Source: Arenicola marina
Taxonomy: Eukaryota; Annelida; Polychaeta; Arenicolidae
NCBI GenBank assembly: GCA_964019135.1
Contig: OZ025264.1
Span: 6,155,935-6,219,934 of the forward strand
Length of the DNA: 64,000 nt
Direction: 5' to 3'
Part shown: positions 1-64,000 of the stretch, piece after piece
Layout of the letters: the number at the start of each line of letters is the position of its first letter
Numbering within the stretch: position 1 is the stretch's first letter
Notes under the pieces: model-generated
Databases searched by the model: none
The model's input: only the letters and a program-made list of their open reading frames with translations
Told to the model about the DNA's origin: nothing
Made by a program: the position numbers and the translations under genes

Positions 1-410
1 TACCAACCTCTTCTCCATGTCAAATAAGCATATTCTGTCTTGAATTTAAATCCTGAAAGCCTGTGGGCTATCCGGAGAGAAGCAAATTTTCTCACCGGAG
101 CAGAAGTTACTGGCCGGCTTTATATCTCAGCGCCTGTTCGCTGTTCGGTATTCTGTGTGATGTCGACCGCCACTCGCCAGGGCGTCCGCGCGATAAAATA
201 GTCCGCGCAGTTTTATGTTGAAATCGTTGTTTTACAGACTGAACGAGATATAAATCATATGCATCATAATTTTGAGATACTTTTAATCTTGATTCTAAAT
301 GTAAAAAAATAAAAATGGCGAAGGTAAGTAGGCTGCTTTGAGGGATCTGTTTAGGTATTCACGGTGTCAGAATTGTGCACCCGGATATCAAGTGTTATTT
401 TCTGCTATAG
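1..410 (+). other. 3' part of intron 2 of copy A
   Basis: This stretch aligns with intron 2 of copy C (36994-37403) and ends in the acceptor TTCTGCTATAG at 400-410. No independent feature was seen. Confidence 0.7.
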
Positions 411-3400
411 ATGTAAGTCCGTGACGTACCCCGAGGACCTTCCTGACCTGAGCGCCATCGTCACCTTCTATAACGAGGCTCCGAGCGTCGTTCTGCGCAC
501 GGCTCACAGCGTCATCAACCGTACACCGCCCCGGTACCTCAGGGAGGTCATCCTCTGCGACTCCGGTAGCACTAACGGTGGGTGGAGCAGGATGCGAAAT
601 ATATTCTCAACTTCATTTGTGCCCTAGACGCCTCCTGGTATTTCCAGACTTTGCGGTCGCGTGTGGCGTCATAAAGTACGAGTGGAAGATCAAAAAAATA
701 AATCTTGAAACGTTGAATGAATATATTACGTTGAATTGAAAATTTAAATTAATCAGGCCATATCAATAGTGACACAGCAATAACTTTTACGGAATCGTTC
801 TGGTGCTTCAATACTTCGCTTCGTATACGCGATGAAATCAGTCTGCATGCATTTCCTAGCACAATTACCTGGTGTAATACAGGCAAGCGATATGTGATTC
901 ATATTGAGAACTTTCCCAGGCGAGTTGGGGCGCCCCCTGGAGGACTACGTGCGCACCACGTGGCCGGACGGGATTGTGAAGATCCTGAGAGTCCGGGAGA
1001 ACATCGGCGTGGCTCACATCCGGAATCAGGGCGCCCAGGCGGCCTCCGGGGACGTCCTGGTAATTCTGGATGGCCACGTGGAGGTCACACAGGGGTGGTA
1101 AGGACTCTGGCATAAGGAAACGGATACCAACCCGATATATACATGTTATATAGATGTGAATGCATCAGGAGAGGTTGTATGATTTATTTAATGAATTATG
1201 TTTGCAATGTAGTTTTGAAATATATTTTGATATACTGTGCGGGAAGATAAGGGAAGTTGATGAAATTGATTACACTTAATCTTTGCTATATTACGGAGGA
1301 GTCTTTATTATGATTAATGCAGTAATCCTGGGGATTGTAAGCGACGTATTTATACCTTATATACTGCGTTATCTGTATCTGATACCTTATGTATCGAATA
1401 TTGTATCTAGTGAATCAATGATATTGAAACAATTGCTTGAAGGTTTGCAAACCATGTTCATGTACTTGAAATCTTGCATCGATTATTGCATATCACTGAA
1501 ATCGGATGCATAACAGAAGACGTGTGGGCGATCCAGGTTTGACAGCATGTCAGATCTATTGTAATCTGTTATTTTTGGTGTCTATTAATAAAATTGACAG
1601 TTTTATTGTAGTATTTCATCAAGTAACTCATTTATCGCCCAAATACCGTAATAAATTACAACAATGGGAGAAAGAAATAGAGATGTGCTTCATTCCATGT
1701 ACGTATATGGCTATTATCCGCTTCTTGCAGGGCGGAACCTTTTCTGGCCCGCCTGAAAATGTCTCCGAACAGCCTTATTGGTCTCTCCTTGGGCTACACG
1801 GCTTGGGACACGCTGGCCATCGCCTCGTCCCCGAGCTGGCTGTGGACAGCTGTGGGCTTCAGCTGGAGGATGGGCAACCAGTGGGCGATAATAGATGACG
1901 CCAATACCCCCGGAGTAAGCTCCACGGGGCCCCATAGGTGCGTATATATGTATATTCTAGATAAGGTTCTCTCGTACTAAACGTCTATAGAATTCACTTT
2001 TGGATGTCTTCTTGGAATATATGAACATTTGTTCCCGGCTGGGCGGAGGTGGGGCGGTACTAATTGCTTTGTTTGGGGGGGGGGGGGGGGTTGTGGTAAA
2101 GCACCCCCATTTTTTCGGTCGGGTCCTTGTACCGCTACAATCCGCTCGGTCGGGGCGTTTTAGCACCAAAATCCGCTCGGTCGGGGCGTTTTCGCGCCAA
2201 AATCCGCTCCGATGGGATATTTTTTCGCTTTATGAAAGCTTTATGAACGCACATTTTCAGAGCACCCCCCCACTCCCCCCTCCGTCGCCAGTTTTAAAAT
2301 ATCCACTCTATAGGTGTATCTTATAGTGTTCGCTCTCTCAGGCGTCAAGGCACCCGCGGAACCCCCCCACCAAGTTTGTATTTTCCGCCGTCAGGTCTGT
2401 GGCAGTTAGCGGAGGTGCACACGCTATGCGACGGCAAAGACTGGTGGATTTGGGTTACTATGACGCCGGCATGCGTTCATGGGGAGGAGAAGACCTGGAA
2501 ATTGGCTTTTTGGTGGGTGAGCCACAATAATTGCTATATAATGGATAGCTCTACAGAATTAATTCACTATTAATGACTTGCGATTTGTGCTTAATTAAGT
2601 TGAGTATCAGGGTATAACTGTGGATCAAATCCCAAGTAAGTGACGGGCAAAATAGTGGTAATTGGGAAACACATTCTACGCGGGAAATCAGAGGAATGTC
2701 AGACGGCAACGTAAAATGCAGGGTAAATATAGGTTTTGTTGGAAATAATAGTAGCATCTGGTATATTAATTGTAATACAGAGAATAAGGTTAAGATTGAG
2801 TGCCATGTTTTTTTTGTTATGTATGTGACATCCAATGACGGCTCTCCCGTCCACCTCTTTGCAGTTCGCGTTATGTGGTGGACGAGTGGAGACTCTTGGC
2901 TGTTCTGTTGTGAATCACCTATATAGACATGGCGGCCGTCCGTATAACATCACAGGTCAGTTCAAAAACTACAATTAGCGAATGTTCCGAAACGAGCCCT
3001 GCTACATATATTTATACTGATTGTACATGTTTCAGGGGTCGAGGTCTTGAAACAGACGGCGATTGCAAAATTTGACTTGTTTTGTCGAGTAACATCGCTA
3101 TCGCATGAAATGCAATCAATAGATGACTTCGTAAAAATCAGCCATCTTTGGCAAACAATATAGGGCCTACCTGCAACGTGTAATATGAACATGTATGTGT
3201 TATCTATCATGCGAATGTTCCTTTGGATACTTGCGCTTGCAAAACTGAAATATCAACTATTACATCAGATGTCAGCATGAGAAACTTCCAACGAACCGCT
3301 GAAATTTGGTTGGATGAATACAAGAAATATTACTATGCCGCGGTGCCAGAGTCTAAGGTATTTTTATCTTTATTTCCGTCACGTGCATGATCCGTATCAA

Positions 3401-6400
3401 GGTGAAATTACCGCAATATGTGCTACATTTTAATTATATTCGTCAGGCTGTTAGTTTTACATATGTAAGGTACCGAGAGTGTAAGTGGCCAAATCCCACC
3501 GCTGCCACCAATGTGCTGTAACGTGCCGAGGGGGTGTCATGTTGTGGCGACTGCGCAGATACACTTATCTTGGGGTTGTGGCTTAATTAAAGTATTCGGT
3601 TCAGCATTTTCACTACTCGGTTATCGGTTTAATGGCTTTTTGCATTCAGACAAGTTCGATATTGTAACCAGCAAACATAAAAGATGAAGGAAATGCAAAT
3701 ATACTGTTCCAGTATTTATTTATATAGACACTTTAAAGCCCTTGATACAGGATATCAAACAATCCACACTGAACGCTTGACCGCAACCAAAACAATACAC
3801 TATTCCGGTTACATCCTGCCCCTGCGACCTCTCTCCACTAATAAATGTACACTTGATATAACCAACTTCACAGCTATCTCACCATAAAGAATATGGTTGA
3901 GAAACCCGACTCTGAAATCGAACTCACTAAAGCCGCGGCTACTGCGACAAGCTTGTAACAAGTAGGATCCCTGGAGTCTTCCTCACTGGTAACTAATAGC
4001 ACCCTACAGTAACTAATACGACTTCACAGAACCTCATAGCACCTCACACAGGGTTCCCCTCACAGTAACTGATATGACTTCACAGAACCTCATAGCACCT
4101 CACAGCTACTAATACGCCTTCACAGAACCTCACAGTAACTAATACGCCTTCACAGAACCTCACAGCCTTCACTGATAGCACCCTACCGTAACTAATACGA
4201 CTTCACAGAACCTCGTAGAACCTCACAGCTACTAATACGCCTTCACAGAACCTCACAGCCTTCACTGATAGCACCCTAGATTAACTAATAAGAAAGAAGA
4301 GCACCTTGCATATAAAGAATATGATCAAGGAACCAGACCCAGGTATCACACTCACTACAGCCGTGGCTACTGCGGCAAGCTTATAGCAGGTATGACCCCT
4401 GGGGTCTGCAGCAACTTCTGTCTCTGTGTCTGTGGCTCTCTCTGTCTGTGGCTCTCCCTGTCTGTCTGTCTGTCCCGAGGCCCTCAGACGCACCTCTATT
4501 TATACCAGCCTGGGCCCCAAGCGTCCCTAGGCTCTCTCAGCCAATGGGCGATAATCAATATAACTGTATACCTACGCTTGAAAATAGAACTAAACTACGC
4601 CTGGCTACAGTTCAAAGTACTTGAGAAACCTGGTAGTTAACCTACATAAAAAGATAGCTAAACTATTCATAAAGATACTTACGTTAAAAACCTTTAATCC
4701 TCTATTCTTCTTTATCTACACTTTCCCTCTCTCTGTTTCCTCTTCTGGCGGAAGTTTACAAACCCAATCTCACGCACGCCCCCTACCGAGTTACCGTCCT
4801 ACTTCCTGTCCTGCTACCCTAACTCCCCCTAGCGAGTGCTCTTTTACCTATCCTGACTTACGCTGCCGCTATTCGCTAGATGGCGCCACTAAACTTGTAA
4901 GTCGGCGCGAAGAGGGGCCTGGCCGATACACATATATAATTACATTTACAATTCATGTAATTGGTAAGGAATGTATGGTTTTCACTTTTCTGTGTTTTAC
5001 AGGGGAAGGATTTCGGAGACATCAGTAAGCGGCAAGAACTCAGAAAGCAGCTGAAATGTAAAAGTGTCAAATGGATTTTTGACAACGTCTATCCCAAATT
5101 TATGTATGACGTCAACACAACTCACTGGGGGCAGGTAGAATATAATGCCTACTATCGCATACTGTAATACATTGGTAGGGGCGGGGGGAGGGGGGGCAAG
5201 AGGGGGAGCTAGGGTCCTGTTCCCAGAGCACGAAGAATAAATTTCCTTATTCCCAGGTCACGATGAATTAAAAGCATAAGGTTCTGGATGCAATGGAAGG
5301 GCGGATACACGATACTAAATGGACGATTTCCCGGTTCACGGTTATTTAATATTAAAATTCCCAGTTCACCATTAATAAAAATCATTGATCACGGCGGTCG
5401 GCAAATACCCCATTCCCAGTTCACGAAGAATTATTTTCCTCATGCCCAGTTCACGGTGAAATGAAAAGCCCAGTCACGAGGAACGCAAATACCCCTTGCA
5501 TCCCCCCCCCCCCACCCCCTTGATACACATGATGAACATATCATATACCGTATTGCAACATAAAGCTATCAAAGGACATAAATGTCAAGTTTATTTTGCG
5601 TATAAATTGTATTGAAATACTGTTTCAGCTTCGCAATCCCGATTCCGGCCTTTGTCTGGACAATTATGGAGGAACAAGTTCCTTGGGCCTATGGGCATGT
5701 CACGCCGTTGCTGGAGAAACCCAGGTATACTAAAACGGAGATATGCAAGGGTGCAACAAAGATATTAGTACACCAAGATAGGTCATACGGCAAAAGCCCA
5801 TTGTAAAATGTGTAATGCGGCGAGGAGTGGCGCCGCTATGCGGCGAGCGCGTAACGTTCGGCTGCCACTGCGCTGACGATAACGCAGACAGCGTGATAAG
5901 CGGCGCCCTGTGAACTACAAATTGGATTTTAGCGTTATTAATTCGGGTGATATAAAGCCTGGTGGTGTTCTTTCATGCTTTCAGGTATATTTTACATTAA
6001 ATATATATAATTTTGTATTGTTTATGCGGCAATAAATAGTTGTTAGTGACATCAAGGCGTCATATTTTGAGAACGTCATTAACTGGCAGTCAACAGTTTG
6101 GCTTCCCTAATTCGTTGATAAATTTGCTGGTTGAAAACTATGATGTACCCTTGATTGATGGGTTATAAAACACAACAACTTCATAATTATTTAGCATTTA
6201 GCGGTCTCCTGTCTTTGTTTGATTGACACATTTCGTTGGGCAATACTCGTCTACCCTTCAACGCCACTGCAAACAGTTTCCCAACAAGTGTACAACAACA
6301 CAACGACACCCGAAGTTCAGTCTCAGAAGTAAAACTCGGGCTTTCCGACGAAATACACTTAAAAGAGACATTTTGTAGATGAAACCCAAAGACGGATCCA

Positions 6401-8920
6401 AGGGGAGAGGGGTTATTTAGGGATGTTAAAGTCGACATGTTTTCCACCCCTCCCACTGGTTGTAAAAATTGGTGGACATGTTCGGCCATTTTTACGCCCC
6501 CCCCCACACCCCTTCCGCTTCAAATTTCCTTGATCCGCCCAGAGATATATTCTGAGCCTAAATATGAATGAAAACAACAAAACCATGCTCAACCAATTGA
6601 TATTTTTAATACAAAAATACGAACATCAACAATTAAGATTGTTCATTTCTACAGAAACTTTCAGACATGAGCAGCTTTTAAGAATATAAACTACGTCAGC
6701 TGATAGGAATAGGCCTACAGGGGCAGATCCAGAAAATCTGGATAGGGGGGGGGGCGCGCTTTTAGGGGCGGATATAGATGTGCTGGATAGGGGGGGGGGG
6801 GGAGGCGGTTTTGGTTTTTATATGTTAAATAGTATACATTTCGGTCCTAAAAGGACCTAAAGGACTCGAGCCGGGTGCCCCCCCACCCCCTGGATCCGCC
6901 TCTGGCCTACTGGACTTATTGAACAAGTTTTCCTTCTTGCATTGACCACCCATCTCTGGCATCTAAAAGGTAATAATAAAAAAAACATTTTATAAATGCA
7001 AATGCTTATAAACATAAAAATTGTTTACTCGACAAGCGTTCAGTAGAAATGCAGACAAAGACTTTGCTTTTCCCCCGGTCTGGCTAGCTCTGTCAAATGT
7101 AATCAGAGCCCGGGAGCCGAACACCCAGGCCATGATCATACTATATGAGTTCACTAAATTTTTATTCAGGACAGCGATTAGGACACCTCATTACACATTC
7201 GTTAGGCATTAGCCGGCACTTAGAGCTTGTTGTCTACTGGTAATTGTTGAGTAATAGATAGAACTTTGACTTGGTTAGCTCACATGAGCCGCCCGCTTCG
7301 ATGTGGGCGATAATAGAGAATTATCAGAAATTGTGGTGGTGATAAACGATGCACGATATCAATGATAAATTAACGCAAGAAGCCGGTCTTAACTTTCCTT
7401 TTCCTTGGGGAATCTCAAAAATGGCTTTCTGGACATTTCTTTCGTGAATTCGCGCAATTTATGGCAGAACAAACTTGAAGTTGATGCATGTCGACGGCGG
7501 TTCTGTGCAACACTACGCGATCACCGCTTGGGGGCGCCACCAGAGAACGATTACAAGGAAATCGCCGTATGACCTATCTTGGTGTACTAATATCTTTGGG
7601 TGCACGCAAGGGGAAATCGGTGTCGCGGGGGGGAGGGGTACTTAATACATGCTGGGTGTGGTAGGGGCCTGCGGTAAAGCCCCCTATTTCAACTCCAAAA
7701 TCCGCTCGCTGACTACCATTGACCCTATGTCGCCTCTCGATGCCGACCCAGTGGGGGCAAACACGCTGTATGAACGCACAAACAAGAGTGCCCCCCCCCC
7801 ACCCGCCTCCCCACACTCCCCATTCCAGTCGCAAGTTTAAACATATCAGTTCCATTTTGTTTATCAGGAACTTCTAAACTATAGGGGTGTATCTTTTCAT
7901 AAAAATGTCCGTTCGTACATGCATCACCCCACCAGAATTTTAAAGTAGTGTGTAGTGTGTGTAGTGCCCGCCCCCCCCCCCCCCCCCCCTCCGCGGATCA
8001 ATTATTACGTGTGCGAATTAAGGTGCCGCGGTGTGTTATTTATTGTTGTTTAATATTTGGTATTTTCGCTTGCCAGTTATTCGCCTTGACCAATACGGGC
8101 CTGCTGCGATGCGAGAATGCGTGCGCCTCCTACCGAGCACCTGAGAAACAAGACGCTACAAACCAGCAGTCCCATGAAGGTGGCAAGCTCTATCTAGAAG
8201 AACCTTCTTCGACCGGCCAACGCGATTGTCAAGCGACAGCCGCTCGATGGCGCTATGATAAGGTGACTACCCAATATTTTATCTTCGTCTGAATAGTGTG
8301 TTGTATGCAGCGAGAGGGATATGGCAAGCCATTTGTTATGTTATCACTGAAAAAGTAATATGTATCACTGAGTCTATGGCTTAAAATGCCGGGTTTTGAC
8401 CCAGAGAAACCTGTACGTTCCATGAGTGAACAATTTAGGTTTATCGTCTAGGCTACGCGGCAAAGAAGTTTCGTTCTTTTAATGCTTATGCAAACGGCTT
8501 GACATTCACCTAATTGTACGTAATATGTGGCCCAATCGGTGGTAATGGGGATAGGACACCTTGCGAAACGCCACCCTGAACTCCCTGCTGATTTGGGGAG
8601 TGATCACTTAGTTTCATTTCATTGACGAATCCTGTATTCCGCGTCCGCATAGGGAGGATGCAGACTTTAGACTGGCACTAATACGATAAAATTAATGCTG
8701 ATCACGGCCCATCACACCTGGATCAGCAACCATAATTAAGCTCAATGTCTCCGATAGCGGAAAATGGAAAAGAAAACTGTTATTATTTCTCCTTAAACAG
8801 GAAACAAAGCGGATGGTTCTGGAGAATAGCGGCTTATGTTTGGACGTACGTGGCGGTCCATCCATGGCGTCATGCGACGGGACGGATTCCCAGGTATGGG
8901 AATGGACCGACAACGTGTGA
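411..8920 (+). CDS. GALNT-like polypeptide N-acetylgalactosaminyltransferase, copy A (exons 3-12; 5' part outside window)
   Basis: Ten GT-AG exons: 411-577, 920-1097, 1731-1937, 2395-2512, 2865-2955, 3269-3357, 5003-5134, 5629-5724, 8077-8262, 8801-8920 (TGA at 8918). All join in frame, with phases identical to copy C. The family transfers GalNAc from UDP-GalNAc to Ser/Thr in the Golgi lumen. Visible marks are FYNEA and CDSGSTN (exon 3, start of the GT-A fold), the DGH metal triad (exon 4), WGGED (exon 6), CGG and NHLYR (exon 7), AEIWLDEYK (exon 8), LRKQLKCKSVKW (exon 9), and CLD-type ricin-lectin repeats with QVW (exons 10-12). Exons 1-2, carrying the membrane anchor, lie upstream of the window. 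No stop or frameshift was seen in the ten exons. Intron 10 carries a DNA transposon. The sequence is nearly identical to copy C; one visible protein difference is LKMSPNS here against LKESPNS in exon 5 of the other copies. Family assignment is secure; the exact subfamily is not. Confidence 0.85.
2040..2330 (+). repeat. G-run plus 31-bp tandem repeat in intron 5 of copy A
   Basis: A poly-G run near 2078-2090 is followed by about three copies of a 31-bp unit (core GCTCGGTCGGGGCGTTTT...CCAAAATCC) at 2118-2210, then a C-rich block and TTTATGAACGCACA. A related block lies in intron 10 at 7630-7910, so this is a dispersed repeat. Unit number differs between gene copies: about 3 in A and C, 5 in B, 2 in D. 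Confidence 0.65.
3469..4927. mobile_element. 1.46-kb insertion in intron 8 of copy A, unclassified
   Basis: Copy B has an uninterrupted TTTTACATATATAATTAC at 24118-24133 in the equivalent place. Here the same sequence is split and partly doubled (ACATATGTA on the left near 3460, ACATATATA on the right near 4928), consistent with an insertion and a target duplication of about 9 bp. Inside are a T/A-rich left half, a tandem repeat (about 3985-4275), a TCTG-rich tract (about 4410-4470) and a C-rich right part. I saw no convincing terminal inverted repeat and no long protein. The same insert sits in copies C and D. Confidence 0.55.
3985..4275. repeat. Minisatellite of CTTCACAGAACCTCACAG-type units
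   Basis: Units of about 28-30 bp built on CTAATACGMCTTCACAGAACCTC alternate with CATAGCACCTCACAG and TTCACTGATAGCACCCTA blocks. The array in copy D (63125-63360) is visibly shorter, so the number of units varies between copies. Confidence 0.75.
5160..5520. repeat. Degenerate tandem repeat filling intron 9 of copy A
   Basis: The words TTCCCAGTTCACG, CCCAGGTCACGATGAA and CCCAGTTCACGGTGAAATG recur about every 30-60 bp between G-rich (5177-5210) and C-rich (5500-5520) tracts. The same structure fills intron 9 of copies B (25100-25470) and C (42160-42510). Confidence 0.55.
6391..6540. mobile_element. Small GGCGGATC-type G/C-tract element nested in the transposon
   Basis: It starts GACGGATCCAAGG and ends CCTTGATCCGCC, an imperfect inverted repeat around a GGGG-rich start and a CCCC-rich end. 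It resembles the better-bounded element at 6718-6903, but no clear target duplication was seen. Confidence 0.4.
6718..6903. mobile_element. 186-bp MITE-like element with GGCCTA target duplication
   Basis: The ends CAGGGGCAGATCCAG and CTGGATCCGCCTCT form an imperfect inverted repeat. GGCCTA flanks it on both sides (6712-6717 and 6904-6909). The interior has G-runs followed by C-runs. It is nested in the 1.84-kb transposon and is therefore younger than it. Related GGATCCGCCCCT ends occur near 30824 and 31154. Confidence 0.65.
7625..7995. repeat. Dispersed repeat in intron 10, kin of the intron 5 repeat
   Basis: It shares an ordered series of blocks with intron 5: GGTAAAGCCCCC, AAAATCCGCTCG, TATGAACGCACA, a C-rich run, CAGTCGCAAGTTTAAA and AGGGGTGTATCTT. 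It ends in a long C-run (about 7970-7990) before exon 11. It probably represents a second copy of one transposable sequence. Confidence 0.5.
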
Positions 8921-9321
8921 CCTTAATTTCTGCTATCATATGTCGGCGATCTGGACAGGAAGCTACGACAAGATTGAGTTGCACAGTCACTACGAGATGC
9001 GATGCGAGACCCCAGGAGACTGGGCCACTAATCTTCTATGTCGATGCTGCTTGATCATCTGTGTGGGCGACGGACTTCTGCGAGCACGCGTCTTTGTGTT
9101 GGTCCCCCGTCATCCTAAACCGGAAGTGGAATCGGCGCAACGGTGTGGGTAGCTGATGCTCAGTCCCCCAAGCATCATTGAAAACATCAGTCTTAATACT
9201 GCAATAGTTAAGAAAAGCATGCTTAAAATTATTGATTTTTACTACGTATGGCATTAATGAGCGTCCACACGGGGTGAGCGCTATCTGGCCTTTTCATGCT
9301 TATATCTGTGATATATGCGCG

Positions 9322-9327
9322 AATAAA
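9322..9327 (+). promoter_or_regulatory. Candidate poly(A) signal AATAAA of copy A
   Basis: This is an AATAAA about 400 bp after the stop codon of copy A, conserved at 46287-46292 after copy C. Copy B has lost the local sequence that contains it. Assignment is by position only. Confidence 0.45.
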
Positions 9328-9631
9328 GTCGTATCCCTTTACATCCGTACAAATCATTAGATTAATGTGATTTCACGCATTTGTCGCCAATTGTTAAAAA
9401 TGTGAGCGAGTTTAGACAAGTGTTGCGCATATGAAGGCTGAAGTGGACCAAGCTGTCCCTCGAGATACTGACATAGGGAAGGATGAAACATACTCCAGGT
9501 GAAGGTGTCATCAGCAGTTGTCGATCTGCAATCTGTATTTTAGTCTGCTTACCAACTTAAGTAGAAAGGTTCCAAGCTACAATACCGAGAAACCAGCTAT
9601 GAATATATTATTCATTGCGTATTGTTTCCAG

Positions 9632-10183
9632 TGTGTTTGTTGTGCAGACGGTTTGTCTCGCTGTGACTGTCATGGGCCAACTCTACTGGAAGTTAAATGT
9701 CCATACAGCTTGAAGAATGTTCAGTTGCCTGAGTATTTTCTAAATAAAAGTGCACACTTTTTAGACCGTGCTGGTTGCCTGAAACAAATGCATAAATATT
9801 ACAGTCCAAACGCAGATGCTCGTCTGTGGCAGCCAGAATTGTAATGTTGTTGTCTGGACACCAAACATGTTCCAAATAATTAAGGTTGAAAATGGATGAA
9901 GCGTTCTGCTTCAGGCTTTTATCTTCTGTTAAATCATTCATCACAGAACATTTGGGGCCAGAAATGATCACATAAAAGCTTAAGTACGCAGAAAGCAACA
10001 ATATGGAATTTGACGGTTCACACAATGAAATTTATTGTGTGTCAAAAACCAGCGTTTGGTAACATGATAGCATGTGACAATGACAAATGTGCAGTCGAAT
10101 GGTTCCACTATGCATATGTAGATATAAAAAGAAAGCCTAAGACGAAGTGGTACTGCGTACAATGCTTACAAGCTGTGTTATAA
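9632..10183 (+). pseudogene. Decayed YqaJ-exonuclease / PHD-finger gene relic (A spacer)
   Basis: After an acceptor-like TTGTTTCCAG, the frame reads DGLSRCDCHGPTLLEVKCPY, the core of the YqaJ recombinase/exonuclease fold: LEVKCPYS carries the catalytic E-x-K of the PD-(D/E)XK type. It is followed by KQMHKYY and, in another frame, a VVWTP-like strand, as in the family. From 10025 a 52-residue frame reads PAFGNMIACDNDKCAVEWFH and KTKWYCVQC, the second half of a PHD zinc finger of the ING-like type. Proteins with YqaJ plus PHD are, to my knowledge, common in cnidarians and amphioxus and may travel with mobile elements. The frames do not line up, so this is a relic. A near-identical copy lies at 46604-47155. 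Confidence 0.6.
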
Positions 10184-10552
10184 TTGGTGTCGGCAGCATT
10201 AGTCTGGTCTGTGCATATGGTCTTAACAGTAAGGCTGCCATTATATATGTATCGTTACTGCACCCTTTTCGCCTTACGTGACGTAGTGTATGCACCACTT
10301 CTGACATGTGTCAAAGAAACTTGTATCAATTACTGGCTACCAAGTACACGACCATTCGCTATCAATTTTAATTGTATAATTATTTTACAGGCTACATGTA
10401 TAACGAGTTTGTTTTAAATTATGATAAGGCCCCTGCCAGCCATGTTGGATTTAGGATGAAGCTCACCCTCGAAAAAGTCTTTTTTGCGGTTTCGGTGGTT
10501 TGATTGTACGAAAACAGATACATCACTCAGTCGCCACCCATCCAGGCATCGC

Positions 10553-10810
10553 AGTGATTCGAATTAGGCGAGAACGAGTGACACTTTTGAGCACCCTCTT
10601 GCGGTAGCTTACAAGACTTTTTTTGGGACACCAATGGAACCCGGAATGCAGCGGAAATCCGCAGACAACGCACAGTGCTGCGGAGGGGCGTTTCCGTGGC
10701 GATAACGGTTGCCGCAAGCCATCATAAGTTTCTTCGTGGTCGTTAACAGGACTACTGAGAACGAACAATAGATGTCAATGCATATCTCAAGCTGCGTCCA
10801 CAGGCAACTG
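10553..10810 (-). repeat. 258-bp dispersed repeat, copy 1
   Basis: It runs AGTGATTCGAATTAGG...CAGGCAACTG and recurs at 29218-29475 and 47898-48155. On the minus strand all copies keep the same frame through CSFSVVLLTT and RYRHGNA to ALSADFRCIPGS and the same stop, so a short coding exon, or a transposon-derived one, is possible. I recognise no family. Confidence 0.6.
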
Positions 10811-11513
10811 ACATCCTTTGTTTTCGACTCCCTCAACAAGAATTCAGCGTTTTTTACATGAATGGCATCCATTTGATCAGGGCACCTCCGATTACAGCTG
10901 ACCAAGTAATAGGACAGAAGAAATATCTCAAGAAAGCTGGGGAGAACTGTACTGCTGGCTCTGTGCCAAATTAGGTGTCATTACTTTGTTACTCTGCCAG
11001 TAGACCTATATCTTCAGATTTTCTACCAGCTTTAGTCTCAATTAGTAACTATGACATATCGCTGGGCGTATAATGGTCAGGAATACCTGATTGATTCTCT
11101 TAAAAGGTGTTGGCCATTTTCCTGTCAGGTATCGCTTACAGTTACATATTGTTCACAGATATATTATTATCTTCGCGCCTTTTTACTCTTTACTTACTAT
11201 GGATTTAACCCTATCCTTGCTAAACTCATTAAATATGACATTGCCCAAAGATTGGGATCAAGGCCCCCTTTTCGGATCACGTATCGCTGACAGTCGTATA
11301 CGGTTACATATGTATTGCAACTCCCCTTCTACTCCATACTTTTCAATTCACCATAACCTTACTTTAAACTTACATTTTCTATATCGTCCCCCTCTAACTT
11401 TTGATTGTTTTTGGGGGTAGGGGTCGCTCACAGTTTTATACCTTTTACACATATATTTGTTATATTCTGGCCCTTGTGCTTTATGTACTAGTTAAAGAAC
11501 GAGCTGGTCAGGA
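10811..11513. other. Spacer with no recognised gene
   Basis: This is AT-rich sequence present in both A and C spacers. Short frames occur on the plus strand but none matches a known family. Confidence 0.5.
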
Positions 11514-11576
11514 GTGCATTCGCCAAAATAAAGCACGAGACGCGATAGCGTCGAGTGGTTTATTTGGGGAATGCAC
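11514..11576. repeat. 63-nt foldback (near-perfect hairpin)
   Basis: Arms of about 29 bases (GTGCATTC...GACGC and GCGTC...GAATGCAC) surround a GATA loop, with about four mismatches and one bulge. It is conserved at 48859-48921. It sits at the broken edge of the retroelement fossil and could be a tiny foldback element or a terminal structure. Confidence 0.75.
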
Positions 11577-12207
11577 GACAGCCAGTTCTATAACGTGACA
11601 AGTTATAAATAAATGACGTGTTAACGGTGCACCCGATTCTGAAAGGAATAGTGCGGGAGAGGACAAATATAGAGCTCTTCGCAGTACTAAATAGCGACTC
11701 ATGGTGGAGACTGGGCAAATGAGGGAGTCATTTCGAAACAATTTGACCGTCAAACCCTTCCTAAAAGGGTCAGTCTTGGAAACCTTGATTATGATTGCTA
11801 ACAGGGTTGGTATGGGGAAAGGAGAGATCCGTACATCATCATGGGATCAAAGTCATTGCTCAGAGTGGTAAATTCCCCGCACCGAAGAAACCCAAAGAAT
11901 GCAATCAGCAATTTCATTCTGGCGACCAGGGATGAATGTAGCAGAGAAATCAAAATTATGGAACGCAGCACATGTCACTAGGCGACGCACTAATGACATT
12001 ATGTCAGGTGATCTGGACCGCCCTTTTTGCAGGACATGGATGGTAGACATATGATCACAGTAAAACATTATGCGCTTCCGTCTCCATCTGTCCGCCCAGA
12101 GCAATGCAGCGACGACGATGGGATAAAGTTCTTTGTAGGCAATGGAATGTTTCCCTTCACCAAAGTTTGACAGACAACTAGGCCAAGGGGCATTAAACCA
12201 TTGGCCT

Positions 12208-13290
12208 TCATGGTATCCCCCGGTAGCCTAGCCCGGAGGCGTCGGTGAAGAGTGCCATATCCGGTGCAGGTGTGAAGTCTGAATCCAGGAACAGAGAAAC
12301 CCCATTCCACTTGCTGAGTAACTCCTGCCACATCCTGATATCTGCTTTACATTCTGAGTCAAGATACACATGATGATATAGTTTGTGGGCTTTCTTTGAA
12401 GCCTCAATAATCCTGGAAATGAAGGTTCGCCCAGGGCGAATAACTCCGCAAGCAAAGTTCAAATGTCCCAGAAGCTTGAGAAGGTCTCTCTTAGTACAAC
12501 TGCTTTTACTTAAAAAGTCAGTCAACAGTGTGTTAATCCGTGAGAGCTTACTGTCCGGAAGGCGGGCCTCCATTGCCATAGTATCAAGCGTTATACCAAG
12601 ATATTCCAACTGAGTAGTAGGTCCCATGGTCTTGTGGGGAGCAGTTGGTATTGACATTCTATGAAACAGGGTGCTGATAAGTGCCATTGTTCTTTCCCCA
12701 CATGCTTGGGGGTGGTCTACTGTTAGAAAATCATCAAGGAGATGAAATATGCAGTCCACTCCATAGTTGTGGATGGCAATCCAGCACATAGCTTGAGACA
12801 ATGTATCAAAAATCTTAGGACTAGACCGTGATCCAAAAGTTAATCTGTTGAAATAATAGTAGAGTCCTTGCCATTTCACTACATACAAGTGATATAATCC
12901 AGGATGGCATGGCATAAGTTTAAATGCATCTGTGATGTCTAATTTACATAGCAGGGCACCTTGTCCATACTCCTGGATCTTCCTGATAGCATCATCTACT
13001 TTCACATATGAGAGAGAATATTCCTGTTTATTAATAAGGCAATTTATGCTAGGTTGCGTAGGATGATCGTGAGGGGCTGATAAGTCCAAGATAAGTCTTT
13101 TCTTGCTGGAATATTTAGATTCGACCAATCCAAGGGGGCTGACCCTGTACAGGGGGAACGGAGGTTGATCAAATGACCCTGTGACGTACCCGTTGGCTAA
13201 TTCCTGTAGTAAAAGGATTGTCACAGATCTTGGGTCTCGACGAGTTGAAGACAAGTTTGGATACTCCGCTGAACAGGCTATCGGTTCCAT
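12208..13290 (-). pseudogene. Reverse transcriptase part of the DIRS/Ngaro-like fossil (A spacer)
   Basis: This long stretch carries reverse transcriptase blocks: PLYRVSPLGLVESKY, KKRLILDLSAPHDHP, LCKLDITDAFKLMP, YYYFNRLTFGSRSSPKIF and the palm motif HLLDDFL. GPTTQLEYLGITLD and KRDLLKLLGHLNFAC mark the connection to RNase H. The LTFGSRSSP block and LLDDF are those of tyrosine-recombinase retrotransposons rather than Ty3 or Bel elements. It belongs to the fossil at 11585-14470. Confidence 0.85.
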
Positions 13291-13434
13291 AACACCTGTA
13301 TGGAATCCTTCGGTTAGACCTGTTATCAGATAATGTACAAATTGTTTATCTGGGTAATTTACAAGTTCTTTAGCTAAAGCTTCAACATTAATAGGTGTGC
13401 ATACTGGATTTGATAGGCTGTCTTTGCTGGATAG

Positions 13435-14459
13435 TCACACCTCACGCAGGCCTCCTTTACTAGCTACCCCAGAGGGACCAGCAAAATCTTGAGTTGTCGA
13501 TGTTGCAGTTACCGGTTTCGAAGATGTAGGTGTAGACTTATTGACCGATGAACAAGTAAAGGCAGAATGGCCTTGCCTACATTTCAGGCACACATGAGCC
13601 AACTGGCAGGCATGGCGATAACAACCCATAGGGCCACTGTAAGTGTTACAAATCTCTCTGCCATTGAAATGGTACCGCTTTCTACCACTACGGTCAGAGA
13701 GACTGGATGCCTGTCCTGCACCCTGGGATCCTTTCGGTCTGGATCAGTTTGAGGACAAAACTCAGTATAATGGGCCACCGAACCACAGCCTTTGCAATGT
13801 TTGCTCTTTGTCCAGAGAAGATGGTGGTGAACAATTTAGTATCCCTCTGCAACCAGTCCACTTTGGTTTGGTAATTAATCAAAAATGTGGCAGCCTTGGC
13901 GGAAAAGTCTTTATGATAGTCATAAAAACTGGACCCACCAAATCGTGACGACATTTTGAGAATATCCCTAGGTAGGCATCCAGCTCTGATCGCCGGTTTG
14001 GATAGACCTCGCACATGATGTTATGGTATATGGTGAAGGCCAACACAAACTCCTGGATTGTCAGCCCTCGGGTTAGCCGGGTGTCAGTGATCGGCTTGAT
14101 GATGAGCGTTTCACCCACCATGACGTGTCTGGTATCACCGGGCGGCTGCACGAAACTGCTGGTGAGTAAACATGCCAAGTTCCACAGGCACAGTAAATCG
14201 ACTGACACAGTCTGTCCGGCTCGGCGGTAGCGTCCGGCGAACGAATTCCATCGAGTCCGCTTGTAGAAGGTTGACATTCCACGGTGTCGATGGGCGTGGC
14301 TGTAGTCGTCCTACGGCTGCCGGGGGTCTTGTTCCGCCCGCGTCCGGGTGACGCTGTTTGTGCGGGTGACCGTCTTGACGATGTCTCCCCTAGCACGGCC
14401 TCCACATCAGCGGTCCTTTTGTGTGTCCTCTTGGACCGTTTAGACGCAACTTTGGGCAT
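13435..14459 (-). pseudogene. ORF1 (gag-like) region of the DIRS/Ngaro-like fossil (A spacer)
   Basis: A Lys/Arg/Ser/Thr-rich start (MPKVASKRSKRTHKRT) leads to a conserved middle (GLTIQEFVLAFTIY, CEVYPNRRSELDAYL) and a Cys/His cluster (CYRHACQLAHVCLKCRQGH). This layout is typical of ORF1 proteins of Ngaro/DIRS elements. It is broken. Confidence 0.65.
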
Positions 14460-15099
14460 GTTTTGAGTCGATAGTAGAGGTAATATTAGATAAGATTTAA
14501 AAACGCAAAGAATTCTGACTCTCTTGCTCTCTGGGGTAGAGGTAGAATGGCCCGTTCTCTAAGGTGATCCCGAATAAGAATTGAGCCCGATCCCAAATAC
14601 CAATTGTCATTGGCGGTTTGTTTAAACATCATTTATTTCTGGAGGTTTGCAATAGCGAATACACATATTAATGCTCACCTCAACATAAAAAAAGAAAAAT
14701 TAAATTGGATGTACAGCTTGGTTCTCACATTGGCGGTTCTCTTTAGGATATGGGAGTGGCACAGAAAGAAGGCTTGTGAGTGGTGAGATAGGATCTGGTG
14801 AGTAGTTCCAGATTATTAGACTAGTGTGTCAAAAGTCAATAGTCTGGAAAAAAACCAGCGTGACTGGGTTAGCGGGTCCGAATGAATAAACCTAGATCCG
14901 TAGGGCTTTGTGCTTACATGAACATGGATTGGTGCGTTAACACCCCAATCCTGTAACTATGAAGAGTGGAGAAATGCTTTCCCAAATACGATTTTCGGGT
15001 TTACTGCGCTAGTGTTGCGGGAGAGGAACCCTTTAAATCCTATTACCATTCCGACCATCTAACTTTCCCGTATGGTTCTCATCCCACTTCTGACACCAA

Positions 15100-15450
15100 T
15101 GTTGTGTTTTACACTACCTTAGGGGGGTCACAATGCCCTAGCCAAAGTAGTGTGGTTCACATACCTCAGGGCGGAACTATTCCCGGGCCAAGGGGTGCTG
15201 TCAGTATACGGGTCAGCTGGGGTTGTTTACACATCCGCCGTTGTTCGTCTCGAGTCTTCGTCTGTTTAGTTCTCGTTCAGCTTCAGTGCACTGGGGCCCG
15301 CACTGGGGTTGTTGTTGGTTACGGCTTAGGCTGTTCCGTTAGTAGATTAACGATTACCGTTGGGGGCGCTATTATGACTCATTAGCTTTAGTGACTGCCG
15401 ATTCAGCTCTAGATTATAGGGTGTATGGGCTGTTCCATGTATAAGTTCGT
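15100..15450 (-). mobile_element. LTR-like block with adjacent primer-binding-like site (A spacer, incomplete)
   Basis: On the minus strand an LTR-like end CACAACA is followed directly by TTGGTGTCAGAAGTGGG (15083-15099 on the plus strand), the look of a retroelement primer-binding site next to a 5' LTR. The matching block in the C spacer (52634-53073) shows both ends. No partner LTR was found to the left. Confidence 0.45.
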
Positions 15451-15571
15451 GTCTCCCACCAGTTATCTAAACTAAATCATATCCAAATTATTTCAGTGTA
15501 CATGAGTTTTCAGAAAAAAGTATCAGTCCAATTAGTGACTAAACAATTCTAGATGATCACTCATTGTATTA

Positions 15572-15597
15572 AAAAATACATATATATATGTATTTTT
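15572..15597. repeat. 26-bp perfect AT palindrome
   Basis: AAAAATACATA followed by its mirror complement around TATATA. It is also present in the C spacer (about 53195-53220). Probably a simple AT-rich foldback. Confidence 0.6.
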
Positions 15598-15861
15598 GCA
15601 TAACAATATTATAACCCATCACCATGAAATGTATAACATTTATACAGACAGATAGATCTAAGTACTTTCACCAATTTTAGTATAAATGATCGATTAATTT
15701 TCTGCAATCACATATACTATAGTAGACTTTAAACAAATCTACATTTAATCATATAAACCTTTATGAGAATTTATATTTAATATTTCCACATCAGAACTAC
15801 TTATTATAAATGATCCATTTCATTTATGAATCATTTCTGCACATAAAAAGAAATAATTATA

Positions 15862-16335
15862 TAGCAATGTCTGATTACATTAGAGGGCATCAGTCCAAGT
15901 GACCGACTCAAACTAAGCAATCAGACATTATCAAATAGAAACAAATGAGAACTTATGAATGTATGTATATATACATACATTTCATTTCCCAACCATATAT
16001 TCTGTGGATGCAGCCATCCGTATTAATCAATTATTAATATATGATCATCATATATTAAGACCACATATATCATACATCGATCCATCTCTTCATATTATAG
16101 CAATGTCGGACTACATTAGAGGGCATCAGTTCCAAGTGACCGACTCAAACTAAATAATCCGGCATTGCCAATCAAAATTAATGAGCACTTACATACATTT
16201 CATTCCACGACCATATATTCTATTGATTCAACCATCCGTGAGAATCAATTATTCATGAGCATCTTATTTTCAAACCACACATATCATGCATCGATTCATC
16301 CATTCATATATGCTCCATCTTTCATCCTTTTTCAT
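15862..16335. repeat. Two tandem 237-bp units, each headed by a stem-loop
   Basis: Unit 1 (15862-16098) and unit 2 (16099-16335) share ACATTAGAGGGCATCAG and CAAGTGACCGACTCAAACTAA, then TACATTTCATT, ATATTCT and CATCCGT blocks. In unit 1 AATGTCTGATT (15866) pairs with AATCAGACATT (15919). In unit 2 GCAATGTCGGACT (16100) pairs with AATCCGGCATTGC (16156). One base pair changes on both sides (T-A to G-C), as expected if pairing is kept. Also in the C spacer, from 53431. Confidence 0.6.
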
Positions 16336-16690
16336 CCATTCCATCCATTCCATCCATCATAAGTTTTCATCCATTCCATCCATCATTCCCTATACCACTT
16401 CAGTGATTCATCTCATCCAGTGGTCTCTCCATTTATGTGCTCTCCATCTATATTATTTTCATTCCACTCATCCAGTGGTTCACTTATGTTTATATACACT
16501 CCATCCTGTATTCCATACCACTTCAGTGGTTCATCCATTTAAATTTATGTACACTCCATCTATATTATTATCCAATGGTTCGCCTATGTTTATATACACT
16601 CCATCCTGTATTCCACACCACTTCAGTGGTTCATCCATTAAAATATAATTCCTCCAGCTTCCACTCATTTAATTTCCCATTCCACTCATC
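16320..16690. repeat. CCATT/CCATC microsatellite and CACTTCAGTGGTTCATCCATT minisatellite
   Basis: 16320-16392 is a run of CATTCCATCCATT. It is followed by repeats combining ACACTCCATC, TGTATTCCA, ACCACTTCAGTGGTTCATCC and CCTATGTTTATATACACTCC, with a higher-order period of roughly 115 bp. The C spacer array (53880-54370) is longer by about one higher-order unit. Confidence 0.7.
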
Positions 16691-17039
16691 CAGTGGCTTA
16701 TCCATTTTTATGATCTTATATTCATTGATCGAGCTTGGTTCTCACAGTTTAAGAAAAATTCGGACGAAGGTTCATGTGATCTGAAATTGGTGCCATGCAA
16801 ACTTTCTGGACAAACTTTAGGTTTTATTCTTTATTGAGACATTTTTACATATTCAGTCAAGCTAGCTTCCATACATGATGTTACCTGTTTGGGTTCCAGT
16901 AGGGTTAATTATTTCACATCGTTTAGGAGTGTATATTATCTTTTAGCAAAATTTTCAAAGTCCAGTAACCTCTGTAGCAGTGTCTACTATAACATGGGTA
17001 CTCAGGTGACCGAACCCACCCTGGCTTCCAGCCCACATG

Positions 17040-17460
17040 ACATAGGATATTGACATGGCTTCTGTATAGTCGGTTGGGAAGTAACAGGCACAGGGTTAGT
17101 CAGGTGACCAACCCCATCCTGGTTTCCATCCCGCGCGACATAGAGTAATGGTTTGGAAGTGACAGGAATAGGATCAGTCAGGTGACCGACCCTATCATGG
17201 CTTCCATCCCGCAAGACAGAGGGCAATGGTGTGGGAGTTACAGGGATAGGATCGGTCAGGTGACCGACCCCATCATGGCTTCCATCCCACACGACAGAGA
17301 GTGATGGTGTGGAAGTAACAGGCATAGGATTAGTCAGGTGACCAACCCCATCCTGGTTTCCATCCCGCGCGACAGAGAGTAATGGTGTGGAAGTGACAGG
17401 GATAGGATCAATCAAGTGACCGACCCCATCCTGGCTTCCACCCCGCACGACAGAGGATAA
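17040..17460. repeat. 78-bp minisatellite, about five units, open on the minus strand
   Basis: The unit holds GGTCAGGTGACCGACCCCATC and GGCTTCCATCCCGC. Because 78 is a multiple of three, the minus strand reads DGVGHLTDPIPVTSTP over and over (17002-17448) without a stop. The C spacer has about four units. No flanking exon signals were seen, so non-coding satellite is likelier than a repeat protein. Confidence 0.75.
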
Positions 17461-17839
17461 TGATGTGGAAGTGACATCTCATCTCTTTATGTGAGAGGAT
17501 ACATGAGGGTAATTATCTCTGCCTAGATTGTTTATAAGACATCATTACACCCCGGCAAATATCTTACAGAATTTTGCTTAAAACAATTCTAAAGATTTCT
17601 ATCGCTTTTTCTATGGACATTCTAAACGTTTTCCAAAATTATATGATGTCCAAAGTCATTCAGACATATCTCTCCTTTGAATTAAGCTGATTATGCTTCA
17701 GACGATATGTTTTCCGATGCAGTCGATCATTATGTTACGCCTGACATGATTTATCGTTTCAAACGAACGTAACTTTATGGGGAAAGGACAGAAAATATGC
17801 CGATATGCAGAGAAACACCGCATCTGTCAAAAGTTCTCA
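17460..17839. other. Spacer with no recognised gene
   Basis: AT-rich unique sequence shared with 55040-55427. No frame, RNA gene or repeat was recognised. Confidence 0.5.
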
Positions 17840-18040
17840 AACACAGGCACAGTAAATCAGTGGAGGGGGGAGGCCGCGGGGGGGGGGGGTGGAGGGGGGA
17901 GGCCGCGGGGGGGGGGGAGTGGGGGGGGGCACAACGTATACTAAACACACAAGGTGTCCAGCTCCCGCTGGAACCGAGCCACAGGCACCCGCTTCAACCC
18001 CTAATATCGCACCTTTACCGCGCTTGACGGGCCCCATAAA
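17840..18040. repeat. Recurrent ACAGGCACAGTAAATC / G-tract module, copy 1
   Basis: It has the order ACAGGCACAGTAAATC, a long G-rich tract, CACAACGTATACTAAACACA, AAGGTGTCCAGCTC and a C-rich half with CGCTT. The same order recurs at 27033-27200, 51523-51690 and 55428-55630, and the first block alone appears at 14184-14205. It is probably a small mobile or promoter-like repeat. Confidence 0.6.
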
Positions 18041-19080
18041 TGCCTAAGTCCGATTTCTAAGTAATTTATTTATTTCATCAATAAGTAAACGAGACCTGTA
18101 CTGCCGTGTAGTCGCGACAAATAAAGAATTATGCAACGCCAACAGGAACAGATTGAGCAAATGGCTGACATCGCGAGAATTCGCCTGCGAGATCTCAGGC
18201 ACAGTCAGCGAGATGAATCTGATTGGTCGGCAGTCGAAAAATGTGTCACGTGACACAGGGGATGCAATTTCAAAATATGTTGAATCGGGACGATTCAAAA
18301 TTGCATAGCATCTCCCTATGATGTAATTAATCAAAATGACAGATTTTAGGAGTATCTCCCCGCATGAGGGTCATGTGAAAGCTGACCAATCGTCATATCG
18401 CGCACCACGATGGATGCATATTCCACCACATATGGGTCATCTACCTGTATTTATATAGTCACAGCGAGTTTAACGACACTAAATTGTGACTGGCCCATTA
18501 CTCAAAAAACTTTCAGTAAGCGAAATAATCAATAATGCGTTTCCGCCTCTCTTTGAACAAAACCTCAAACAAACAGCGGGTCTCCAGACCCAATATTAAC
18601 TAGTTATGCGGGAAAACATGTGTCGTGGTCTTGACCTGCTGTGACATTGACCTTAGAATCTCGTAGGGTCACCTGTTAAGCTTTTTTGCAGAAAAACTGT
18701 TCGGGCGATTTGCAAAATGTCAAGACTAAATACAAGTTACTATTTGGCCCAATACGTGAAATAGCTGTCAGCGCGATTAAAAGAATATTGTGAACGTTAT
18801 AGCCATCTTCCTGATTTTTGGTCCCATCTTTTAATGGTTCAGCGAATTTCAGAAAAGAAATTGGCCTGACTATGGCTATTCCGCATATTTTTGTGAATTG
18901 GGAAGTTGATATCTTAAGGCATTCGACACATAATGCGTGACAAGACAGGCAAACACACACACACACATACAGATAAACCGAACACAGAGACATAAGATCG
19001 TAGATCGTAGATTTTCGTCAGACATATACGCTACGTATATGCACGTTTTGATCCGTATAGGATGATCTATTCACCAAGCC
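18041..19080. other. Gene-free spacer with decayed dispersed repeat and (CA)n
   Basis: It contains a short CA run near 18953-18967 beside CAAGACAGG and TGCGTGACAAG blocks that look like the tail of an old dispersed element. The rest is unassigned. It matches 55640-56660. Confidence 0.45.
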
Positions 19081-19082
19081 CT

Positions 19083-20246
19083 TAAGATGTCGCCTTAGCG
19101 TCAATATGTGGTACATTTTTGTGGTCACTGTATGGCGCAATGAAAGGCAGAAACCAGAATAATTCCCTCAGCCTTAAGCCATTTTCGAGGCGTGCCTATG
19201 GAACGACTGATACATTGTGGTTGATGCGGGGTGGGGTCAAAAGCAAGGAATAAGGCAAGGGGCGAATATTTGGGGTCGCAAGTAATAGTAAAAGCAGAAG
19301 GAAAAAGGCTAGATATGATAAAGCTCGATCATTATACTTACTTATACCTAACCTAGAAGTTGGGATGAGGGAGAGCAGTGGAGTAATTCAACAAATCGAC
19401 GATTTGTCATAATGCCAAAACTATGAGAGCGTCAGCTGGTCAAACTACGAATGAATGGCAGATCGATCAAAATGTGGTCAAAATGTGAACCAATGGAAAT
19501 GAAAGTTGCTAAGCAATGGCCAATTTGCCAAACAGTGGGATCAAAATCTGGGCAAAGTGTGAAGCAATGGCCGATCGAGAACGGGGTGAGCAAAATGTGA
19601 GCGAAGTTATCTGGCTAAACTGGGAAACCAATGGGAACGGAGTATTGTCGACACGCCGCTGGTCTTGACCAAACAGTGAACCAATAAGATTGATGAACCA
19701 ATAAATAGCATGACATATTGGCCGTTTTTGTGCATATACAGGCTAAAGTGGGCAAGGAATACCTGCCAGGACAATGAAATTAATTGAAGCAACTTGCCCC
19801 AGATTCATTTCGTACCCACGACTACAGCTCCACCTGCTTTAAAGCAAGTTAATTGGTTGGTTGTGAATTCAGGACGCTGGTCATATCGCGTCAATGGGAG
19901 AAGGAAGGGAAGAGCGGAGCTATGTCTCCGGGGGGTAACCCTCTACTCTTTGCGAAGAAGGACATGGGATCTTTATCTTGCGACCACACAGACATGGCCT
20001 CGAACCATCGATCCACGTGCTGTTAGGCTTTCAGGTGGCCAGAACACCGAATGCGAGCGCTCTAACCCACTGAGCTACCGAGCCCGCCCCGACAGTTGGA
20101 GACGCTCCTCTATTGATAAAACTGTGAACTAATGCGAGAGAGGCTTGGTAAACCTGACTGAAAGCTAGTTTTGACCAACGCGATCCAGAGTTGCCCAACA
20201 TGTGACATATATACGTCATGTGTATGACGTCATATTCTCGCCGCAG
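19083..20246 (+). other. Former intron 1 of copy B, exon 1 absent upstream
   Basis: This aligns with intron 1 of C (from 35456) and D (from 57618) up to the acceptor CGCCGCAG at 20239-20246. At 19081-19083 the sequence jumps from the spacer (AAGCCC, matching D at 56661) to intron 1 (TAAGATGTCGCC, matching D at 57618). The 951 bases between them in D, which contain exon 1, are missing. The interior repeats words such as AAACAGTGGGATCAAA and ACCAATGG. Confidence 0.75.
19900..20100 (-). mobile_element. tRNA-derived SINE in intron 1 of copy B
   Basis: On the minus strand, TAGCTCAGTGGGTTAGAGCG (20058-20077) is an RNA polymerase III A box and GGTTCGAGGCC (19996-20006) a slightly altered B box. About 50 bp separate them, as in a tRNA with a long variable arm (Leu/Ser type). 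The body extends leftwards; its exact end was not determined. Homologous copies are at 36300-36500 and 58440-58640. Confidence 0.75.
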
Positions 20247-22599
20247 CCCCACGTGGTCTGCCGAGAAGTTGGCCACCTTCCGGGAGAAGCGCTTCGCCGA
20301 CTACCAGGCGTCCGAGAGCGAGAGATCGGGGCCCGGGGAGCAGGGGGTGCCCCTTCCTCTTGGGAAGCTTGAGCGGCAACAGGCTGAGGAGGACGCCGCT
20401 CAGTGCGGATTCTACCGGAGGGGGAGTGACGCCATCGCTCTGGACCGAGCCATCCCGGACAACCGGCCACCGGAGTGAGTAGGCGATTCTTTCCTTTATT
20501 GAACAAACATAAGATTAACTATGACATATTATGGAAGCCAAAAGGAACTTTTTGTCACTTAAAGTAATATGTTCTGTAAGTTTCTGTATTACCAACCTCT
20601 TCTCTATGTCAAATAAGCATATTCTGTCTTGAATGTAAATCCTGAAAGCCTGTGGGCTTTCCGCAGAGAAGCAAATTTTCTCACCGGGGCACAAGTTAGT
20701 GGCCGGCTTTATATCTCAGCGCCTGTTCGCTGTTCGGTATTCTGTGTGATGTCGACCGCCACTCGCCAGGGCGTCCGCGCGATAAAATAGTCCGCGCAGT
20801 TTTATGTTGAAATCGTTGTTTTACAGACTGAAAGAGATATAAATCATATGCATCATAATTTTGAGATACTTTTAATCTTGATTCTAAATGTAAAAAAATT
20901 TAAATGGCGAAGGTAAGTAGGCTGCTTTGAGGGATCTGTTCAGGTATTCACGGTGTCAGAATTGTGCACCCGGATATCAAGTGTTATTTTCTGCTATAGA
21001 TGTAAGTCCGTGACGTACCCCGAGGACCTTCCTGACCTGAGCGCCATCGTCACCTTCTATAACGAGGCTCCGAGCGTCGTTCTGCGCACGGCTCACAGCG
21101 TCATCAACCGTACACCGCCCCGGTACCTCAGGGAGGTCATCCTCTGCGACTCCGGTAGCACTAACGGTGGGTGGAGCAGGATGCGGAATATATTCTCAAC
21201 TTCATTTGTGCCCTAGACGCCTCCTGGTATTTCCAGATTTTGCGGTCGCGTGTGGCGTCATAAAGTACGAGTGGAAAATCAAAAAAATAAATCTTGAAAC
21301 GTTGAATGAATATATTACGTTGAATTGAAAATTTTAATTAATAGGGCCATATCAATAGTGACACAGCAATAATTTTTACGGAATCGTTCTGGTGCTTCAA
21401 TACTTCGCTTCGTATACGCGATGAAATCAGTCTGCATGCATTTCCTAGCACAATTACCTGGTGTAATACAGGCAAGCGATATGTGATTCATATTGAGGAC
21501 TTTCCCAGGCGAGTTGGGGCGCCCCCTGGAGGACTACGTGCGCACCACGTGGCCGGACGGGATTGTGAAGATCCTGAGAGTCCGGGAGAACATCGGCGTG
21601 GCTCACATCCCGAACCAGGGCGCCCAGGCGGCCTCCGGAGACATACTGGTGATCCTGGATGGCCACGTGGAGGTCACACAGGGGTGGTAAGGACTCTGGA
21701 ATAAGGAAACGGATGCCAACCCGATACATACATTTTATATAGACGTGAATGCATCAGGAGAGGTTGTATGATTTATTTAATGAATTATGTTTGCAATGTA
21801 GTTTTGAAATATATTTTGATATACTGTGTGGGAAGTTAAGGGAAGTTGATGGAATTTATTACACTAAATCTTTGCTATATTACGGAGGAATCTTTATCAT
21901 GATTAATGTAGTAATCCTGGGGATTATAAGCGACGTATTTATACCTTATATACTGTGTTATCTGATACCTTATGTATCGAATATTGTATCTAGTGAATCA
22001 ATGATATTGAAACAATTTCTTGAAGGTTTGCAAACCATGTTCATGTACTTGAAATCTTGTATCGATTATTGCATATCACTGAAATCGGATGCATAACAGA
22101 AGACGTGTGGGCGATCCAGGTTTGACAGCATGTCAGATCTGTCGTAATCTGCCATTTTTGGTGTCTAATAATAAAATTGACAGTTTTATTGTAGTATTTC
22201 ATCAAGTAACCCATTTATCGCCCAAATACCGTAATAAATTACAGCAATGGGAGAAAGAAATACAGATGCGTTCATTCCTTGTACGTATATGGCTATTATC
22301 TGCTTCTTGCAGGGCGGAACCTTTCCTGGCCCGCCTGAAAGAGTCCCCGAACAGCCTTATTGGTCTCTCCTTGGGCTCGCTGGCTTGGAACACGCTGGCC
22401 ATCGCCTCGTCCCCGAGCTGGCTGTGGTCGGCTGTGGGCTTCAGCTGGAGGATGGGCAACCAGTGGGCGATAATAGATGACGCCAATACCCCCGGAGTAA
22501 GCTCCACGGGGCCCCATAGGTGGCGTATATATGTATATTCCAGATTAGGTTTTCTCGTACTAAACGTCTATGGAATTCACTTTTGGATGTCTTCTTGGA

Positions 22600-22960
22600 A
22601 TATGAACATTTCTTCCGGGTCGGGGGAGGGGAGGGGGGTGCGGTACTAATTGCTTGGTTGGGGGTGTTCCTGTGGTAAAGCGCCCCCCATTTTTTCGGTC
22701 CGGGCGTTTTACCGCCAAAGTCCGCTCGGTCAGAGCGTTTTACCGCCAAAATCCGCTCGGTCGGGGCGTTTTACCGCCAAAATCCGCTCGGTCTGGGCCT
22801 TTTAAAGCCAAAATCAGCTCCGACGGGATATTTTTTCGCTCTATGAACACTCTATGAACGCACATTTTCAGAGCCCCTCCCCCCACCCTACGCTCACCCC
22901 CCCCCCCCGTCGCCAGTTTTAAAATATTCACTCTATAGGTGTATCTTTTTCATCTCCAGT
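22600..22960 (+). repeat. 31-bp tandem repeat in intron 5 of copy B, about five units
   Basis: CGCTCGGTCRGGGCGTTTTACCGCCAAAATC-type units fill 22693-22815. This is the longest array of the four gene copies. G-runs and C-runs flank it. Confidence 0.7.
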
Positions 22961-24159
22961 GTCCGCTCTCTGAGGCGTCAAGGCACCCGCGGAACCCCCC
23001 CACCAATTTGTATTTTCCGCCGGCAGGTCTGTGGCAGTTAGCGGGGGTGCACACGCTATGCGACGGCAAGAACTGGTGGACTTGGGTTACTATGACGACG
23101 GCATGCGTTCGTGGGGAGGAGAAGACCTGGAAATTGGCTTTTTGGTGGGTGAGCCACAATAATTCCTATAATGGATAGCTCTACAGAATTAATTCACTAT
23201 TAATGACTTGCGATTCGTGCTTAATTAAGGTGAGTAGCAGGGTATAACTGTGGATCAAATCCCAAGCAAGTAACGGGCAAAATAGTGGTAATTGTGAAAA
23301 TTTCTACGCGGGAAATCAGAGGAATGTCAGACGGCAAAGTAAAATGCAGCGTAAATATAGGTTTTGTTGAAAATTATGGTAGCATCTGGTATATTAATTG
23401 TAATACAGAGAATAAGGATAAGATTGAGTGTTATGGTTTTTTGTTATGTATGTGACATCCAATGACGGCTCTCCCGTCCACCTCTTTGCAGTTCGCGTTA
23501 TGTGGTGGACGAGTGGAGACTCTTGGCTGTTCTGTTGTGAATCACCTATATAGACATGGCGGCCGTCCGTATAACATCACAGGTCAGTTCAAAAACTACA
23601 ATTAGCGAATGTTCCGAAACGAGCCCTGCTACATATATTTATACTGATTGTACATGTTTCAGGGGTCAAGGTCTTGAAACAGACGGCGATTGCAAAATTT
23701 GACTTGTTTTGTCGAGTAACATCGTTATCGCATGAAATGCAATCAATAGATGACGTCGTAAAAATCAGCCATCTTTGGCAAACCATATAGGGCCTACCTG
23801 ACGCAACGTGTAATATGAACATGTATGTGTTATCTATCATATCTCTGCAAAGATAAGAACAATACAATTTCCATGTGAATGTTCCTTTGGATACTTGCGC
23901 TTGCAAAACTGAAATATCATCTATTACATCAGATGTCAGCATGAGAAACTTCCAACGAACCGCAGAAATTTGGTTGGACGAATACAAGAAATATTACTAT
24001 GCCGCGGTGCCAGAGTCTAAGGTATTTTTATCTTTATTTGCGCCACGTTCATGATCCGTATCACGGTGAATTACCGCAATATGTGCTAAATTTTAATTAA
24101 TTCATCAGGCTGTTAGTTTTACATATATAATTACATTTACAATTCATGTAATTGATAAG

Positions 24160-24899
24160 TGTTACCGCTTATGGGAACCCCATTTTCACAGGATTCCCTG
24201 GCTGGGTTTGGACATACAGCTGACAACACAAATCTTGCCGATCAGGAGGTTTATTCTAATCAAAGAAACAGCTCCACCTGTTGAGAATAAAGCGATAGGT
24301 GGATATAAATCAAGTACAGTGCTTGGTAAAAATAAAATACAGCAAATTACATTCCATGCGCACATAGTGGCAATAACAGTAAATCAAGCTGACTATGCAC
24401 GCATTATAATTGCTTCTATACGTTATCCGATTCACTGGTATGATACAAGTTATCTGATTCACTTAAATAACACAAGTTATCAGATTCATTTATACGCCGT
24501 TTTAAACATACAATACACATGCATCACATTTAGTTAATATAATTATAAATACCTGTATCACATTTAGTTAATATAATTATAAATACCTGTATCACATTTA
24601 ATTAATATAACTATAAATACCTGTATCACATTTAGTTAATATAATTATAAATACCTGTAAGTCTTATGTCGTTGAATATAACGATCCAAGATGCAATATA
24701 ACTATACGTGTTGCCTAGTCGGCGCCACAGGTCTAACTGACTTTTACAAAGTGGCGCTGGGTGACGTCAGACGTCGCTATGACAATAATCAACAAAAGTT
24801 TGACCAATCACGAGACATTATTTTGATGATGATGATGATGATATGGCAAACTATGTGGTGCCTTAGCGTTGATATTTGACAACAATTATCACCTGTTAA
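24160..24899. mobile_element. 740-bp insertion in intron 8 of copy B flanked by ATAAG
   Basis: ATAAG stands on both sides (24155-24159 and 24900-24904). Copies A and C read through at this point (GTAATTGGTAAGGAATG). The insert starts TGTTACCGC and ends CACCTGTTAA. It holds four 34-bp units (CACATTTAGTTAATATAATT...) at about 24521-24660 and a GAT run at 24823-24841. No coding capacity was recognised. The class is unresolved; a solo LTR is possible from the 5-bp duplication and TG start, but the 3' end does not fit. Confidence 0.5.
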
Positions 24900-25099
24900 A
24901 TAAGGAATGTATGGTTTTCACTTTTCTGTGGTTTACAGGGGAAAGATTTCGGAGACATCAGTAAGCGGCAAGAACTCAGAAAGCAGCTGAAATGTAAAAG
25001 TGTCAAATGGATTTTTGACAACGTCTATCCCAAATTTATGTATGACGTCAACACAATTCACTGGGGACAGGTAAAATATATGGCCTACTATTGTATGTT

Positions 25100-25470
25100 T
25101 TATTACATTAATAGAGGAGCCGGGGGTTGGGGGGGGGGGGGGGGTGGGCGGGCAAGAGGGGGTCGTGTGCCCAGATCACGAAGAATAAATTTCTCTATTC
25201 CCAGGTCAAGATGAAATAAAAGCATGACCCTCCTCATGCAATGGAAGGGCGGATACACGATGCTAAATTGACGATTTCCCGATTCACGGGTATTTAATAT
25301 TAAAATTCCCAGTTCACGATTAATGAAAATCCTTGATCACGGCAATCGGCTAATACCCCATTCCCTTTTCACGAAGAATTTGTTTTCCTCATTCCTAATT
25401 CACGGTGAAATGAAAAGCCCAATCACGAGGAACGCAAATACCCCTCCTCCCCCCCCCGCTCCCTTGAGAC
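25100..25470. repeat. Degenerate TTCCCAGTTCACGATG repeat filling intron 9 of copy B
   Basis: The same recurring words as in intron 9 of copy A lie between a long G-run (25127-25142) and a C-run (25448-25458). Confidence 0.5.
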
Positions 25471-27032
25471 ACACGATGAACATATCATATGCCGTATTAC
25501 AACGTATAGCCATCAAAGGACCTAAATGTCTTATTTTGCGTCTAAATTGTATTGAAATACTGTTTCAGCTTCGCAATCCCGATTCCGGTCTTTGTCTGGA
25601 CAATTATAGAGGAACCAGTTCCTTGGGTTTATGGGCATGTCACGCCACTGCTGGAGAAACCCAGGTATACTAAAACGTAGATATGCAAGGGTGCACGCAA
25701 GGGGAGACCTGTATCTCTGGGGGGCGCGCCCAGCTTTAAAATGTTCTAAGTTTGGAGATTCGATATTGCTCTCCGTAATTCTTGGGGATTCACGATTCAG
25801 ATGGGGTATCCCCCCTCCTCCCTCTTGCAATGGTTATTTAAAATTTGGAATTTTTACGTGCCAGTTATTCGCCTTGACCAATACGGGGGCCTGCTGCGAT
25901 GCGAGATAGCTTGCGCCTCCTACCGAGCACCTGAGAAACAACACGCTACAAACCAGCAGTCCCATGAAGGTGGCAAGCTCTATCTAGAAGAACCTTTTTC
26001 GACCGGTCAACGCGATTGTCAAGCGACAGCCGCTCGATGGCGCTATGATAAGGTTACTACCCAATATTTTATCTTCGTCTGAATAGTGTGTTGTATGCAG
26101 CGAGAGGGATATGGCAAGCCATTTGTTATGTTATCGCTGAAAAAGTAATATTTATCACTGAATCTATGGCCTAAGAAACCTGTACATTCTATGAGTGAAC
26201 AATTTAGGTTTATCCTCTAGGCTACGCGGCAAAGAAGTTTTGTTCTTCTAATGTTTATGCAAACGGCTTGACATTCACCTAATTGTACGTAATATGGGGC
26301 CCAGTCGGTGGTAATGGTGATAGGACACCTTGCGAAACGCCACCCTGAACTGCCTGCTGATTTGCAGAGTGATCACTTAGTTTCATTTCATTGACGAATC
26401 CTGTATTCCGCGTCTGCGTACGGAGGATGCAGACTTTAGACTGGCACTAATACGGTAAAATGAATGCTGATCACGGCCCATTACACCTGGATCAGCGACC
26501 ACAATAAAGCTCAATGTCTTCGATAGCGGAAAATGAAAAGAAAACTGTTATTATTTCTCCTTAAACAGGAAACAAAGCGGATGGTTCTGGAGAATAGCGG
26601 CTTATGTTTGGACGTACGTGGCGGTCCATCCATGGCCTCATGCGACGGGACGGATTCCCAGGTATGGGAATGGACCGACAACGTGTGACCTTAATTCCTG
26701 CTATCATATGTCGGCGATCGGGACAGGAAGTTACGAAAAGATTGAGTTGCACAGTCACTACGAGACGCGATGCGAGACCCCACGAGACTGGGACACTTAT
26801 GCTGCTTGATCATCTGTGTGGGCGGCGGATTTCTGAGAGCACGCGTTTTTGTGTTGGTGCCCCGTCATCCTAAACCGGAAGTGGTATCGGCGCAACAGTG
26901 TGGGTAGCTGATGCGCAGTCCCCCATGCATCATTGCAAACATCAATCTTATTAAGAAAAACAAGCTTTAAATTATTGGAATCCCTTTACATCCGTACGTA
27001 TCATTAGTAAGATTAATGTGATTGGACCACAG

Positions 27033-27200
27033 GCGCAGTAAATCGACTGACGAAGGGGAGGGCGGGCGGGGATTGTCCGCACGGCCTACTAATAAACAAG
27101 AAAGTGTCCAACTCGGTCCGCTGAGTGCCTACCCACCCTCGCTTGAAGACCCCAAATCCCCCTCTTACCGACTTTGTCTCGTCCGCTCAACGCCTTAATC
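27033..27200. repeat. Recurrent ACAGGCGCAGTAAATC / G-tract module, copy 2
   Basis: It starts exactly where the 3' flank of copy B stops matching those of A and C (AATGTGATT at 27024-27032), so it marks a rearrangement or insertion breakpoint. It is very close to the copy inside the retroelement at 51523-51690: both have GCACGGCCTACTAATAAACA and CTACCCACCCTCGCTT. Confidence 0.6.
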
Positions 27201-27525
27201 TGCTTTCCGGGTAATTGATCTTGCTTTTCATGCAAACAACTACATCTCCAACTCATTTAGACATCACGACACAAGCATTTATGTCGCTTATGAGGTAAAC
27301 TTCAACAATCCCTCGTTCCCTGGTGGGCCATTACGAGACTGATATAAGTTCCGGTTTCCAAAGTGAAATTTAATGGAGTATTTGCACATTAATGTTCAAA
27401 TGTTTGCACATGTTCTATTCATTACATAATGTGACAAAGTCAGTTTTATGGTATTTCAAGTTTACAGAGGTGACACCTAGTGGTACTCTTTGAGATAATT
27501 TGATGTTAAAAGTGTCGCCATCTAG

Positions 27526-27711
27526 TGTTGTGTATTTTTGTATGTGGTGCCATCTAGTGAGGCACCGCTGTTTAAACATCCGCTTCCGCTGGGGGACATT
27601 CCCTTCTTCTTAAAGTCGCTCAACGAGCAAGACGTCTTTTCGATCCAGAGTCGCACCAACAGATTAGCCTTTTTTTCCGCTTTGCCGTCCGTCAGGGTCT
27701 ACCATCGCTGA
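27526..27711 (+). other. Short open frame of unknown origin ending just before twin hairpins
   Basis: The frame has no ATG and ends at TGA 27709. It reads PLPLGDIPFFLKSLNEQD and RLAFFSALPSVRVYHR, with protein-like composition. It may be the last exon or C-terminal scrap of a gene or element; I do not recognise the family. Two near-repeats of GCCATCTAGTG lie just upstream (27517 and 27549). Confidence 0.35.
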
Positions 27712-27720
27712 AATGAATTA

Positions 27721-27767
27721 AACACCCGCAAGGAGACTGCGGGTGTTATTTTCCTGTGGAAAATAAA
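27721..27767 (+). terminator. Twin perfect hairpins followed by AATAAA
   Basis: AACACCCGCA pairs perfectly with TGCGGGTGTT (27721-27747, 7-nt loop). TTATTTTCC pairs with GGAAAATAA (27746-27766, 3-nt loop). AATAAA lies at 27762-27767. The cluster starts nine bases after the stop of the preceding frame and looks like a transcript 3' end. Confidence 0.5.
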
Positions 27768-27829
27768 TGTTTCAACTGACAATGCTGTGTCCTTTTCCTA
27801 ACTGACCACGCACATGTACACTTCGACTA

Positions 27830-27940
27830 TATTACACATATGTCCAAATCAATTGCACAAATGTTCAAATCATTTACACATATGTTCAAATCATTTGCAC
27901 AAATGTTCAAATAATTTTCACATGTCCAAATAGGCACATA
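27830..27940. repeat. AT-rich approximately 21-bp repeat (AAATGTTCAAATCATTTGCAC)
   Basis: About five diverged units of ATGTTCAAATCATTTGCACA type. Related words continue at 28915-29050 and in the regular 21-bp array at 29056. Confidence 0.6.
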
Positions 27941-28269
27941 GCAGGGTTCCTACAGATCAGGAAACGGAAAATGATGAAAACAAATTGCACAGAAAAACCT
28001 GGGAATTTCATTTTAGAAGAAATCAGGCAAAAACCAGGGAAGATCAGAAGCCTATGTCGCATTTTGGTTACTGTTCCATCGCAGTTATTACTAATATCTT
28101 CCCTGTCTTATGTGGTTAATAGTATCCTTATATGATTAATTCATGATGATTCAGATTAAATAATCTTATGCCAGAAGTTCTGGGCCTGGTTTTACGAGTT
28201 ACAAGCTCATAACAGTAATTTTTACATGGTAATTTAATGACATATCATAATTTTACGAGCAAAGAAATT

Positions 28270-28530
28270 AATATGTGGGATCCGACAGAAACCTATAGGA
28301 TCTGACAGAAACATGGGTTTCGAGAGGCACCTATGGATCCCACAAATACATGGGGTCCGACAGACACCGACATTGTAAGATATAGCCAGGGGTGTGAACG
28401 AGGCAAAGGAGTCTGAGACACTCGGGGTGTGATAGATACTCTGGAAGGGTCTGAAAGACACCCAAGAGTCTGCAAAACACTGATTGCAAGGGTCTGAAAG
28501 ACATTCAAGGGTCTGAAAGTTACCGCAGAG
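28270..28530. repeat. Degenerate GGGTCTGAAAGACAC tandem repeat
   Basis: Units such as GGATCTGACAGAAACA, GGGTCCGACAGACACC and AGGGTCTGAAAGACACCCAAG recur at irregular spacing of about 25-35 bp. Confidence 0.55.
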
Positions 28531-28539
28531 TCTAACTAG

Positions 28540-28914
28540 TCTTAAAAAGGTTAATTTGTAATAGAGTCATAAGTCTAGTTCTTAGGGTTAATTAAACCAC
28601 GCGGTAAGGCACCTGGGTCCCAGCATCGATCTACACTCAACCTGGAATTTGATCATGTTAATATTACTCCCCCCAAAGACATGGTGTCACGATTTGTTAC
28701 ATGTACAATTTACATGCTCTCATTATGCTTGCAGAGCTTGTATACGCAATAAGTTAATACTTTTATGTATGCATTATTCACCTGTTTGAGCCTGCTGGGC
28801 TTAATCTTACCCGCAAGCAGCTGCCTCCATTTGGACGAGAAATGCTTCACATCCGGGCACCAATCACGGTTGATTTAATGATCTCAATAATTTTGAAATT
28901 GTACCTATTGGACA
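28540..28914. other. Spacer with no recognised feature
   Basis: Unique AT-rich sequence. No gene, RNA or repeat was recognised. Confidence 0.5.
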
Positions 28915-29055
28915 CATGTATAAGTCAATGGTACATATGTCCAATTTATGGATAAATTATTTGCACATTCAATGTAACATATGTTTAAATGAATTGGACT
29001 TACGTGTAATTAAATTATGCATGTATCCAAATGAATGGCACATGTTCAAATAGGT

Positions 29056-29218
29056 AAAATTAATTTGAACAAATGTAAAATTAATTTGAACAAATGTAAA
29101 ATTAATTTGAACAAATGTAAAATTAATTTGAACAAATGTAAAATTATTTTGAACAAATGTAAAATTACTTTGAACAAATATAAAATTAATTTGAACAAAT
29201 GTAAAATTAATTTGAAGA
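29056..29218. repeat. 21-bp minisatellite, nearly eight units
   Basis: AAAATTAATTTGAACAAATG is repeated every 21 bp with few changes. It reads KINLNKC repeatedly on the plus strand and FTFVQIN on the minus, as any 21-bp satellite would. It abuts the 258-bp repeat at 29218. Confidence 0.9.
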
Positions 29219-29475
29219 GTGATTCGAATTAGGCAAGAACGAGTGACACTTTTGAGCACCCTCTTGCGGTAGCTTACAAGACTTTTCTTTGGACAAGAAT
29301 GGAACCCGGAATGCAGCGGAAATCCGCAGACAACGCACGGTGCTGCGGAAGGGCGTTTCCGTGGCGATAACGGTTGCAGAAAGCCATCACAAGTTTCTTC
29401 GCGGTCGTTAACAGGACTACTGAGAACGAACAATAGACGTCAATGCATACCTCAAGCTGCGGACACAGGCAACTG
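29218..29475 (-). repeat. 258-bp dispersed repeat, copy 2 (B-C spacer)
   Basis: This is the most divergent copy, yet its minus-strand frame stays open to the same stop with mostly conservative changes (LEVCIDVYCSFSVVLLTTA against LEICIDIYCSFSVVLLTTT). Its flanks differ from the other copies, so it marks the true limits of the unit. Confidence 0.6.
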
Positions 29476-29499
29476 TGCAGGGTTGTCAAAATTGGACCT

Positions 29500-30490
29500 T
29501 GACGCAGATACCTCCTTTCATCCTTATGTTCTCTGCCTTTTGTTTTTCAGTTCTGTGAGGAAGTCTGTGGTTACTGGTCGGAATTACTATATTGTCCCAA
29601 GACCGGGCGTAACCTTAATATTTTTCATGGTCGTTTGGATGTTTTGTGTCTACATTTGGGTCAGCTGTCCGTTATGGCTACCAGTGTCCACACTTCCTAT
29701 GACTTTTGGATATCACTTGTGTTCCTTTCGTTCATTTTTATGGTAAGATTTATCATCAGATATATTCGTGAAACTTTTTTGTTTCAGTTCTGCTAAGTAG
29801 CCTGCGGCTCACTTGTCGCATGTGCAGAAGCAGTTTGGCCACTGGCTGCTACTTGTTAGGGGATACCCTTTCGTCAGATTTTTCACAGGTCTACCAGTGT
29901 CCATATACTAGCTATGATAATTGGTTTTCATCGGGCCTTCTCACAATTGGATGTGATCTGGGTCATCCATCCCTAATTTGTGTCTTGGTTGACGTTAGGT
30001 CAGATGGAATCACTTGCAAGATGCCCTTAATATTGGACTGGCGGGTGATAAACATCTGGGTCTGCCATTTTTAGGGAGTGACAGTTGGGATTATAGAGTT
30101 GTCAATCCTACTTTGGAAGATACACCTCCATTAAACCTCATGCACTCTGCCCCTTTTTTTCCTGGTAGCCTTGTGACTCATTTGTCACTTCGGCGGAAGC
30201 AGTGTTGGCCACTGGGCTTTACCTTTGTTGTTTTGGTATGACTATTGGTCAGATGCAATCGCTACTGCCAGATACCCTAATATTTGGCCGGCGGAGATAA
30301 ACATATGGGTCTGCCAGTTTTGGAGGGTGACAGAAGGAATTATAGGGTATAGTCTGGGCAATCTAGGGATATACCCAAAACAAATTGCAATAGTAATAGT
30401 GTTTTTTCTCATTCTTGGGTATCTAGGAGTGGCATATCCAAAATCTGCCAAAATCTATTCATTGGAACATATTTTTAAGGGAGTGGCTTA
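29500..30490 (+). repeat. Diverged tandem segments, no gene recognised
   Basis: Blocks recur within the stretch: TTTCAGTTCTG at 29545 and 29782; GAAGCAGTTTGGCCACTGG-like at 29827 and 30196; AAACATCTGGGTCTGCCA-like at 30050 and 30299, each followed by a GGGTGACAG/GAGTGACAG word and an ATTATAG word. Spacing is uneven (about 240-370 bp), which suggests old duplications with later losses. Confidence 0.45.
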
Positions 30491-30539
30491 GTTTATCTGT
30501 TTACCCCATGAGAAGCAACGTATTTTTACATAAGCGAAA

Positions 30540-31230
30540 AGGCCCGGGGTGTGGGGGGGGGGGGCATTACATTTTGTTAGGTATATACATATGTGCCCGC
30601 CCAAATGACCCCTTTTTTCTCGCGATCCTACGAATTGTGACCTACAACCCATATTTCCAGTGTGAACAAAAGATAGATAGGGGAGGGGGGGGGGGGGCTA
30701 AGACACCCCACCCGTCGTAAAAGAAACATTGGTGGACATCGCCGGTCACCCCTCCTCCCCCCCCCCCCCCCCTCCCACGATCGCAAGTTATCAGTGATTT
30801 CTCCCCCTTTTCAAATCCCTAGATCTGCCCCTACTACTGCAGAACGTTCTAGCAGAGGGTCGTAGCTAGGCCGACACGCCCGGGGGGGAGGGGGGTGGGG
30901 CACAAGCCAAGTTGGGACGTTATGCCCACTTAGAGAGGGGAGACACATTGAGTTAGGGGAGGGGGGCATCCTAAGGGGGTAGGGAGACATCCCACATTCG
31001 GATGGTATCCCATGATAGGGGAGGGGAGATACCAGTTATGGGAGGGGAAACGCCCCAAATTAGGGGAGGGGAGACGCCCCAAATTAGGGGAGGGGAGACA
31101 CCCCAAATTAGGAGGTGCCCCAAGTGCACCCGCCGCCCGTGTTTCCATATTTCTGGATCCGCCCCTACTACTGTAGAGATATTTGTTAGTGGGGGTCGTA
31201 GGCCGACACAAGGGGGGGGGGGGTGCACAA
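30540..31230. repeat. G/C-run elements and a diverged 320-bp duplication
   Basis: G-runs at 30551-30563 and 30686-30698 and C-runs at 30755-30775 alternate. AGATCTGCCCCTACTACTG (30823) and GGATCCGCCCCTACTACTG (31153) each lead into GGTCGTAG, GGCCGACAC, a G-run and CACAAGCCAAGTT. This is a tandem pair of the same GGATCCGCCCCT-ended sequence, related to the MITE-like element at 6718-6903. Confidence 0.5.
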
Positions 31231-31950
31231 GCCAAGTTAGGGCGCTACCTAACGTCAGGAGAGAAGACACCGTAGTTTAGCGGAGGGGACACACCCCATG
31301 TTGGTGTGGTACGCCCTGTTTGGGGAGGAGAGACATTCAAAATTCGATGCTGCCGAAGGGGAAGGGAGACACTATAAGTTAGGGGAGGGGAGACACCCTA
31401 AGGTCAGGCGATACCCCAAGTTAGGGGAGGGGGACACCTTAAGGTCAGGTGATACCCCAAGTTAGGGGAGGGAGACACTCTAAGGTCAGGTGATACCCCA
31501 AGTTAGGGGAGGGAGACACCCTAAGGTCAGGTGATACCCCAAGTTAGGGAAGGGGAGACACTCTAAGTTAGAGGAGGGGAAAACCCCAAATTAGGGGAGG
31601 GGCGAAACCCAACGTTGGGGTGGTACCCTAAGTTACAGGAGGGTAGGCACCTAAAGTTAGGGGTGGGGAGGCCCCATAAGGTAAGGGAGGGGAGACAATC
31701 CAGTTGTTAGGGGAGGGGAGACAACCCACGTTAGGAGTGGAGAGACACCGTAAATTAGGGGAAGGGCGACCTCCTAAGGTCGGGTGATGCCCTAAGTTAG
31801 GGGAGGGGAGACACCCTAGGTTAGGGGAGGGGCGACACCAAACATTGGGGTGAAACTACGTTACGGGAGGGTAGGCACCTAAAGTTAGGGGTGGGGAGGC
31901 ACCATAAGGTAAGGGAGGGGAGACAATCCAGTTGTTAGGGGAGGTTGTGC
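30930..31950 (+). repeat. About 1-kb G-rich minisatellite of TTAGGGGAGGGGAGACACCC units
   Basis: Dozens of 20-30 bp units of AGTTAGGGGAGGGGAGACACC with variants such as AAGGTCAGGTGATACCCC. The plus strand has regularly spaced GGGG/GGGG pairs able to form G-quadruplexes, and TTAGGGG resembles the animal telomere word. Frames crossing it are satellite artefacts. Confidence 0.8.
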
Positions 31951-32110
31951 CTTATTCACTGCTGCTGATGCAGCTCGCGTTAAGGTATTTAATCACTAGT
32001 TTGTCATTTGTTATGGCATAGTACTCAGTTCATCTGTGGGCATTTGCTTACAATGTTTAGCAAGGCAGTTACTTGCTTTTCTTGTCCGTCTGAATAATTT
32101 CTCGTTTCAG

Positions 32111-32844
32111 TTCGCCTCAGGCGAGAGTCCAGTACGTCCGCAGACTTTCCTTCCTCCACCTGAACCCGGCAGGAAAATCAAGCCTCAGAAATCAACCAGA
32201 AAGCTTGCAGCCTTTATCATGGTCCTGCAGGTGGACCAACAGACAAGGCAAATGCAGCTGCTGCGCTAATCAATCGCCTTGCGACATCAAAAGGATACTC
32301 ATACCGTCTCATCGTCCCAGGTCTCATACCGGTAAACAACCAGCAAACCCTACGGCAACTCAGCCACAAGGACCGGGTCCTCTTCAACCCACTACTCCAC
32401 GCTTTCGGGAACAACAGTGTGTGCAGCATTGCAGATTCGGAGATGAACACTCTGGCGTCACATGCTGTCAACAATCTGGGGACGGGTGAATCATCACTCC
32501 AGTCTCCTCCGTGCCAACACGTAGCAGCGTTTACGTCGCTTCATCCGTTGCACCCGGCTCTCGCAAAGAGGATGGAACCTTCGCAGGGCTTTCCAAAGGT
32601 TCCGCAAAAGCCGTCGTGGGCAGGGATAAGGACCACCCGGCGTCAAACAATTATTCCACGTCGTGGCTCATCGCTTCGTGTTGAAGAAAGCACCGGCTAT
32701 CAATTGCTGCACATCTGTGGGCGGTATCGTACGTACACAAACTATACCTCGTCCAAAACAGGACGAAGTTCTTCCTTAGCGCGTAAGCTCCTTGGTGGGG
32801 CGTACCGCATACTGCCTATATGCAATATGGTTCCTCTGATATGA
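32111..32844 (+). other. Unassigned coding-like region after an acceptor-like site
   Basis: AATTTCTCGTTTCAG at 32096-32110 is a good acceptor. In one frame the first part reads FASGESPVRPQTFLPPPEP. In another frame about 226 codons are open to the stop near 32842, including YSYRLIVPGLIPVNNQQTLR and SHKDRVLFNPLLHAFG. GC content is higher than its surroundings. I recognise no domain, and overlapping open frames lower the weight of any one. Confidence 0.3.
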
Positions 32845-34870
32845 GTGCACAAATGGTTTCAATAATATTTCCATCATATGTGACTCTTAGATTTCGATCG
32901 ATGTTACTATCCAAGAAAAGGCTAACAACCGTTATAACGACCGTGTTTTGGCCAACGTTAGTCGTCGCTGCTACGTTTTTCTTGTGCAAAACAAGTAAAA
33001 GAGAGCCCAAACTTCTAAACTGAGCGCCCTGCATCCAGTCTGAGCATGACGATGAACCTTATATACCATATAACGGAAATACCGTAGCTCTAACTTTTCA
33101 CAAATCGGCCAGATCTGCATGTTTATCCAAGGGCCAAATGTTCCATTGTCATGAAAACGAAATTGGTGAAATCCCTGTTCTGGTTTTTTGTTACACTAAA
33201 AGTATTCGTTGGAACATTGTTTATTTTTTGGGTAGTAATCAACACAGTCTCATAGAGAGGTTATTTTTTTTCTCTTTATAATAGATATAGGTACTTTTAC
33301 CATGGAAATCCCAATGTTTCGTAACCTAGCGGGAAAAGTATTATATATAGTATATCAATTTGACTAAGAAATTAAAATTAGGCGCCCTTTGTTCTTTGTC
33401 ATTGACGGTGACAATTCCGAAGAAAATGCATTGTATTGTGGCCCTAAACAACCCATTGGAGCTTAAAGAGGATCAATGAAGCGAAAGTGAGAAAGTCCTG
33501 TGAATCAATTATCTCACGCACGGACAAATTGAACTATGTCATTTTGCACAAAACTTCTTCTTATACCCGCAAAAATGATCCACCATGAAGTGGTGTGCCC
33601 TGAAGCGTAGAATATGAGACAAATATTAAGGAAACTACACACCGTCGAATATTTTTTACTTGAACAACGACCCTAACATTTGACCTTGACCCGTCAAAAA
33701 CTAAGTAGGCTACGTTACTTTGGGGCAACACACTATGTACACGAATCCCGTGCCGTTGTCGCCAGTACCGTGAAAATAAAAAATGGGTATACAAACTAAC
33801 ACATAACATACATACAAACCGAACTGACCGACATATGACGTAGAAAAATCTACTCAACAGGCAGGTTGGGCGCGAGTGACCAGATATTTACTGCCTCCAT
33901 CTCCTCCTGAGCCCTAACCCCAACCCCAACCCGCTACACACATGAGGTCACGCATTATGCTGTTCCCCTGCTGCCATTTTTTGTAAAAATCGCTAAAATG
34001 TGAGACATATGAAGGTGGGGACAAATGAAACGGTGGGGCGATCTGGTATAGAACCCACTCACGTGTGTTAAGACCCACGGTCCCTGTGACGAAAACGTCA
34101 GACCACACGCATCTAGGAGCAAATGTACGGTTTAACATTGTACCTCGATTGCTGTGTTTGTTAACGGGGGCAATGAATACATGAGACAGTAACTCTTCAG
34201 TCTTACCTGGTATATACAACTGATGTCATAATTATAACGATAGAATATGGGGTCTATACCCCCCCCCCCCGATCTATCGATTAGCTTCTATTTGTAGAAA
34301 CGTTAGATATTCTTATTTTCCTGCGCCCTAAGTTGCGAAGTTAGGCCACTAAGAGGTCATTATAACTGTCAATCAGTCACCTCTTTAGCCCCAAGTCTTT
34401 AGACCCTGTCTCCTTCAGAAGCGATAACAGGGATATTTGGAGTCAAACCTGAAACTGTAAATTTCATTTTACCAAGGTCTAATGTTTTCATACAGATCGT
34501 AGCATTGCACTGTAACAATTAGTATACTGTACTATACTGTACCATTGTACTGTACCAAGATACAATATATGGGATATGACCATGAAATTTAAGGCAGCTA
34601 GCGAACATCCCTCAATACTCAATATCCGCGGACCTTTCAATGTAAATGGCACCCCGCAGATGGCGCACGAACCAGCGGCTCACAATTGAATATGTTCCAC
34701 CGAAGCGGAAAACTTTATGGTTGTCGGCTTACAACATACTTGCGTAATGCAGGAGAGAATGGGTCGATATACCCCTTCAAAGACCAAGCTATTGTTGCCG
34801 TGTTATATATTTTTAATGGTTATCTTGTATCTTGTACACATTCATGCTATTTATTCAGCTACAAGTAAGG
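32845..34870. other. Two-kilobase spacer with no recognised gene
   Basis: Mostly unique AT-rich sequence. At 33640-33850 a stretch with TTGACCTTGACC, TACATACAAACCGAACTGACCG and AAAATAAAAAATGGG words resembles a decayed dispersed repeat. A C-run lies at 34260-34270. Confidence 0.45.
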
Positions 34871-35095
34871 GGTCACTATCGATTACATTCGTGTGTCTCT
34901 ATCGTTGAACATGGGGCAAGTTTCTGCCGGCCTACCTACCACGTCGGCAAGGGATGTGGCATATTGCAATTGATGATCTTTCGTCTTTCTCCGACGATTC
35001 GCTCAACTCCTGATACTTTATCGCCATTGCACATAGCAGACATACGCTCCTATTTATCGTAACTTTTGATCCGTCCATCACATACCATACAAAAC
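34871..35095 (+). promoter_or_regulatory. 5' flank shared by copies C and D (promoter / 5' UTR candidate)
   Basis: Similarity between the C and D upstream regions begins about here (D: 57035-57257) and runs up to the ATG, including TCTCTATCGTTGAACAT and ATCGCCATTGCACATAGCAG. Further upstream the two copies are unrelated, so any shared promoter must lie within about 225 bp. No firm TATA box was picked. Confidence 0.4.
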
Positions 35096-35352
35096 ATGTT
35101 TGCTTTCTCACGAAGAAGCCGAAGGAAGTCATGTTTGATATTACTGCTGGGATTGCTGATCCTTGTCACGTGGTACATTCGGATAATCCCGTTGTTGACG
35201 CTGAAGTACATCGGGTCTGAACGGAAGAGTCAGGATGAGCCTCCAGCGATTAGGGGTAACACGCCATCTGAAGAGATTGACCCCCAGGATAACACGCAGC
35301 AGCAGAAATCGGCAAATAGCTCGACAAGAGAGTCCTTTTTGTTCGAAATAAG
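35096..35352 (+). CDS. Copy C exon 1: start codon, cytoplasmic tail, membrane anchor, stem
   Basis: MFAFSRRSRRKS is followed by the hydrophobic CLILLLGLLILVTWYI. A hydrophilic stem holds a possible N-glycosylation site (NSST). The donor is AAG|GTATAG, phase 2. Confidence 0.85.
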
Positions 35353-38300
35353 GTATAGATTAAAGCTTTGATGCACACATTTGTTACTTATTGATTTGAT
35401 AGCTTAGTAGTTATAAGTACAGAGTATTGATGGAAGATAATAGATTACGCCGAACTAAGATGTCGCCTTATCGTCCATATGTGGTACATGTTTGTGGTCA
35501 CTGTATGGCGCAATGAAAGGCAGAAACCAGAGTAATTCCCTCAGCCTTAAAGCATTTTCGAGGCGTGCCTATGGAACGACTGATACATTGTGGTCGATGC
35601 GGGGTGGGGTCAAAAGCAAGGAATAAGGCAAGGGGCGAATATTTGGGGTCGAACGTAATAGTAAAAGCGGCACGAAACAGGCTAGATAGGGTAAAGCCTT
35701 ATCATTATACCTACTCGGTGAGAAGTTGGAACGAGGGAGGGCAGTGGAGTAATTCAACAAATCGACGATTTGTCATAATGCCAAAACTATGAGAGCGTCA
35801 GCTGGTCAAACTACGAATGAATGGCAGATCGATCAACATATGGCCAAAATATAAACCAATGAAAGGAAAGTTGCTAAGCAGTGGCCAATTTGCCAACCAG
35901 TGGGATCAAAGTCTGGGCAAAGTGTAAACCAATGGCAGATCGAGAACGGGGTAAGCAATATGTGAGCGAAGTTATCTGGCTAAACTGGGAAACCAATGGG
36001 AACGGAGTATTGTCGACATGCGGACCAATGATCGCTGGTCTTGACCAAACAGTGAACCAATAAGATCGATGAACCAATAAATAGCATGAAATATTGGCCG
36101 TTGTTGTGCATATGCAGGCTAAAGTGGGCAAGGAATACCTGCCAGGACAATGAAATTAATTGGAGCAACTTGCCCCAGATTCATTTCGTACCCACGACTG
36201 CAGCTCAAGCTGCTTTAAAACAACAGTTGGTTGCTTGATTGTAAATTCAGGACGCTTTTGACCACTTTTGGTCACATCGCGTCAATGGCAGAAGGAAGGG
36301 AAGAGCGGAGCCATGTCCCCGGGGGGTAACCCCCTACTCTTTGCGAAGAAGGACATGGGATCTTTATCTTGCGACCACACAGACATGGCCTCAGCGGGAC
36401 TCGAACCATCCATCCACGTGCTGGTAGGCTTTCAGGTGGCCAGAACGTCCAATGCGAGCGCTCTAACCCACTGAGCTAACGGGGGCCGGCCCCCGACACT
36501 TGGATACGCTCCTCCATTGATAATACTGTGAACTAATGCGAGAGAGGCTTGGTAAACCTGACTGAAAGCTAGTTTTGACCAACGCGATCCAGAGTTGCCC
36601 AACATGTGACATATATACGTCATGTGTATGACGTCATATTCTCGCCGCAGCCCCACGTGGTCTGCCGAGAAGTTGGCCGCCTTCCGGGAGAAGCGCTTCG
36701 CTGACTACCAGGCGACCCAGAGCGAGAGATCGGGGCCCGGGGAGCAGGGGGTGCCCCTTCCTCTTGGGGAGCTTGAGCGGCAACAGGCTGAGGAGGACGA
36801 CGCTCAGTGCGGATTCTACCGGAGGGGGAGTGACGCCATCGCTCTGGACCGAGCCATCCCGGACAACCGGCCACCGGAGTGAGTAGGCAATGCATTCCTT
36901 TATTGAACAAACATAAGATTAACTATGACATATTATGGAAGCCAAAAGGAATCTTTTTTTACTTAAAGTAATATGTTCTGTAAGTTTCTGTATTACCAAC
37001 CTCTTCTCCATGTCAAATAAGCATATTCTGTCTTGAATTTAAATCCTGAAAGCCCGTGGGCTATCCGGAGAGAAGCAAATTTTCTCACCGGAGCAGAAGT
37101 TACTGGCCGGCTTTATATCTCAGCGCCTGTTCGCTGTTCGGTATTCTGTGTGATGTCGACCGCCACTCGCCAGGGCGTCCGCGCGATAAAATAGTCCGCG
37201 CAGTTTTATGTTGAAATCGTTGTTTTACAGACTGAACGAGATATAAATCATATGCATCATAATTTTGAGATACTTTTAATCTTGATTCTAAATGTAAAAA
37301 AATTTAAATGGCGAAGGTAAGTAGGCTGCTTTGAGGGATCTGTTTAGGTATTCACGGTGTCAGAATTGTGCACCCGGATATCAAGTGTTATTTTCTGCTA
37401 TAGATGTAAGTCCGTGACGTACCCCGAGGACCTTCCTGACCTGAGCGCCATCGTCACCTTCTATAACGAGGCTCCGAGCGTCGTTCTGCGCACGGCTCAC
37501 AGCGTCATCAACCGTACACCGCCCCGGTACCTCAGGGAGGTCATCCTCTGCGACTCCGGTAGCACTAACGGTGGGTGGAGCAGGATGCGAAATATATTCT
37601 CAACTTCATTTGTGCCCTAGACGCCTCCTGGTATTTCCAGACTTTGCGGTCGCGTGTGGCGTCATAAAGTACGAGTGGAAGATCAAAAAAATTAATCTTG
37701 AAACGTTGAATGAATATATTACGTTGAATTGAAAATTTTAATTAATAGGGCCATATCAATAATGACACAGCAATAACTTTTACGGAATCGTTCTGGTGCT
37801 TCAATATTTCGCTTCGTATACGCGATGAAATCAGTCTGCATGCATTTCCTAGCACAATTACCTGGTGTAATACAGGCAAGCGATATGTGATTCATATTGA
37901 GAACTTTCCCAGGCGAGTTGGGGCGCCCCCTGGAGGACTACGTGCGCACCACGTGGCCGGACGGGATTGTGAAGATCCTGAGAGTCCGGGAGAACATCGG
38001 CGTGGCTCACATCCGGAATCAGGGCGCCCAGGCGGCCTCCGGGGACGTCCTGGTAATTCTGGATGGCCACGTGGAGGTCACACAGGGGTGGTAAGGACTC
38101 TGGCATAAGGAAACGGATACCAACCCGATATATACATGTTATATAGATGTGAATGCATCAGGAGAGGTTGTATGATTTATTTAATGAATTATGTTTGCAA
38201 TGTAGTTTTGAAATATATTTTGATATACTGTGCGGGAAGATAAGGGAAGTTGATGAAATTGATTACACTTAATCTTTGCTATATTACGGAGGAGTCTTTA

Positions 38301-41300
38301 TTATGATTAATGCAGTAATCCTGGGGATTGTAAGCGACGTATTTATACCTTATATACTGCGTTATCTGTATCTGATACCTTATGTATCGAATATTGTATC
38401 TAGTGAATCAATGATATTGAAACAATTGCTTGAAGGTTTGCAAACCATGTTCATGTACCTGAAATCTTGCATCGATTATTGCATATCACTGAAATCGGAT
38501 GCATAACAGAAGACGTGTGGGCGATCCAGGTTTGACAGCATGTCAGATCTATTGTAATCTGTTATTTTTGGTGTCTATTAATAAAATTGACAGTTTTATT
38601 GTAGTATTTCATCAAGTAACTCATTTATCGCCCAAATACCGTAATAAATTACAACAATGGGAGAAAGAAATAGAGATGTGCTTCATTCCATGTACGTATA
38701 TGGCTATTATCCGCTTCTTGCAGGGCGGAACCTTTTCTGGCCCGCCTGAAAGAGTCTCCGAACAGCCTTATTGGTCTCTCCTTGGGCTACACGGCTTGGG
38801 ACACGCTGGCCATCGCCTCGTCCCCGAGCTGGCTGTGGACAGCTGTGGGCTTCAGCTGGAGGATGGGCAACCAGTGGGCGATAATAGATGACGCCAATAC
38901 CCCCGGAGTAAGCTCCACGGGGCCCCATAGGTGCGTATATATGTATATTCTAGATAAGGTTCTCTCGTACTAAACGTCTATGGAATTCACTTTTGGATGT
39001 CTTCTTGGAATATATGAACATTTGTTCCCGGCTGGGCGGAGGTGGGGCGGTACTAATTGCTTTGTTTGGGGGGGGGGGGTTGTGGTAAAGCACCCCCCAT
39101 TTTTTCGGTCGGGTCCTTGTACCGCTACAATCCGCTCGGTCGGGGCGTTTTAGCACCAAAATCCGCTCGGTCGGGGCGTTTTCGCGCCAAAATCCGCTCC
39201 GATGGGATATTTTTTCGCTTTATGAAAGCTTTATGAACGCACATTTTCAGAGCACCCCCCCACTCCCCCCTCCGTCGCCAGTTTTAAAATATCCACTCTA
39301 TAGGTGTATCTTATAGTGTTCGCTCTCTCAGGCGTCAAGGCACCCACGGAACCCCCCCACCAAGTTTGTATTTTCCGCCGTCAGGTCTGTGGCAGTTAGC
39401 GGAGGTGCACACGCTATGCGACGGCAAAGACTGGTGGATTTGGGTTACTATGACGCCGGCATGCGTTCATGGGGAGGAGAAGACCTGGAAATTGGCTTTT
39501 TGGTGCGTGAGCCACAATAATTGCTATATAATGGATAGCTCTACAGAATTAATTCACTATTAATGACTTGCGATTTGTGCTTAATTAAGTTGAGTATCAG
39601 GGTATAACTGTGGATCAAATCCCAAGTAAGTGACGGGCAAAATAGTGGTAATTGGGAAACACATTCTACGCGGGAAATCAGAGGAATGTCAGACGGCAAC
39701 GTAAAATGCAGGGTAAATATAGGTTTTGTTGGAAATAATAGTAGCATCTGGTATATTAATTGTAATACAGAGAATAAGGTTAAGATTGAGTGCCATGGTT
39801 TTTTTGTTATGTATGTGACATCCAATGACGGCTCTCCCGTCCACCTCTTTGCAGTTCGCGTTATGTGGTGGACGAGTGGAGACTCTTGGCTGTTCTGTTG
39901 TGAATCACCTATATAGACATGGCGGCCGTCCGTATAACATCACAGGTCAGTTCAACAACTACAATTAGCGAATGTTCCGAAACGAGCCCTGCTACATATA
40001 TTTATACTGATTGTACATGTTTCAGGGGTCGAGGTCTTGAAACAGACGGCGATTGCAAAATTTGACTTGTTTTGTCGAGTAACATCGCTATCGCATGAAA
40101 TGCAATCAATAGATGACTTCGTAAAAATCAGCCATCTTTGGCAAACAATATAGGGCCTACCTGCAACGTGTAATATGAACATGTATGTGTTATCTATCAT
40201 GCGAATGTTCCTTTGGATACTTGCGCTTGCAAAACTGAAATATCAACTATTACATCAGATGTCAGCATGAGAAACTTCCAACGAACCGCTGAAATTTGGT
40301 TGGATGAATACAAGAAATATTACTATGCCGCGGTGCCAGAGTCTAAGGTATTTTTATCTTTATTTCCGTCACGTGCATGATCCGTATCAAGGTGAAATTA
40401 CCGCAATATGTGCTACATTTTAATTATATTCGTCAGGCTGTTAGTTTCACATATGTAACGTACCGAGAGTGTAAGTGGCCAAATCCCACCGCTGCCACCA
40501 ATGTGCTGTAACGTGCCGAGGGGGTGTCATGTTGTGGCGACTGCGCAGATACACTTATCTTGGGGTTGTGGCTTAATTAAAGTATTCGGTTCAGCATTTT
40601 CACTACTCGGTTATCGGTTTAATGGCTTTTTGCATTCAGACAAGTTCGATATTGTAACCAGCAAACATAAAAGATGAAGGAAATGCAAATATACTGTTCC
40701 AGTATTTATTTATATAGACACTTTAAAGCCCTTGATACAGGATATCAAACAATCCACACTGAACGCTTGACCGCAACCAAAACAATACACTATTCCGGTT
40801 ACATCCTGCCCCTGCGACCTCTCTCCACTAATAAATGTACACTTGATATAACCAACTTCACAGCTATCTCACCATAAAGAATATGGTTGAGAAACCCGAC
40901 TCTGAAATCGAACTCACTAAAGCCGCGGCTACTGCGACAAGCTTGTAACAAGTAGGATCCCTGGAGTCTTCCTCACTGGTAACTAATAGCACCCTACAGT
41001 AACTAATACGACTTCACAGAACCTCATAGCACCTCACACAGGGTTCCCCTCACAGTAACTGATATGACTTCACAGAACCTCATAGCACCTCACAGCTACT
41101 AATACGCCTTCACAGAACCTCACAGTAACTAATACGCCTTCACAGAACCTCACAGCCTTCACTGATAGCACCCTACCGTAACTAATACGACTTCACAGAA
41201 CCTCGTAGAACCTCACAGCTACTAATACGCCTTCACAGAACCTCACAGCCTTCACTGATAGCACCCTAGATTAACTAATAAGAAAGAAGAGCATTTGCAT

Positions 41301-44300
41301 ATAAAGAATATGATCAAGGAACCAGACCCAGGTATCACACTCACTACAGCCGTGGCTACTGACTGCGGCAAGCTTATAGCAGGTATGACCCCTGGGGTCT
41401 GCAGCAACTTCTGTCTCTGTGTCTGTGGCTCTCTCTGTCTGTGGCTCTCCCTGTCTGTCTGTCTGTCCCGAGGCCCTCAGACGCACCTCTGTTTATACCA
41501 GCCTGGGCCCCAAGCGTCCCCAGGCTCTCTCAGCCAATGGGCGATAATCAATATAACTGTATACCTACGCTTGAAAATAGAACTAAACTACGCCTGGCTA
41601 CAGTTCAAAGTACTTGAGAAACCTGGTAGTTAACCTACATAAAAAGATAGCTAAACTATTCATAAAGATACTCACGTTAAAAACCTTTAATCCTCTATTC
41701 TTCTTTATCTACACTTTCCCTCTCTCTGTTTCCTCTTCTGGCGGAAGTTTACAAACCCAATCTCACGCACGCCCCCTACCGAGTTACCGTCCTACTTCCT
41801 GTCCTGCTACCCTAACTCCCCCTAGCGAGTGCTCTTTTACCTATCCTGACTTACGCTGCCGCTATTCGCTAGATGGCGCCACTAAACTTGTAAGTCGGCG
41901 CGAAGAGGGGCCTGGCCGATACACATATATAATTACATTTACAATTCATGTAATTGGTAAGGAATGTATGGTTTTCACTTTTCTGTGTTTTACAGGGGAA
42001 GGATTTCGGAGACATCAGTAAGCGGCAAGAACTCAGAAAGCGGCTGAAATGTAAAAGTGTCAAATGGATTTTTGACAACGTCTATCCCAAATTTATGTAT
42101 GACGTCAACACAACTCACTGGGGACAGGTAGAATATAATGCCTACTATCGCATACTGTAATACATTGGTAGGGGCGGGGGGAGGGGGGGCAAGAGGGGGA
42201 GCTAGGGTCCTGTTCCCAGAGCACGAAGAATAAATTTCCTTATTCCCAGGTCACGATGAATTAAAAGCATAAGGTTCTGGATGCAATGGAAGGGCGGATA
42301 CACGATACTAAATGGACGATTTCCCGGTTCACGGTTATTTAATATTAAAATTCCCAGTTCACCATTAATGAAAATCATTGATCACGGCGGTCGGCAAATA
42401 CCCCATTCCCAGTTCACGAAGAATTATTTTCCTCATGCCCAGTTCACGGTGAAATGAAAAGCCCAGTCACGAGGAACGCAAATACCCCTTGCATCCCCCC
42501 CCCACCCCCTTGATATACATGATGAACATATCATATACCGTATTGCAACATAAAGCTATCAAAGGACATAAATGTCAAGTTTATTTTGCGTATAAATTGT
42601 ATTGAAATACTGTTTCAGCTTCGCAATCCCGATTCCGGCCTTTGTCTGGACAATTATGGAGGAACAAGTTCCTTGGGCTTATGGGCCTGCCACGCCGTTG
42701 CTGGGGAAACCCAGGTATGCTAAAACGGAGATATGCAAGGGTGCAACAAAGATATTAGTACACCAAGATAGGTCATACGGCAAAAGCCCATTGTAAAATG
42801 TGTAATGCGGCGAGGAGTGGCGCCGCTATGCGGCGAGCGCGTAACGTTCGGCTGCCACTGCGCTGACGATAACGCAGACAGCGTGATAAGCGGCGCCCTG
42901 TGAACTACAAATTGGATTTTAGCGTTATTAATTCGGGTGATATAAAGCCTGGTGGTGTTCTTTCATGCTTTCAGGTATATTTTACATTAAATATATATAA
43001 TTTTGTATTGTTTATGCGGCAATAAATAGTTGTTAGTGACATCAAGGCGTCATATTTTGAGAACGTCATTGACTGGCAGTCAACAGTTTGGCTTCCCTAA
43101 TTCGTTGATAAATTTGCTGGTTGAAAACTATGATGTACCCTTGATTGATGGGTTATAAAACACAACAACTTCATAATTATTTAGCATTTAGCGGTCTCCT
43201 GTCTTTGTTTGATTGACACATTTCGTTGGGCAATACTCGTCTACCCTTCAACGCCACTGCAAACAGTTTCCCAACAAGTGTACAACAACACAACGACACC
43301 CGAAGTTCAGTCTCAGAAGTAAAACTCGGGCTTTCCGACGAAATACACTTAAAAGAGACATCTTGTAGATGAAACCCAAAGACGGATCCAAGGGGAGAGG
43401 GGTTATTTAGGGATGTTAAAGTCGACATGTTTTCCACCCCTCCCACTGGTTGTAAAAATTGGTGGACATGTTCGGCCATTTTTACGCCCCCCCCCACACC
43501 CCTGCCGCTTCAAATTTCCTTGATTCGCCCAGAGATATATTCTGAGCCTAAATATGAATGAAAACAGCAAAACCATGCTCAACCAATTGATATTTTTAAT
43601 ACAAAAATACGAACACCAACAATTAAGATTGTTCATTTCTACAGAAACTTTCAGACATGAGCAGCTTTTAAGAATATAAACTACGTCAGCTGATAGGAAT
43701 AGGCGTACAGGGGCAGATCCAGAAAATCTGGATAGGGGGGGGGGCGCTTTTAGGGGCGGATATAGATGTGCTGGATAGGGGGGGGGAGGCGGTTTTGGTT
43801 TTTATATGTTAAATAGTATACATTTCGGTCCTAAAAGGACCTAAAGGACTCGAGCCGGGTGCCCCCCCCCGCTGGATCCTCCTCTGGCCTACTGGACTTA
43901 TTGAACAAGTTTTCCTTCTTGCATTGACCACCCATCTCTGGCATCTAAAAGGTAATAATAAAAAAAACATTTTATAAATGCAAATGCTTATAAACATAAA
44001 AATTGTTTACTCGACAAGCGTTCAGTAGAAATGCAGACAAAGACTTTGCTTTTCCCCCGGTCTGGCTAGCTCTGTCAAATGTAATCAGAGCCCGGGAGCC
44101 GAACACCCAGGCCATGATCATACTATATGAGTTCACTAAATTTTTATTCAGGACAGCGATTAGGACACCTTATTACACATTCGTTAGGCATTAGCCGGCA
44201 CTTAGAGCTTGTTGTCTACTGGTAATTGTTGAGTAATAGATAGAACTTTGACTTGGTTAGCTCACATGAGCCGCCCGCTTCGATGTGGGCGATAATAGAG

Positions 44301-45885
44301 AATTATCAGAAATTGTGGTGGTGATAAACGATGCACGATATCAATGATAAATTAACGCAAGAAGCCGGTCTTAACTTTCCTTTTCCTTGGGGAATCTCAA
44401 AAATGGCTTTCCTGGACATTTCTTTCGTGAATTCGCGCAATTTATGGCAGAACAAACTTGAAGTTGATGCATGTCGACGGCGGTTCTGTGCAACACTACG
44501 CGATCACCGCTTGGCGGCGCCACCAGAGAACGATTACAAGGAAATCGCCGTATGACCTATCTTGGTGTACTAATATCTTTGGGTGCACGCAAGGGGAAAT
44601 CGGTGTCGCGGGGGGGAGGGGTACTTAATACATGCTGGGTGTGGTAGGGGCCTGCGGTAAAGCCCCCTATTTCAACTCCAAAATCCGCTCGCTGACTACC
44701 ATTGACCCTATGTCGCCTCTCGATGCCGACCCAGTGGGGGCAAACACGCTTTATGAACGCACAAACAAGAGTGCCCCCCCACCCGCCTCCCCACACTCCC
44801 CATTCCAGTCGCAAGTTTAAACATATCAGTTCCATTTTGTTTATCAGAAACTTCTAAACTATAGGGGTGTATCTTTTCATAAAAATGTCCGTTCGTACAT
44901 GCATCACCCCACCAGAATTTTATAGTAGTGTGTAGTGCCCCCTCCCCCCCCCCCTCCACGGATCAATTATTACGTGTGCGAATTAAGGTGCCGCGGTGTG
45001 TTATTTATTGTTGTTTAATATTTGGTATTTTCACTTGCCAGTTATTCGCCTTGACCAATACGGGCCTGCTGCGATGCGAGAATGCGTGCGCCTCCTACCA
45101 AGCACCTGAGAAACAAGACGCTACAAACCAGCAGTCCCATGAAGGTGGCAAGCTCTATCTAGAAGAACCTTCTTCGACCGGCCAACGCGATTGTCAAGCG
45201 ACAGCCGCTCGATGGCGCTATGATAAGGTGACTACCCAATATTTTATCTTCGTCTGAATAGTGTGTTGTATGCAGCGAGAGGGATATGGCAAGCCATTTG
45301 TTATGTTATCACTGAAAAAGTAATATGTATCACTGAGTCTATGGCTTAAAATGCCAGGTTTTGACCCAGAGAAACCTGTACGTTCCATGAGTGAACAATT
45401 TAGGTTTATCGTCTAGGCTACGCGGCAAAGAAGTTTCGTTCTTCTAATGCTTATGCAAACGGCTTGACATTCACCTAATTGTACGTAATATGTGGCCCAA
45501 TCGGTGGTAATGGGGATAGGACACCTTGCGAAACGCCACCCTGAACTCCCTGCTGATTTGGGGAGTGATCACTTAGTTTCATTTCATTGACGAATCCTGT
45601 ATTCCGCGTCCGCATAGGGAGGATGCAGACTTTAGACTGGCACTAATACGATAAAATTAATGCTAATCACGGCCCATCACACCTGGATCAGCGACCATAA
45701 TTAGGCTCAATGTCTCCGATAGCGGAAAATGGAAAAGAAAACTGTTATTATTTCTCCTTAAACAGGAAACAAAGCGGATGGTTCTGGAGAATAGCGGCTT
45801 ATGTTTGGACGTACGTGGCGGTCCATCCATGGCGTCATGCGACGGGACGGATTCCCAGGTATGGGAATGGACCGACAACGTGTGA
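35096..45885 (+). CDS. GALNT-like polypeptide N-acetylgalactosaminyltransferase, copy C (complete, 12 exons, 622 aa)
   Basis: Exons 35096-35352, 36651-36878, 37404-37570, 37913-38090, 38724-38930, 39385-39502, 39855-39945, 40259-40347, 41996-42127, 42619-42714, 45042-45227 and 45766-45885 sum to 1869 bases, all GT-AG and in frame. The ATG at 35096 has A at -3, and the frame upstream has no other ATG. Residues 6-11 are basic, about 13-28 form a membrane anchor (type II, Golgi), 30-130 the stem, about 165-415 the GT-A catalytic domain, 446-489 the linker, and 490-622 the ricin-type lectin domain. D268 and H270 (DGH) and H403 match the metal ligands of GALNTs; W375-G-G-E378 and R406 are kept. 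GALNT2-like words (KKYYYAAVP, FRMDRAIPD-like ALDRAIPD) suggest that branch. Odd points are DGH for DSH, GGAH for GGLF and FYNEA for FHNEA. It probably starts mucin-type O-glycans, but altered activity is possible. Confidence 0.88.
36300..36500 (-). mobile_element. tRNA-derived SINE in intron 1 of copy C
   Basis: A box TAGCTCAGTGGGTTAGAGCG at 36459-36478. B box GGTTCGAGTCC at 36397-36407, here a perfect consensus. It also has the AGCGGGACT block lost from the B and D copies, so this is the least decayed of the three. Confidence 0.8.
36651..36878 (+). CDS. Copy C exon 2: end of stem and entry to catalytic domain
   Basis: It reads SPTWSAEKLAAFREKRFADY, then GEQGVPLPLGELE and SDAIALDRAIPDNR. This matches the GALNT pattern GxxGxPV...SDxIxLxRxxPDxR just before the first catalytic strand. 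Phase 2 at both ends. Confidence 0.85.
37404..37570 (+). CDS. Copy C exon 3: first catalytic strands (UDP-binding side)
   Basis: ECKSVTYPEDLPDLSAIVTF, YNEAPSVVLRTAHSVINRTP and EVILCDSGSTN correspond to VVIxFHNEAxSxLLRTVxSV and IILVDDxS of GALNTs. The usual His of FHNEA is Tyr. Confidence 0.9.
37913..38090 (+). CDS. Copy C exon 4: DxH metal-binding strand
   Basis: NIGVAHIRNQGAQAASGDVL is followed by VILDGHVEVTQGW. It carries D268 and H270 of the Mn-binding DxH; Gly replaces the usual Ser. Acceptor TTTCCCAG, donor TG|GTAAGG, phase 2. Confidence 0.9.
38724..38930 (+). CDS. Copy C exon 5: central catalytic segment
   Basis: AEPFLARLKESPNSLIGLSL leads to AVGFSWRMGNQWAIIDDANT. It corresponds to xEPLLxR...GGFxWxLxFKW. 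The normally conserved PxIDxI block is strongly altered here, in all copies. Confidence 0.8.
39030..39330 (+). repeat. G-run and 31-bp repeat in intron 5 of copy C
   Basis: Three units as in copy A, with a shorter G-run. Confidence 0.6.
39385..39502 (+). CDS. Copy C exon 6: GGAH and WGGED segment
   Basis: SVAVSGGAHAMRRQRLVDLG and YYDAGMRSWGGEDLEIGFL align with MAGGLFxIxxxYFxxLGxYD and WGGENxExSF. The donor is TTTTTG|GTGCGT, phase 0. Confidence 0.9.
39855..39945 (+). CDS. Copy C exon 7: CGG / Cys / metal His
   Basis: FALCGGRVETLGCSVVNHLY matches RxWxCGGxLExxPCSxVxHxFR. H403 is the third metal ligand by alignment and PYNIT follows. Phase 1 at the end. Confidence 0.9.
40259..40347 (+). CDS. 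Copy C exon 8: end of catalytic domain
   Basis: DVSMRNFQRTAEIWLDEYKK then YYYAAVPESK, equivalent to RNxxRxAEVWMDEYKxxYY of GALNTs. Confidence 0.9.
40459..41930. mobile_element. 1.46-kb insertion in intron 8 of copy C
   Basis: Same insert and position as in copy A, so it predates the A/C duplication. Its internal minisatellite is at about 40975-41265. The left flank is CACATATGTAA and the right flank ACACATATATAA. Confidence 0.55.
41996..42127 (+). CDS. Copy C exon 9: linker between catalytic and lectin domains
   Basis: GKDFGDISKRQELRKRLKCK then SVKWIFDNVYPKF, the GDxSxRxxLRxxLxCKxFKWYLxNVYP signature. Phase 0 at both ends. Confidence 0.9.
42619..42714 (+). CDS. Copy C exon 10: first ricin-lectin repeat
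   Basis: LRNPDSGLCLDNYGGTSSLG then LWACHAVAGETQ shows the CLD motif and the LxxCH element of ricin B repeats. Confidence 0.85.
42747..44581. mobile_element. 1.84-kb DNA transposon with 35-bp TIRs, intron 10 of copy C
   Basis: Same insertion site and the same perfect TIRs as in copy A (left 42747-42781, right 44547-44581). It was therefore carried along by the segment duplication rather than inserted twice. It differs from the A copy mainly in G/C-run lengths. Confidence 0.85.
43708..43885. mobile_element. Nested MITE-like element in the copy C transposon
   Basis: Counterpart of 6718-6903, with shorter G-runs. The left duplication reads GGCGTA and the right GGCCTA. Confidence 0.6.
45042..45227 (+). 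CDS. Copy C exon 11: middle ricin-lectin repeat
   Basis: LFALTNTGLLRCENACASYQ through RDCQATAARWRYDK, 62 codons. Cys and the WRYD of the second repeat are kept, with a long hydrophilic loop between them. In copy B this exon is frameshifted. Confidence 0.8.
45766..45885 (+). CDS. Copy C exon 12: last ricin-lectin repeat and stop
   Basis: ETKRMVLENSGLCLDVRGGP then SMASCDGTDSQVWEWTDNV and TGA. The CLDV and QxW motifs are intact. Confidence 0.88.
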   Translation, partial: ETKRMVLENSGLCLDVRGGPSMASCDGTDSQVWEWTDNV

Positions 45886-46286
45886 CCTTAATTTCTGCTA
45901 TCATATGTCGGCGATCTGGACAGGAAGCTACGACAAGATTGAGTTGCACAGTCACTACGAGATGCGATGCGAGACCCCACGAGACTGGGCCACTAATCTT
46001 CTATGTCGATGTTGCTTGATCATCTGTGTGGGCGACGGACTTCTGAGAGCACGCGTCTTTGTGTTGGTCCCCCGTCATCCTAAACCGGAAGTGGAATCGG
46101 CGCAACGGTGTGGGTAGCTGATGCTCAGTCCCCCAAGCATCATTGAAAACATCAGTCTTAATACTGCAATAGTTAAGAAAAGCATGCTTAAAATTATTGA
46201 TTTTTACTACGTATGGCATTAATGAGCGTCCACACGGGGTGAGCGCTATCTGGCCTTTTCATGCTTATATCTGTGATATATGCGCG

Positions 46287-46292
46287 AATAAA
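46287..46292 (+). promoter_or_regulatory. Candidate poly(A) signal AATAAA of copy C
   Basis: About 400 bp after the stop at 45885, aligned with 9322-9327 after copy A. Confidence 0.45.
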
Positions 46293-46603
46293 GTCGTATT
46301 GTGTATCCCTTTACATCCGTACAAATCATTAGATTAATGTGATTGCACGCATTTGTCGCCAATTGTTAAAAATGTGAGCGAGTTTAGACAAGTGTTGCGC
46401 ATATGAAGGCTGAAGTGGACCAAGCTGTCCCTCGAGATACTGACATAGGGAAGGATGAAACATACTCCAGGTGAAGGTGTCATCAGCAGTTGTCGATCTG
46501 GAATCTGTATTTTAGTCTGCTTACCAACTTAAGTAGAAAGGTTCCAAGCTACAATTCCGAGAAACCAGCTATGAATATATTAATCATTGCGTATTGTTTC
46601 CAG

Positions 46604-47155
46604 TGTGTTTGTTGTGCAGACGGTTTGTCTCGCTGTGACTGTCATGGGCCAACTCTACTGGAAGTTAAATGTCCATACAGCTTGAAGAATGTTCAGTTGC
46701 CTGAGTATTTTCTAAATAAAAGTGCACACTTTTTAGACCGTGCTGGTTGCCTGAAACAAATGCATAAATATTACAGTCCAAACGCAGATGCTCGTCTGTG
46801 GCAGCCAGAATTGTAATGTTGTTGTCTGGACACCAAACATGTTCCAAATAATTAAGGTTGAAAATGGATGAAGCGTTCTGCTTCAGGCTTTTATCTTCTG
46901 TTAAATCATTCATCACAGAACATTTGGGGCCAGAAATGATCACATAAAAGCTTAAGTACGCAGAAAGCAACAATATGGAATTTGACGGTTCACACAATGA
47001 AATTTATTGTGTGTCAAAAACCAGCGTTTGGTAACATGATAGCATGTGACAATGACAAATGTGCAGTCGAATGGTTCCACTATGCATATGTAGATATAAA
47101 AAGAAAGCCTAAGACGAAGTGGTACTGCGTACAATGCTTACAAGCTGTGTTATAA
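46604..47155 (+). pseudogene. Decayed YqaJ-exonuclease / PHD-finger relic (C spacer)
   Basis: Almost identical to 9632-10183: TLLEVKCPYS core, then a 52-residue frame from 46997 with a partial PHD finger. Decay is shared between the two copies, so it preceded the segment duplication. Confidence 0.6.
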
Positions 47156-47393
47156 TTGGTGTCGGCAGCATTAGTCTGGTCTGTGCATATGGTCTTAACA
47201 GTAAGGCTGCCATTATATACGTATCATTACTGCACCCTTTTCGCCTTACGTGACGTAGTGTATGCACCACTTCTGACATGTGTCAAAGAAACTTGTATCA
47301 ATTACTGGCTACCAAGTACACGACCATTCGCTATCAATTTTAATTGTATAATTATTTTACAGGCTACATGTATAACGAGTTTGTTTTAAATTA

Positions 47394-47773
47394 CATCTTA
47401 TTCCGGCTCTACGTACACTATATCTGCGCTATATATCTACGTATGGTATTTACAGGCAACACGCACGTAGAATGAGTTAAGAGTTGAATTAAGCCCGTTC
47501 AATTTGAAGGTATCAGGCGTACACGTATCTTTCACGCCAGAAGTACATTAACTTGCAAATAACGTGTATAACAAATTGAATACAATTTCAGCCATCTTGA
47601 AATATGTCTTGTATTATTTAAGCCATTTACATTTAATGTACTATTATGACGTTGTGTCGTATGTTAGCTGCTGATGCGAGCGGTTAAGGGCACATTGCGT
47701 CTTATGTGGCCTTTCGTCCATTCGCGTCTCGATTTTCGCCAAGACTTACTACGCCGTACGGCCAGGACCCTGG
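47394..47773. other. About 380 bp present in the C spacer only
   Basis: In the A spacer the flanks meet with six bases between them (10423-10428). Either it inserted in C or was lost from A. No terminal repeats, frame or known repeat were recognised. Confidence 0.55.
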
Positions 47774-47897
47774 GCCCCTGCCAGCCATGTTGGATTTAGG
47801 ATGAAGCTCACCCTCGAAAAAGTCTTTTCTGCGGTTTCGGTGGTTTGATTGTACGAAAACAGATACATCACTCAGTCGCCACCCATCCAGGCATCGC

Positions 47898-48155
47898 AGT
47901 GATTCGAATTAGGCGAGAACGAGTGACACTTTTGAGCACCCTCTTGCGGTAGCTTACAAGACTTTTTTTGGGACACCAATGGAACCCGGAATGCAGCGGA
48001 AATCCGCAGACAACGCACAGTGCTGCGGAGGGGCGTTTCCGTGGCGATAACGGTTGCCGCAAGCCATCATAAGTTTCTTCGTGGTCGTTAACAGGACTAC
48101 TGAGAACGAACAATAGATGTCAATGCATATCTCAAGCTGCGTCCACAGGCAACTG
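47898..48155 (-). repeat. 258-bp dispersed repeat, copy 3 (C spacer)
   Basis: Essentially the same as 10553-10810, in the same context, so it is a product of the segment duplication. Confidence 0.6.
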
Positions 48156-48858
48156 ACATCCTTTGTTTTCGACTCCCTCAACAAGAATTCAGCGTTTTTT
48201 ACATGAATGGCATCCATTTGATCAGGGCACCTCCGATTACAGCTGACCAAGTAATAGGACAGAAGAAATATCTCAAGAAAGCTGGGGAGAACTGTACTGC
48301 TGGCTCTGTGCCAAATTAGGTGTCATTACTTTGTTACTCTGCCAGTAGACCTATATCTTCAGATTTTCTACCAGCTTTAGTCTCAATTAGTAATTATGAC
48401 ATATCGCTGGGCGTATAATGGTCAGGAATACCTGATTGATTCTCTTAAAAGGTGTTGGCCATTTTCCTGTCAGGTATCGCTTACAGTTACATATTGTTCA
48501 CAGATATATTATTATCTTCGCGCCTTTTTACTCTTTACTTACTATGGATTTAACCCTATCCTTGCTAAACTCATTAAATATGACATTGCCCAAAGATTGG
48601 GATCAAGGCCCCCTTTTCGGATCACGTATCGCTGACAGTCGTATACGGTTACATATGTATTGCAACTCCCCTTCTACTCCATACTTTTCAATTCACCATA
48701 ACCTTACTTTAAACTTACATTTTCTATATCGTCCCCCTCTAACTTTTGATTGTTTTTGGGGGTAGGGGTCGCTCACAGTTTTATACCTTTTACACATATA
48801 TTTGTTATATTCTGGCCCTTGTGCTTTATGTACTAGTTAAAGAACGAGCTGGTCAGGA

Positions 48859-48921
48859 GTGCATTCGCCAAAATAAAGCACGAGACGCGATAGCGTCGAG
48901 TGGTTTATTTGGGGAATGCAC
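48859..48921. repeat. 63-nt foldback (C spacer)
   Basis: Unchanged relative to 11514-11576, although sequence just outside it has changed (GACAGCCAG against GACAGTCAA). Confidence 0.75.
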
Positions 48922-49552
48922 GACAGTCAAATCTATAACGTGACAAGTTATAAATAAATGACGTGTTAACGGTGCACCCGATTCTGAAAGGAATAGTGCG
49001 GGAGAGGACAAATATAGAGCTCTTCGCAGTACTAAATAGCGACTCATGGTGGAGACTGGGCAAATGAGGGAGTCATTTCGAAACAATTTGACCGTAAAAC
49101 CCTTCCTAAAAGGGTCAGTCTTGGAAACCTTGATTATGATTGCTAACAGGGTTGGTATGGGGAAAGGAGAGATCCGTACATCATCATGGGATCAAAGTCA
49201 TTGCTCAGAGTGGTAAATTCCCCGCACCGAAGAAACCCAAAGAATGCAATCAGCAATTTCATTCTGGCGACCAGGGATGAATGTAGCAGAGAAATCAAAA
49301 TTATGGAACGCAGCACATGTCACTAGGCGACGCACTAATGACATTATGTCAGGTGATCTGGACCGCCCTTTTTGCAGGACATGGATGGTAGACATATGAT
49401 CACAGTAAAACATTATGCGCTTCCGTCTCCATCTGTCCGCCCAGAGCAATGCAGCGACGACGATGGGATAAAGTTCTTTGTAGGCAATGGAATGTTTCCC
49501 TTCACCAAAGTTTGACAGACAACTAGACCAAGGGGCATTAAACCATTGGCCT

Positions 49553-50629
49553 TCATGGTATCCCCCGGTAGCCTAGCCCGGAGGCGTCGGTGAAGAGTGC
49601 CATATCCGGTGCAGGTGTGAAGTCTGAATCCAGGAACAGAGAAACCCCATTCCACTTGCTGAGTAATTCCTGCCACATCCTGATATCTGCTTTACATTCT
49701 GAGTCAAGATACACATGATGATATAGTTTGTGGGCTTTCTTTGAAGCCTCAATAATCCTGGAAATGAAGGTTCGCCCAGGGCGAATAACTCCGCAAGCAA
49801 AGTTCAAATGTCCCAGAAGCTTGAGAAGGTCTCTCTTAGTACAACTGCTTTTACTTAAAAAGTCAGTCAACAGTGTGTTAATCCGTGAGAGCTTACTGTC
49901 CGGAAGGCGGGCCTCCATTGCCATAGTATCAAGCGTTATACCAAGATATTCCAACTGAGTAGTAGGTCCCATGGTCTTGTGGGGAGCAGTTGGTATTGAC
50001 ATTCTGTGAAACAGGGTGCTGATAAGTGCCATTGTTCTTTCCCCACATGCTTGGGGGTGGTCTACTGTTAGAAAATCATCAAGGAGATGAAATATGCAGT
50101 CCACTCCATAGTTGTGGATGGCAATCCAGCACATAGCTTGAGACAATGTATCAAAAATCTTAGGACTAGACCGTGATCCAAAAGTTAATCTGTTGAAATA
50201 ATAGTAGAGTCCTTGCCATTTCACTACATACAAGTCATATAATCCAGGATGGCATGGCATAAGTTTAAATGCATCTGTGATGTCTAATTTACATAGCAGG
50301 GCACCTTGTCCAAACTCCTGGATCTTCCTGATAGCATCATCTACTTTCACATATGAGAGAGAATATTCCTGTTTATTAATAAGGCAATTTATGCTAGGTT
50401 GCGTAGGATGATCGTGAGGGGCTGATAAGTCCAAGATAAGTCTTTTCTTGCTGGAATATTTAGCTTCGACCAATCCAAGGGGGCTGACCCTGTACAGGGG
50501 GAACGGAGGTTGATCAAATGGCCCTGTGACGTTGGCTAATTCCTGTAGTAAAAGGATTGTCACAGATCTTGGGTCTCGACGAGTTGAAGACAAGTTTGGA
50601 TACTCCGCTGAACAGGCTATCGGTTCCAT
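49553..50629 (-). pseudogene. Reverse transcriptase part of the C-spacer fossil
   Basis: Same blocks as at 12208-13290, including LCKLDITDAFKLMP, LTFGSRSSPKIF and HLLDDFL, with only a few residue changes. Confidence 0.85.
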
Positions 50630-51522
50630 AACACCTGTATGGAATCCTTCGGTTAGACCTATTATCAGATAATGTACAAATTGTTTATCTGGGTAATTTA
50701 CTAGTTCTTTAGCTAAAGCTTCAACATTAATAGGTGTGCATACTGGATTTGATAGGCTGTCTTTGCTGGATAGTCACACCTCACGCAGGCCTCCTTTACT
50801 AGCTACCCCGGAGGGACCAGCAAAATCTTGAGTTGTCGATGTTGCAGTTACCGGTTTCGAAGATGTAGGTGTAGACTTATTGACCGATGAACAAGTAAAG
50901 GCAGAATGGCCTTGCCTACATTTCAGGCACACATGAGCCAACTGGCAGGCATGGCGATAACAACCCATAGGGCCACTGTAAGTGTTACAAATCTCTCTGC
51001 CATTGAAATGGTACCGCTTTTACCACTACGATCAGAGAGACTGGATGCCTGTCCTGCACCCTGGAATCCTTTCGGTCTGGATCAGTTTGAGGACAAAACT
51101 CAGTATAATGGGCCACCGAACCACAGCCTTTGCAAATGTTTGCTCTTTGTCCAGAGAAGATGGTGGTGAACAATTTAGTATCCCTCTGCAACCAGTCCAC
51201 TTTGGTTTGGTAATTAATCAAATATGTGGCAGCCTTGGCGGAAAAGGCTTTATGATAGTCATAAAAACTGGACCTACCAAATCGTGACGACATTTCGAGA
51301 ATATCCCTAGGTAGGCATCCAGCTCTGATCGCCGGTTTGGATAGACCTCGCACATGATGTTACGGTATATGGTGAAGGCCAACACAAACTCCTGGATTGT
51401 CAGCCCTCGGGTTAGCCGGGTGTCAGTGATCGGCTTGATGATGAGCGTTTCACCCACCATGACGTGTCTGGTATCACCGGGCGGCTGCACGAAACTGCTG
51501 GTGAGTAAACATGCCAAGTTCC

Positions 51523-51690
51523 ACAGGCACAGTAAATCGACTGACAGAGAGGGAGGGGGGGGGGGGGCGCACGGCCTACTAATAAACAAGAAGGTGTCCA
51601 ACTCAGCCCGCTGAGCGCCTACCCACCCTCGCTTCAAGACCCCAAAGCCCCCTCTTACAGGCTTTGCCTCGTCCGCCTCCAACCTAGCCA
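51523..51690. repeat. Recurrent ACAGGCACAGTAAATC / G-tract module, copy 3, inside the retroelement
   Basis: Same order of blocks as at 27033-27200: ACAGGCACAGTAAATCGACTGAC, G-run, GCACGGCCTACTAATAAACA, GGTGTCCAACTC, CCACCCTCGCTT, CCCCCTCTTAC. Here it lies within the ORF1 region of the fossil, so it is either an insertion there or the retroelement is the source of the scattered copies. Confidence 0.6.
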
Positions 51691-52633
51691 GTCTGTCCGG
51701 CTCGGCGGTAGCGTCCGGCGAACGAATTCCATCGAGTCCGCTTGTAGAAGGTTGACATTCCACGGTGTCGATGGGCGTGGCTGTAGTCGTCCTACGGCTG
51801 CCGGGGGTCTTGTTCCGCTCGCGTCCGGGTGACGCTGTTTGTGCGGGTGACCGTCTTGACGATGTCTCCCGTAGCACGGCCTCCACATCAGCGGTCCTTT
51901 TGTGTGTCCTCTTGGACCGTTTAGACGCAACTTTGGGCATGTTTTGAGTCGATAGTAGAGGTAATATTAGATAAGATTTAAAAACGCAAAGAATTCTGAC
52001 TCTCTTGCTCTCTGGGGTAGAGGTAGAATGGCCCGTTCTCTAAGGTGATCCCGAATAAGAATTGAGCCCGATCCCAAATACCAATTGTCATTGGCGGTTT
52101 GTTTAAACATCATTTATTTCTGGAGGTTTGCAATAGCGAATACACATATTAATGCTCACCTCAACATAAAAAAAGAAAAATTAAATTGGATGTACAGCTT
52201 GGTTCTCACATTGGCGGTTCTCTTTAGGATATGGGAGTGGCACAGAAAGAAGGCTTGTGAGTGGTGAGATAGGATCTGGTGAGTAGTCACCCCACCTCCT
52301 GAATCTCTTGAATACATCAACTTGGATATTTATGCATAGTTCCAGATTATTAGACTAGTGTGTCAAAAGTCAAAGGTCTGGAAAAAAACCAGCGTGACTG
52401 GGTTAGCGGGTCCGAATGAATAAACCTAGATCCGTAGGGCTTTGTGCTTACATGAACATGGATTGGTGCGTTAACACCCCAATCCTGTAACTATGAAGAG
52501 TGGAGAAATGCTTTCCCAAATACGATTTTCGGGTTTACTGCGCTAGTGTTGCGGGAGAGGAACCCTTTAAATCCTATTACCATTCAGACCATCCAACTTT
52601 CCCGTATGGTTCTCATCCCACTTCTGACACCAA

Positions 52634-53073
52634 TGTTGTGTTTTACACTACCTTAGGGGGGTCACAATGCCCTAGCCAAAGTAGTGTGGTTCACATACCC
52701 CAGGGCGGAACTATTCCCGGGCCAAGGGGTGCTGTCAGTATACTGGTCAGCTGGGGTTGTTTACACATCCGCCGTTGTTCGTCTCGAGTCTTCCTCTGTT
52801 TAGTTCTCGTTCAGCTTCAGTGCACTGGGGCCCGCACTGGGGTTGTTGTTGGTTACGGCTTAGGCTGTTCCGTTAGTAGATTAACGATTACCGTTGGGGG
52901 CGCTATTATGACTCATTAGCTTTAGTGACTGCCGATTCAGCTCTAGATTATAGGGTGTATGGGCTGTTCCATGTATAAGTTCGTGTCTGTCGTCAGGTGG
53001 CGTTACTACAATTTGGTAAGGTTTGATGATCTATTAATTGTTTAATAAGAGAACATTATTAGCATTCACAACA
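52634..53073 (-). mobile_element. 440-bp LTR-like block with primer-binding-like site (C spacer)
   Basis: The plus strand begins TGTTGTG and ends CACAACA (7-bp inverted ends, TG...CA). Immediately to the left, on the minus strand, is TTGGTGTCAGAAGTGGG. This is the layout of a minus-strand 5' LTR plus primer-binding site pointing at the DIRS/Ngaro-like fossil 700 bp away. That family normally has no such LTR, so a second, nested or solo element is likely. Confidence 0.5.
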
Positions 53074-53430
53074 CTCCCACCAGTTATCTAACTTAAATCA
53101 TATCCAAATTATTTCAGTGTACATGAGTTTTCAGAAAAAAGTATCAGTCCAATTAGTGACTAAACAATTCTAGATGATCACTCATTGTATTAAAAAATAC
53201 ATATATATATGTATTTTTGCATAACAATATTATAACACATCACCATGAAATTTATAACATTTATACAGACAGATAGATCTAAGTACTTTCACCAATTTTA
53301 GTATAAATGATTTAATTTTAATCATATAACCCTTTATGAGAATTTATATTTAATATTTCCACATCAGAACTACTTATTATAAATGATCCATTTCATTTAT
53401 GAATCATTTCTGCACATAAAAAGAAATAAT

Positions 53431-53900
53431 TATATAGCAATGTCTGATTACATTAGAGGGCATCAGTCCAAGTGACCGACTCAAACTAAGCAATCAGACA
53501 TTATCAAATAGAAACAAATGAGAACTTATGAATGTATGTATATATACATACATTTCATTTCCCAACCACATATTCTGTGGATGCAGCCATCCGTATTAAT
53601 CAATTATTAATATATGAGCATCATATATTAAGACCACATATATCATACATCGATCCATCTCATCATATTATAGCAATGTCGGACTACATTAGAGGGCATC
53701 AGTTCCAAGTGACCGACTCAAACTAAGTAATCCGGTATTGCCAATCAAAATTAATGAGCACTTACATACATTTCATTCCACGACCATATATTCTATTGAT
53801 TCAACCATCCGTGAGAATCAATTATTCATGAGCATCTTATTTTCAAACCACACATATCATGCATCGATTCATCCATTCACATATGCTCCATCTTTCATCC
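53431..53900. repeat. Duplicated 237-bp stem-loop units (C spacer)
   Basis: Counterpart of 15862-16335. The second unit has an extra change on its 3' arm (CCGGTATTG) that still pairs as G-T. Confidence 0.55.
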
Positions 53901-54370
53901 TTTTTCATCCATTCCATCCATCATAATTTTTCATCCATTCCATCCATCATTCCCCATACCACGTCAGTGATTCATCTCATCCAGTGGTTTCTCCATTTAT
54001 GTGCACTCCATCTATATTATTTTAATTCCACTCATCCAGTGGTTCACCTATGTTTATATACACTCCATCCTGTATTCCATACCACTTCAGTGGTTCATCC
54101 ATTTAAATTTATGTACACTCCATCTATATTATTATCCAATGGTTCGCCTATGTTTACACATTTCAGCCTGTATTCCATACCACTTCAGTGGTTCATCCAT
54201 TTAAGTTTATGTACACTCCATCTATTTTATTGTCCAATGGTTCGCCTATGTTTATATACACTCCATCCTGTATTCCACACCACTTCAGTGGTTCATCCAT
54301 TAAAATATAATTCCTCCAGCATCAACTCATTTAATTTCCCATTCCACTCATCCAGTGGCTTATCCATTTT
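53880..54370. repeat. CCATT microsatellite and CACTTCAGTGGTTCATCC minisatellite (C spacer)
   Basis: Four CACTTCAGTGGTTCATCC-type words against three in the A spacer, after a CCATC-rich run that is one unit shorter than in A. Confidence 0.65.
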
Positions 54371-54709
54371 TATGATCTTATATTCATTGATCGAGCTTGG
54401 TTCTCACAGTTTAAGAAAAATTCAGACGAAGGTTCATGTGATCTGAAATTGGTGCCATGCAAACTTTCTGGACAAACTTTATGTTTTATTCTTTATTGAG
54501 ACATTTTTACATATTCAGTCAAGCTAGCTTCCATAAATGATGTTACCTGTTTGGGTTCCAGTAGGGTTAATTATTTCACATCGTTTAGGAGTGTATATTA
54601 TCTTTTAGCAAAATTTTCAAAGTCCAGTAACCTCTGTAGCAGTGTCTACCATAACATGGGTACTCAGGTGACCGAACCCACCCTGGCTTCTAGCCCACAT
54701 GACATAGGA

Positions 54710-55045
54710 TATTGACATGGCTTCTGTATAGTCGGTTTGGAAGTAACAGGCACAGGGTTAGTCAGGTGACCAACCCCATCCTGGTTTCCATCCCGCGCGA
54801 CATAGAGTAATGGTTTGGAAGTGACAGGAATAGGATCAGTCAGGTGACCGACCCTATCATGGCTTCCATCCCGCAAGACAGAGGGCAATGGTGTGGAAGT
54901 AACAGGCATAGGATTAGTCAGGTGACCAACCCCATCCTGGTTTCCATCCCGCGCGACAGAGAGTAATGGTGTGGAAGTGACAGGGATAGGATCAATCAAG
55001 TGACCGACCCCATTCTGGCTTCCACCCCGCACGACAGAGGATAAT
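54710..55045. repeat. 78-bp minisatellite (C spacer), about four units
   Basis: One unit fewer than at 17040-17460; the missing unit keeps the minus-strand frame open. Confidence 0.7.
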
Positions 55046-55427
55046 GATGTGGAAGTGACATCTCATCTCTTTATGTGAGAGGATACATGAAGGTAATTCT
55101 CTCTGCCTAGATTGTTTATAAGACATCATTACACCCCGTAGGCAAATATCTTACAGAATTTTGCTTAAAACAATTCTAAAGATTTCTATCGCTTTTTCTA
55201 TGGAGATTCTAAACGTTTTCCAAAATTATATGATGTCCAAAGTCATTCAGACATACCTCTCCTTTGAATTAGGCACATTATGCTTCAGACGATATGTTTT
55301 CCGATGCAGTCGATCATTATGTTACGCCTGACATGATTTATCGTTTCAAAAGAACGTACCTTTATGGGGAAAGGACAGAAAATATGCCGATATGCAGAGA
55401 AACACCGCATCTGTCAAAAGTTCTCAA

Positions 55428-55630
55428 ACACAGGCACAGTAAATCAGTGGAGGGGGGAGGCCGCGGGGGGGGGGTGGAGGGGGGAGGCCGCGGGGGGGGG
55501 GGGAGTGGGGGGGGGGCACAACGTATACTAAACACACAAGGTGTCCAGCTCCCGCTGGAACCGAGCCACAGGCACCCGCTTCAACCCCTAATATCGCACC
55601 TTTACCGCGCTTGACGGGCCCCATAAATGC
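55428..55630. repeat. Recurrent ACAGGCACAGTAAATC / G-tract module, copy 4
   Basis: Segment-duplication partner of 17840-18040, with different G-run lengths. Confidence 0.6.
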
Positions 55631-55639
55631 CTAAGTCCG

Positions 55640-57034
55640 ATTTCTAAGTAATTTATTTATTTCATCAATAATTCAACGAGACCTGTACTGCCGTGTAGTC
55701 GCGACAAATAAAGAATTATGCAACGCCAACAGGAACAGATTGAGCAAAAATGGCTGACATCGCGAGAATTCGCCTGCGAGATCTCAGGCACAGTCAGCAG
55801 GATGAATCTGATTGGTCGGCAGTCGAAAAATGTGTCACGTGAAACAGGGGATGCAATTTCAAAATATGTTGAATCGGGACGATTCAATATTGCATAGCAT
55901 CTCCCTATGATGTAATTAATCAAAATGACAGATTTTAGGAGTATCTCCCCGCATGAGGGTCATGTGAAAGCTGACCAATCGTCATATCGCGCACCACGAT
56001 GGATGCATATTCCACCACATATGGGTCATCTACCTGTATTTATATAGTCACAGCGAGTTTAACGACACTAAATTGTGACTGGCCCATTACTCAAAAAACT
56101 TTCAGTAAGCGAAATAATCAATAATGCGTTTCCGCCTCTCTTTGAACAAAACCTCAAACAAACAGCGGGTCTCCAGACCCAATATTAACTAGTTATGCGG
56201 GAAAACATGTGTCGTGGTCTTGACCTGCTGTGACATTGACCTTAGAATCTCGTAGGGTCACCTGTTAAGCTTTTTTGCAGAAAAACTGCGATTTGCAAAA
56301 TGTCAAGACTAAATACAAGTTACTATTTGGCCCAATACGTGAAATAGCTGTCAGCGCGATTAAAAGAATATTGTGAACGTTATAGCCATCTTCCTGATTT
56401 TTGGTCCCATCTTTTAATGGTTCAGCGAATTTCAGAAAAGAAATTGGCCTGACTATGGTTATTCCGCATATTTTTGTGAATTGGGAAGTTGATATCTTAA
56501 GGCATTCGACAGATAATGCGTGACAAGACAGGAAAACACACACACACACACATACAGATAAACCGAACACAGAGACATAAGATCGTAGATCGTAGATTTT
56601 CGTCAGACATACACGCTACGTATATGTAGGTTTTGATCCGTATAGGATGATCTATTCACCAAGCCCCAAACTCATTGGGAAGTCCCAGTAGCAGAACTTT
56701 AGTGTTATACCCTGTTTAGTTCCAGTTCATTGGGAGTTCATTTGTATATCATGGGATAATATCTAGCGCAATATCACATCTTTCTATATGACGCCATATA
56801 TAATACTGGTAATTAAAGTAGATTCCCAGAGCAGAACGATTGATTGACTTAATCAATGCAGGGATGCTGATTTCTACATGTGGTATGGCTGTCGCATGGT
56901 TTTATCAGGGTAAGGCGCAACTCTAATGACCAGCTCAAAGTCTCAATCAATATAAATCAAGAGCCTTGGCTTAGTGCAATTAAGGAACTGACGTGTTGAT
57001 CAGTTGTCCAGCTGCGTAACATGTAATTGGACAG
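55640..57034. other. Gene-free spacer upstream of copy D
   Basis: To 56666 it matches 18050-19081, including a CA run near 56538-56551. From 56667 it is the start of the 951-bp block missing at copy B. Nothing recognised inside. Confidence 0.5.
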
Positions 57035-57257
57035 CTATCGATTATATTCATGTGTCTCTATCGTTGAACATCTGGCAACTTTCTGCCGTCCTACCTACCA
57101 CGTCGGCAAGGGATGTGGCATATTGCAATCGATTATCTATCGTCTTTCTCCCAGGATTCTCTCAACTCCTTCTCATACTTTATCGCCATTGCACATAGCA
57201 GACATAAGCTCTTATTTATCGTAACTTTTGATCCGTCCATCACATACCATACAAAAC
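57035..57257 (+). promoter_or_regulatory. 5' flank of copy D shared with copy C
   Basis: Aligned with 34871-35095 at moderate divergence, clearly more than the A/C spacers show to each other. Confidence 0.4.
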
Positions 57258-60200
57258 ATGTTTGTTTTCTTACGAAGACGCCGTAGGAAGTCATTTCTGA
57301 TATTACTGCTAGGATTGCTGATCCTTGTCACGTGGTACATTCGGATAATCCCGGTGTTGACGCTGAAGTACATCGGGTCTGAACGGAAGAGTCAGGATGA
57401 GCCTCCAGCGATTAGGGGTAACACGCCGTTTGAAGAGATTGCCCCCCAGGATAACACGCAGCAGCAGAAATCGGCAAATAGCTCGACAAGAGAGTCCTTT
57501 TTGTTCGAAATAAGGTATAGATTAAAGCTTTGATGCCCACATTTGTTACTTATTGATTTGATAGCTTAATAGTTATAAGTACAGAGTATTGATGGAAGAT
57601 AATAGATTACGTCGAACTAAGATGTCGCCTTAGCGTCAATATGTGGTACATTTTTGTGGTCACTGTATGGCGCAATGAAAGGCAGAAACCAGAATAATTC
57701 CCTCAGCCTTAAGCCATTTTCGAGGCGTGCCTATGGAACGACTGATACATTGTGGTTGATGCGGGGTGGGGTCAAAAGCAAGGAATAAGGCAAGAGGCGA
57801 ATTATTGGGGTCGCAAGTAATAGTAAAAGCAGAACGAAAAAGGCTAGATATGATAAAGCTCGATCATTATACCTACTTATACCTAACCTAGAAGTTGGGA
57901 TGAGGGAGAGCAGTGGAGTAATTCAACAAATCGACGATTTGTCATAATGCCAAAACTATGAGAGCGTCAGCTGGTCAAACTACGAATGAATGGCAGATCG
58001 ATCAAAATGTGGTCAAAATGTGAACCAATGGAAATGAAAATTGCTAAGCAATGGCCAATTTGCCAAACAGTGGGATCAAAATCTGGGCAAAGTGTAAAGC
58101 AATGGCCGATCGAGAACGGGGTGAGCAAAATGTGAGCGAAGTTATCTGGCTAAACTGGGAAACCAATGGGAACGGAGTATTGTCGACACGCCGCTGGTCT
58201 TGACCAAACAGTGAACCAATAAGATTGATGAACCAATAAATAGCATGACATATTGGTTGTTTTGGTGCATATACAGGCTAAAGTGGGCAAGGAATACCTG
58301 CCAGGACAATGAAATTAATTGAAGCAACTTGCCCCAGATTCATTTCGTACCCACGACTACAGCTCCACCTGCTTTAAAGCAAGTTAATTGGTTGGTTGTG
58401 AATTCATTACGCTGGTCATATCGCGTCAATGGGAGAAGGAAGGGAAGAGCGGAGCTATGTCTCCGGGGGGTAACCCTCTACTCTTTGCGAAGAAGGACAT
58501 GGGATCTTTATCTTGCGACCACACAGACATGGCCTCGAACCATCGATCCACGTGCTGTTAGGCTTTCAGGTGGCCAGAACACCGAATGCGAGCGCTCTAA
58601 CCCACTGAGCTACCGAGCCCGCCCCGACAGTTGGAGACGCTCCTCTATTGATAAAACTGTGAACTAATGCGAGAGAGGCTTGGTAAACCTGACTGAAAGC
58701 TAGTTTTGACCAACGCGATCCAGAGTTGCCCAACATGTGACATATATACGTCATGTGTATGACGTCATATTCTCGCCGCAGTCCCACGTGGTCTGCCGAG
58801 AAGTTGGCCGCCTTCCGGGAGAAGCGCTTCGCCGACTACCAGGCGTCCCAGAGCGAGAGATCGGGGCCCGGGGAGCAGGGGGTGCCCCTTCCTCTTGGGA
58901 AGCTTGAGCGGCAACAGGCTGAGGAGGACGCCGCTCAGTGCGGATTCTACCGGAGGGGGAGTGACGCCATCGCTCTGGACCGAGCCATCCCGGACAACCG
59001 GCCACCGGAGTGAGTAGGCGATTCTTTCCTTTATTGAACAAACATAAGATTAACTATGACATATTATGGAAGCCAAAAGGAACCTTTTGTCACTTAAAGT
59101 AATATGTTCTGTAAGTTTCTGTATTACCAACCTCTTCTCTATGTCAAATAAGCATATTCTGTCTTGAATGTAAATCCTGAAAGCCTGTGGGCTTTCCGCA
59201 GAGAAGCAAATTTTCTCACCGGGGCACAAGTTAGTGGCCGGCTTTATATCTCTGCTCGCCTGTTCGCCGTTCGGTATTCTGTGTGTTGTCGATCGCCACT
59301 CGCCAGGACATCTGCGCAGGTTTATGTTGCAATCGTTTTTTTACAGACTCAACGAGATAAAACATAAGCATCATAATTTTGAGACTTTTAATCTTGATGA
59401 TAAATGTAAAAAAATCTAAGATGGCGAATGTTAGTAGGCTGTTTTAAGGGACCAGCCAGCGGTCTGTCGTAGCATCTGATCATTATAGACGGTATTCCTT
59501 GATTCCGCAATACATTATAGCAGCAGACTCATAATTACCTCATTAATAAAGTGTCAGAATTGTGCACCCGGATATCAAGTGTTATTTTCTGCTATAGATG
59601 TAAGTCCGTGACGTACCCCGAGGACCTTCATGAGCTGAGCGCCATCGTCACCTTCTATAACGAGGCTCCGAGCGTCGTTCTGCGCACGGCTCACAGCGTC
59701 ATCAACCGTACACCGCCCCGGTACCTCAGGGAGGTCATCCTCTGCGACTCCGGTAGCACTAACGGTGGGTGGAGCAGGATGCGGAGAATATTCTCAACTT
59801 CATTTGTGCCCTAGACGCCTCCTGGTATTTCCAGACTTTGCGGTCGCGTGTGGCGTCATAAAGTACGAGTGGAAAATCAAAAAAATAAATCTTGAAACGT
59901 TGAATGAATATATTACGTTGAATTGAAAATTTTAATTAATAGGGCCATATCAATAGTGACACAGCAATAACTTTTACGGAATCGTTCTGGTGCTTCAATA
60001 TTTCGCTTCGTATACGCGATGAAATCAGTCTGCATGCATTTCCTAGAACAATTACCTGGTGTAATACAGGCAAGCGATATGTGATTCATATTGAGGACTT
60101 TCCCAGGCGAGTTGGGGCGCCCCCTGGAGGACTACGTGCGCACCACGTGGCCGGACGGGATTGTGAAGATCCTGAGAGTCCGGGAGAACATCGGCGTGGT

Positions 60201-62498
60201 TCACATCACGAATCAGGGCGCCCAGGCGGCCTCCGGGGACGTCCTGGTAATTCTGGATGGCCACGTGGAGGTCACACAGGGGTGGTAAGGACTCTGGCAT
60301 AAGGAAACGGATACCAACCCGATATATACATGTTATATAGATGTGAATGCATCAGGAGAGGTTGTATGATTTATTTAATGAATTATGTTTGCAATGTAGT
60401 TTTGAAATATATTTTGATATACTGTGCGGGAAGATAAGGGAAGTTGATGAAATTGATTACACTTAATCTTTGCTATATTACGGAGGAGTCTTTATTATGA
60501 TTAATGCAGTAATCCTGGGGATTGTAAGCGACGTATTTATACCTTATATACTGCGTTATCTGTATCTGATACCTTATGTATCGAATATTGTATCTAGTGA
60601 ATCAATGATATTGAAACAATTTCTTGAAGGTTTGCAAACCATGTTCATGTAGTTGAAATCTGGCATCGATTATTGCATATCACTGAAATCGGATGCATAA
60701 CAGAAGACGTGTGGGCGATCCAGGTTTGACAGCATGTCAGATCTATCGTAATCTGTTATTTTTGGTGTCTATTAATAAAATTGACAGTTTTATTGTAGTA
60801 TTTCATCAAGTAACTCATTTATCGCCCAAATACCGTAATAAATTACAACAATGGGAGAAAGAAATAGAGATGTGCTTCATTCCATGTACGTATATGGCTA
60901 TTATCCGCTTCTTGCAGGGCGGAACCTTTTCTGGCCCGCCTGAAAGAGTCTCCGAACAGCCTTATTGGTCTCTCCTTGGGCAACACGGCTTGGGACACGC
61001 TGGCCATCGCCTCGTCCCCGAGCTGGCTGTGGACAGCTGTGGGCTTCAGCTGGAGGATGGGCAACCAGTGGGCGTTAATAGATGACGCCAATACCCCCGG
61101 AGTAAGCTCCACGGGGCCCCATAGGTGCGTATATATGTATATTCTAGATAAGGTTCTCTCGTACTAAACGTCTATGGAATTCACTTTTGGATGTCTTCAT
61201 GGAATATATTTGTTCCCGGCTGGGCGGAGGGGGGGGGGGGGCGGTACTAATTGCTTTGTTTGGGGGGGGGGGGGGGTTGTGGTAAAGCACCCCCCATTTT
61301 TTCGGTCGGGTCCTTGTACCGCTACAATCCGCTCGGTCGGGGCGTTTTCGCGCCAAATTTTTTCGCTTTATGAAAGCTTTATGAACGCACATTTTCAGAG
61401 CACCCCCCCCCCACTCCCCCCTCCGTCGCCAGTTTTAAAATATCCACTCTATAGGTGTATCTTATAGTGTTCGCTCTCTCAGGCGTCAAGGCACCCGCGG
61501 AACCCCCCCACCTAGTTTGTATTTTCCGCCGTCAGGTCTGTGGCAGTTAGCGGGGCTGCACACGCTATGCGACGGCAAAGACTGGTGGATTTGGGTTACT
61601 TTGACGCCGGCATGCGTTCATGGGGAGGAGAAGACCTGGAAATTGGCTTTTTGGTGGGTGAGCCACAATAATTGCTATATAATGGATAGCTCTACAGAAT
61701 TAATTCACTATTAATGACTTGCGATTTGTGCTTAATTAAGTTGAGTATCAGGGTATAACTGTGGATCAAATCCCAAGTAAGTGACGGGCAAAATAGTGGT
61801 AATTGGGAAACACATTCTACGCGGGAAATCAGAGGAATGTCAGACGGCAACGTAAAATGCAGTGTAAATATAGGTTTTGTTGGAAATAATAGTAGCATCT
61901 GGTATATTAATTGTAATACAGAGAATAAGGATAAGATTGAGTGCCATGTTTTTTTTGTTATGTATGTGACATCCAATGACGGCTCTCCCGTCCACCTCTT
62001 TGCAGTTCGCGTTATGTGGTGGACGAGTGGAGACTCTTGGCTGTTCTGTTGTGAATCACCTATATAGACATGGCGGCCGTCCGTATAACATCACAGGTCA
62101 GTTCAACAACTACAATTAGCGAATGTTCCGAAACGAGCCCTGCTACATATATTTATACTGATTGTACATGTTTCAGGGGTCAAGGTCTTGAAACAGACGG
62201 CGATTGCAAAATTTGACTTGTTTTGTCGAGTAACATCGTTATCGCATGAAATGCCATCAATAGATGACTTCGTAAAAATCAGCCATCTTTGGCAAACAAT
62301 ATAGGGCCTACCTGCAACGTGTAATATGAACATGTATGTGTTATCTATCATGCGAATGTTCCTTTGGATACTTGCGGTGGCAAAACTGAAATATCAACTA
62401 TTACATCAGATGTCAGCATGAGAAACTTCCAACGAACCGCTGAAATTTGGTTGGATGAATACAAGAAATATTACTATGCTGCGGTGCCAGAGTCTAAG
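57258..62498 (+). CDS. GALNT-like polypeptide N-acetylgalactosaminyltransferase, copy D (exons 1-8; 3' part outside window)
   Basis: Exons 57258-57514, 58782-59009, 59598-59764, 60107-60284, 60918-61124, 61536-61653, 62006-62096 and 62410-62498 have the same lengths and phases as in copy C and no stop or frameshift. The anchor reads MFVFLRRRRRKSFLILLLGL. DGH, WGGED and the metal His are present. Differences from C include EDLHELSAI (exon 3), NIGVVHITNQ (exon 4), GNTAWDT and WALIDD (exon 5), and SGAAHAM with GYFDAG (exon 6). Intron 1 and exon 2 resemble copy B, while exons 4-8 and their introns resemble A and C, so D is a recombinant. Exons 9-12 should lie just after 64000. The intron 5 repeat is shortest here (about two units). 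Activity should match C if expressed. Confidence 0.85.
58440..58640 (-). mobile_element. tRNA-derived SINE in intron 1 of copy D
   Basis: A box at 58593-58612, altered B box GGTTCGAGGCC at 58531-58541. It shares the altered B box with copy B. Confidence 0.75.
61210..61470 (+). repeat. G-runs and short 31-bp array in intron 5 of copy D
   Basis: Two G-runs (about 61228-61240 and 61262-61276) and only about two 31-bp units remain. Confidence 0.55.
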
Positions 62499-62609
62499 GT
62501 ATTTTTATCTTTATTTCCGTCACGTGCATGATCCGTATCAAGGTGAAATTACCGCAATATGTGCTACATTTTAATTATATTCGTCAGGCTGTTAGTTTTA
62601 CATATGTAA

Positions 62610-64000
62610 CGTACCGAGGGTGTAAGTGGCCAAATCCCACCGCTGCCACCAATGTGCTGTAACGTGCCGAGGGGGTGTCATGTTGTGGCGACTGCGCAGA
62701 TACACTTATCTTGGGGTTGTGGCTTAATTAAAGTATTCGGTTCAGCATTTTCACTACTCGGTTATCGGTTTAATGGCTTTTTGCATTCAGACAAGTTCGA
62801 TATTGTAACCAGCAAACATAAAAGATGAAGGAAATGCAAATATACTGTTCCAGTATTTATTTATATAGACACTTTAAAGCCCTTGATACAGGATATCAAA
62901 CAATCCACACTGAACGCTTGACCGCAACCAAAACAATACACTATTCCGGTTACATCCTGCCCCTGCGACCTCTCTCCACTAATAAATGTACACTTGATAT
63001 AACCAACTTCACAGCTATCTCACCATAAAGAATATGGTTGAGAAACCCGACTCTGAAATCGAACTCACTAAAGCCGCGGCTACTGCGACAAGCTTGTAAC
63101 AAGTAGGATCCCTGGAGTCTTCCTCACTGGTAACTAATAGCACCCTACAGTAACTGATATGACTTCACAGAACCTCATAGCACCTCACAGCTACTAATAC
63201 GCCTTCACAGAACCTCACAGTAACTAATACGCCTTCACAGAACCTCACAGCCTTCACTGATAGCACCCTACCGTAACTAATACGACTTCACAGAACCTCG
63301 TAGAACCTCACAGCTACTAATACGCCTTCACAGAACCTCACAGCCTTCACTGATAGCACCCTAGATTAACTAATAGGAAAGAAGAGCACCTTGCATATAA
63401 AGAATATGATCAAGGAACCAGACCCAGGTATCACACTCACTACAGCCGTGGCTACTGCGGCAAGCTTATAGCAGGTATGACCCCTGGGGTCTGCAGCAAC
63501 TTCTGTCTCTGTGTCTGTGGCTCTCTCTGTCTGTGGCTCTCCCTGTCTGTCTGTCTGTCCCGAGGCCCTCAGACGCACCTCTATTTATACCAGCCTGAGC
63601 CCCAAGCGTCCCCAGGCTCTCTCAGCCAATGGGCGATAATCAAAGTAACTGTATACCTACGCTTGAAAATAGAACTAAACTACGCCTGGCTACAGTTCAA
63701 AGTACTTGAGAAACCTGGTAGTTAACCTACATAAAAAGATAGTTAAACTATTAAGAAAGATACTCACGTTAAAAACCTTTAATCCTCTATTCTTCTTTAT
63801 CTACACTTTCCCTCTCTCTGTTTCCTCTTCTGGCGGAAGTTTACAAACCCAATCTCACGCACGCCCCCTACCGAGTTACCGTCCTACTTCCTGTCCTGCT
63901 ACCGTAACTCCCCCTAGCGAGTGCTCTTTTACCTATCCTGACTTACGCTGCCGCTATTCGCTAGATGGCGCCACTAAACTTGTAAGTCGGCGCGAAGAGG
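62610..64000. mobile_element. Intron 8 insertion of copy D, running to the window end
   Basis: Same insert as in A and C, with a shorter internal minisatellite (63125-63360). The right end is beyond the window. Confidence 0.55.

What the first reader, a model, noticed from the sequence alone, without database searches (positions are those of the whole stretch)
411..64000. Tandem array of four GALNT-like genes hidden in small exons, with a 37-kb higher-order repeat
Four same-strand copies of one 12-exon glycosyltransferase gene occur in 64 kb. Exon 3 starts at 411, 21000, 37404 and 59598. The A gene plus spacer and the C gene plus spacer match at an offset of about 37 kb, while B-C has its own spacer. 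This suggests single-gene duplication, then duplication of a two-gene block. Such local expansion of an O-glycosylation enzyme is unusual and fits dosage or diversification of mucin glycosylation.
Basis: partly seen in the sequence, partly recalled or inferred. Interest (0 to 1): 0.75.

Follow-up and report, generated by a model that had tools for sequence, protein, structure and literature searches.

The report
Worm array of divergent GALNT-like genes
A segmented-worm chromosome carries eight tandem copies, four of them visibly broken, of an unusual relative of the enzymes that start mucin-type sugar chains, and a distant ninth copy shares three of its exons, but not the introns between them, almost letter for letter.

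Summary
The four same-strand copies are real: exon 3 begins at 411, 21000, 37404 and 59598 exactly as stated. The window is cut from a larger array: eight copies (A-H) over about 160 kb, plus an inverted ninth copy (I) about 180 kb to the left. I find 11 coding exons, not 12, giving a 570-residue protein related to GALNT1 (E 6.2e-83). A, C, F and G are open. D and E share a nonsense codon; B lacks exon 1 and has a frameshift; H is decayed. So in the window only A and C look usable. Mitochondrial gene order points to an annelid, not amphioxus. The 37-kb match exists, but 4 of 7 steps between copies are 22-25 kb single-gene steps. The proteins keep metal and catalytic residues, but three uridine-pocket positions are changed, the active-site loop is slightly shorter, and only two of three lectin repeats are found. 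Oddest is copy I: exons 2-4 are 93-99% identical to copies A-G, yet introns 2-4 look unrelated and exons 5-9 ancient.

The parts
411..8920 (+). Copy A, exons 3-11 (411-577, 920-1097, 1731-1914, 2342-2512, 2865-2955, 3269-3357, 5003-5134, 5629-5724, 8801-8920); exons 1-2 lie left of the window at -1889..-1633 and -342..-115. Open reading frame, 570 aa
20247..26688 (+). Copy B, exons 2-11 (20247-20474, 21000-21166, 21509-21686, 22313-22496, 22975-23144, 23492-23582, 23933-24021, 24939-25070, 25569-25664, 26569-26688); no exon 1 match, 1-bp deletion in exon 6 near 23007: pseudogene
35096..45885 (+). Copy C, complete, exons 1-11 (35096-35352, 36651-36878, 37404-37570, 37913-38090, 38724-38907, 39332-39502, 39855-39945, 40259-40347, 41996-42127, 42619-42714, 45766-45885). 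Open reading frame, 570 aa
57258..64000 (+). Copy D, exons 1-8 (57258-57514, 58782-59009, 59598-59764, 60107-60284, 60918-61101, 61483-61653, 62006-62096, 62410-62498); exons 9-11 lie right of the window (64088-67978)
61513..61515 (+). In-frame TAG in exon 6 of copy D, shared with copy E (window coordinate 85988)
8921..20246 (.). A-B spacer, the common spacer type (against the C, D, E and F spacers 68-89% is covered either way, 96-98% identity)
26689..35095 (.). B-C spacer, the odd one: left part resembles the flank after H, right part resembles the flank before A
45886..57257 (.). C-D spacer, common type

Best explanation
Shown by sequence: the locus is a tandem array of seven to eight or more copies of one 11-exon gene in an annelid genome. 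It encodes a protein with an N-terminal hydrophobic stretch (type II anchor, judged by eye), a GT27 (GALNT-type) catalytic domain and a lectin domain with two recognisable ricin-type repeats. The family is very divergent and is shared with an inverted paralogue, I. Four of the eight array copies are disrupted. Inferred: the array arose by unequal exchange; a two-gene block (A-B) was duplicated beside itself, and the second block then grew by single ~24-kb units. Inferred: the intact copies make a Golgi glycosyltransferase or glycosyltransferase-like protein that still binds a metal and a sugar diphosphate (DxH, distal His, WGGE, Arg and Tyr kept), but with a changed uridine pocket, a slightly shortened active-site loop and a cut-down lectin. 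Altered donor or acceptor use, or loss of GalNAc transfer, is therefore more likely than ordinary mucin initiation. Inferred: the exon-limited identity between I and the array comes from ectopic gene conversion at the DNA level, with tracts stopping where the introns are no longer homologous.
For: Eight copies found with exons 3-7; a whole-genome search with exon 4 gives 9 places and with exon 11 gives 8, all on contig C19 (the tool calls such counts lower bounds). Spliced A, C, F and G translate to 570 aa without stops; in A-G every mapped exon has an AG acceptor (exons 2-11) and a GT donor (exons 1-10). GALNT1 hit E 6.2e-83; Glycos_transf_2 72.7 bits and Ricin_B_lectin 34.3 bits, both over cut-off. 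Array + I share one long branch (1.14 substitutions per site, support 1.000). C vs I in exons 5-9: 101 of 477 nonsynonymous against 108 of 141 synonymous sites differ, i.e. purifying selection on the protein. Flank resemblance supports block duplication. Exon-limited identity: exons 2-4 of I and C differ at 12 of 141 synonymous sites against 108 of 141 in exons 5-9 (Fisher p 1.7e-33), while introns 2 and 3 of I and A score within, and intron 4 just above, the range of 20 shuffles, and blastn of I against the whole array region lists no match of 100 bp or more between introns 2-4 and their counterparts. The exon 2 match runs 24 bp into intron 1 and the exon 3 match 10 bp into intron 3, which favours a genomic template.
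Against: No transcripts were available, so splice sites rest on frame, conservation and homology. Whether the protein transfers any sugar is untested. Some changed positions also vary in other relatives: Tyr for His also in L001, the residue inside DxH is Ala, Ser or Gly across the set, Gly-Gly of AGG is GC in three own-genome relatives, the active snail enzyme has Asn at the Asp position (mapping recalled), and GALNT10 and PGANT9 lack FPGG. Among D, E and F nonsynonymous changes are not rarer than synonymous ones (dN/dS 0.9-1.8 on 7-12 changes per pair), and in A-C and D-E-F exons are no more conserved than introns, so some open copies may be drifting. A 200-N gap lies between D and E, so the copy number is uncertain and D/E could be alleles of one unit. 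Gene conversion between exons that were already much diverged is itself unusual.
Confidence: 0.62

Rival explanations
1. Ordinary expansion of an active GalNAc-transferase, giving more dose or diversity of mucin-type O-glycosylation.
For: GALNT homology over catalytic and lectin domains; DxH, the distal metal His and WGGE are kept; several of the changed positions vary elsewhere in the family.
Against: The second Asp of VDD and the Arg of RSGLIRAR (GALNT1) are replaced (CDS, NIGVAHIR), the Asp of CPxID is Gly, one lectin repeat is not found; 4 of 8 copies are broken; the intron-bearing paralogues sampled keep DD (3 of 3 with exon 3, L032-L034).
Confidence: 0.2
2. Catalytically dead, GALNTL5-like pseudoenzymes kept for binding or chaperone-type roles.
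For: Changed donor-pocket residues and a reduced lectin; GALNTL5 shows that a GALNT relative without transferase activity can be kept (PMC11655647, abstract and passages).
Against: Metal ligands, WGGE and the Arg/Tyr equivalents are retained in the four open copies and in I; a fully dead enzyme would be expected to lose some of these.
Confidence: 0.3
3. Part of the copy number is an assembly artefact (retained haplotypes or overlap at a contig join).
For: A 200-N gap sits between D and E; D and E are 99.4% alike over exons and share the same nonsense codon.
Against: A-D lie on a stretch without N (for the window) and differ in structure (B without exon 1, two types of 5' end); no exon 11 copy was found on any other contig.
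Confidence: 0.15
4. The exon-limited identity between I and the array reflects selection on the nucleotides of exons 2-4 rather than conversion.
For: Exon 3 is identical in protein between I and C; in pairs with B or H, exons are also 2-4 points more alike than introns.
Against: Synonymous sites in exons 2-4 are nine-fold less diverged than in exons 5-9 of the same two genes; no reason for such constraint is known to me.
Confidence: 0.1

Closest known systems
GALNT1-type polypeptide N-acetylgalactosaminyltransferases (GT27)
   Same: Catalytic domain and ricin-type lectin homologous; DxH, WGGE and distal His aligned
   Different: Three uridine-pocket positions and the CPxID Asp changed; loop 2-4 residues shorter; two instead of three lectin repeats found; long branch
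GALNTL5 (inactive mammalian GALNT relative)
   Same: GALNT family member departing from the canonical set
   Different: GALNTL5 lacks the lectin domain and is described as having conserved catalytic domains (passages); here a reduced lectin is kept and the donor pocket is altered
Own-genome GALNT-like paralogues on C12, C8, C10, C1 and C19
   Same: Homologous; in the four sampled on C12 the matches end or begin near the same exon 3/exon 4 boundary, splice sites not checked
   Different: 50-59% identical in exons 3-4; L032-L034 keep DD (L035 covers exon 4 only), and all four keep a GL[IM]R[AT][RK] loop
Concerted evolution by gene conversion in duplicated genes
   Same: Coding segments more alike than the age of the duplication predicts
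   Different: Here three successive exons are alike while the introns between them look unrelated. A search for 'ectopic gene conversion', 'exons', 'introns' and 'restricted to exons' together found 0 papers; a broader search listed 12 of 112 papers, none opened; the Drosophila amylase case is recalled, not looked up

Membership tests
GT27 / GALNT family | Sequence homology over the catalytic domain | tested here: met
   GALNT1 E 6.2e-83; of 20 PDB sequences listed, 15 are named GalNAc-transferases and one 'Glycosyl transferase' (8uhv), all 16 below 1e-59; the other 4 (2e-5 to 4e-5) are a family 2 enzyme and chondroitin synthase
GT27 / GALNT family | Mn ligands DxH and distal His | tested here: met
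   DGH and NHLYR aligned to DAH and GHVFR; roles from PMC4432651 passages
GT27 / GALNT family | Gate Trp and WGGE motif | tested here: met
   SWGGEDLE in the four open copies aligned and in I
GT27 / GALNT family | Uridine-contact residues listed for the snail enzyme (Thr171, His173, Asn204, Arg229, Ser253; PMC6994419) | tested here: not met
   Three of five changed: His to Tyr, Asp/Asn position to Ser (Ala in G), Arg to Asn; Thr kept; the Ser position is Gly, but it is Ala in GALNT1. Mapping between enzymes uses alignment and recalled GALNT2 numbering. The set is not strictly invariant: L001 also has Tyr, GALNT1 has Val for Thr
GT27 / GALNT family | Flexible catalytic loop after HVFR | tested here: inconclusive
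   Present but 4, 3 and 2 residues shorter than in GALNT1, PGANT9 and GALNT10, with one extra residue before PY; FPGG itself is not shared by GALNT10 and PGANT9
GT27 / GALNT family | Three-repeat ricin-type lectin domain | tested here: not met
   Two repeats found in C and in I; Pfam gave no ricin match in 13 of 13 listed ORFs (28 aa or more) between exons 10 and 11 of I, nor in 21 of 21 listed ORFs (38 aa or more) of intron 10 of A. A very short or very divergent exon is not excluded
GT27 / GALNT family | GalNAc transfer from UDP-GalNAc to Ser/Thr | not testable with these tools
   needs an enzyme assay
Amphioxus (host) | Chordate-type mitochondrial gene order | tested here: not met
   COX1, COX2, then COX3-ND6-CYTB-ATP6 on one strand, code 5 (ND6 below its Pfam cut-off, ND2 before COX1 named by eye, ATP8 not sought); that this is the annelid order is recalled knowledge
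Tandem higher-order repeat | A multi-gene unit repeated as a block | tested here: inconclusive
   Flanks of A, B, C and H fit a block duplication, but D-F repeat as single units

The most novel reading that the evidence does not exclude
A GALNT-derived subfamily of this annelid lineage, maintained by purifying selection, that has given up the standard UDP-GalNAc pocket and part of its lectin for a new donor, acceptor or binding role. Its N-terminal catalytic exons are kept uniform across distant inverted paralogues by conversion confined to exons, possibly templated by RNA.
Probability: 0.25. Interest if true: 0.62.

Novelty: new variant of a known kind. Interest (0 to 1): 0.4.

Why it matters
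Tandem duplication by itself is ordinary. What would matter is a GALNT relative whose donor pocket has changed while the metal site is kept, a natural test of which residues define UDP-GalNAc use. The ninth copy also offers an unusually clean case of homogenisation that stops near exon edges, testable by comparing closely related annelids.

Tried and rejected
Rejected: amphioxus origin. A third ricin repeat hidden in intron 10: not seen by motif scan, by eye, or by Pfam on the listed ORFs (13 of 13 in I, 21 of 21 in A). Exon-limited homogenisation as a general feature of the array: in the 8 pairs compared among A, C, D, E, F and G, exons are not systematically more alike than introns (exons minus introns from -0.7 to +0.2 points), but in the 5 pairs with B or H exons are 2.2-3.8 points more alike; introns covered under 80% were left out of these totals and 13 of 28 possible pairs were compared. 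The same exon-limited pattern among C12 paralogues L032-L035: only short matches of 27-148 bp at 72-93%. A mature-mRNA template for the I/array identity is disfavoured because the match runs 24 bp into intron 1. The first estimate of exon 2-4 divergence included an intronic head and is replaced. Paper searches for GALNT expansion (1 of 1, 3 of 3 and 10 of 21 papers listed) and for inactive or mutated GALNTs (5 of 5 and 10 of 181 listed) showed, from titles and starts of abstracts, no description of this locus or such an array; of all papers only PMC4432651 (passages), PMC6994419 (passages and section 12) and PMC11655647 (abstract and passages) were opened.
Full report
OBSERVATION. Self-comparison of the window shows four related stretches; A and C match at offset 36,993 (98.9% over 10.4 kb) and A and B at 20,589 (94.8% over 2.2 kb). 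The window is contig C19:6155935-6219934 of an 867-Mb assembly. I fetched about 70 kb to the left and 129 kb to the right. A search with exons 3-7 found four more copies to the right and none in the 70 kb to the left. Exon 3 of the eight copies starts at window 411, 21000, 37404, 59598, 84076, 109051, 133415 and 152099. A whole-genome DNA search with exon 4 gave nine places, the ninth being an inverted copy, I, at C19:5976445; a search with exon 11 gave eight. The search tool states that counts of repeats are lower bounds.

GENE MODEL. The gene has 11 coding exons. In copy C they run from 35096 to 45885. Exon 1 encodes a short basic N-terminus and a hydrophobic stretch (a type II anchor, judged by eye); exon 2 the stem and the GPGE region; exons 3-8 most of the catalytic domain; exon 9 the link; exons 10 and 11 one ricin-type repeat each. 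Copies A, C, F and G give 570-residue open frames with AG/GT at every splice site. D and E carry the same TAG in exon 6 (D: 61513-61515). B has no match to exon 1 and a 1-bp deletion in exon 6. H has a truncated exon 4, a changed acceptor at exon 5, a longer exon 6 and further shifts.

HOST. The mitochondrial contig (15,942 bases) reads well with code 5. COX1 and COX2 are followed by COX3, ND6 (below its Pfam cut-off, E 8.7e-5), CYTB and ATP6 on one strand; ND2 before COX1 was named by eye and ATP8 was not sought. I recognise this as the annelid gene order from established knowledge; I did not identify the species.

HISTORY OF THE ARRAY. Distances between successive exon 3 starts are 20.6, 16.4, 22.2, 24.5, 25.0, 24.4 and 18.7 kb. 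The spacers after A, C, D, E and F are one type (68-100% mutual coverage, 96-99% identity). The spacer after B is different: 23% resembles the flank after H and 20% the flank before A. This fits an A-B block with its own edges lying beside a second block whose inner part has since been amplified as ~24-kb single units. Exons of D, E and F are 99.3-99.6% alike. The 5' ends come in two types (A-D 93% in exon 1, intron 1 and intron 2, but 98-99% in introns 4-10), so exchange has mixed the copies. A 200-N gap at 79891-80090 leaves the exact copy number open, and D and E might be alleles of one unit.

WHAT IT ENCODES. The protein matches GALNT1 (6.2e-83), GALNT10, PGANT9, GALNT2 and other GALNTs of the PDB, and Pfam Glycos_transf_2 and Ricin_B_lectin. 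In a small tree with 13 sequences, the four open array copies and I form one clade (support 1.000) on a branch of 1.14 substitutions per site; its deeper position is unresolved (0.000 with L008), and I is drawn towards the array by its near-identical exons 2-4. Against GALNT1, the metal ligands (DGH, distal His), WGGE, the Arg after the distal His and the loop Tyr are kept. The second Asp of VDD is Ser (Ala in G), RSGLIRAR is NIGVAHIR (NIGVVHIQ in F), FHNEA is FYNEA, CPIIDVI is GLSLGYT, and AGGLF is SGGAH (SGAAH in F). The loop is 4, 3 and 2 residues shorter than in GALNT1, PGANT9 and GALNT10. Several of these positions also vary in other relatives (L001 has FYNEA; L001, L002 and L004 have GC for GG). 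Residue roles come from passages of PMC4432651 and section 12 of PMC6994419, whose active snail enzyme has Asn at what I take, from recalled GALNT2 numbering, to be the Asp position. That changing D156 of GALNT1 abolishes activity is recalled and comes from no call. I find only two ricin-type repeats in both C and I; Pfam gave no ricin match in any of the 13 listed ORFs between exons 10 and 11 of I or the 21 listed ORFs of intron 10 of A. The whole-genome protein search listed 91 matches (88 of 189 candidates scored), in which I count about 14 other GALNT-like loci. The three sampled on C12 that cover exon 3 keep [VL]DD. One relative with a long single open frame, L008, also departs from the pattern, with LDTTV in place of DxH.

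SELECTION. Between C and I, exons 5-9 differ at 108 of 141 synonymous and 101 of 477 nonsynonymous sites (206 codons), so the protein has been under constraint for a long time. Among array copies, dN/dS is 0.30-0.35 for A-C, A-G and C-G, 0.49-0.54 for F against A and C, 0.74 for F-G, 0.49-0.67 for D and E against A and C, 0.96-1.07 for D and E against G, and 0.9-1.8 for pairs among D, E and F, on few changes (D and E include their stop codon; B and H were not compared).

THE NINTH COPY. I lies on the opposite strand about 180 kb to the left. I found exons 2-11 (exon 10 only as a weak match, E 0.25) and no exon 1 match in the 3.6 kb searched upstream. Its exons 2, 3 and 4 differ from C at 4 of 227, 2 of 167 and 10 of 178 bases; across copies A-G the identities are 96.5-98.7, 95.2-98.8 and 92.7-94.4%. 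Introns 2, 3 and 4 have similar lengths to those of copy A (504, 381 and 536 against 525, 342 and 633) but align with scores close to those of 20 shuffled sequences: introns 2 and 3 within the shuffled range, intron 4 at -226 against a shuffled maximum of -230. Exons 5-9 are 52-81% identical in protein. Synonymous differences are 12 of 141 in exons 2-4 and 108 of 141 in exons 5-9. One block transfer of genomic DNA would have carried the introns, and a spliced template would have removed them. Separate DNA-level conversion tracts that stop at non-homologous introns fit best, helped by the 24 bp of intron 1 included in the match. This step is inferred. Within the array, pairs with B or H also show exons 2-4 percentage points more alike than introns, while the other pairs compared do not.

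VERDICT. The unusual points are the changed donor pocket on a conserved metal core and the exon-limited identity with a distant paralogue.

Noticed in passing
L031 (C19:5973001-5979000, minus strand) with L036 and L037: Paralogue I: exons 2-4 nearly identical to the array, introns unrelated, exons 5-9 ancient.
   Followed up: yes
window 61513-61515 and 85988-85990: Same TAG codon in exon 6 of neighbouring copies D and E, on either side of an assembly gap.
   Followed up: partly
window 5184-5519 (intron 9 of A) and matching places in other copies; I locus introns: A stretch of intron 9 matches intron 5 of I and, inverted, its upstream flank at 77-87%: probably a dispersed repeat.
   Followed up: no
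window 9503-10180 and matching place in other units: ORF pieces in the common spacer with a weak YqaJ-like match (E 0.04, below cut-off) and a PHD-like cysteine pattern by eye; possibly a mobile-element remnant.
   Followed up: partly
window 30500-31300: Part of the B-C spacer is a dispersed repeat: 304 matches in the genome search (40 of 1692 candidates scored).
   Followed up: partly
L008 (C12:29886134): GALNT-like gene in one long open frame with LDTTV instead of DxH and VGVLNL instead of VGHVFR: possibly an inactive relative.
   Followed up: no
window -66500..-61360, -60017..-56580 and -48475..-42925 (left flank); 167436-171616 and 179296-182941 (right flank): Large tandem-repeat arrays (self-match steps of about 43, 54, 34, 35 and 19 bp); the third ends at an assembly gap.
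   Followed up: no
window 24523-24659, 29054-29216, 17077-17476: Local minisatellites (34-, 21- and 78-bp units) in an intron and in spacers.
   Followed up: no
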